This document shows positions 1 through 31,750 of a stretch of 31,750 bases of DNA, one piece after another. Numbering within the stretch: position 1 is the stretch's first letter; every line of letters starts with the position of its first letter. This DNA is from a virus. Under the pieces are notes generated by a model that searched no databases, was not told where the DNA came from, and saw only the letters and a program-made list of their open reading frames with translations. The stretch covers positions 1-31,750 of the IMG/VR virus record IMGVR_UViG_3300036944_001259. One strand, written 5' to 3'. The position numbers were made by a program, and so were the translations under genes.

Positions 1-1
1 C

Positions 2-127
2 TACACCCACGAACTCACCCTCCCACAAGGCCACCTCAACGACCTCGCCTTCTCCCTCTCCTCGTCCGACGCCGCCCCCTGCACCCTCCGCGCCATCATC
101 CTCAGATGGGACCTGCATGAGCCATGA
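2..127 (+). CDS. C-terminal end of an unidentified late (structural) protein
   Basis: The window opens inside a gene read in the frame starting at base 2; 41 codons remain before the TGA at 125-127. The visible tail is hydrophobic and ends in RAIILRWDLHEP. The next gene starts at 124, so stop and start overlap as ATGA, the usual sign of translational coupling. The position just before the cupin-like protein and the ejection-protein trio suggests a tail or head-tail structural protein, but too little is visible to name a family. The alternative frame 1 reading is Pro/Arg-rich noise. Confidence 0.6.
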   Translation, partial: YTHELTLPQGHLNDLAFSLSSSDAAPCTLRAIILRWDLHEP

Positions 128-564
128 GTGAAGCCCTGAAATCCCGCGCCGAACTGGAGGAGATCCAGGCAGCCATGGCCGCCGCGCCGCAGGTGAACCT
201 CCCGCTGGTTCACCGATTCACGCCTGGCCTCTATATCCGGGAGTGTTTCATCCCTGCCGGCACCCTGCTGACCACCATGGTGCACCTGACCGAGCACCAC
301 TTCACCATCTCCACCGGCACCGGCCGCGTTTACACCGAGGCCGATGGCGTCACCCACTACGCCGCCCCCTTCACCGGCATCACCAAGCCCGGCACCTCCC
401 GCCTGATCTACGCGGACACGGACACCATCTGGACTACCTACCACCCCACCAACGAGACCGACCTTGAAAAGCTTGTCCCCCTTCTCGTTGCCCGCCCGGA
501 AAACCCGCTGATCCCGCCGGATTTTGTCCCCATCTGCCGCCGCCCGGAAAACCTCCTTCCCTGA
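124..564 (+). CDS. Small cupin-like phage protein
   Basis: A 146 aa protein. The centre is a run of short beta strands of the cupin/RmlC type: a PAGTLL turn, then VHLTEHHFTISTGTG with a His pair, a barrel-like stretch, a TKPGTSRLIYADTDTIW segment and a closing TTYHPTNETD. Small proteins of this form, with an 'htIs.G...v.te...' core and a final 'wtT.Hp...tDl' signature, are common next to phage structural genes. The role is unknown; a metal- or sugar-binding or simply structural fold is possible. It overlaps the upstream gene by 4 bp and is followed after 7 bp by the ejection-protein genes, so it is probably part of the late operon. The ATG has no Shine-Dalgarno sequence in front of it. Confidence 0.8.
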   Translation: MSEALKSRAELEEIQAAMAAAPQVNLPLVHRFTPGLYIRECFIPAGTLLTTMVHLTEHHFTISTGTGRVYTEADGVTHYAAPFTGITKPGTSRLIYADTDTIWTTYHPTNETDLEKLVPLLVARPENPLIPPDFVPICRRPENLLP

Positions 565-571
565 TTCTCCC

Positions 572-1087
572 ATGTCCTTCGGATTCAGCGCCACCACCAT
601 CGCCTACATTGCCATCGGAACCACTGTCGCGAGTGCTGCCGCCACGGTCTACGCTCAACAACAGGCCGCGCAGGCACAGCAAGACTCGGCAAACTACAAC
701 AACATCATCGCCGCCAACCAGGCCAAGGCCCAGGAGCAGGAAGCCGCGGAACAGGCGAAGCGGGACCGCATCACGCAGCGCAAGGCCCTCGCCCGCCTCC
801 GCACCCAGCTCGCCGCCAATGGCCGCAGCACCTCCGCCGGCACACCGCTCGACATCCTCGGAGAATCCGCCGCCAACTTCGACCTCGGCATCCAGGACGC
901 CGCCCGCGTGGCCTCGATCAATGCCGCCAACACCCGCGCCGAGGGTGCCATGGGACTCTGGAAAGCCGACCAAGCCCAGACCGCCGCCAACATCAACAGC
1001 GTGGCCACCGTCGCCAGCGCCGTCTCATCCGGCTACAACATCTATTCCAATCGACCCAAGACTTCGAGCAAACCCTCCAACGGTTGA
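572..1087 (+). CDS. Internal virion (ejection) protein, T7 gp14-like
   Basis: A 171 aa protein. Residues 3-30 form a small-residue hydrophobic segment (ATTIAYIAIGTTVASAAATVYA) followed by a long Gln/Ala-rich amphipathic helix (about 30-100) and a second Ala-rich region (about 130-160). This layout of an N-terminal membrane-seeking stretch, Gln/Ala coiled coil, a short SAGTPLDIL-type turn and another helix matches the T7 gp14 class, which forms the outer-membrane part of the ejection conduit. The match is by architecture, gene size and order, not by a diagnostic motif. I use the ATG at 572; a start at 524 would overlap the upstream gene by 41 bp and adds a poorly folded tail. The next gene begins 5 bp after the stop. 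Confidence 0.7.
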   Translation: MSFGFSATTIAYIAIGTTVASAAATVYAQQQAAQAQQDSANYNNIIAANQAKAQEQEAAEQAKRDRITQRKALARLRTQLAANGRSTSAGTPLDILGESAANFDLGIQDAARVASINAANTRAEGAMGLWKADQAQTAANINSVATVASAVSSGYNIYSNRPKTSSKPSNG

Positions 1088-1092
1088 CCCTT

Positions 1093-3129
1093 ATGCCCCC
1101 CATCCGCATCCCGGACACCCCGGCCCTCGCCACCTCCCGCAGCGCCCCGCCCACCATGGACGGCCGCAGCCCCATCGCCGACTCCATCGGAAACCTCGCC
1201 AAGTCCATCGGCGGCATTGCCTCCACCTTTGCCGACAAGGCCGAGCAGATTGACAAGGTCGACCAGGCCGGGAAGGAATCCGAAGTCCACAACCAACTCG
1301 CCGAGGCCTACGCCAAGCACCAGCAGGACCTCGCCCGCGACACCGATCCCGCCAGCCACCTCACCAAGACCAACGCCTTCATCGACTCCCAGCGGGAACT
1401 CCTGAAGCGCGACGGGCTTTCCGAGACCACCCGCCAGCGCCTCAACCTCTGGTATGGCGACTTCTCCACCAAGGCCAAGATCGATGCCGGGGAACGCGCC
1501 GCCCGCCTGACCAACCAGCGCGCAGGCCTGCAATTCTCCAACGAGTTTGAAGCCGCCAAGAAGGCCGGTGACCGCACCGCCTACCAGGACACCCGCCAGC
1601 GTGCCCTCGATGCCGGTCTCCTCCTCCCCGAGAAAGCCGCCGCCCTCGACCAGGACTTCGACCGCACGGTCAAATACCGGGACCTGCAGCGCCAGATCGA
1701 CGAGGATCCCCACGGCCTGCTGGAGTCCCTCGATATGCCGGACGCACCGCAGGCCTTCGGACTCGACACCGAGGCCATCGACGCCCTCCGCCGGCAGGCC
1801 TCCCACAAGAAGAACCAGCACGATTCGGATTTCTGGGATGGCGTCCTCAATCAGACGCTAACCAACGGCAGCCCGACCATTTCCAAGGAAGACCTCCAGA
1901 AGCTGGCCGAGGAAGGCAGCATTTCCCCCAGCCAGCGCGCCAGCTACCTCAATGCCTACTATGGCCCCACGGAACCGGCCTACGACGAGGGACTTTTCTC
2001 AAAGGTCCATGGCGTGATCGCCAGCTACGACCCGGCCAAGGACCCCACACAAGCCGCCCTCGCCAAGCTCCGCGGCGACCTCGCCACCGCACCTCTACCC
2101 AAGGAATCCCTCCGCGTTCTCAACGACCAGCTTTCCGGGAAACTGAGATCCCCGGACTCGCCCAAGAACCGGCTGGAAACCGACTTCACCCGCCAGACCG
2201 CCAACCACTTCGACAGCGGCCGCTTCGGATCGTGGTTCGCCCTGAAGGACACCGACAACAATCCCGCCACCGCCCCGGCCAAGGTCATCAACGCCGCGGA
2301 CTACGGCAAGGCCCTGGTGAATCGCCGACATTTCCTCGATGCCTGGGACTCTTACCTGAAGACCGCCCCGTCAGACCTGCCACCGGAAGAAGCTCAGAAG
2401 ACCTACGACACCCTCTTCCAGAAGATCGTGGTCGACAAGGCCCCGCTCCCCGACCTGTCCATCCCCGGCAGCGCACCCGCTCCGGACTTCGAGAAGGAGC
2501 TGAATCAGCTTCTCCCACCCAAGGGCAGCATCCCGGACCGCTCGACCTCCTCCACCTTCGGAGGCCAGCCGATCCAGCCCGCCGGACGCTACTACCAGAA
2601 CGCCCGCCCCACCGTGTTCGGAGGCAGCAACGACCCCGCCGACAACGGGCTTTCCGCCTTCGGAGGCACCACCGGAGCCGGAGGCCGGGAAGGCGTGGCC
2701 ATCCCGCAAAACATCATCGCCGCCACCTTCCCGGGAAAAAGCAAGGCGTGGATCGCCGAGAACGTGAAGGTCCACGTCAAGACCGACGCCGGAACCGATG
2801 CCGTCCTCCCCGTCGCCGACTACGGAACCGCCGAATGGGTTTGGCAGCGGGACAAGCGCCCCGTCCTCGACCTCACGCCCGGAGCCATCCAGCAGCTTGG
2901 AGGCCGCGCCACCTACACCCCGGAAGGAAAGCTTTCCGGCGTGGAGGGATTCAAGAACGTCAACTTCGCCCTGACCACCGCCAAGGCCGGGACACTCCCT
3001 CCGGATTCCCCATGGGAAGACCTGTGGAAAGACTGGTTTGCCGACAAGCGCCCCACCCACCCCGACCAGATCCAGAGCGGACTCGCCGCCCTGTGGGACA
3101 ACCACCTGCAGGCTAAGGCAGGGGAATGA
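1093..3129 (+). CDS. Internal virion (ejection) protein, T7 gp15-like
   Basis: A 678 aa soluble, mostly helical protein. The N-terminus (PPIRIPDTP...IADSIGNLAKSIGGIASTFADKAEQID) resembles the disordered lead plus short amphipathic helix of podovirus core proteins. Residues 60-220 are a helical repeat region rich in Gln, Lys and Asp; residues 470-560 are a Gly/Ser/Pro-rich linker, and the last 110 residues look globular. There is no enzyme motif. Its place between the gp14-like and giant gp16-like genes, and its size (T7 gp15 is about 750 aa), support a periplasmic ejection-tube component. The ATG at 1093 is preferred to the TTG at 1084, which would overlap the upstream stop. No Shine-Dalgarno sequence is visible. 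Confidence 0.65.
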   Translation: MPPIRIPDTPALATSRSAPPTMDGRSPIADSIGNLAKSIGGIASTFADKAEQIDKVDQAGKESEVHNQLAEAYAKHQQDLARDTDPASHLTKTNAFIDSQRELLKRDGLSETTRQRLNLWYGDFSTKAKIDAGERAARLTNQRAGLQFSNEFEAAKKAGDRTAYQDTRQRALDAGLLLPEKAAALDQDFDRTVKYRDLQRQIDEDPHGLLESLDMPDAPQAFGLDTEAIDALRRQASHKKNQHDSDFWDGVLNQTLTNGSPTISKEDLQKLAEEGSISPSQRASYLNAYYGPTEPAYDEGLFSKVHGVIASYDPAKDPTQAALAKLRGDLATAPLPKESLRVLNDQLSGKLRSPDSPKNRLETDFTRQTANHFDSGRFGSWFALKDTDNNPATAPAKVINAADYGKALVNRRHFLDAWDSYLKTAPSDLPPEEAQKTYDTLFQKIVVDKAPLPDLSIPGSAPAPDFEKELNQLLPPKGSIPDRSTSSTFGGQPIQPAGRYYQNARPTVFGGSNDPADNGLSAFGGTTGAGGREGVAIPQNIIAATFPGKSKAWIAENVKVHVKTDAGTDAVLPVADYGTAEWVWQRDKRPVLDLTPGAIQQLGGRATYTPEGKLSGVEGFKNVNFALTTAKAGTLPPDSPWEDLWKDWFADKRPTHPDQIQSGLAALWDNHLQAKAGE

Positions 3130-3145
3130 CTCGCCACCTGTTCAA
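3130..3145 (+). repeat. Intergenic direct repeat, copy 1
   Basis: CTCGCCACCTGTTCAA lies immediately after the stop of the 678 aa gene and 38 bp before the giant gene. A copy with one mismatch is found at 10741-10756, also just after a stop and 35 bp before a start. The matching placement suggests a late-gene signal (promoter or processing site), but there are only two copies. Confidence 0.45.
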
Positions 3146-3183
3146 GCGACTGACTCCCCGCACTATGGGACCATGCCCCCTGC

Positions 3184-6100
3184 ATGGTTGACATCCCTCT
3201 CCCCTCGCCGCCGGACTACCTCCCCGACTACACCGGCCCCGCGCCCACCATGCCGGTCTCGCAGGACCCTGCCACCGCGACCAATGCCGCACTCTTCGGA
3301 GATGGAAACCAAGTCTTTCAGGGCACCCCGCGCACCGATCGCCAGAACGCCGGGGACTTTCTCAACGTCCCACCCCCGGCACCAGATGCCACACCGTCCT
3401 CCTTGGACATCGCCACCGGTCGAAAGACCACCATCCCCGAGGATACCGCCTGGGGAGCCTTCCAGACCCTGAAGGCCAACCCGAAGACCCTCGACGAGCC
3501 GCAGCCGGACGGCACCACACTCCGCGCCCGCCTCACCGACACCGTTTCCAGCTACTACGAGGAACGGAAAGCCTACGGACAGAAGCCGTTCCCCACCCAC
3601 GCCGAGCAAGCCGTCGCCGCACGGAATGCCCACCATGAGAAGATTTTCTCCGGTCTCGACAAGCTCGATGCTGCACTGACCCCGGAGCAGAAAGCCGCGC
3701 TCGACGACCGCGCCAAGCTCGCCCCCGATCCGGACGCCTACCGCGCCCGCGCCGTCAACTTCCAGTATCTCCGCGACCTGGGCGCACCGGTGACTCAGGA
3801 AAACTACCCCATCGCCCGCAGCGCCTACGCCGTGCAGCTAGGCCTCCCAGCCGATGCCGACGACAAAACCCTCTATTCCGCCATTGGCAACCGCCAGCGC
3901 CTAGCCACCGAGACCACCAAGACCCTTTCCACCGCCATCCAAAAGGCCACAGAAACCGTGCTGAAAGGCGACGGACGCCCGGACATCCGCGACCAGCAGC
4001 TCAAGGAACTCCTCGCTGCCACGCCCGAGGAGCACAAGAGTTTCGTCCGCCAGCAGTTCACGAACTCCTGGAAAGACGCCCGCGACCTCGCCCGCCAGGC
4101 GAAGCCCGTGGTCGACCAGATCATGCCGCTACTCCTGAAGGGCGCGACCGCCAAGGAAGGCAGTATTTCCGACACCTTCGGCAGCCAGTTCGAGGAAGCC
4201 GGTGCCCTGCTCCCAGCCGATCAACCCGGCGGCAACCCGATGCGCGAGGCCGTGCTTGCCCAGCTTGAGGGGAAAATGAAGGCGCTGGATCCGGAGCAAT
4301 TCGCCAGCTTCTCCCGTGGCTACGAGGCCCTTGCCCATGGCACAGGGAACATCGCACGCGGCACCTTCGACATGGGTGTCGCCCTCCGCCAATGGTCGGA
4401 CGAGACCGCCAAGAAGGCCGGCATGGAACTCCCCGGCACCGAGCGGCGCGCCAATGCCGCCGCCGCGCATGAAGACGCCCGGAAGATGCGAAACCTGACC
4501 GCCAGCACCGCCGGCAGCTTTCGACGGAAGGACGACGGATTTTTCCGCAATGGCCTCCTCTCCGCCACCGAGTCCGTTCCCTACACCCTGCTCGCCTTCG
4601 AAGGGCCCGCAGGTTTTGCCCTCATGTCCTCAAGCATGGGAGGCCAGTCCTTTCAAGACGCCCGCCAGGCAAACCCGAACGCCTCGCCCGCCCGGCAGGC
4701 CGAGGCCGCGCTTGTTTCCGGAGCCCTGCAAGCCGGCATCGAAACCGTGTTCGACCGCGCTGGCCTGAAGATGGCCAAGATGAAGGTCCCCGGACTCTTC
4801 GCTGCCCTCAACAAGTCCGGCGTGACCAATGCCACCGGCCGCGCCGCAGTGACCGGCACCGCTGCCGCCCTGGGCATCGCCACCACCGAATACACCGAGG
4901 AAGCCGCCCAGCAGGCGACCGACCGCGCCCTGCAGGACATGGCGCTGTCCCTCTCCGGCATCGATCCCACCACCAACTGGAAGAACTTCTTCAACGACTG
5001 GAACCCGGCCTCCGGATCTCAAGTTTCCATGGACACCCTGGGCGCGATTCTTCCGTACGCCCTCATCGGCGGAGGAGCCGCCAGTTTCCGGAACTACCGT
5101 TTCGCCGATACCCTGCAACGCTCGACTCCCATCCTCCGGGCCACAGGTCTCCCAGAGGAGCGCGTGCAAGCCATCGCCACCGCTCCCTCCTTGGAAGCCG
5201 CCACCGCCGAACTCCGCAGCGCATGGAACGATGGCCTCGACCTCGCCGCCGCCACCCAGCAGCGCCAGAAGCTTTCCGCCATCGCCCAGGAAACCGCCGC
5301 CTTCTACGGGCAGAGCCCCATCCAGGTGATCCAACCGGAGGCCAACGACTTCACCGGGGAAACCACCTTCCGCCTCAATCTCCCCGACGTGCCGGCGCGC
5401 GACTTCGAAACCCTCGACGAAGCCTTCGACGCCCTCCGCGACTACCGTGCCAACCAAGTGGCCGATGACCTCGACACCCTGAACGACGCCACCCGTCAGG
5501 ACCTCATCGACTTCATGACCGGCGAATACTCCGCCGCTGCCAACATCCGCGTGACCGATCGCACCAACGTCGACGTGACCCCGGACGAAGCCGTGAAGCG
5601 TGGACTCGCCACCCGGGAGCAAATCACCGAGCGCCTTCGCATCCACGCCATGCAGGAAGGCGTCGACGTCGCCGACCTCGATCTTTCTTCACTCCGCATC
5701 CACGCCCGCCGCTTCTCCGAGCGCATGCGCGACGGCAGCCTCCGCCAGACCGTGGAGTATTTCCAAGGCGCGGACCCGCTCAACGTCGCCGAGGACATTG
5801 CGGAAACCTACTGGACCGCCGCCCTCGACGAGGGACTTCTCCGCCATGACGAGATCGTCGGGTGGATCCGCCAGGCCGAGCAGGCCACCGGCAACATCTA
5901 CCTCGACCCGAACCACGACAGCACCGGCGCCCGCTCCCAGCTTCAACTCATCGAGGCCCTTTCCGCCTTCTCCCGCGAATACCTCGCCGGGAACGTGGCC
6001 GACGAGCGCCTGCCGGAAAAGTTCCGCCGCTGGCTCCACACCCTGATCGCCACCGCCGCCCAGACCTTCCGCCACGCAGCCACCCTGCTACGCTCCAAGC

Positions 6101-9100
6101 CTCTCATGGACGCCGTGAAGGATGGCCGGATCGATTCCAAGTTCGTCGCCCTGATTGCCGACAGCGTGGGACTGAATCAGGCCGAGACCGATCGACGCTT
6201 CCAGAACGACTACCAGGCCCAGCTCGCCGCCGAGGCCATGGGAGGAGTTCCGGAAATCTCAGAAGCAGCACGCGGCATGCTCCCCCACCCGGAGACCGCA
6301 CGCCAGCGCCAGCACCCTCTCGCCGGTGAACTCCAGCGCCTCTACGATTCCCTCAAGACCCCCACCCGCCGACGCCGCAAGGACGGCAGCACAATCGACA
6401 GCACCCAACGCGCAAACTCTTTCTTCCTCCCCATCGGCGAATGGGAAAGCCCGGACGACGTCCGCCAGAGCCTGAATGAAAAGGGCTTTGCCTTCGACAC
6501 ACCCGCCGCCCTCCTCTCCGCCCTCGATGATTCCCTCAACTACAACCTGAAGAGCTACGCCACCCAGGGAGGCATGCTCGACCAGTCGTTTTCGGTTGGA
6601 CGCGCAGATTCTACCGGATTCACTCCCACCATGAGCGCGGGACAGTGGGCGGAAGAATGGCAGAAGAACGCCCGATCCCCCGCTCACAAAGCCCACAAGG
6701 ATTGGATAATCCAGACCCTCCGGGACCTCGCGCAAGCGCAAGGCTGGAATTGGGGATGGCAGAAAGACGAGCAGGCCACTCACCCCTTCAAGTGGGTGAT
6801 CTACTTCGACACGCCAGCCGGTCAAATCTCATTCCACCAATTCAAACCGGATACCCTTCCCAATCCCAAAGCCGAAGGAACCAAAGCGAAAATCCAGAGC
6901 CTCAGAAAGGACCTCCAGAACCAATTGGAAGACCCCGCCTTTCCTCCTCTCCAGATTTCCGGAAAGGCAAAGCAGGAATTGGAAAAGCTGGTTCTCACAC
7001 CCGACAGCAGCGCCCAAACGGCCAAGGAACAACTTCTCAAGGGCTTCACCCTGGCCGACCTTTACCACGGCAGCAGAAGCACCAAGGCCGCACTCTACAA
7101 ACTGGAAAACGGTTTCAATGGCGTTCCCTCACTGGCGAGCGACCCCATCCGCCAAGCAGTCAGTTCCTATCAAAAGCACCTGACATCAAAAACGGAAGGC
7201 ATTGCCAAACTGGAACAGGAAATTGCCGCGCTGGAAGCCATCCCGGACACCATTCCCACCAACCTCTATTCCGGAACATGGGATCAGCAAATCGGCAAGC
7301 AGGCCGAACGCCTGAAGGACTTGGAAAAGAAGTTCCCCGGTAGCCTCTCCCCGGAGGGAGAGGCCCCAGCGCGAGAGCCGGGTAATAGCGCTGGCGGGAT
7401 CTCGCACTTGTCGAGGCCGGAAAGCTTGCAAAAAAACACCGACTCGTCAACCTCTTTCTCCCTCTCCGCCTCCGCCATCGGCGACTTGGAAAAGCTCATC
7501 GCTCAGAAACTGACCGAAGGCCCAGCCGAACGCGCCCAGATCCTCCAGACCCTCCGCAACCGCCTCGCCGGAGTCCTTCAGCGGCAGGAGGACATCGCCA
7601 ACGGAGTCCATCCGCTACTGAAACGCGGCAGCCTCGACCCCGTCGCCACCGATCGCCTACGCCAGCGCGAGCTTTCCGCGCAGATCCACGCCATCATTTC
7701 CGCCTTCCCTCCAGAAGTCCGGGGAAAGGTCAACTTCGACAGCACCACCCTCCTCGATGCCGACGGCCCGCGCAGCGTGGTGAACGCAATGAAGAGCGTG
7801 ATCAACCGCCTCGACGAAGCCCTCGAGCCCTACCTACAGGAGCAATACCTCGACGCCCTCGCCAAGCTGATCGACCTCGGCAACCCGGTCCGCAAGGCCG
7901 GGGAGACCAGCAAAAGCAAGCTGACCCCGGAAACACAGCGCACCTTTGACCTGGCCGTCGAAGCCACGCGCCTGACCCCCACCGAACTCTCCGCCCGCCT
8001 GATCGGCACCGAGGCCGCCATTGCCGACCTCTCCAACGATCCGGACGCCGACGGAAAGGAACTCGTCCGCCTCACCCTTACCCTGAATTTCCTCGAAACC
8101 TTCGGAGCCCTCCACACCCGCAGCGCCGCAGAGCTCGAGCACGCCCACCAGCAGCTTCTCAGCATCTACTCCAGCGGACGCATGACCCGCCGCATCCTCG
8201 ACGATGCCCAGCGCGAGGAACGCGCCGCCTGGCGGAAGGAGATTCTGGAAAGCCTCGGCCTGCCCTACGGAGCGAACGACCACCAGCACACCACCGGCAC
8301 CTCCAAGAAAGGCCTCGCCGCCGCCGGTGAAATGCTCCAGTCCCTCCGCCTTGGCATGTCGTCCTTTCACCAGGTCATGGAGTGGATCCTGCCAAAGAGC
8401 ACCACCGCCCGCATGATGCAGGCCGAGGAACGGAAAGCCGCCACCGCCTCCACCCGCCTGAAGCTGGAGGCCCACGATCGCTTCAACGAGTTCTTTGCCT
8501 CCCGCATGGGACTGAAGACCCGCCGCCAGCGCAACGCCCTGCTCGCCCGCCTCTCCGAGCGCAAGGACACTGACATCCGCCTTCTCGAGGGCATCCGCAC
8601 CAAGGCGGAGAAGCTGACCATTGAGCAGGCCCAGCGTGTCCTACGCGGCCAGATGAACACCGGCTGGGAAAATGACCGCGTCGCCATGGAATCCCTACGC
8701 CAGGCCTATGCGGAGTTCCAGCTCCTCCCGAAAAAGAACCGGGACGCGCGCGAGTTCATCCGCTTCGATCGGGTCACCCAACGCGGCAACGAGTCGCCGC
8801 TCATCGCCAGCCAGCTCGAACTCCTCAACTACTACCTCACCGCCCAGCAGGCCGAATACCTCCCGGCACTCGACAAATGGGGATTCACCGAGGACGTCCT
8901 CACCGCCATCAAGGACAAGCTCGAACCGGAAACCCTCGCCCTGGCCGACTTCCTCGCCACCGAATACGCCGACGGCTACCACCGTTTGAACCCAGTCCAC
9001 CGCGCCATCACCGGCATGGACATGCCTCAGATCCGGAACTACTCGCCCGGACGATTCGAGAACGCCAAGGGTGCCGCCAATGACGCGCTCGACGCCTTCG

Positions 9101-10737
9101 GCTCCACCCTCGCCAGTCCCAACGCCCTGGCCGCCGGGTTCACCAAGAACCGCAAGGCCCACATGGCACGGCCGCAGAAGGTTTCCGCCCTGGCCAGCTA
9201 TTGGGGACACGTCGCCACCACCTCCCACTACATCGCCTACGCCGAGCTCTGCCGGGACATGGGCGCCGCCTTCAAGACTCCCGAAATCCGCCGCGCCATC
9301 GAGGCCCGCTTCGGGAAAAAGATCGCCGGCACCTTTTCCCAATGGCTCGACGCCATCGCCCTCGATGGACAATTCCAGGCCACCGTTTCCCTGGCCTCCG
9401 CCGAGATCGGCCAGCGTGTTCTCGCCGGGCAGGCCGCCATCGGCCTGGCCTACAACCTTGGCGTCCTCCTCAAGCAAGCCAGCGCAGGCCTGGGCTTCCT
9501 CATGGAAATGCCCCTGAAGGATGCCGCCAAGGGGCTCATGCTCGCCCTGAGCAATCCGCAGTCCCTCACCAAGCTCTGGAACACCGAGACCATCCAGCAG
9601 CGCGTTCAATCCGGATTCTCCCCGGAAGACCGCCAGCTTCTTACCGTTGCCGACTCCAAGCCATCCCTCATCCTGGACCTACTCGCCGCCGGTCGACTCC
9701 CCATTGCCTGGACTGATGCCGCCATGACCACCCTCTCCGGCAGCGTGGCCTACCAGTTCCACCGCGCCGAGGCGATCAAGCAGGGCCTCACCGAGCAGCA
9801 GGCCGAGGAGATTGGACTCGCCGCCATGGATCGCGTGATCTTCCGCACCGCCCAGCCGAACCGCACCGCGGAGCGCAGCCTTGACGAGATCACCACCGCG
9901 CACCCCTTCATGCGGACGCTGTTCCAGTTCAAGAGTGACCCGCGCCAGAAGGCAGCCAATGCCTTCGAGGCCATCGCACAAAGAATTCGCGGAGAAATCG
10001 GCAACGCAGAAGCTGTCAGGAAAGTCTTTTTCAGTTGGTGCGTTTACGGCCTCATGGCCCAAGTCGCCGCTGATACCTGGAAAGCCATCTCCCGCGACGA
10101 TGACGACGACGACTATCAAAACTGGCAGCCGCTGGACTACGTCGCCGCCATGATCGCCGGACCCATCGCCGGAGTCACCTACGCAGGCAGCGCCATTGAT
10201 TTCCTGATCCACAAGCTGATCACCGGAAAGGCCTTCACCAACTCCGCCACACCGATCGAGGGAGCCCTCGCCGCCGGACTCGCCCAGATTTCCAAGGCAT
10301 CCAGCAGCCCGGAGAAGATCGACCTCAACGACATCGTGTCACTCACCCGTTCCCTTGGTCTCATCGCCACCGCCTTCGACCCCCGCGCCGCCGCCATCCC
10401 TGTGGCACTGAAGGCCGTGCGCGATGGCTACGGTATCGCCGAGAACACCGGCGACCTGTTCTTCGGAGAATCCCCAGCCGAGCAGATGCACCGGATCATT
10501 CGGGAAGCCAAGGCCGCCGACAAGAAGGCCAAGGAAACCGCCCCGCCCAAGCCCCTCACCAATCGCCAGCTCGCCCGCAAAGAAGTCCTCGACGGCCTGA
10601 CCCCACAGGAGCGCAGCCTGAAGGACCTCCCGGAAGCAATCCGCCGGGAGGCCATCGACAAAATCCTCCAGACCCTGCCCGAGAACGAGCGGGAATCCTA
10701 CAAGCTCCGCCTCCAAAACGCCGGGATTCTCCCCTAA
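3184..10737 (+). CDS. Giant polyvalent ejection protein (gp16-like, LPD38-type C-terminus)
   Basis: At 2517 aa this is the largest gene in the window. It occupies the third slot of the ejection-protein trio and is about twice the length of T7 gp16. In order: a helical N-terminus; a small-residue hydrophobic region around residues 475-600, including EYTEEAAQQATDRAL as seen in phage polyvalent proteins; long helical stretches; a compositionally different segment (about 1066-1423) with YFDTPAGQISFHQF at 1207-1220 and LYHGSR at 1293-1298, the latter weakly resembling an ADP-ribosyltransferase start; more coiled helices; and a C-terminus from about 2185 (FHRAEAIKQGLTEQQAEEIG ... hydrophobic 2276-2298, acidic DDDDDD run, hydrophobic 2318-2343) typical of LPD38-type ends. 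I see no lytic transglycosylase or HExxH motif. Its likely role is delivery with the DNA and formation of the inner-membrane channel. ATG 3184 is used; no Shine-Dalgarno sequence. Confidence 0.8.
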   Translation: MVDIPLPSPPDYLPDYTGPAPTMPVSQDPATATNAALFGDGNQVFQGTPRTDRQNAGDFLNVPPPAPDATPSSLDIATGRKTTIPEDTAWGAFQTLKANPKTLDEPQPDGTTLRARLTDTVSSYYEERKAYGQKPFPTHAEQAVAARNAHHEKIFSGLDKLDAALTPEQKAALDDRAKLAPDPDAYRARAVNFQYLRDLGAPVTQENYPIARSAYAVQLGLPADADDKTLYSAIGNRQRLATETTKTLSTAIQKATETVLKGDGRPDIRDQQLKELLAATPEEHKSFVRQQFTNSWKDARDLARQAKPVVDQIMPLLLKGATAKEGSISDTFGSQFEEAGALLPADQPGGNPMREAVLAQLEGKMKALDPEQFASFSRGYEALAHGTGNIARGTFDMGVALRQWSDETAKKAGMELPGTERRANAAAAHEDARKMRNLTASTAGSFRRKDDGFFRNGLLSATESVPYTLLAFEGPAGFALMSSSMGGQSFQDARQANPNASPARQAEAALVSGALQAGIETVFDRAGLKMAKMKVPGLFAALNKSGVTNATGRAAVTGTAAALGIATTEYTEEAAQQATDRALQDMALSLSGIDPTTNWKNFFNDWNPASGSQVSMDTLGAILPYALIGGGAASFRNYRFADTLQRSTPILRATGLPEERVQAIATAPSLEAATAELRSAWNDGLDLAAATQQRQKLSAIAQETAAFYGQSPIQVIQPEANDFTGETTFRLNLPDVPARDFETLDEAFDALRDYRANQVADDLDTLNDATRQDLIDFMTGEYSAAANIRVTDRTNVDVTPDEAVKRGLATREQITERLRIHAMQEGVDVADLDLSSLRIHARRFSERMRDGSLRQTVEYFQGADPLNVAEDIAETYWTAALDEGLLRHDEIVGWIRQAEQATGNIYLDPNHDSTGARSQLQLIEALSAFSREYLAGNVADERLPEKFRRWLHTLIATAAQTFRHAATLLRSKPLMDAVKDGRIDSKFVALIADSVGLNQAETDRRFQNDYQAQLAAEAMGGVPEISEAARGMLPHPETARQRQHPLAGELQRLYDSLKTPTRRRRKDGSTIDSTQRANSFFLPIGEWESPDDVRQSLNEKGFAFDTPAALLSALDDSLNYNLKSYATQGGMLDQSFSVGRADSTGFTPTMSAGQWAEEWQKNARSPAHKAHKDWIIQTLRDLAQAQGWNWGWQKDEQATHPFKWVIYFDTPAGQISFHQFKPDTLPNPKAEGTKAKIQSLRKDLQNQLEDPAFPPLQISGKAKQELEKLVLTPDSSAQTAKEQLLKGFTLADLYHGSRSTKAALYKLENGFNGVPSLASDPIRQAVSSYQKHLTSKTEGIAKLEQEIAALEAIPDTIPTNLYSGTWDQQIGKQAERLKDLEKKFPGSLSPEGEAPAREPGNSAGGISHLSRPESLQKNTDSSTSFSLSASAIGDLEKLIAQKLTEGPAERAQILQTLRNRLAGVLQRQEDIANGVHPLLKRGSLDPVATDRLRQRELSAQIHAIISAFPPEVRGKVNFDSTTLLDADGPRSVVNAMKSVINRLDEALEPYLQEQYLDALAKLIDLGNPVRKAGETSKSKLTPETQRTFDLAVEATRLTPTELSARLIGTEAAIADLSNDPDADGKELVRLTLTLNFLETFGALHTRSAAELEHAHQQLLSIYSSGRMTRRILDDAQREERAAWRKEILESLGLPYGANDHQHTTGTSKKGLAAAGEMLQSLRLGMSSFHQVMEWILPKSTTARMMQAEERKAATASTRLKLEAHDRFNEFFASRMGLKTRRQRNALLARLSERKDTDIRLLEGIRTKAEKLTIEQAQRVLRGQMNTGWENDRVAMESLRQAYAEFQLLPKKNRDAREFIRFDRVTQRGNESPLIASQLELLNYYLTAQQAEYLPALDKWGFTEDVLTAIKDKLEPETLALADFLATEYADGYHRLNPVHRAITGMDMPQIRNYSPGRFENAKGAANDALDAFGSTLASPNALAAGFTKNRKAHMARPQKVSALASYWGHVATTSHYIAYAELCRDMGAAFKTPEIRRAIEARFGKKIAGTFSQWLDAIALDGQFQATVSLASAEIGQRVLAGQAAIGLAYNLGVLLKQASAGLGFLMEMPLKDAAKGLMLALSNPQSLTKLWNTETIQQRVQSGFSPEDRQLLTVADSKPSLILDLLAAGRLPIAWTDAAMTTLSGSVAYQFHRAEAIKQGLTEQQAEEIGLAAMDRVIFRTAQPNRTAERSLDEITTAHPFMRTLFQFKSDPRQKAANAFEAIAQRIRGEIGNAEAVRKVFFSWCVYGLMAQVAADTWKAISRDDDDDDYQNWQPLDYVAAMIAGPIAGVTYAGSAIDFLIHKLITGKAFTNSATPIEGALAAGLAQISKASSSPEKIDLNDIVSLTRSLGLIATAFDPRAAAIPVALKAVRDGYGIAENTGDLFFGESPAEQMHRIIREAKAADKKAKETAPPKPLTNRQLARKEVLDGLTPQERSLKDLPEAIRREAIDKILQTLPENERESYKLRLQNAGILP
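7344..7405 (+). repeat. Palindromic (REP-like) element inserted in frame inside the giant gene
   Basis: Two back-to-back hairpins lie within coding sequence. CCTCTCCC (7344-7351), loop CGGA, GGGAGAGG (7356-7363) is a perfect 8-bp stem. CCAGCGC (7366-7372) pairs perfectly with GCGCTGG (7388-7394). GCGAGA (7371-7376) can also pair with TCTCGC (7400-7405). The encoded peptide is Gly/Ser/Pro/Glu-rich and looks unstructured, between two helical regions. The density of perfect stems in about 60 bp is unlike the rest of the gene and resembles a REP/RPE-type palindromic insertion. Confidence 0.6.
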
Positions 10738-10740
10738 TCC

Positions 10741-10756
10741 CTCGCCGCCTGTTCAA
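10741..10756 (+). repeat. Intergenic direct repeat, copy 2
   Basis: CTCGCCGCCTGTTCAA matches 15 of 16 bases of copy 1 at 3130-3145. It lies 3 bp after the stop of the giant gene and 35 bp before the next start, the same placement as copy 1. Confidence 0.45.
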
Positions 10757-10791
10757 TTCATCCCACGGATTGACCCTGCCACCCTCCCGGC

Positions 10792-11076
10792 ATGGCAGAC
10801 CTAGCCGGAAACAATCCCATCACCGCCACCGGGGACTACGACGTCCCCACCATCGCCGGGCAGAAGTATCTCCTCCGCTTTGCAGGCACTGGCTACGCCA
10901 TCACCCTGAAGACCTACGACGGTCCGACTGACAGCTTCGTAAACGTCGACAACGGCACCTTTCCGGGAGCCGATGGAGAAACCGAGGCCCGCCTGATCGC
11001 GCCTTCCACCACCCTCCGCATCACTGTCGGAACCTGGGCATCTAACATTGGCGTCACTCTCATTCCTGTAGTTTGA
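10792..11076 (+). CDS. Small beta-rich late protein of unknown function
   Basis: A 94 aa protein built of alternating short hydrophobic strands (YLLRFAGTGYAITLKTY, ARLIAPSTTLRITVGTW, IGVTLIPVV) and Gly/Asp turns, which suggests a small beta sandwich. There is no signal peptide or enzyme motif. It follows the giant ejection gene across a 54-bp gap and is followed after 2 bp by the tail glycosidase-like gene. It could be a tail accessory, chaperone or head-decoration-like protein; I do not recognise a family. The ATG lacks a Shine-Dalgarno sequence. Confidence 0.7.
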   Translation: MADLAGNNPITATGDYDVPTIAGQKYLLRFAGTGYAITLKTYDGPTDSFVNVDNGTFPGADGETEARLIAPSTTLRITVGTWASNIGVTLIPVV

Positions 11077-11078
11077 CC

Positions 11079-13022
11079 ATGGATGGAATCAAAGCCACCG
11101 CTGGAATCGCGCAACCTTCCAGAGGAATACTCGGCGGCGGAGGCATCCTTGCCAGTGATTCCTCATTTGCGTGGCCATTCCCCACCATTCTCCCCGACAT
11201 CTGGATCCTTCCACAGGATCGGAGCAGCCTTGCTGCCAATACGACCGACGCATCCCGCCCAAGTGTAGGGAGCACCGTAGCCATCGCGCGGGATAAAAGC
11301 GGCAATGCTCGGAATGCCAGCCAAACGACAGCTTCCGCCCGGCCAATCCTTCGGAAAAGTGCTATTCTCGGCCGCGATGCGTTGGAGTTCAACATCAACA
11401 CCGACATCATGGCGTTCCCGAGCGTGACCGGGAAAACCTTCGTCACGATCATGATGGCCGGAGCCTTCGGGCGGGTCGACGGTGACCAGGGAGAACTTGT
11501 TTCAATCAACGGCTCCGGCGGATTCATGGTAGGAGTAAACAACTCCCGCAGCCGAACAGGCCGAAGCTTGGTCGCATGGGACGCAACAGCTAACAGCCCG
11601 ACTTTCACCCGTGACCAAATGGTGGTCTTAACAGCGACCGCCTCCGCCTCTGGTCAATCGATCGCCACGGGCAGCGGCACCGCGGCCACGACCGGCACCG
11701 TACCCACGTTCAACGGCATCCTAGAAATCGGATACCAGGGGGCTCTCAATAATGTCGCGCCGTGGAACATGGTGGAACTGGCAATCTTCTATCGTGCCCT
11801 CACCACAGAAGAGAAAACCACCATCCGCAACTACCTCGCCCGCACCAAAACAGCGGAGACCGTAACCAGCTATTTGAAGAGCACCACGGACCGGGTGATC
11901 CGCACCGCGAAAACCACCTTCACAGCGGGCAGTCTTGCTGGCCAACTGATGATGCGGCCAGGAACCAGCTATCCACAGGAGTTTCTCCGGGATTCGGCCA
12001 TGGCAATGCGGTCTCGTCCGGAAATGTTTACCGCCAGTGAAATGGCGGACCGCGTCACATGGTTTCTAGCCAAGCGAATTGACGGGATCATGCCTGAAGG
12101 GATTCAGGTTTCAGACAGCCAAGGCATCGTCGCAGGAGGCGCGATCATGACCACCCTGAACAAAGGGCTCGCCGCCGCTGACAGTCCCTACGAGCTGGTT
12201 GACATTATTTATTCCCACTACCTAAAGACAGGCTCCCCCTCGCTCTACGTTGCGACCAAGAGCGACACTGATGCCGTGCTGGCATCCGTTACCATCACGA
12301 ATCACCTAGTATTCATCGCGGACAATGTCACTCCGTCTGCCATCCAGCCAGGCTTTGGATTTCAAGACTCAATCGCGTCCAGTGGCTACGAACTTATGTG
12401 TTCAGTTCTACGATACAGGGCACACTCCCAGCTTGCAGCCCTCGCCATCGCCGCCGGGGATTCTGCATCTGCCACCACCTACGCTGCTGCCCTGCCACTG
12501 ATCCAAACGTCTCTTGATACCTACCTCTGGGACAATAGCACCGGCCTTTATAAAAATGCCAGTATCCGGAACCAGCAACACGCCATCGCCGGAAATCTAT
12601 ATGCAGTCGTCACGGGTGCAGCCGGATCACGGGCCGCAACCATCATGGCGCTACTTGCTGCCGACTACACCGGCGCGCCGTTTACGCTCAACGGTGCCGT
12701 CCGGCATCTCCGCGCAGGAGTCTACTGGTCGGATTTCCGCTTTTTCCCTGGCTATGCGGACTACTACCAAAACGGCCCTTTCTGGGCCACGTTCACCGGA
12801 TGGCTCGAAAAGGCCTTCCGCCTCACTGGCTACACCAGCCTTGCGGAAGACGTCCGCACAAAAATCAAGACGTTCCAAACAGGCACCAGCGATGCAAATT
12901 TCCCAATAGAGGCCTATCACCCAGCATCCAGCTATCTGAGCGGAGCTCCCTATAATGGATCGGTCAATTACGTGGCATCCATTTGCATGCCGCTTGTAGG
13001 AAACAACTCAGAACTCCGATAA
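11079..13022 (+). CDS. Tail fibre/spike with lectin-like and six-hairpin glycosidase-like domains
   Basis: A 647 aa protein. Residues about 38-255 (WILPQDRSSLAANTTDASR..., DKSGNARNASQ, GRDALEF, LEIGYQG, MVELAIFYRALTTEEKTTI) follow the pattern of a concanavalin/LamG-like jelly roll as used in phage tail proteins. Residues about 270-630 resemble an (alpha/alpha)6 six-hairpin glycosidase: FLRDS at 302-306 with a candidate acid D305, repeated paired helices with LAALAIAAGD and LDTYLWDNSTGLYKNAS, and a final YYQNGPFWATFTGWLEKAF. Such enzymes trim surface glycans, and at this position the protein would be a receptor-binding depolymerase. Base composition is less GC-biased than in the flanking genes, in keeping with host-range module exchange. 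Catalytic activity is inferred from the fold pattern only. ATG 11079 is chosen over the TTG at 11073, which overlaps the upstream stop. Confidence 0.65.
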   Translation: MDGIKATAGIAQPSRGILGGGGILASDSSFAWPFPTILPDIWILPQDRSSLAANTTDASRPSVGSTVAIARDKSGNARNASQTTASARPILRKSAILGRDALEFNINTDIMAFPSVTGKTFVTIMMAGAFGRVDGDQGELVSINGSGGFMVGVNNSRSRTGRSLVAWDATANSPTFTRDQMVVLTATASASGQSIATGSGTAATTGTVPTFNGILEIGYQGALNNVAPWNMVELAIFYRALTTEEKTTIRNYLARTKTAETVTSYLKSTTDRVIRTAKTTFTAGSLAGQLMMRPGTSYPQEFLRDSAMAMRSRPEMFTASEMADRVTWFLAKRIDGIMPEGIQVSDSQGIVAGGAIMTTLNKGLAAADSPYELVDIIYSHYLKTGSPSLYVATKSDTDAVLASVTITNHLVFIADNVTPSAIQPGFGFQDSIASSGYELMCSVLRYRAHSQLAALAIAAGDSASATTYAAALPLIQTSLDTYLWDNSTGLYKNASIRNQQHAIAGNLYAVVTGAAGSRAATIMALLAADYTGAPFTLNGAVRHLRAGVYWSDFRFFPGYADYYQNGPFWATFTGWLEKAFRLTGYTSLAEDVRTKIKTFQTGTSDANFPIEAYHPASSYLSGAPYNGSVNYVASICMPLVGNNSELR

Positions 13023-13023
13023 A

Positions 13024-13602
13024 ATGAGAGCCATCGCCACCCACCAAGGATACACCGAAGGCCTGGAGCATAGCTCTGGGACTGAGCGGCTGTTCCGTGA
13101 GGTGGTTCGGAAATTTGCCAGCCCTGAGATGCTGTGTTTAGATCCTCGACAGTGGGATTCCGACCCGAAGTCAGTTGTCGGCTATCTCGCTCGCTCCAAA
13201 GTGACTGAGGTGGCATCCATCGGTTATTCCTACGGCGGTGGCTATGCCGCACAGCGGTTCGCTCGCGAGTGCATGAAACAAGGCATCACGATCAAGCTGA
13301 TGCTCCTTTGCGATCCAGTCTATCGCCCGCTCTGGCTCCCGCCATGGCATATCCTCCAGCCCTTCGCGATCCGGTCGCTGATGCCGAAGGCCGCGACGAT
13401 CGACATCCCACGCTCGGTCGAAGAAGTCCATTGGGCCCGGCAGCGGCTCAGTCTGCCGATGGCGCACGACCTCCGCAACGAGTGGTCGCAGACGGTGATT
13501 CATCCGCCACAGGTTCTGCCCTACGGCCACACGGCCATCGACGAAAGCCCGGAATGGTTCCGCCTCGTTCGGGAAAAACTCACCAAGTTTGCCTCATCAT
13601 GA
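13024..13602 (+). CDS. Alpha/beta hydrolase (esterase/lipase-like)
   Basis: A 192 aa protein with a clear nucleophile elbow GYSYGGG (Ser69), preceded by a strand (VTEVASIGYSYGG) and followed by a helix. D97 in LLCDPVYRP and H169 in GHTAIDES are placed to complete a Ser-Asp-His triad. It is short for the fold and has no visible signal peptide. It begins 2 bp after the tail gene and overlaps the amidase by 4 bp (ATGA), so it may act with either: as a tail-borne deacetylase of surface polymer, or in lysis, as LysB-type esterases do in phages of lipid-coated hosts. The substrate cannot be read from the sequence. Confidence 0.75.
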   Translation: MRAIATHQGYTEGLEHSSGTERLFREVVRKFASPEMLCLDPRQWDSDPKSVVGYLARSKVTEVASIGYSYGGGYAAQRFARECMKQGITIKLMLLCDPVYRPLWLPPWHILQPFAIRSLMPKAATIDIPRSVEEVHWARQRLSLPMAHDLRNEWSQTVIHPPQVLPYGHTAIDESPEWFRLVREKLTKFASS

Positions 13603-14180
13603 ACATCACCCCCGACCATTGGCTCGATACAGCCAAGCGAGTTCCCCTCGAAGGCGGCAGCCCGATGGGAACCCGCCGATTCCTCGTGATTCACTTCACC
13701 TCTGGTGCGACAGGACTCTCGAGCATCAACTTCTGGAAGACTCCGGAGGCCAAAGGCGCATCCGCTCACATTGTGATCGACCGTGACGGCACCGTTTACC
13801 AGTGCCGACCATTTAACCGGACCTGCGGCCATGCCGGGAAATCCTCGTGGAAAGGCTTCTCTGGCCTGAACTCCTGCTCGATCGGCATCGAACTTGCCAA
13901 CGCCGGGGACAACCCGACTCTCGCTCGCAAGTGGTCCAAGCTGCCATTGGTGAAGGCGCGGCACAAAAACGGCGGGCCGGAGAAGGAGTGGGAAGCCTAC
14001 ACACCCGAGCAAATCGCCGCATGCGAAGCGGTGAGCAAGGCGCTCGTTGCCCGCTACAATCTGGACGACGTCGTTGGTCACGATGACATCGCGCCATCGA
14101 GGAAGGTTGATCCCGGCCCAGCATTCCCCATGGAAACACTCCGCGAGGCCTGCGGATTCAAGGGAATGCCCAATCAATGA
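13599..14180 (+). CDS. N-acetylmuramoyl-L-alanine amidase (endolysin, Amidase_2 type)
   Basis: A 193 aa protein. It matches the AmpD/Amidase_2 fold: strand FLVIHFTSG with zinc ligand H32, AHIVIDRDGTVYQ at 57-68, the SIGIELAN core at 94-101, and the C-terminal motif GHDDIAPSRKVDPGPAF carrying H161, K169 and D171, the expected second and third zinc ligands and catalytic Lys. The reaction is cleavage of the amide bond between N-acetylmuramic acid and L-alanine in peptidoglycan, so this is the phage lysin. There is no separate cell-wall-binding domain or signal peptide, hence a holin-type partner is expected. It overlaps its neighbours by 4 bp on both sides. Its N-terminus (ITPDHWLDTAK) resembles that of the next gene. 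Confidence 0.92.
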   Translation: MNITPDHWLDTAKRVPLEGGSPMGTRRFLVIHFTSGATGLSSINFWKTPEAKGASAHIVIDRDGTVYQCRPFNRTCGHAGKSSWKGFSGLNSCSIGIELANAGDNPTLARKWSKLPLVKARHKNGGPEKEWEAYTPEQIAACEAVSKALVARYNLDDVVGHDDIAPSRKVDPGPAFPMETLREACGFKGMPNQ

Positions 14181-14821
14181 CCCCGGATCACTGGATTTCA
14201 TTGGCCAAGGTTTTCGGGGGTGCCCTCGGGGCGATCATCACCGCCGGGATTCCCGGCTTGATGTACCTCTCAAAGATCCGGCGCGAGGACATGGCCAAGC
14301 TCGAAGCCGATGCCGCACGTCGCCGTGATGACCTGATGAATCACGTCACGAAGGAATGCTTCCGCCTGATCAGGGCCAGCATGGAACAGGCTGCTGAGGA
14401 GGCAGGAGTCCTTGAAACTTACGTGATCCGACTGATGTTTGCGACCGGCTTCTCGGTTTCAGCACCACTCGTTCGCCGACAAGTCATGGTGGACACCTCC
14501 GGGGCGTCCATTGCCCTAATGCAGTCCGATGATCAAAAGACGAGATACCAACTCACGGCTCCAGCGCCTTACGAGATCCAGACGCACAGCCACCCGGAGG
14601 CGGAAGAGGTGACTGTCGTTTACGGAATGATGGAAGACCTCGACAGCGGAAAAGTTTACTACCCTGGCGATATTTGGACGATTCCGCCAAACACCGCGCA
14701 CCGGGTTCTCTTCTACTCAGGCACGACGGTCTGCATCGAGGTCCGTCCGCCGCTGCCGCTCCTTCGCGACGTTCCTCTCGATCTTGAGCATCTCCACCTC
14801 ATCGGTGGCGGCAGACCCTAA
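14177..14821 (+). CDS. Membrane-anchored coiled-coil protein with C-terminal cupin domain
   Basis: A 214 aa protein. Residues 10-31 (AKVFGGALGAIITAGIPGLMYL) form one transmembrane helix; residues 33-75 are a charged amphipathic helix likely to be a coiled coil; residues 105-195 form a cupin barrel with metal-binding pattern H137-x-H139, E143 or E144, the YYPGDIWTIPPNTAHRV turn and H175. Its position directly after the amidase is where a holin or spanin would be expected, and the membrane/coiled-coil half resembles such proteins, but the cupin half is unusual. It ends 3 bp inside the convergent minus-strand gene. The function is unknown; a lysis role is inferred from context only. Confidence 0.75.
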   Translation: MTPDHWISLAKVFGGALGAIITAGIPGLMYLSKIRREDMAKLEADAARRRDDLMNHVTKECFRLIRASMEQAAEEAGVLETYVIRLMFATGFSVSAPLVRRQVMVDTSGASIALMQSDDQKTRYQLTAPAPYEIQTHSHPEAEEVTVVYGMMEDLDSGKVYYPGDIWTIPPNTAHRVLFYSGTTVCIEVRPPLPLLRDVPLDLEHLHLIGGGRP

Positions 14822-15249
14822 AGCTTATCCGCAGCGCGCTTCGCGGCTTTGACGATGAAGTCGACCTCGATGGGGTTTCGCTCGCGGATGATCTTCCGGA
14901 AAGTCGCCATCGCGGTCAGTTCGTGCGTAGGCGCTTTCACTCTTGCGTAGTCGTCCGGAAGAGCGTTCGCCTTCTTGACCTTGTCCTCGGTCCATAGCGC
15001 GTAGATCGCCTTGTAGACGTCGCTCGCAGGCTTGAGTCCAAGCCCTTTGGTGAGGATGACGGAAACCGTCTCCCATCGCACGCGCCTGTTATTCGTGACC
15101 TTCCAGACGGTCGATTTCGACATTTTGAGCGCCTTCCCAACATCGCCCAGGGTCAGGCCCTTGCCTTCGATGAGCGCCAGCACTTCACTTCCGTAGGTAG
15201 CCTTCATTTCGTCGAGAAGCCTGCGCTCGCGCTCGCGTTTCGGCAACAA
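14818..15249 (-). CDS. Helix-turn-helix DNA-binding protein
   Basis: A 143 aa protein. Residues 20-60 (SEVLALIEGKGLTLGDVGKALKMSKSTVWKVTNN) form a helix-turn-helix of the Xre/homeodomain-like type; the rest is helical and basic. No ATG fits the full frame; the candidates are TTG at 15249 or 15246, or an internal ATG at 15207 that still keeps the HTH. As the most distal gene of the early operon, converging on the late operon with a 4-bp stop overlap (14818-14821), it could be a late-gene activator or a regulator of the early/late change. That is inference; the DNA it binds is not known. Confidence 0.7.
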   Translation of the reverse strand: MLPKRERERRLLDEMKATYGSEVLALIEGKGLTLGDVGKALKMSKSTVWKVTNNRRVRWETVSVILTKGLGLKPASDVYKAIYALWTEDKVKKANALPDDYARVKAPTHELTAMATFRKIIRERNPIEVDFIVKAAKRAADKL

Positions 15250-15267
15250 TAAAGATGGGCACTAAAA

Positions 15268-17379
15268 TCATCCCTTCTTCCACCGATCATCCTTCACCCG
15301 CTGGATGCGGTTCATTTTTGCCAGCGCGGCAAGCCCTCGCTTGGCCTCCGCGCTGGTGGTGCCGAACTTCTGACGAATCCACTTCACCCCGTCGGCATAG
15401 GCGAACTCGTCAGGAAGGGCTGACAGGTAGGTGGTGGCGTCGACAATCTCCTCGCCCTCTTCCTCCGGCTCCGGGCATTGGTCCCACGCGAGACCGTCGC
15501 CAGGCTTGCCGTGCGACAAGAAGATGGAGGTGACATTCTGGTGAGGATCGACCCCGTATTGCCACTTCATCCCCGCCCTCTTGCCACGCTTCGAGATTGT
15601 GAAACGGAACTTCCCGGGGTGCTTGGCGAGCGGCTGAAGGACAGCAATCGCTCGCGCCCAGTTGACGAGCTCCGACGAGCCAAGACCGGAATAAGAAAGG
15701 TCGGACTCCGCCCAGCCGGATCGCGCCTTGGCGTCGGTCGGTGGCTTCCCGGTGTGATGGATGCAGACGAGGATTGCGCCCGTGCGCTTCAGAACTGGAT
15801 TGAGCCAGTTTCTCAGGAATTGAGAGGCGACTTTCTGGAGGCTGATGTCGTCGCCGACGTAGGAGAGGAGCGGGTCGATGAACACGACTTCCGAGCCCGT
15901 CTCGATGATCATTTGCTCCAGCCACTTGCAGAACTCCTCACCCGTGCGCGTGGTTTCCTCTTGGAACACGATGTTGTTCACCATCGCCGTCAGCGCGGGC
16001 CTGCCGAAATACCGCTTCGCCGCCTTCTCGACGCCCAGCAGCATCTCCTTGAGGTCGCCGGGATCGTTCTCCGCTTGCACGATCAGGGTCTTGAGCGGTC
16101 GCCGGAACGTGATCCCATGCCATGGCTCGCCAGCGGCAGCGTGCAGGGCGAACGAGGTCGTAAGCGTGCTCTTGCCGATACCGGAAGGCCCGATCACCAC
16201 GAATGAGCCGCCTTTGCCAAGGAAGCGCCCTTGGTGGCCGATGAGGGAGGTTGGGTCGTCGTCGATGTTGACGTCATAGACGTCGGCAAACGTGCGGAGG
16301 GTGGCGAGGATAGGGTTGCGGGCGACGTCGAGCAGCTTGTTGACTGTCGCGCGCCCTGGGGACTCCGCCCGCACGAAGTCGTTGAAATCCTTGTGGGCTG
16401 CCGGGACGTTGGCGACAAGCAGGCGAGTCGATGCCTTCTTGGTCGAGCGGATCCGCTCCAGCCATTCCTCCGCCGGCGTGCGCCCGGTCGTCTTGTGCTT
16501 CTTTTCCGCCGGGTCGTTTTGAGGGACGGCGATGATTTGCGGGAGGTCGTAGCCGGAAAAGTCGGTGTTGGAGTTTGCGCCCCGGGTGATTATCGCGGCC
16601 GCATGGCCTTCGCCCTCATGCCAGCCGATGGCGTCGAGCATCGCGAAAGCGTCCCATTGGGATTCGAACGCCATGACGCGCCCCGCTGTCGCGAGGTCGC
16701 CAACGATCAGGGGCGTATTGTTGTCACCCTTGGGGTGGTAGGCCCAGCCCTTGCCGTCGCTGAACCGATAGTGGCACCGGATCACAACTCCGGCGGCGTC
16801 CTTAACCGGGAGGGCAAAATTCCCACGGTGCAGCCCGATCAGGCCCTCGGCGTGGAGCTGAAGTACAAACTCGGGAGAGAACCCGCGCCATGCCGCCAGT
16901 TCGGCGGCTTTCTCCGGCGTGAAGGCGTTGAGGCAGGCTTGCCAGTCGAAGGCGGGCGCGGCGGCAGGCGGTTGATCGTCATTCACTGGCGGGCGGGCGG
17001 CGGGCGGTTCGCAATTCCCGGACATTCGAAAGTTCCGGAGATCGATCACGCGCGCGGCGGGCGGTTGGTCCGATACCATGCCGATGTGGTCGCCGATCTG
17101 GCGGATGGCCTCCTTGAAGTCGACCCCGTGGACGAGTTCCCAAAGTCGGATCAGGTCGCCGCCTTCGCCGGTGGCTCGGTCCATCCAGATGCCTGCTTTT
17201 TCGCCCTCAAGCTCGACATCCATCGAATCACCCGGCCCGCCGTCAATGCCTCCAACGACGTATTTCTTGCCCCGGAACTTGCCGCCGGGAAGGAGCGTCG
17301 GGAGGAGTTCGCGGATGCGCGAAATCAGACCTTCGCGGAGGTCGGGGATGCGTGTGTCAGGGTTCACAGCGAGATTCAT
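15268..17379 (-). CDS. Primase-helicase (TOPRIM plus RecA-fold ATPase)
   Basis: A 703 aa protein. Residues 33-100 resemble the CHC2 primase zinc domain in spacing (GKKYVVGG..., AGIWMDRATGEGGDLIRLW) but have no cysteines. Residues 230-335 form a TOPRIM-like domain (VMAFESQWDAFAML with E239; IIAVPQNDP with D289). Residues 385-600 form a RecA/RepA-type ATPase with Walker A GPSGIGKST (397-405) and Walker B EVVFIDPLLSY. The last 70 residues look like a winged helix. It probably primes and unwinds phage DNA. It lies 18 bp after the SF2 helicase gene. The motif CGTAACACGAAC ends 6 bp upstream of the ATG, and no Shine-Dalgarno sequence is present. No DNA polymerase gene is in the window, so host polymerase or an outside gene would be needed. 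Confidence 0.85.
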   Translation of the reverse strand: MNLAVNPDTRIPDLREGLISRIRELLPTLLPGGKFRGKKYVVGGIDGGPGDSMDVELEGEKAGIWMDRATGEGGDLIRLWELVHGVDFKEAIRQIGDHIGMVSDQPPAARVIDLRNFRMSGNCEPPAARPPVNDDQPPAAAPAFDWQACLNAFTPEKAAELAAWRGFSPEFVLQLHAEGLIGLHRGNFALPVKDAAGVVIRCHYRFSDGKGWAYHPKGDNNTPLIVGDLATAGRVMAFESQWDAFAMLDAIGWHEGEGHAAAIITRGANSNTDFSGYDLPQIIAVPQNDPAEKKHKTTGRTPAEEWLERIRSTKKASTRLLVANVPAAHKDFNDFVRAESPGRATVNKLLDVARNPILATLRTFADVYDVNIDDDPTSLIGHQGRFLGKGGSFVVIGPSGIGKSTLTTSFALHAAAGEPWHGITFRRPLKTLIVQAENDPGDLKEMLLGVEKAAKRYFGRPALTAMVNNIVFQEETTRTGEEFCKWLEQMIIETGSEVVFIDPLLSYVGDDISLQKVASQFLRNWLNPVLKRTGAILVCIHHTGKPPTDAKARSGWAESDLSYSGLGSSELVNWARAIAVLQPLAKHPGKFRFTISKRGKRAGMKWQYGVDPHQNVTSIFLSHGKPGDGLAWDQCPEPEEEGEEIVDATTYLSALPDEFAYADGVKWIRQKFGTTSAEAKRGLAALAKMNRIQRVKDDRWKKG

Positions 17380-17385
17380 TTCAAG

Positions 17386-17397
17386 GTTCGTGTTACG
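17386..17397 (-). promoter_or_regulatory. CGTAACGCGAAC-type motif, copy 1 (one mismatch)
   Basis: On the minus strand the bases read CGTAACACGAAC, directly after the TGA of the helicase gene and 6 bp before the ATG of the primase-helicase. TTGA precedes it, giving TTGACGTAACACGAAC, very close to copy 3. See the copies at 22170, 26987 and 29816. Confidence 0.55.
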
Positions 17398-18918
17398 TCA
17401 ACGACCCGTGCGAGAGCGACTAAATTTTTCATCAAGGAATGCTTTTGCCTCCTTGGCCGTGCATGTGACGGGGTCGGGGTGGCGGAATTTTTGCAAAAGC
17501 GCGACCTGGCCAACGGTGGCGAGTTTTTCTTTTGAGCGGTTGAACAGGCGGTCGAGCAGCATCGACGCCTCCCCCATCGTGGGTGGGCATTTGATGTGGA
17601 AGCGTTCCAGCGTCGTCCGCTGGCCCTGGGTGGCGGGCTTGGTTTCCCAGCCCATCACCGGGGCATACTCGCGCATCTTAGTGTCCTTCAGCAGAGCGGC
17701 CACGTTCTCAAGCGAAACGTATCGCTCCTTCCGTCGGACGCCCTCAGCAAGTTCGCGGATCAACGCGGCCTCGCGCTCGGCCTCAGCGGTGCCAACAGCC
17801 TCGGCGAGGTCAGTTTCGTCGCCGTTCTCCAGCACCTTCGTGATCGATTCCTCTTCCGCTTCACTCTTGGCGACAAGAGACGCCGCTTTTGCGAGGTTGT
17901 GTTTCCCGTGGAGCCAGAGGAAGTCGAGGAACAGTAGATCCTTCTTGCCAGGGTACAGGCGCGTGCCACGTCCGACCATCTGGGCGAGCAGCCCGCGAGA
18001 CTTCGTCGGACGGAGAACCACGACGCAATCGATCGAGGGTTCGTCATACCCTTCGGTGAGCAGCATCGCGTTACACAGACACCTGAACTCGCCCTTTCCG
18101 TACTTGGCGAGAATTTCGGAGCGGTCTGGAGAATTGCCGTCGACATGGCAGGCCGACACGCCGGCACGCTCGCACGCGGCCACGAATTTCTTGGAGGTTT
18201 CGACCAGCGGTAGAAAGACGAGGATTTTCCGGTCAGGCAGCGTGGCGAGACATTCGGCAATCGTGTCCAGGTAAGGCTCGATGGCGCTGGCGATGCCGCC
18301 TGAGTCGAGATCGCCCGCCAGTTGCGCAATCTGGGAAATGTCGATCTTGAGCGGGATCGACTTCACCATGACCGGCGCAAGATACCCCTGCTTGATCAGG
18401 TCCAGAATCGTGCATTCGTAGGCGAGGTTGTCAAAGAAAGCGGCCAGCGACCGCTTGTCGCCGCGGTCGGGCGTGGCGGTGACTCCGAGCACACGGGCAT
18501 CGAAGTAGTTGATCGTCGTCTGCCACTGGTCAGCGAGCGCGTGGTGGGCCTCGTCCGCTACCACGAGCCCAAAGTGATCTTTCGGCCACGATTCAAGGCG
18601 AGCACGCTGGAGCGTCTGCACGGATGCCACGACAACGTCAGCGTCACGGGTGGCGCGTTGATCCGCCTTCTCGATCTCCACGCACAGGCCCGTGACTTTG
18701 TGGACCTTGTCGGCGGCCTGATTCACCAATTCCTCCCGGTGAGCGAGGATCAGGGATCGCTCGTTGCGCTTTTTATGGAAGCGGTGGGCGATTCCGGCGA
18801 AACAGAGCGTTTTGCCCCCTCCGGTCGGAAGGACTCCGAGTTGTCGCCGGAAGCCGTCGGCAAAGCCCTTGGCGACGGCCGCGATGAAGTTGTTTTGGTA
18901 GGGGCGAAATTCGATCAT
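17398..18918 (-). CDS. Superfamily 2 DEAH helicase
   Basis: A 506 aa protein. The motifs occur in order: Q-like FRPYQ at 5-9, Walker A PTGGGKT (31-37), motif Ia LAHREEL, DEAH (122-125), GVTATP (145-150), and in the second lobe a VSACHVDGNSP / EGYDEPSIDCVVVLRPTKS region and motif VI MVGRGTR. It belongs with the type III restriction/RAD25-like SF2 helicases found in many phages, which unwind or remodel DNA using ATP. It lacks a nuclease domain. The last 130 residues are helical and specific to this branch. It sits between small Zn/HTH genes and the primase-helicase, in one operon. The ATG follows CCCCC and has no Shine-Dalgarno sequence. Confidence 0.92.
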   Translation of the reverse strand: MIEFRPYQNNFIAAVAKGFADGFRRQLGVLPTGGGKTLCFAGIAHRFHKKRNERSLILAHREELVNQAADKVHKVTGLCVEIEKADQRATRDADVVVASVQTLQRARLESWPKDHFGLVVADEAHHALADQWQTTINYFDARVLGVTATPDRGDKRSLAAFFDNLAYECTILDLIKQGYLAPVMVKSIPLKIDISQIAQLAGDLDSGGIASAIEPYLDTIAECLATLPDRKILVFLPLVETSKKFVAACERAGVSACHVDGNSPDRSEILAKYGKGEFRCLCNAMLLTEGYDEPSIDCVVVLRPTKSRGLLAQMVGRGTRLYPGKKDLLFLDFLWLHGKHNLAKAASLVAKSEAEEESITKVLENGDETDLAEAVGTAEAEREAALIRELAEGVRRKERYVSLENVAALLKDTKMREYAPVMGWETKPATQGQRTTLERFHIKCPPTMGEASMLLDRLFNRSKEKLATVGQVALLQKFRHPDPVTCTAKEAKAFLDEKFSRSRTGR

Positions 18919-18927
18919 GGGGGATAA

Positions 18928-19254
18928 TTATTGGAGGCTTGGTTGGGATAATTCACTGTTCTCGCGATATGAGATTTTCCAGTCCACCACGTCGGTTCGC
19001 GTCCCGATCCGGTATTCGTAATGGCCTCCGACCTCGATCCACATCTTGCAAGACGCCTTCCATTCTTCGGGAGTCGTGCCGTATTTTTTGCGGAGCTTGA
19101 AGCCTTCCACTTCCTCCCATTCGGTCCACTTGTCCCACTGCTTGTCATACCATCGCATCTCCAGAAAAGAGCGAGAACAAGCCGTCTCATCCAACCCCTT
19201 CCCGCTTTCTTGTTCGGCGTCGGCTGGCTTCGATTCTATCTGATTTTTTGGCAT
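18928..19254 (-). CDS. Small hydrophilic phage protein of unknown function
   Basis: A 108 aa protein. The first 25 residues are polar and probably disordered; the core (residues 30-100) is rich in Trp, Tyr and charged residues (MRWYDKQWDKWTEWEEVEGF, KASCKMWIEVGGHYEYRIGT). I chose the ATG at 19254 because it lies 4 bp after the upstream stop; the longer frame from 19464 would run through the neighbouring gene. No family recognised. Confidence 0.6.
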   Translation of the reverse strand: MPKNQIESKPADAEQESGKGLDETACSRSFLEMRWYDKQWDKWTEWEEVEGFKLRKKYGTTPEEWKASCKMWIEVGGHYEYRIGTRTDVVDWKISYRENSELSQPSLQ

Positions 19255-19258
19255 AGTC

Positions 19259-19564
19259 TTAGGGCTTCGATTCGGGGTGGATGGACTCAGCGTTCGGCCA
19301 ACCAATAGCATCGAAATCGTGAGAGCATGGTTCATCATCCCCACACACGATGCACTTTTCAGGCTCGTCCCATTCGCGGGGGTCGCCGTATTCCGAGATT
19401 GCGGAAGTTCGGGAGCGTTGCTCGGATTGGCACACAGCGCGAAGCCGTTTCTCTGCCTCTCCATTTTCGGCGCGAACCTCTTGGTTTATCCGTCTAGTTT
19501 CGTCGGAAACAATAGCCGAACAATGAGTGAGAGGCAACGCCTCGGAGTTGGTTGGTGTATTCAT
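19259..19564 (-). CDS. Small protein with a short Cys/His cluster
   Basis: A 101 aa protein. Residues 1-60 are polar and helical (ETRRINQEVRAENGEAEKRL). Near the C-terminus is CIVCGDDEPCSHDFD, a CxxC...CxH cluster that could bind one zinc. There is 3-4 bp between this gene and each neighbour, so it is part of the tightly packed early operon. The function is unknown. Confidence 0.6.
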   Translation of the reverse strand: MNTPTNSEALPLTHCSAIVSDETRRINQEVRAENGEAEKRLRAVCQSEQRSRTSAISEYGDPREWDEPEKCIVCGDDEPCSHDFDAIGWPNAESIHPESKP

Positions 19565-19567
19565 GAT

Positions 19568-19807
19568 TTATTTGGGGCATGCCTCCACAGAGGCGTTCCC
19601 ACCACGCATATTCCAGCGGGCGATTGCCGCTTCTTTGCTGGCACTTGGCCTTTGTTGAATCGCGCACGCTCCACCGAGGTTGATGGTGTTGCGACATACG
19701 ACGCCCCACCACCGTCTTTCACCCATGATCCTGTCACGGGTTCGCTCCGCCTCCTCAAGCTTCACCTCGCCTCCACAAAACGGGCACGGAAGGAGTTTTT
19801 CGCTCAT
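19568..19807 (-). CDS. Lar-like zinc-ribbon protein
   Basis: A 79 aa protein. It starts MSEKLLPCPFCGGEVKLEE, the signature opening of the Lar / restriction-alleviation-like family, followed by a middle Cys pair (VVCRNTINLGGACAIQ) and the typical end S.KEAAIARWNMR. Family members bind zinc, and the prototype moderates type I restriction, but most phage members are only Lar-like by fold. I chose ATG 19807 because the family motif begins there; it overlaps the winged-helix gene by 4 bp. Confidence 0.8.
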   Translation of the reverse strand: MSEKLLPCPFCGGEVKLEEAERTRDRIMGERRWWGVVCRNTINLGGACAIQQRPSASKEAAIARWNMRGGNASVEACPK

Positions 19808-20082
19808 AGTCCAACCTCCCCAACTTTCTCCAATAGTTCCCGCCCATCCGGCGTGATCTCGACCCACTGCTTGCGACGGTCGGACAGCGAGCGAACGCGC
19901 ACAGCAAGCCCGCTTTCTCCAAGTCGGTCCACAATGTCAGTCGCCATCGCGGTTGACACCCCGACTTTTCCAGCAAGCTCGCTGATCAAGAGGGATGTTT
20001 TTGAAAGCTCCTCCAAGGCGATTGCCTGGTTGAAGCTGGTGATCCCCCGCTCGCGCAGGATGGTGATGATGGCGGCGATCAT
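19804..20082 (-). CDS. Winged-helix (MarR-like) DNA-binding protein
   Basis: A 92 aa protein. Residues 20-90 carry the MarR-type winged helix: LLISELAGKVGVSTAMATDIVDRLGESGLAVRVR forms the recognition helices and SDRRKQWVEITPDGRELLEKV the wing and following helix. It lacks the long dimerisation helices of full MarR proteins. It overlaps both neighbours by 4 bp. A transcriptional role in the early operon is likely; the target is unknown. Confidence 0.8.
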   Translation of the reverse strand: MIAAIITILRERGITSFNQAIALEELSKTSLLISELAGKVGVSTAMATDIVDRLGESGLAVRVRSLSDRRKQWVEITPDGRELLEKVGEVGL

Positions 20083-20513
20083 ACCTCTTCATCGTAAGGG
20101 GTGAAATTTCCAAGCAGGTAGTTCCGCAAAACCGAGACCGCGACCGTTGGGCAGTTGATGACGCGGACGAAATACCCGTCGGCGTGCAACTCCTCCATGC
20201 GGTCCCACTGCTCGGCCTTGATGGCTCCGGTGGAGGTCTTCAGTTCGATCCAGCATCCGTGGTAGCCGTTGCGCGGGACTGGAAGACAAAGGTCGGGGAC
20301 GCCACTCGTGACTCCCTCGGCCTTCATCTTCTTGGCGACCGCCATGTGACGCTTGCCGCCGTTCGGGACCGCAAACAACTTCAGGATGTCAGGCACCTCG
20401 AAGGCGAACAGCAGCACGTCGGAGATGACCTTGATCTGCATGTCGGACTCCTTCCCCTGCCACGCCTCCCTGAAGGGCTTGCGGATGTCGATGATGCCTC
20501 TACTGCTTCCCAT
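20079..20513 (-). CDS. VRR-NUC domain nuclease
   Basis: A 144 aa protein. The VRR-NUC pattern is clear: LFAVPNGGKRH (47-57), AEGVTSGVPDLCLPVP with D74, then WIELKT with E90-x-K92, and EQWDRMEELHADGYFVRV with Q102. This is the PD-(D/E)XK core of a structure-dependent or Holliday-type nuclease found in phage replication operons. The ATG at 20513 overlaps the upstream gene by 14 bp; an internal ATG at 20441 would still retain the fold. It is one of two PD-(D/E)XK nucleases encoded close together. Confidence 0.9.
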   Translation of the reverse strand: MGSSRGIIDIRKPFREAWQGKESDMQIKVISDVLLFAFEVPDILKLFAVPNGGKRHMAVAKKMKAEGVTSGVPDLCLPVPRNGYHGCWIELKTSTGAIKAEQWDRMEELHADGYFVRVINCPTVAVSVLRNYLLGNFTPYDEEV

Positions 20514-20742
20514 GGTGGCGCGGATGTTTGGTGGCTGCGGCGGAGATCGCCTGATCGGGGTCGCGGAGCTGGCTCTTGTGTCGCCATACCTCGTGACCAT
20601 TCCCGACGCGAACGACGGCATAGTTCGTGCCGCGGAATTGAGTGATCGCACGTTCAAGCAATTCCTGCTCGTCGGCGGTGTAGGTGGAGGTCACGGATTT
20701 GTAGCCGGCGGCCTGGGCCTCTTCTTGACTGAATGTCTTCAT
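20500..20742 (-). CDS. Small phage protein of unknown function
   Basis: An 80 aa protein, highly polar, with a central EQELLERAITQFRGTNYAVVRVGNGHEVWRHKSQL that may form a helix and two strands. It overlaps the exonuclease start by 4 bp and the VRR-NUC start by 14 bp, which supports it being translated as part of the operon. No family recognised. The ATG at 20742 is taken rather than the longer frame to 20808, which would overlap the exonuclease by 70 bp. Confidence 0.6.
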   Translation of the reverse strand: MKTFSQEEAQAAGYKSVTSTYTADEQELLERAITQFRGTNYAVVRVGNGHEVWRHKSQLRDPDQAISAAATKHPRHHGKQ

Positions 20743-21539
20743 CGTGGGGTTGGGGCGTAGTCCTTTTCGTAGCACCAGAGTCCAAAGGCATGCTTGAAGG
20801 CGTGCCATGCCTGCTCGCCGTTGTCCCAGACCTTCGCCTGCACCTTGTCGGGGCGGTCGGACGGGATGATGAGCGAGACTAGCAGCGGGAGATTTCCAGC
20901 GGCGTCGCGGTCGTTGTCAGCGTAGGCGGCAAGCTGCATCGGCCATTCCTTGTAGAACGTGCCCTTGGGCTTGTTTTTGAGCTTCTGCGATTTGAAGTCG
21001 ATGATCGCCAGTCGCTCACGCCCTTCGTGGCGGATGATCGCCTTGAGGTCGCGGCGTCCGGCGAATCCCATCGGGTGAACGATCTTGTCCTCAGCGGCAA
21101 TTACCTCGACGACATTCTCGCGAAACCACTCGTCGTAGCCTGCCACGTAGTCGAGGATCTCCCCCTTCCCCATGAAGCACCCGAGCGTGTTGCGCTGCTC
21201 GCATTGCTCATGGAGGAGTTCGCCCCATTCGGCGGCCTCGCGCCCGATGCGTTCGGACTCGTCGGCAATCCGGGTGTGCCAGTCGGATTCAGCCTCGCCG
21301 GGATTCCTTGGGGTGTTGAGAGCGGCCATGATCGCGTTGTCCTGCATCCAGGTGATGAGCGCGGGCTTGGCCTTGACGGCGAGGATGTTGGTGACGGACG
21401 GAACAAGGTCGAGCTTGCGGGCGTCGGTGACGATCGTGGGCCGTGGGAGCCCGGTCGTCTTGGCGATGACCGTGTGGCATGGCGTGCCGTCGCGGTGATA
21501 CCAGTGCGACGACTTTTCGGCGCGGTTGATGAGGGCCAT
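20739..21539 (-). CDS. PD-(D/E)XK exonuclease (RecB/Cas4-like)
   Basis: A 266 aa protein. The nuclease core reads GFAGRRDLKAII (D164), LAIIDFKSQK (D181-x-K183) and EWPMQLAAYADN (Q202, Y206), the RecB-family order. A helical region around 95-140 with GELLHEQCE is typical of phage Cas4/RecB-like exonucleases. It probably resects DNA ends for the phage recombination system together with the SSB-like and ATPase proteins upstream. It lies 2 bp from its upstream neighbour and overlaps the next gene by 4 bp. Confidence 0.88.
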   Translation of the reverse strand: MALINRAEKSSHWYHRDGTPCHTVIAKTTGLPRPTIVTDARKLDLVPSVTNILAVKAKPALITWMQDNAIMAALNTPRNPGEAESDWHTRIADESERIGREAAEWGELLHEQCEQRNTLGCFMGKGEILDYVAGYDEWFRENVVEVIAAEDKIVHPMGFAGRRDLKAIIRHEGRERLAIIDFKSQKLKNKPKGTFYKEWPMQLAAYADNDRDAAGNLPLLVSLIIPSDRPDKVQAKVWDNGEQAWHAFKHAFGLWCYEKDYAPTPR

Positions 21540-21541
21540 GG

Positions 21542-22168
21542 TTATTTCAGGTCAGATTTCCGAAACACCACGCCCACGCAGTAGAGTTCGCCATCCTCAA
21601 GGATGCGGAACTCCGCGTGCGGCATCGTCAGCTTGTAGTGCCAGGACGGCTTGCGCCCATCGGGCATCTCTTTGTCCCACACGGCCTCGATCTGGTTGAC
21701 GTGCGGGCGGGACATCGTTCCGTCGGCCACAAGCTTGTCGATGGCGTTCAACGCGCCCTCGTCGAAGATTTTGCCGGACTTGGAGAAGTAGGTGACGCCG
21801 CCTCCGCTTTCCTCAAACATCGCACCCCGGAACTCGGTGCAGTCGTCCGAGTAGCCGAAGACGATGATGAATCCCTTATCCTTGGCCTCTGCCTCAAGCT
21901 CCTTCGTGGTCTCGTTGCCGGTTTCCCGGCCGTCGAGCTTGGCGGCGAACTCTTCAAGCTCGGCCATTCCAGGATCAGGCGGCGGGAGGTAGATGCTCGG
22001 GTAGGAGACAACCAACCGGAATTTCCCGGCGGAGATTGGGGCCAGCCCGGAGTCGAGGGCCTGCTTCAGTGTTGCCGCGTCGTTTCCGATCAGCAAGAAG
22101 TCGGGTCCGTCTTCGGTGAATCGGATGAGGCAGCCTGTGCCTGTGAGTCCGTTGGTGGTAGTGCTCAT
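21542..22168 (-). CDS. Conserved phage protein of unknown function
   Basis: A 208 aa soluble protein. A central alpha/beta region (KGFIIVFGYSDDCTEFRGAMFEE) with two Cys/Asp residues is followed by AIDKLVADGT and a C-terminal part HYKLTMPHAEFRILEDGELYCVGVVF that looks like a small beta domain. Proteins of this form are often found beside phage exonucleases; I do not know their role. The motif CGTAACGCGAAC ends 1 bp before the ATG (copy 2), which leaves no space for a Shine-Dalgarno sequence. Confidence 0.75.
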   Translation of the reverse strand: MSTTTNGLTGTGCLIRFTEDGPDFLLIGNDAATLKQALDSGLAPISAGKFRLVVSYPSIYLPPPDPGMAELEEFAAKLDGRETGNETTKELEAEAKDKGFIIVFGYSDDCTEFRGAMFEESGGGVTYFSKSGKIFDEGALNAIDKLVADGTMSRPHVNQIEAVWDKEMPDGRKPSWHYKLTMPHAEFRILEDGELYCVGVVFRKSDLK

Positions 22169-22169
22169 G

Positions 22170-22181
22170 GTTCGCGTTACG
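22170..22181 (-). promoter_or_regulatory. CGTAACGCGAAC motif, copy 2
   Basis: On the minus strand CGTAACGCGAAC lies 1 bp before the ATG of the 208 aa gene, in the 32-bp gap after the preceding gene. It is preceded by CAA instead of the TGA of copies 1 and 3, so the motif is not simply a by-product of a stop codon. Confidence 0.6.
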
Positions 22182-22200
22182 TTGATGGTTTGTCCAAGAG

Positions 22201-22479
22201 TTAGAGACCGTTGATGGCCTTGATGACGGCGGCGAGGTCGAGCGTCTCGACGTTCTGCTTGAGGATCTCGACCTCACGCTCCTCAGTGGAGGTGGTGTTC
22301 GGCGCGTAGCCTTTGATCTCCTTGAGTGGGTTCTCTTTCAGGAAGGAATCTCCCTTTGGGCTGTCGTAGACCGAGCCTTGAAGCTCCTTGGGAGTCCACG
22401 GGCGCTGTTCGAGCGTGACCCAGTTTCCTTGGCGCTCGACGCGCTTCTCTTCGACTTTGGTGATGGTGATGCGATACAT
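22201..22479 (-). CDS. Small phage protein of unknown function
   Basis: A 92 aa protein. A beta-strand-rich start (MYRITITKVEEKRVERQGNWVTLEQR) leads to a Lys/Glu-rich helical end (EREVEILKQNVETLDLAAVIKAI). It is compact and charged, with no Cys. The start ATG 22479 is preceded by CAACAAC, with no Shine-Dalgarno sequence. It lies 26 bp after the SbcC-like gene and 32 bp before the next; it is probably part of the recombination block but has no recognised family. Confidence 0.7.
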   Translation of the reverse strand: MYRITITKVEEKRVERQGNWVTLEQRPWTPKELQGSVYDSPKGDSFLKENPLKEIKGYAPNTTSTEEREVEILKQNVETLDLAAVIKAINGL

Positions 22480-22505
22480 GATGTTGTTGATAGTTGGGAT
22501 GCGAT

Positions 22506-23795
22506 TCACTCCGCCGAAACAGCCTGCCCGTCCTCAAACGCAACCGCGCCATCGACGATGTGCAGCCCGGTTTCTCCCGGCTCCTCTTGGAACTTCTCGA
22601 CCCAGAGTTGGTAATCTCGGTCTTTCGCGAGATCGACGATGAGCTTGAAGTTTGCCCGGTTGATCAGAGCGCCCTCGCGAATCAGGATGATCTTGAGTTC
22701 GGGGTTCTGTGCCATGGCCACCAGCGTCGAGATCCGAATCTGCTCGGCGGTGCTGAGTTGCTTGAAGAACGTGCCGTTGTAGAGCACGCCGTCGTCAGTG
22801 AGTTCCAGCCCGTCGAGGGGGAGGTCGGCATTCTTGACCGCCTCGATCTTCGCCTCGTCGATTTCCTCGATCCGTCGCGTGAGCGTTTCGTATTTGGCGC
22901 GGAGTTCCGTCACCTCCTTCGACTTCGCCTGATAGGCGGCTTTGTTGCGCACGGCCGCGTTGGTCTTATCGACCTGCTCGATGGCTTCGCGGGCGGCAGC
23001 GAGAGCTTCGGGGGTGGGGGCGGCGGCGAGCGCGTTGGTGAGCGCCCTGTCCATTTCCGTGACCATTTCTCCGGCTTTGCTCGCGACTGCTCTGGCAGAT
23101 TCGAGGAGAGCAAGAAGCCTGGAGACTTCGGCATCGGCCGCGCGCGCTTTTTCTTCCGCGTCCTGGACCTGACGGCGGGCAGTGGAAACGAAAGCATCTG
23201 CCTCCTCCAATTCCCTCAAAGACGCCATCAGCGCACTTGCCGACAACTCCTCCGCTGGAACCCCCTCGCCGGGTTCGATCATCCCGTCGAGCTGCGCCTT
23301 GGCATCCTTTCCGTGCCGGCCAACGTCGGTGCGCTCGTTGAAGAATCCGACACGCCGCGCATCCAACTCAGTGAAGTCGAGGCCTGCCGCCTTCTTCAGG
23401 GCTTCGACCTGGGGCTTGGGAGCGAGCTCCGCAAACGCAACCGGGTCGAAGGCGTAATTGCCAAGAAGGCCATTCAGGAACGTCTGAGGCTTTTCGACCT
23501 TCACGCCACGGGCATCGGTGAGGGTCAGGTAGCGCCCCTTCTTCGTGATGTTGATGTCGAGGTTGTATTCGGCCTTGTCGGCACCGAGCACGATCTTGAT
23601 CGACCCACTCGGGCGTCCGTGGCGGATAGGATCGTCGAGGCCCGTGTTGGAGAGGGCGTAAACGATAGAGTCGAGCACCGAGCTTTTCCCTTGGGCGTTG
23701 TCGCCGGTGAGAATGATGGGCTCGTTGGTGGCCGGGTCGATTTCAATGGCGCGGATGCGCTTGACGTCTGCGATTTCGAGATGGAGGAGTTTCAT
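22506..23795 (-). CDS. RecF/SbcC-like ABC-type ATPase
   Basis: A 429 aa protein. Walker A GDNAQGKSS (31-39) follows the RecF/SMC start MKLLHLEIADVKRIRAIEI; the middle (about 180-330) is a Gln/Ala/Glu-rich coiled coil with a VSTARRQVQDAEEKARAADAE run; the C-terminal part has the signature LSTAEQIR (ABC C-loop) and Walker B LKIILIREG. It resembles a shortened SbcC/Rad50 head with a small coiled coil. The family couples ATP to DNA-end processing, and the neighbouring PD-(D/E)XK exonuclease may be its nuclease partner (inference). ATG 23795 keeps the MKLLHLEI start and avoids a 132-bp extension of low coding quality. Confidence 0.88.
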   Translation of the reverse strand: MKLLHLEIADVKRIRAIEIDPATNEPIILTGDNAQGKSSVLDSIVYALSNTGLDDPIRHGRPSGSIKIVLGADKAEYNLDINITKKGRYLTLTDARGVKVEKPQTFLNGLLGNYAFDPVAFAELAPKPQVEALKKAAGLDFTELDARRVGFFNERTDVGRHGKDAKAQLDGMIEPGEGVPAEELSASALMASLRELEEADAFVSTARRQVQDAEEKARAADAEVSRLLALLESARAVASKAGEMVTEMDRALTNALAAAPTPEALAAAREAIEQVDKTNAAVRNKAAYQAKSKEVTELRAKYETLTRRIEEIDEAKIEAVKNADLPLDGLELTDDGVLYNGTFFKQLSTAEQIRISTLVAMAQNPELKIILIREGALINRANFKLIVDLAKDRDYQLWVEKFQEEPGETGLHIVDGAVAFEDGQAVSAE

Positions 23796-23902
23796 GGATA
23801 TAGTTCTGACTTTTGTAGGTGAAATTGTGCCGTCTCTCCGGCTGTCACGGTGGTTGTCATTTTTGAGGGCCAGTCGCACACCGTTTGGGAAGGCCGCAAA
23901 TT

Positions 23903-24280
23903 TCAGGCCCGTAGTGGCTTTTTCCACTTCTGGGCTGGCTGGCGTTGCGCCAGGCGACCGTCGTTTTTCCAGTCGCCATGTTTGCCCTGCTGGCAGGCTT
24001 CAAGGAACAACTTGAATTGGAGTCCCTGCTTGACGCAGCGGGTCCAGATCATGCGATTGAGGGTGACTTTCCCTCCAAGCTCGCGCTTCTTCCGGCGAAG
24101 TGACGCCTTGATGCGCTGGCGACGGGTGGGCTTACGTGGCTTGGAGTGATGCTTGCGGCCTTGTGGCTCATGTGGTGGCTCCAAGACGATTTCTCGGCTC
24201 GATTGACCAAAGGCATTTCCAACGCTGGCGAGGCAGGCTATTGCTGCGGCAAGGATGCCGCTCCTGTTTCTGAATCTCAT
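23903..24280 (-). CDS. Predicted secreted, strongly basic small protein
   Basis: A 125 aa protein. Residues 1-25 (MRFRNRSGILAAAIACLASVGNAFG) look like a Sec signal peptide with a cleavage-type NAFG end. The mature part is highly basic (KHHSKPRKPTRRQRIKASLRRKKRELGG) with a Trp/Cys pair (MIWTRC). This is an odd item inside an early replication operon. It could be an envelope-modifying or superinfection-exclusion factor, or the hydrophobic start may be coincidental and the protein a DNA-binding peptide. Its upstream neighbour stops 108 bp away on one side and lies 11 bp away on the other, compatible with a real gene; codon quality is moderate. Confidence 0.55.
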   Translation of the reverse strand: MRFRNRSGILAAAIACLASVGNAFGQSSREIVLEPPHEPQGRKHHSKPRKPTRRQRIKASLRRKKRELGGKVTLNRMIWTRCVKQGLQFKLFLEACQQGKHGDWKNDGRLAQRQPAQKWKKPLRA

Positions 24281-24291
24281 GGCCGTAGGGG

Positions 24292-24777
24292 TCAGAATGG
24301 AATGTCGTCCTCTTCCAGTTTCTCCTCAGCCACCGGAGGCGCTGACGCCTTGGTGGTCTTGGACGACTCATAGACGTAGCGGTCGAGGTCGTTGCGCTCG
24401 TACTGCTTGCCTGACTGCTTGGCCGTGGCCATCTCCACCTTGACGGTGCAGCGGCCTTCGCGGGTCATGAGCCACTTCTTGAAGTCGCCGGACGTGAAAT
24501 CGATCGCCTTCTCGATGCCGCCAGGGCAGAGCGACTTGAGGAACGAGTTGACGCGCCACTCGGTGGCCTCGGTGAAGACCAGCCAGTCCTTGAGCTTCAC
24601 GACTCCGGTTTGGCGGTCGCCGACCTCGATGTCGATTGGGATCATCGGGTTGCCATTTCTGGACTGCTCTTCGTCGTAAACGGCGACAACGCGGAATGGG
24701 TATTCGCCTTTCGGCAGGCACACGAACTCCTTTTCGACGGGTTCGCTGTATTTGAAGTTGGATGGGGATTGGCTCAT
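24292..24777 (-). CDS. SSB-like DNA-binding protein with acidic C-terminal tip
   Basis: A 161 aa protein. Residues 15-125 look like a beta barrel (FVCLPKGEYPFRVVAVYDEE... IPIDIEVGDRQTGVVKLKDWLVF... GRCTVKVEMATAKQSGKQYERNDLDRYVY), as in DUF669/OB-fold phage proteins. The last residues EEDDIPF match the acidic tip of bacterial SSB, which recruits partner enzymes. It is probably a single-strand-binding protein for the adjacent ATPase and exonuclease. It overlaps the DUF2303 gene by 4 bp. Family placement is by fold pattern and tail, not by a catalytic motif. Confidence 0.75.
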   Translation of the reverse strand: MSQSPSNFKYSEPVEKEFVCLPKGEYPFRVVAVYDEEQSRNGNPMIPIDIEVGDRQTGVVKLKDWLVFTEATEWRVNSFLKSLCPGGIEKAIDFTSGDFKKWLMTREGRCTVKVEMATAKQSGKQYERNDLDRYVYESSKTTKASAPPVAEEKLEEDDIPF

Positions 24778-25598
24778 GCCTTGTGTTGGTCGAGGATTTC
24801 GAGTGGGGTTTTGGTGATGCAGCCGTCGGTGACGGGGATGTCAATCGACTCGGCTTTGAAGCGTTCGCGGACGGAATCGACGATGGCCCGGAAAGCCACG
24901 TCAGCGACCTTGTCGGCATGCAGCAGCTTCACCTCAAAGGAGAGCGCGCCGTTGTCGATGCGGTAGCGGAACAGCGCCTTGATCTCCATCGTGGTGTCCT
25001 CTTCCGCGCCGAAGAAAATCGGCACGCGAAGTTTGATTTCCGATGGCACGCGCTTGTCGCCAGCCGACTTGGCATCGGTGGTTTCCTCCCACTGAAGTTG
25101 CCGGTCGCCATTGGCCAGCACGACGACGTTGGTGAACTTCACGTTGCGCATGCCGGAGATCGTGGTGACGATCGTGAGCATTTCGGCGGCGGATGGCTCC
25201 TGAATGGTGTCCAGATGCTCCTCGACGAACTCGGCGAAATGCCGCTGGCTGATGGCCTTGCCGCTGATCGCCAGCCAATCCCGCCAGTCGTCGGTGATCC
25301 TGAGCGGCATGACGGCGCGGTGGTTGGCCCATCCGCCATCCCCCTCCTCCACGCTTGACTCGTTCCAGTCGTGGATCAGGGTGAGCTTCTGCTGGGAGCG
25401 CGAGGCGAAGAGCCGCGAGCGATAAGATTTGAAATCCTCGGCATAGGCGACAAGCGACTCGATAGAGTCAACGTCGATGTGGCCGCGATGTGTTGGGGTT
25501 TCCGCAAATCGCTCCAGCGGAATCAGGCGGTTGTTGATGGCGATGGCATTGCCGACGATGCGCGGTTGCGCGGCTTCGAGTAGTGGAGTAAGGTCCAT
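24774..25598 (-). CDS. DUF2303-family phage protein
   Basis: A 274 aa protein. The layout matches DUF2303 (YfdQ-like): an IERFAETPTHRG-type region (residues 29-40), the VDSIESLVAYAEDFKS stretch, DWNESSVEEGDGGWANHRAVM, and the ISQRHFAEFVEEHLDTI segment with its final beta half. DUF2303 genes recur next to phage SSB and recombinase genes, but no biochemical function is established. It lies 4 bp from the downstream small gene and overlaps the SSB-like gene by 4 bp. Confidence 0.85.
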   Translation of the reverse strand: MDLTPLLEAAQPRIVGNAIAINNRLIPLERFAETPTHRGHIDVDSIESLVAYAEDFKSYRSRLFASRSQQKLTLIHDWNESSVEEGDGGWANHRAVMPLRITDDWRDWLAISGKAISQRHFAEFVEEHLDTIQEPSAAEMLTIVTTISGMRNVKFTNVVVLANGDRQLQWEETTDAKSAGDKRVPSEIKLRVPIFFGAEEDTTMEIKALFRYRIDNGALSFEVKLLHADKVADVAFRAIVDSVRERFKAESIDIPVTDGCITKTPLEILDQHKA

Positions 25599-25602
25599 GG
25601 GA

Positions 25603-25962
25603 TCAGGCGTCGTTGGTTCCGGTTTTGGTGCCCTTCACGACACGGGGCATGTCCCCGAGTTTGAGTTGGGCCTGGTTGGGGTTTTCGCGCTGGAGGTCGC
25701 CGTCTTCGGTGACGAACAGCATCGAGGGTGAGACGTCCGGGATCGGGCACTTGGGTGCCACGGTGCCGGTGATTTCCACTTGGCCGGAGTCACGGCCGCG
25801 TGGCTTGATTTCGAGAGTCAGGGTCAATGCCCCTTTCTTTCCGGTTTCGCGCACGGCCTTGAGGACGTTGCACAACTCTTCTGAGGCTTGGCCGGCGAGA
25901 TCGCCGTATCCAACCTCGTTGACAGCCTTCATGAAAAGGCAGGACGTGGGGTCAGTTTCCAT
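25603..25962 (-). CDS. Conserved small phage protein beside the recombination ATPase
   Basis: A 119 aa protein, conserved in form with phage proteins carrying 'ASEELCNVLKAV.ETGKKGALTLTLEIKP' and a closing 'FVTEDGDLQRENPNQ'. It is predicted to be an alpha helix followed by a beta sheet; no metal or nucleotide motif is seen. It overlaps the P-loop ATPase gene by 11 bp and so is likely translated with it. The function is unknown; its position in a recombination operon suggests a DNA-metabolism accessory. Confidence 0.8.
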   Translation of the reverse strand: METDPTSCLFMKAVNEVGYGDLAGQASEELCNVLKAVRETGKKGALTLTLEIKPRGRDSGQVEITGTVAPKCPIPDVSPSMLFVTEDGDLQRENPNQAQLKLGDMPRVVKGTKTGTNDA

Positions 25963-26923
25963 CGGTGGTTTCTGTTGGTGATTCGGCCTCTTCAGCCGTG
26001 GGATTGGAAAACTCTTTGACCGCGGCGAGGAAGGCGTCGCGCTTGGCGGCGACCTGTTTCCGGTAGGTGGCTTTCAGGTCGGTGAGCTGCTGGCCCTCGG
26101 TCAGCCAGCGGATCGAAATGAGGTAGGCGAGCGCCTGCGCCTCGATGCCCTTGAAGATGACCGCCATTTCGTCTTCACTGACGACCGGCTTGGCGGTTTC
26201 CGTGGCAGCAGCAAATGCCTCCCACGAAAGATCCATCTTGAAAGGCAGGGCGAAGCGGGACTTGGCGGCAAACGCGGGGCGTTCCTCGGTGAACATGATC
26301 CGGCGACCGTCACCAAACGCCCGGGCTTTCTTCGCGCCCTTCTCCTTGCTGGTCTTGATCTCGTAGGTGGCGAAGAACATGCAGTCCATCGCCTCGATCC
26401 AGAGGGCGCTCGCCTGCTCGTTCATTTTGATGATGTGCTTGTCAAAACGCTCGCCCTCGTAGGGATCATCGAACGCCTTGATCTTGGAGTGCCCCAAGCA
26501 AATGACGCTCATCTTATTGCGGAGGGTCTTGAGTGTCTGGAAGAACACGACCCACTCCTCGGCAGCTCGCACATAGCCCTTGCCAAATCCGCCGTCGACT
26601 TCCTCGATGGAGGACACGCGGGCCTCCTTGATGATGTGCGCCCACAGCAGCGGCTCCAGACCGTTGACGGTGTCGATGACGAGGGTTTCGTATTCGTGGC
26701 TCTCGGTGGTGAGCGCGTGAATCGCGGCTTTCACTTCCGCCCATGTCTTCGGGATCGGGAAGCTGGCGGCGTCGATCATCCCGAGTCCGTCGTCGGTCCC
26801 GAGGAAAATGGGCTTGGGGGCGGATGCGGCAAAGGTCGATTTGCCGACTCCGCCAGGGCCGTAGAGCCCGATGAGGTGGGGGCGCTTTTTCGCGCCTTTC
26901 TGGATTTGATTGAGGATGCTCAT
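25952..26923 (-). CDS. P-loop ATPase of the Sak4/AAA_24 type (recombination)
   Basis: A 323 aa protein. Walker A GPGGVGKST (22-30) follows HLIGLY; Walker B is YETLVIDTV, with TVNGLEPLLW behind it, and VICLGHSKIKAFDDP supplies a sensor-like region. The rest is helical. Phage ATPases of this kind (Sak4-like, AAA_24) act in single-strand annealing or pairing together with an SSB, which is encoded here three genes downstream. The ATG 26923 places the fold 15 residues before Walker A and is preferred to 26944. A terminator-like hairpin lies 20 bp upstream, so expression may be attenuated. Confidence 0.85.
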   Translation of the reverse strand: MSILNQIQKGAKKRPHLIGLYGPGGVGKSTFAASAPKPIFLGTDDGLGMIDAASFPIPKTWAEVKAAIHALTTESHEYETLVIDTVNGLEPLLWAHIIKEARVSSIEEVDGGFGKGYVRAAEEWVVFFQTLKTLRNKMSVICLGHSKIKAFDDPYEGERFDKHIIKMNEQASALWIEAMDCMFFATYEIKTSKEKGAKKARAFGDGRRIMFTEERPAFAAKSRFALPFKMDLSWEAFAAATETAKPVVSEDEMAVIFKGIEAQALAYLISIRWLTEGQQLTDLKATYRKQVAAKRDAFLAAVKEFSNPTAEEAESPTETTDGN

Positions 26924-26942
26924 GTGATGAGAAGTTGCGCCC

Positions 26943-26969
26943 AAAAAACCCGACCCCCTCGCGAGGGTC
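26943..26969 (-). terminator. Rho-independent-type terminator ahead of the recombination ATPase
   Basis: On the minus strand GACCC (26969-26965), loop TCGCGAGG, GGGTC (26956-26952) is followed after GGG by six T residues (26948-26943). The stem is only 5 bp but all GC save one pair. It lies downstream of the small membrane-protein gene and 20 bp upstream of the ATPase start, in the same direction of transcription. It could end the short regulatory operon or attenuate read-through. Confidence 0.5.
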
Positions 26970-26986
26970 AGGTGATTCGGTGCGGT

Positions 26987-26998
26987 GTTCGCGTTACG
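26987..26998 (-). promoter_or_regulatory. CGTAACGCGAAC motif, copy 3
   Basis: On the minus strand CGTAACGCGAAC sits in the gap after the membrane-protein gene, whose TGA forms part of the preceding GTTGA. The ATPase start is 63 bp downstream and the terminator-like hairpin lies between. Confidence 0.6.
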
Positions 26999-27205
26999 TC
27001 AACGCCTGGAGCGATAGTAAGCGACCTTACGATGGTGCTTCATCGACCAGAGAGAAAAGCCCGCGCTAACAAGGAAAGAAGCAGCGGCGGCCCACGGTGC
27101 CGTCATCAAGACGAGAAAGCCGGGAATCGCGAACGCGAACGCGGCCAGAAGAAGCAACCTTGCGCAGAAGCGGTGGTTCTTCTCCATGAGTTCGTAGTAG
27201 GTCAC
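26999..27205 (-). CDS. Small membrane protein
   Basis: A 68 aa protein with two hydrophobic segments (about residues 15-33, LLLLAAFAFAIPGFLVLMT, and 36-53) and a basic tail (KHHRKVAYYRSRR). The start is the GTG at 27205, overlapping the upstream stop by 4 bp (GTGA) and preceded by GGGAGGTG, the only good Shine-Dalgarno sequence I noticed in the window. The GTG at 27229 is a weaker alternative. Candidate roles include a superinfection-exclusion factor or a holin-like protein; none is supported beyond the topology. Confidence 0.65.
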   Translation of the reverse strand: MTYYELMEKNHRFCARLLLLAAFAFAIPGFLVLMTAPWAAAASFLVSAGFSLWSMKHHRKVAYYRSRR

Positions 27206-27420
27206 TTGACACCTCCCTTCTTCACGCACTTCGGGCAGTTTCCCAAGCGCCAGCCCTTGCGGGTCATTTCGAGTTTAACGGCCTTGTCGATCTTGTCGCC
27301 AATCTCGGATTTCTCCGCCGTGACGACTGCCGGGGTAATCACAAGGTCCAGCTTGCAAGTCCGGCAGTGCCTCACGGCCCCCGCCCTGACAGTGAAAAGA
27401 TTTCCAACGATGGTGCTCAT
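27202..27420 (-). CDS. Small zinc-finger-like protein
   Basis: A 72 aa protein with CRTC (19-22) and CPKC (62-65) separated by a Lys/Asp-rich helix, a CxxC...CxxC arrangement able to hold one zinc. It overlaps both neighbours by 4 bp. Probably a DNA- or protein-binding regulator; no family recognised. Confidence 0.65.
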   Translation of the reverse strand: MSTIVGNLFTVRAGAVRHCRTCKLDLVITPAVVTAEKSEIGDKIDKAVKLEMTRKGWRLGNCPKCVKKGGVK

Positions 27421-27671
27421 GCTTCGTTTTCTGCGAGGTGCTGTTTGATGACAGATGCCCGGTAGCGATAAACCTTGCCGGGGATGATGGTGATTTTCGG
27501 GATCTGGAGATTGGTCAGGGTGTTGGCCGAGACATCCAGGATGCCACAGACCTGAGCCGGAGAAAGGAGATCAAGATTGTCGCGGTGCTCGGCAAGCAGG
27601 TGCTCGATCGTTCCGGTAATGACCCGGTCAATGACCTCCTTGCGCTCGGTCGGTGTCAGGTCGAGGTGCAT
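27417..27671 (-). CDS. Helix-turn-helix excisionase-like protein
   Basis: An 84 aa protein. Residues 35-75 (LDLLSPAQVCGILDVSANTLTNLQIPKITIIPGKVYRYRASVIKQHL) follow the MerR/HTH_17 pattern typical of excisionases and small phage regulators: helix, turn, recognition helix, short wing, final helix. The ATG at 27671 is used; it overlaps the upstream RHH stop by 1 bp (TGATG). Excision or regulation are both possible; the integrase is 0.9 kb away on the other strand. Confidence 0.75.
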   Translation of the reverse strand: MHLDLTPTERKEVIDRVITGTIEHLLAEHRDNLDLLSPAQVCGILDVSANTLTNLQIPKITIIPGKVYRYRASVIKQHLAENEA

Positions 27672-27865
27672 CAGACGGATGCCTTGAGCTTTGAGCGGAC
27701 GAGTTGCTCCAGCCATGCCGATGCGGAAAGACCAGCATTAAAAGCCGCTTTTTGAGTCGCTTCCCAAATAGCTGGATCAATCGTGATTGATGGCCTCGTT
27801 TTGAGGATCTTCTTCGGCGGTTGTCCTCGTCCTCTTTTGGGTTTAGGGGTCGCTGGTTTGTTCAT
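27671..27865 (-). CDS. Ribbon-helix-helix regulator (leftward)
   Basis: A 64 aa protein. A basic start (KPKRGRGQPPKKILKTR) leads to the strand PSITI and helices DPAIWEATQKAAFNAGLSASAWLEQLVRSKL, i.e. the ribbon-helix-helix fold of Arc/CopG-type repressors. It is the first gene of the leftward operon; a 7-bp perfect inverted repeat lies 2-20 bp upstream of its ATG, a likely autoregulatory operator. Another RHH gene is transcribed away from it 117 bp to the right. ATG 27865 is preferred over the GTG at 27886, which would sit inside the inverted repeat. Confidence 0.82.
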   Translation of the reverse strand: MNKPATPKPKRGRGQPPKKILKTRPSITIDPAIWEATQKAAFNAGLSASAWLEQLVRSKLKASV

Positions 27866-27867
27866 GC

Positions 27868-27886
27868 GTGGGTATTTCTTACCCAC
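27868..27886. promoter_or_regulatory. Operator-like inverted repeat upstream of the leftward RHH gene
   Basis: GTGGGTA (27868-27874), 5-bp spacer, TACCCAC (27880-27886) is perfect over 7 bp, and a further ACCCAC half-site follows at 27891-27896. It lies 2 bp upstream of the RHH start codon, in an A/T-rich gap. A repeat this tight in front of an RHH gene is the usual place for autoregulation; binding is inferred. Confidence 0.6.
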
Positions 27887-27908
27887 TAAAAACCCACCGA
27901 CAATAAAA

Positions 27909-27917
27909 TTCTAATAG
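27909..27917 (+). promoter_or_regulatory. TTCTAATAG half-site in the divergent control region
   Basis: TTCTAATAG resembles the TTCTAACAG half-sites of the perfect inverted repeat at 28223-28267 (8 of 9 bases). It lies in the AT-rich gap between the two divergent RHH genes, where promoters for both should sit. Confidence 0.4.
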
Positions 27918-27981
27918 GGGAATAAAAATACCTACGAAAAATGCACTTGTGATGCTGTTTCACCCATGCGATCATCAAGCC

Positions 27982-28209
27982 ATGAGCGAAGAACAACAAA
28001 AGCCAGGACGTCCAAAAACGGGCTCCAAGAAGATTCGCCCAAACTTCTCATTATCGCCCGAGACCTTTGAAATGCTGAAGGCCGAGGCAGAACGAAAAGA
28101 CGTCAGCATGTCGGCGCTTTTGACGCTTTGGATCAGAGAAAAAATCGGGCGTGATCTGAGGGTTGTAGAGTCTCGAGAAGCAAAGTCATCCCGCTCAGGT
28201 CAAGCATGA
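27982..28209 (+). CDS. Ribbon-helix-helix regulator (rightward)
   Basis: A 75 aa protein. The start KPGRPKTGSKKIRPNFSLSPETFEMLKAEAERKDVSMSALLTLWIREKI carries a basic arm, the strand RPNFSLS and two helices, i.e. a ribbon-helix-helix fold like CopG/Arc. It is transcribed away from the leftward RHH gene. The next rightward genes are the membrane protein and the integrase. Together with the leftward RHH it could form a two-repressor switch, as Arc and Mnt do in P22. ATG 27982 is preferred to the ATG at 27949, which adds 11 residues of unlikely sequence. Confidence 0.8.
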   Translation: MSEEQQKPGRPKTGSKKIRPNFSLSPETFEMLKAEAERKDVSMSALLTLWIREKIGRDLRVVESREAKSSRSGQA

Positions 28210-28222
28210 ATTTCCAATCGGA

Positions 28223-28267
28223 TTCTAACAGATAACGCCGATTTGTCCCGTAAAATTTCTGTTAGAA
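28223..28267. promoter_or_regulatory. Long-spaced perfect inverted repeat upstream of the integrase unit
   Basis: TTCTAACAGA (28223-28232) and TCTGTTAGAA (28258-28267) are perfect 10-bp inverted copies with a 25-bp spacer. They occupy most of the 70-bp gap between the rightward RHH gene and the membrane-protein gene ahead of the integrase. The spacing puts the centres 35 bp apart, compatible with a dimer or tetramer of a small repressor bound on one face. A run of A follows, but no terminator T-run is in the sense direction. Confidence 0.6.
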
Positions 28268-28279
28268 AAAACGCACCCC

Positions 28280-28537
28280 ATGAAAGTTTTCCTTTGCCTC
28301 ATTGTGTCGGGGATTGGCTTCGCGGGTTGCATCTATGCCGCCAGCGCCATTGCGTTGCTCTGCCGCCGTGAATGGAGGGACGGCACATCGGCACTTGCCC
28401 TGTGCCTCATCCCGCTCGGGGTTTATGCCGTCGCCTGGCGCATCTTGCCGCTGGAGAACTGGCTGATCCTTCCCGGTGCGCTCGCCGCAATTTTCAGCGC
28501 AATTACATTTGCCTTGGTCCTCAAAAATGGAGCCTGA
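28280..28537 (+). CDS. Small membrane protein upstream of the integrase
   Basis: An 85 aa protein with three hydrophobic segments (about 2-28, 37-53, 61-81) joined by short charged loops (CRREWRDG; LENW), i.e. a three-helix membrane protein. The stop lies 2 bp before the integrase ATG, so the two are likely co-transcribed. The inverted repeat at 28223-28267 lies directly upstream. Superinfection exclusion or an inhibitor role is a common reason for such lysogeny-linked membrane proteins; there is no direct evidence here. Confidence 0.7.
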   Translation: MKVFLCLIVSGIGFAGCIYAASAIALLCRREWRDGTSALALCLIPLGVYAVAWRILPLENWLILPGALAAIFSAITFALVLKNGA

Positions 28538-28539
28538 CC

Positions 28540-29712
28540 ATGAAAGTCAAATTCGGAAGTGTGGAGCTTTCCGGCTACCCGTGGAAACACCACTCCGGGA
28601 AGACCTACTTCCGGTTCGATTGGTTCGATGGCAGGCGCAAGCGCCACATCACGCGGGCGAGTGAAGCCAAGGCGAAGAAGGCCGCTTACGAGAAGGCGAA
28701 GGAACTGCATCGGCAGACAAAGGATCTCAACGCGCTGCCCGATCACCAGCAACGCGCCATCCAGCGCCTGCTCGACGTCGATCCGTCGCTTCAGGTCATC
28801 GACGAGTTCTTGCTATGGCGGGCGCGAGAAAGGCCAGAGACCGTCATCGAGGACGTCATTGCCGCCTTCATGGAGTCGGTGGCGCTGAACAAGGGTCAAT
28901 CCGCCCAGAATGAAAAGACGCTCAAGGTTCACACAGGGGCGCTCCTCAAGGCCTTCTCGGGTCGCTCGGTGTCGTCGATCTCAACCGCCGAGCTTAACGC
29001 TCACATCGGCCGAAATCCGAAGCACTCGCCGCGCACCCGGGCAAATTGCCGTGGGGCCCTGATCCGGATCTGGAATTGGTGCCAGGCCAACGGCCACATT
29101 CCCCAGGGCGAGAAGACTGCCGCGGCACTGACGATGGCTCCGATCGTAGCTCGCAAGACGCCGGAGACTTACTCGCCCGACGAGCTGGCGGAAATGCTCC
29201 TCTACGTCCAGCCGCGCTACTTTCCATGGCTGGCTGCATGCGCCTTCGGTGGATTTCGGACGGATGAGATTTACCCGCTCGCCGGCGGCACCAAGTCGCC
29301 CCTCGACTGGTCGGATTTCAAATGGGATCGAGACGTCGTTGTGGTGCGCCCTGAAACAGGCAAGACCGGTCGGCGCATCGTCCCGATCCTCCCGGCGCTC
29401 CGGCGGTGGCTGGAGCCTATCAAAAAGCCGTCCGGACCGGTTGGCGAAGGAGTGGCCCCGTCGATGAAACCAGGGCGCGGCAGGCTGCCCCAGACGGTTC
29501 TCCTCGGCGACCTCGTGGGCGGATGGCGACCAAACGCCCTGCGTCACTCGTGGATCTCCTACCGGGCCGCGCTTGTCGGCATCGGTCAGACCTCGATGGA
29601 GGCCGGGAACAGCGAGAGCGAGGCGAAGCGTTCCTACAACGACGCGATGTCACGCGCCGAAGCTGAGGCCTGGTTCTCACTCCAGCCGGAGAACTTTGGA
29701 GAACCTGCCTGA
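28540..29712 (+). CDS. int: Tyrosine site-specific integrase
   Basis: A 390 aa protein. Residues 1-45 are a basic, strand-rich arm-type region; residues 100-195 are a core-binding domain; residues 210-370 are catalytic. R240 (GGFRTDEI), K275 (PETGKTGRRIVPI), R335 (NALRHSW) and Y366 (KRSYND) match the tyrosine recombinase order. The box II histidine is N332 and the second His is N357 (AGNSES), both Asn. This NxxR / GN form is common in one integrase group and does not by itself mean inactivity. An attachment core lies 16 bp after the stop, fitting a role in tRNA-gene integration. ATG 28540; GGAG 9 bp upstream may act as a Shine-Dalgarno sequence. Confidence 0.9.
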   Translation: MKVKFGSVELSGYPWKHHSGKTYFRFDWFDGRRKRHITRASEAKAKKAAYEKAKELHRQTKDLNALPDHQQRAIQRLLDVDPSLQVIDEFLLWRARERPETVIEDVIAAFMESVALNKGQSAQNEKTLKVHTGALLKAFSGRSVSSISTAELNAHIGRNPKHSPRTRANCRGALIRIWNWCQANGHIPQGEKTAAALTMAPIVARKTPETYSPDELAEMLLYVQPRYFPWLAACAFGGFRTDEIYPLAGGTKSPLDWSDFKWDRDVVVVRPETGKTGRRIVPILPALRRWLEPIKKPSGPVGEGVAPSMKPGRGRLPQTVLLGDLVGGWRPNALRHSWISYRAALVGIGQTSMEAGNSESEAKRSYNDAMSRAEAEAWFSLQPENFGEPA

Positions 29713-29728
29713 AAATCACTGGAAATAC

Positions 29729-29753
29729 GGTGGGCCCGGTGGGGTTCGAACCC
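29729..29753 (-). other. Phage attachment core: 3' end of a tRNA gene
   Basis: On the minus strand the bases read as a tRNA tail: GGG, T-loop TTCGAAC, T-stem 3' strand CCCAC, acceptor 3' strand CGGGCCC, discriminator A. The 5' half is absent: before GGG the bases that should pair with the last two T-stem positions do not (CA against AC), and no anticodon arm is found further on. A tRNA tail right after an integrase gene is the normal attP/attL core. Acceptor GGGCCCG/CGGGCCC is shared by several tRNAs, so the target tRNA is not named. Confidence 0.8.
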
Positions 29754-29767
29754 TGTTTCCCCGAATT

Positions 29768-29827
29768 GCTCGCGTTGCGTGAATGATTCTAGAGTCCTTT
29801 ACTGAAACCTTTTGGCGTAACGCGAAC
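29768..29827. promoter_or_regulatory. Inverted pair of CGTAACGCGAAC-type motifs beside the attachment core
   Basis: GCTCGCGTTGCG (29768-29779; reverse complement CGCAACGCGAGC, 10 of 12 matches) and CGTAACGCGAAC (29816-29827, 12 of 12) face away from each other with a 36-bp spacer, starting 15 bp beyond the tRNA tail. They may be integrase arm sites or a regulatory pair. The stretch 29754-29880 holds no gene that I can see apart from these. Confidence 0.5.
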
Positions 29828-29880
29828 GCTTGACGGATTGTCAGGCATTCAAGGTTCTGGAGAACCTTTGGAGCACCCGA

Positions 29881-30234
29881 TCAAAACTTTCTCCCCGCCA
29901 AGAACCCGCGCAGTTGGTCGAGAATCCATGTCCAACCGGCCGACTTGGTCGTCCTTCCATCCGGAAAGTGCATGGTCATCCGGTCGGCCCGATCGCCGAT
30001 CCGGATCACCCAGCGTCGTACGCGGCCGGTTCGGAAATCCGTCCACTGGAGACAGCCAAGGGCGTCACCCTGCTTGCGTGGCAGGTTGGTCGCTTCGATC
30101 TCGGCGAGTTCGCGAATGCGCTCTGGCATTTCAGCGTCGCGGCGTGCTCGGTCCGCCTTCCAACGAGCTTCAGCCATTCGGCGTCCACGCTCGCTCAAGG
30201 CCTTCGCTTTCTGGCGGCTGAAGCCACCACGCAT
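29881..30234 (-). CDS. Conserved small phage protein of unknown function
   Basis: A 117 aa protein. Residues 1-45 form a strongly basic, Ala/Arg-rich helix (RGGFSRQKAKALSERGRRMAEARWKADRARRDAE); residues 60-110 are a small beta domain (GDALGCLQWTDFRTGRVRRWVIRIGDRADRMTMHF). Proteins of this form, with a basic helical arm joined to a small beta module, occur repeatedly in accessory DNA. ATG 30234 is chosen because it avoids overlap with the upstream gene. A plus-strand open frame covers the same bases but reads as a low-complexity shadow. No function recognised. Confidence 0.65.
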   Translation of the reverse strand: MRGGFSRQKAKALSERGRRMAEARWKADRARRDAEMPERIRELAEIEATNLPRKQGDALGCLQWTDFRTGRVRRWVIRIGDRADRMTMHFPDGRTTKSAGWTWILDQLRGFLAGRKF

Positions 30235-30263
30235 GTTTCCAAACCTTGCCACGGGTGGGATAA

Positions 30264-30467
30264 CTACTTGTTCTGTGAAGAAAGCCACTCATCGGTGTAG
30301 CCGTCCGACTCGCATCCGTCGTCTTCCATCACGCGGTATTCGTGCTGGTTATATTTCGAGCACCACCAGACGGCGCTGACCGTGGCGGGGAATGGCACGC
30401 CGGGATATGCATCGCATCGGACGCTCACCTTGTCGGCCACGTTGTATTTTGATTTCGGTATTTCCAT
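30264..30467 (-). CDS. Small phage protein with Cys/Trp-rich core
   Basis: A 67 aa protein. It begins MEIPKSKYNVADKVSVRC, then FPATVSAVWWCSKYNQHEYRVMEDDGCESDGYTDEW, which looks like an SH3-like beta barrel of the kind used by small phage inhibitors or adaptors. The start is 1 bp from the left copy of the ATCGTTAG direct repeat. The gene ends 29 bp upstream of the next gene's start. The role is unknown. Confidence 0.6.
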   Translation of the reverse strand: MEIPKSKYNVADKVSVRCDAYPGVPFPATVSAVWWCSKYNQHEYRVMEDDGCESDGYTDEWLSSQNK

Positions 30468-30468
30468 G

Positions 30469-30581
30469 ATCGTTAGAAGACAGAGAACTAGGGCACTGCT
30501 GGCAACCCCTGCCAGCGGCCAAGTTCTATTTTGAATCGGAGTCTGTTTTCGCTGGCTGGGTTGCCAGAGTTCTATCGTTAG
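30469..30581. repeat. 97-bp near-perfect palindrome flanked by 8-bp direct repeats
   Basis: Stems pair from outside in: AGAACT (30484-30489) with AGTTCT (30568-30573); CTGGCAACCC (30499-30508) with GGGTTGCCAG (30558-30567), perfect; GCCAGCG (30511-30517) with CGCTGGC (30550-30556), perfect. The right side has only 1 unpaired base between stems; the left has 9-bp and 2-bp bulges. ATCGTTAG occurs at 30469-30476 and 30574-30581 on either side; the right copy contains the stop codon of the 78 aa gene. It could be a MITE-like insertion with a target duplication or a structured RNA element. It fills the whole gap. Confidence 0.65.
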
Positions 30582-30814
30582 CCCTCTTCATCGTCCTCTT
30601 GGGGAGCGGGTTTGACTCGCGAGGCAAGATCGCGGAGGCGCGACATTTCACGGGTCAGAGCACAGGCCACATTGGCAGGCATCTCTGATTTGTGCTTTTC
30701 GTAGTAGCTCGCGATGATGTTCGCGGAGCGGCTTAGTTCTTCGGCGATTTGCTCGCCAACGCGAGGGCTAACAAGCCGCTGCTGTCCAACTGTCGGGGCG
30801 GTGGTGTCGTTCAT
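30578..30814 (-). CDS. Small helical phage protein of unknown function
   Basis: A 78 aa protein, mostly helical and charged (VGEQIAEELSRSANIIASYYEKHKSEM... LTREMSRLRDLASRV) with an acidic end (PQEDDEEG). It overlaps the next upstream gene by 4 bp (ATGA). Its stop codon lies within the direct repeat bordering the palindrome at 30469-30581. No family recognised. Confidence 0.6.
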   Translation of the reverse strand: MNDTTAPTVGQQRLVSPRVGEQIAEELSRSANIIASYYEKHKSEMPANVACALTREMSRLRDLASRVKPAPQEDDEEG

Positions 30815-31242
30815 GGTTTCGATGTCGGTTGCGCCCCGCCAGTGGCAGAGCTTGTTTCGTTCTGCCCAGGAACCGGATCGCTGACGATTTTGATCGTCGT
30901 TTTCTCCCATGGCGTCTCGTTCTTGTTCGACGGCGACAGGTTCTTGATCGCCTTCACCTCGAACTCCGACGCCTCGGTCAGCGTGATGTCCAGTATCCAG
31001 AACTCCTTTTCGTCCGGCGTCCCCATGCCGATCCGGAGGTTTCCGTTCGGAGCGTTCCCCACCGCATAGAAGCCCATGCGGCGGCCAGTCTCCGGCGATG
31101 TCATCAGCAAGTGATACAGCGAGTCCGCGAAGCCTCGTTTTTGCTTGTTGGATACGACCGATCGCCCGCCCCTCGAAGAGGCAGAACCAGTGCGTGGTGG
31201 CAACCCGCCATCACTTGCTTCGTCAACGTTGTTTTTACTCAT
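30811..31242 (-). CDS. Phage protein of unknown function
   Basis: A 143 aa protein. Residues 1-35 are Gly/Ser-rich and likely disordered; residues 40-110 look like an alpha/beta domain (FADSLYHLLMTSPETGRRMGFYAVGNAPNG... FWILDITLTEASEFEVKAIKNL); the end is Ser/Thr-rich. ATG 31242 is used; an upstream start (31287) would add 15 residues of a different composition. Function unknown. Confidence 0.6.
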   Translation of the reverse strand: MSKNNVDEASDGGLPPRTGSASSRGGRSVVSNKQKRGFADSLYHLLMTSPETGRRMGFYAVGNAPNGNLRIGMGTPDEKEFWILDITLTEASEFEVKAIKNLSPSNKNETPWEKTTIKIVSDPVPGQNETSSATGGAQPTSKP

Positions 31243-31338
31243 AGCTTTCAGTCTGGTTAGATTGGTTTTCGTCGGCGGTTGCCACACGACCGGCGTTCCA
31301 CCAAGAAAGGGATCGGACCCTCCGCGGTGGTAATTCGA

Positions 31339-31626
31339 TCACGCGGGGCTGTATCCCTCCTCGAATGCGGCGGCGGGCGAGAACGACTTGTAGCCGTCAC
31401 GATATTGCACGAAGTACCCACCGACTTCCGGCTTGTGCTTGTGCATGAACTGGTGATCCACCTTGAAGGGGGCATAGCCTTCCTCCGCTGGGGTTATCAT
31501 CGCGCTGCCGTCGGTTTCCCTGTCCGGCTCGCCTTCTCCGTCGCGTTTGATTGCCGCGATCTTCAGTGCCCACACTTGCTTGTGGCAGATGTAGCGTGGC
31601 ATTTCTCGTTGTGCTTCGTCGCCCAT
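31339..31626 (-). CDS. Conserved phage protein with YxxGYKSFSPxxAFEEGY signature
   Basis: A 95 aa protein. After MPRYICHKQVWALKIA it contains DEEGYAPF-like and HKPEVGGYFVQYRDGYKSFSP stretches and ends AFEEGY, a pattern found in many small phage proteins of unknown function. It is a clear sign that the phage genome continues past the attachment core. ATG 31626 is used; starting at the ATG 31602 (MPRYIC) is equally possible. No Shine-Dalgarno sequence is visible. Confidence 0.8.
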   Translation of the reverse strand: MGDEAQREMPRYICHKQVWALKIAAIKRDGEGEPDRETDGSAMITPAEEGYAPFKVDHQFMHKHKPEVGGYFVQYRDGYKSFSPAAAFEEGYSPA

Positions 31627-31650
31627 AATTAAGAGGTGGAACAAGTAGCG

Positions 31651-31744
31651 GCAGACCAACCGGCGACCGCTCCGAGTTCCGAGTTTTCAGGTGTTAGGAT
31701 GGTTGGTGAGAGTATCGGCGCTCGCCCCCGTCGCCGGTGGCTGC
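31651..31744. repeat. Wide inverted repeat in the gap at the right edge
   Basis: ACCGGCGAC (31659-31667) and GTCGCCGGT (31730-31738) are perfect 9-bp inverted copies, extended outside by GCAG (31651-31654) and CTGC (31741-31744). Within the 62-bp interior a second pairing, ACCAACC (31656-31662) with GGTTGGT, competes. It lies upstream of the 95 aa gene and may continue beyond the window. It is a second palindromic gap in the same gene cluster as 30469-30581, with unrelated sequence. Confidence 0.45.
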
Positions 31745-31750
31745 GCATTG

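Follow-up and report, generated by a model that had tools for sequence, protein, structure and literature searches.

Introduction

When the same short sequence recurs between the genes of a phage, does it mark the sites of a regulatory protein, or is it a promoter, a translation signal or a product of chance? The question is raised by a 31.75-kb viral genome fragment (hereafter the window), for which a 12-bp motif had been described ahead of early genes and at the attachment site. The original prediction held the recurrence to be unexpected by chance and proposed an early promoter, a repressor operator or an antitermination site.

Results

A 17-bp site in the window

All five copies of the 12-mer that had been listed for the window were recovered at their positions and on their strands, and a weaker copy absent from that list was added (site 4; Table 1). 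As to the longer shared core that had been noted, the copies extend 5' to GTTGA or ATCAA, giving a unit of about 17 bp, as in site 1, of which the 12-mer is the core. This site is an imperfect palindrome (GTTnnCGT-A-ACGnnAAC); the dyad is clear in the records G001, G011 and G408 and weak in G263p and G006. The motif TTGACGTAACGCGAAC is without the Shine-Dalgarno core AGGAG. By inspection no RNA hairpin is kept across the sites, and an RNA hairpin as the functional unit was rejected, since G-to-A changes at position 12, read from the matches of a position weight matrix (PWM) scan, break it in several sites. An Rfam search of the window found no known RNA family.

Table 1. Motif sites and neighbouring features in the window.
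Feature	Position	Strand	Sequence	Remarks
Site 1	26987..27003	-	GTTGACGTAACGCGAAC	core 26987-26998 exact; between stop codon of small membrane-protein gene and terminator-like hairpin; 63 nt before ATG of Sak4-like ATPase gene; same site in G001 at 5408-5424
Site 2 (class 2)	22170..22186	-	ATCAACGTAACGCGAAC	core 22170-22181 exact; 1 nt before ATG of 208-aa gene
Site 3	17386..17402	-	GTTGACGTAACACGAAC	core 17386-17397, one mismatch; overlaps helicase gene stop codon; 6 nt before primase-helicase ATG
Site 4 (weaker)	15231..15247	-	GTTGCCGAAACGCGAGC	23 nt before XRE-type HTH gene
Site 5	29811..29827	+	TTTGGCGTAACGCGAAC	core 29816-29827 exact; outer member of attP inverted pair
Site 6 (weak)	29768..29784	-	ATTCACGCAACGCGAGC	core 29768-29779, two mismatches; inner member of attP inverted pair; adjoins tRNA-like att core
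Terminator-like hairpin with T6	26943..26972	-		just downstream of site 1
Sak4-like ssDNA annealing ATPase gene	25952..26923	-		downstream of site 1
208-aa gene (phrog_25176)	21542..22168	-		downstream of site 2
Primase-helicase gene	15268..17379	-		downstream of site 3
XRE-type helix-turn-helix (HTH) protein, 129 aa	14818..15207	-		last early-operon gene; preceded by site 4; candidate regulator
HTH_17/excisionase-like protein, 84 aa	27417..27671	-		early operon near integrase; second candidate
RHH protein	27949-28209			further possible binder
Tyrosine integrase gene	28372..29712	+		start may be 28540; adjoins attP
Probable attP core	29729..29755	-		resembles tRNA 3' half; next to integrase stop codon; read from sequence

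Enrichment in the larger genome

Within the window alone, the claim that the recurrence is not expected by chance found modest support. Seven matches at two or fewer mismatches compare with 2.5 expected, and one of 100 shuffles reaches seven; three other 12-mers are also present three times each, a type of recurrence expected from codon-biased coding sequence; and unbiased discovery of upstream motifs gave 10^-2.4, the same as a random control. The case was settled by G001, a 59-kb record which shares window positions 11277-31750 at 99.9% identity. There, 10 matches to the 18-mer at three or fewer mismatches stand against 0.013 expected from permuted patterns, and upstream motif discovery reached p ~10^-10.6. 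The genome-wide matrix scan that had been proposed as a check returned 17 matches scoring at least 15.4, with the next-best match at 10.4. About 15 sites are present in G001 where almost none are expected, which confirms the motif of the window as real and as understated by the original prediction.

The motif is confined to the phages

In the host genome bin of one relative, G263, the phage contig alone carries exact copies, and the motif therefore belongs to the phage; one-mismatch copies elsewhere in the bin are at control level, as are the counts in 388 Verrucomicrobiota genomes, and on these counts a host motif was rejected. Scans of viral and genome collections with 16- and 17-mers gave scattered matches, no more numerous than a rough chance estimate. 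Those that were inspected carry no second good copy, by which a widespread element was likewise discarded; one match in Verrucomicrobiales (L040) appears to be coding sequence. Site 1 had no match in a DNA search of INPHARED. That the repetition reflects chance or a host-wide motif, for which the other recurring 12-mers of the window might speak, is hardly credible in view of the enrichment in G001, these control-level counts and the retention of sites at orthologous positions described below. The host of these phages is probably a member of Verrucomicrobiota; the one host clue points to this phylum and not to Actinobacteria.

Conserved positions, changing letters

Relatives whose portal protein is 57-65% identical have variants of the site that are peculiar to them, ACGAAACGTGAA, ACAAAACGCGAA and ACAGAACATCAA. 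In G011, G006, L137/L146 and L140, de novo discovery yielded a start-associated motif that is related to this one but distinct from it, and G263p has yet another variant; de novo discovery gave no motif in G009. The larger related records hold 9-15 matches each, against a chance background of 1-3, and clade members G007 and G008 and fragments L148 and L185 at most one or two sites.

Orthologous positions keep the site while its letters change from phage to phage. A gene of ~340-520 aa after the tRNA/tmRNA region is preceded by a site in all six phage records, 18-20 nt before the start codon, a ~340-aa gene before the capsid gene in six of seven phages, and the portal gene in five of seven. Genes for tRNA are marked as well: a site precedes tRNA-Met genes in G263p and G006, and a tRNA-like sequence in G408/G409. 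Inverted copies precede a 335-aa gene in G001 and 59-aa HTH_17 genes in G011 and G409. The altered version in each related virus suggests that the sites bound by a regulatory protein are private to each phage.

An inverted pair of sites, its members about 45-60 bp apart, is found at attP in two phages, G001 and G409. ARAGORN found no complete tRNA in the window.

Orientation and two classes of site

The sites point with transcription: within 30 nt upstream of starts, 36 are in sense and 4 in antisense, a count that is partly circular because some sites of the combined PWM were picked near starts. The 18-mer scan, the test of orthologous positions and the orientation inside genes are less exposed to this. 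The original prediction would have been contradicted by an equal density of the motif in coding sequence, but this is not what was found: copies inside genes are few and all lie in sense (10 sense, 0 antisense; about 1.4:0.85 after codon shuffling).

Two spacing classes can be distinguished. In class 1 (TTGAC-type), which occurs at late genes in the related phages, the motif stands 18-22 nt and a TTGAC about 35 nt ahead of the start codon (35-36 nt at most of ~20 sites). Class 2 (CCAAC/TCAAC-type) abuts start codons within operons at a spacing of 0-12 nt and is without TTGAC; such a spacing would also be expected of a translational element. By information content no conserved -10 element is present downstream of class 1 sites. 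Hexamers resembling a -10 are weak there, yet in a post hoc test better than at other genes (p = 0.004), and occur at 8 of 20 class 1 sites versus 21 of 276 other genes (p = 2e-4). A plain sigma-70 promoter with a strong -10 was rejected on these results. While the placement of sites in gene gaps is clear, their placement in promoters is deduced from the position of TTGAC and the weak -10; class 1 sites are apparently leaderless promoters. Shine-Dalgarno sequences are rare in these phages (7 of 64 starts in G001).

Candidate binders

The best candidate for a binder, as far as we can infer, is the XRE-type HTH protein whose gene closes the early operon. It matched HTH_31, has orthologs in G263p and G409, and its model resembles XRE repressors weakly (best E 0.004); the G263p ortholog lies above the cut-off for the sigma-70 region 4 profile. 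The HTH_17 protein has orthologs in G409 and G011 (32-33% identical). An excisionase-like protein encoded before the Sak4 gene of G263p was considered and rejected, as the open reading frame there reads as a membrane protein.

Discussion

Among the three functions originally offered, a protein-bound operator fits best. The promoter idea was half right: TTGAC does stand about 35 nt before the start at one class of site, but the label "early" has to be dropped, as the motif is present at late genes, at tRNA genes and at attP too. An antitermination site finds no support, because a convincing terminator hairpin follows only one site (26987).

We interpret the motif as about 15 dispersed, oriented putative sites of a phage-encoded transcription regulator, similar to stoperators, and give this interpretation an even chance of being correct; protein binding and an effect on transcription are what we infer here. 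At class 1 sites the recognition sequence would form one unit with the -35 element of a phage promoter, transcription beginning at the start codon or close to it; bound across the -35 and spacer, the regulator would govern initiation. A class 2 site, in the gap before an operon gene, could act as an orientation-dependent road-block like the stoperators of cluster A mycobacteriophages, silencing the prophage or tuning expression. At attP the same protein may also touch integration and excision, or the pair may block transcription through att. The letters of the sites would drift between phages as regulator and sites co-evolve, as is the case with immunity specificities.

A phage-specific promoter element, switched on by a phage activator or a sigma-like factor (for example the HTH protein acting as late-gene activator), is a less probable competing explanation. 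It would account for the TTGAC at most class 1 sites with their weak -10-like hexamers, for the sites found at divergent gene starts and ahead of tRNA genes, and for an HTH gene that ends the early operon and has an ortholog matching a sigma-70 region 4 profile. Class 2 sites, however, abut start codons and have no TTGAC, so that transcripts from a promoter at this spot would begin within the coding sequence; copies in the middle of genes and the pair at attP are hard to understand as promoters, and the HTH protein model is nearer to XRE repressors than to a sigma factor. No RNA polymerase gene was recognised, and sequence searches of the giant protein against PHROGs, Pfam and PDB revealed no polymerase; on these searches a promoter of a phage RNA polymerase was rejected. 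That the element is read in the mRNA and associated with translation, like the start-associated sequences (SAS) of cluster K mycobacteriophages, appears quite improbable. Most sites do lie in sense at most 30 nt before a start codon in phages that rarely use Shine-Dalgarno sequences, and copies inside genes are in sense only. A purely translational role is nevertheless disfavoured because sites are also found ahead of tRNA-Met genes and at attP, places that have no start codon; inverted copies and the lack of a hairpin kept across sites also speak against it. Very unlikely, finally, is a dual excisionase and regulator of the P2 Cox or 186 Apl type, which would be the product of the HTH_17 gene near the integrase. 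The conserved inverted pair at attP, HTH_17-type genes close to the beginning of the early operon and two inverted sites upstream of the 59-aa HTH_17-like genes in G011 and G409 speak for it, but known factors of this type bind direct repeats one helix turn apart (PMC7498355), whereas here mostly single sites, about 15 of them, are spread over the genome.

The stoperator-like interpretation can be compared with three known systems. In cluster A the sites follow the direction of transcription, occur both within promoters and between genes, and have a subcluster-specific consensus (PMC9283540, PMC6550527, PMC3029335). Like the operators and stoperators of L5 and Bxb1, the sites described here are short, asymmetric, genome-wide and mostly in gene gaps; their orientation follows transcription, and their consensus differs between related lineages. 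Cluster A genomes have 24-34 sites of 13 bp, the phages studied here ~15 sites that measure 16-17 bp and are partly dyad-symmetric. Unlike in cluster A, many sites appear to be fused to a -35 element at a fixed distance from the start codon, an inverted pair marks attP, and the host clue is not actinobacterial. The SAS/ESAS elements of cluster K (11-19 copies) are likewise asymmetric, just before start codons, in one orientation and absent from the host (PMC3203893). They have, however, a Shine-Dalgarno core, are common to the subclusters, typically lie 3-7 nt before starts and are restricted to the non-structural-gene half of the genome (PMC3203893); the sites here have no such core, differ by phage, fall into two spacing classes of which only class 2 is close to the start, include late and tRNA genes, and mark attP. 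As with P2 Cox and 186 Apl, one type of site is present at attP and, apparently, also at promoters, although the repeats of those proteins are direct and ~10-11 bp apart (PMC7498355).

More tentatively, and with clearly greater doubt, we propose that a genome-wide stoperator-like code has arisen, independently of that of mycobacteriophages, in these Shine-Dalgarno-poor, probably Verrucomicrobiota-infecting phages, in which one regulator would read the -35 elements of leaderless promoters, road-blocks at start codons and accessory sites at attP, with rapidly changing, phage-private dialects at fixed positions. If the sites do belong to a phage regulator, they would represent a second instance, apparently of separate origin, of directional operators spread over a whole genome. 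The natural dialects, at least five, that occupy orthologous positions could then serve to follow how the specificities of a regulator and its at least 15 sites change together, a problem so far approached mainly in mycobacteriophages. Promoters and immunity groups would, in addition, become traceable by sequence in little-known phages that probably infect Verrucomicrobiota and that have no Shine-Dalgarno sequence at most of their genes.

Results

All five copies of the 12-bp motif in the original prediction were found at their places in the window. The claim that they are not expected by chance is suggested, though not decided, by the window alone: 7 matches with up to two mismatches were observed against 2.5 expected, three further 12-mers likewise occur three times, and de novo upstream motif discovery scored no better in the window than in a random control. 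The window, a linear virus record of 31,750 bases, is 99.9% identical across 11277-31750 to record IMGVR_UViG_3300043103_000208 (G001; 59,470 bases) and different beyond. The motif unit in G001 is the 17-mer GTTGACGTAACGCGAAC. An 18-mer with up to three mismatches has 10 copies there against 0.013 expected from permuted patterns, and a PWM scan gave 17 matches scoring at least 15.4 (next-best score 10.4). Neither scan found a copy in the left 11.3 kb unique to the window.

Relatives (about 57-69% identity) were collected by terminase and portal searches; G263p, a phage contig within a Verrucomicrobiota genome (G263), was retrieved with the portal profile. Motifs were searched for upstream of genes from our own simple predictions, with the G001 motif not used as input. 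Each relative yields its own, related yet different motif (see table). Orthologous genes keep the site with differing letters in 6/6 members of one gene group, in 6/7 of a second and in 5/7 portal genes, counts which refer to records and not to fully independent lineages, since G408 and G409 are closely related. In the seventh member of the second group, the G001 gene, TTGACA occupies -35 and a site in inverted orientation covers the -10 region. Each phage has a motif of its own, whose positions are common to relatives. Not every member of the group has the system: clade members G007 and G008 and fragments L148 and L185 have one or two sites each, and neither G009 nor the more distant relatives yielded a motif in de novo discovery.

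A host motif could be ruled out. Exact copies in genome G263 lie on the phage contig only, one-mismatch copies outside it are at the level of a reversed-pattern control, and across 388 Verrucomicrobiota genomes a 16-base version is as frequent as its control. Collection-wide scans gave scattered matches, and those inspected resemble chance matches. From G263 we infer Verrucomicrobiota as host of the window's phage.

Placement was counted in six records for the 61 sites with a score of 14.5 or more. Of these, 36 sense and 4 antisense sites are no further than 30 nt from a start codon, a count partly circular because some PWM seeds were chosen near starts; less exposed are the G001 18-mer scan, the ortholog test and in-gene orientation. 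All 10 in-gene sites are sense, against codon-shuffling expectations of about 1.4 sense and 0.85 antisense for in-gene matches overall, meaning that most of the copies inside genes are real and directional. The remaining 11 sites are intergenic.

Two classes can be distinguished. Class-1 sites contain TTGAC (or TCGAC, TTCAC) and usually end 18-20 nt before the start codon (maximum 22-23), which puts TTGAC about 35 nt ahead of it. They show no strong conserved -10. Hexamers rated by -10 consensus frequencies nevertheless score higher than those of other genes (p = 0.004, post hoc), and xATxxT or TAxxxT occurs at 8/20 class-1 sites vs 21/276 other genes (p = 2e-4, post hoc). Together with the rarity of Shine-Dalgarno sequences in G001 (7/64), these weak hexamers suggest that class-1 transcripts may be leaderless or nearly so. 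Class-2 sites have CCAAC or TCAAC without TTGAC and lie 0-12 nt ahead of starts within operons, some overlapping the upstream stop codon. In a distant relative (L168:6713-6743) promoters combine TTGACA with TAATGG or TATAGA at a spacing of 17 bp, and one of them lies only 7 nt ahead of an ATG, in line with leaderless starts.

Some sites have no start codon. A tRNA-Met gene in G263p and in G006 has a site about 80-90 nt upstream, and in G408/G409 a site lies directly upstream of a tRNA-like sequence, which we read as a probable tRNA-Met and on which ARAGORN made no tRNA call. Beside the integrase of G001 and G409 an inverted pair, its inner site weak in G001, flanks the region adjoining the tRNA-like att core. 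Because they have no start codon, the tRNA and attP sites argue for a role at the DNA level, not a purely translational one.

The early-operon HTH protein is a candidate binder. Its orthologs in G263p (41%) and G409 (33%) align over about 112 aa; a site precedes the gene at d = 23 in the window/G001 and, with a score of 13.2, at d = 4 in G409, and none precedes it in G263p. By profile the protein matches HTH_31, and its ortholog in G263p matches sigma-70 region 4 (E = 6e-6). Structure prediction for the HTH protein (pLDDT 79, rising to about 90 in the DNA-binding half) gives a fold nearest to that of XRE-type repressors, at weak E-values (0.004 for the best). Alternative candidates are an HTH_17-type protein and, near the integrase, proteins whose sequences we read as ribbon-helix-helix-like and whose PHROG matches are weak. 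A 59-aa HTH_17-like gene, likewise read from sequence, has two inverted sites upstream in G011 and G409, as in an operator region.

Other features were also recorded. Despite the common 20.5 kb, the late modules (window 1-11276, G001 from 21134) are unrelated; the break lies where a tail-type gene begins (window 11073-13022), and either natural mosaicism or chimeric assembly may be responsible. Window proteins 3184-10737 (2517 aa) and 1084-3129 (681 aa) had no PHROGs or INPHARED match and no convincing Pfam match. G001 encodes a giant protein (L008:11398 to L009:5962, minus strand; about 4850 aa) that carries helicase and methyltransferase domains and has similar counterparts in G263p, G011 and G006. 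Apparent tmRNA genes lie near the terminase in G001 and G408/G409, adjoined by tRNA-Arg in the latter two. The 74 bp at the window's right end (31677-31750) recur close to each end of G001, two copies in all, which suggests a circular or redundant genome.

Motif variants and feature coordinates
Feature	Record	Position	Detail
De novo motif	G001		GACGTAACRCGAA
De novo motif	G011		CAACGAAACGTGAA
De novo motif	G006		CACAGAACATCAA
De novo motif	L137/L146		CAACGAAACATCAAG
De novo motif	L140		CCCACAAAACGTC
Motif variant	G263p		TYGACAAAACGCGAA
Site	window	15231 (-)	ahead of HTH gene
Site	window	17386 (-)	class-2 spacing
Site	window	22170 (-)	class-2 spacing
Site	window	26987 (-)	between stop codon and terminator hairpin
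HTH protein, candidate binder	window	14818-15207	129 aa, last in early operon
HTH_17-type protein, alternative candidate binder	window	27417-27671	
Inverted site pair ahead of 59-aa HTH_17-like gene	G011	L091:18102-18193	
Inverted site pair ahead of 59-aa HTH_17-like gene	G409	L221:9837-9920	
Apparent tmRNA gene	G001	L009:11415-11766 (-)	
Apparent tmRNA gene	G408	L219:3270-3697 (+)	
Apparent tmRNA gene	G409	L221:3067-3494 (-)	
74-bp copy	G001	L007:661-734	
74-bp copy	G001	L009:19397-19470	

Discussion

Two defining features of cluster K start-associated sequences (SAS) are absent from the motif, as is one of Cox/Apl sites. Cluster A operators/stoperators are many asymmetric, transcription-oriented sites with a subcluster-specific consensus, occupying gene gaps and promoters (PMC9283540, PMC6550527, PMC3029335). 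The arrangement here matches these as reported; what sets the motif apart is its length, its partial dyad symmetry, the attP pair and its fusion to a -35-like element. We class the motif set by its likely mode of action, which would resemble that of operators/stoperators, and do not assign it to their family.
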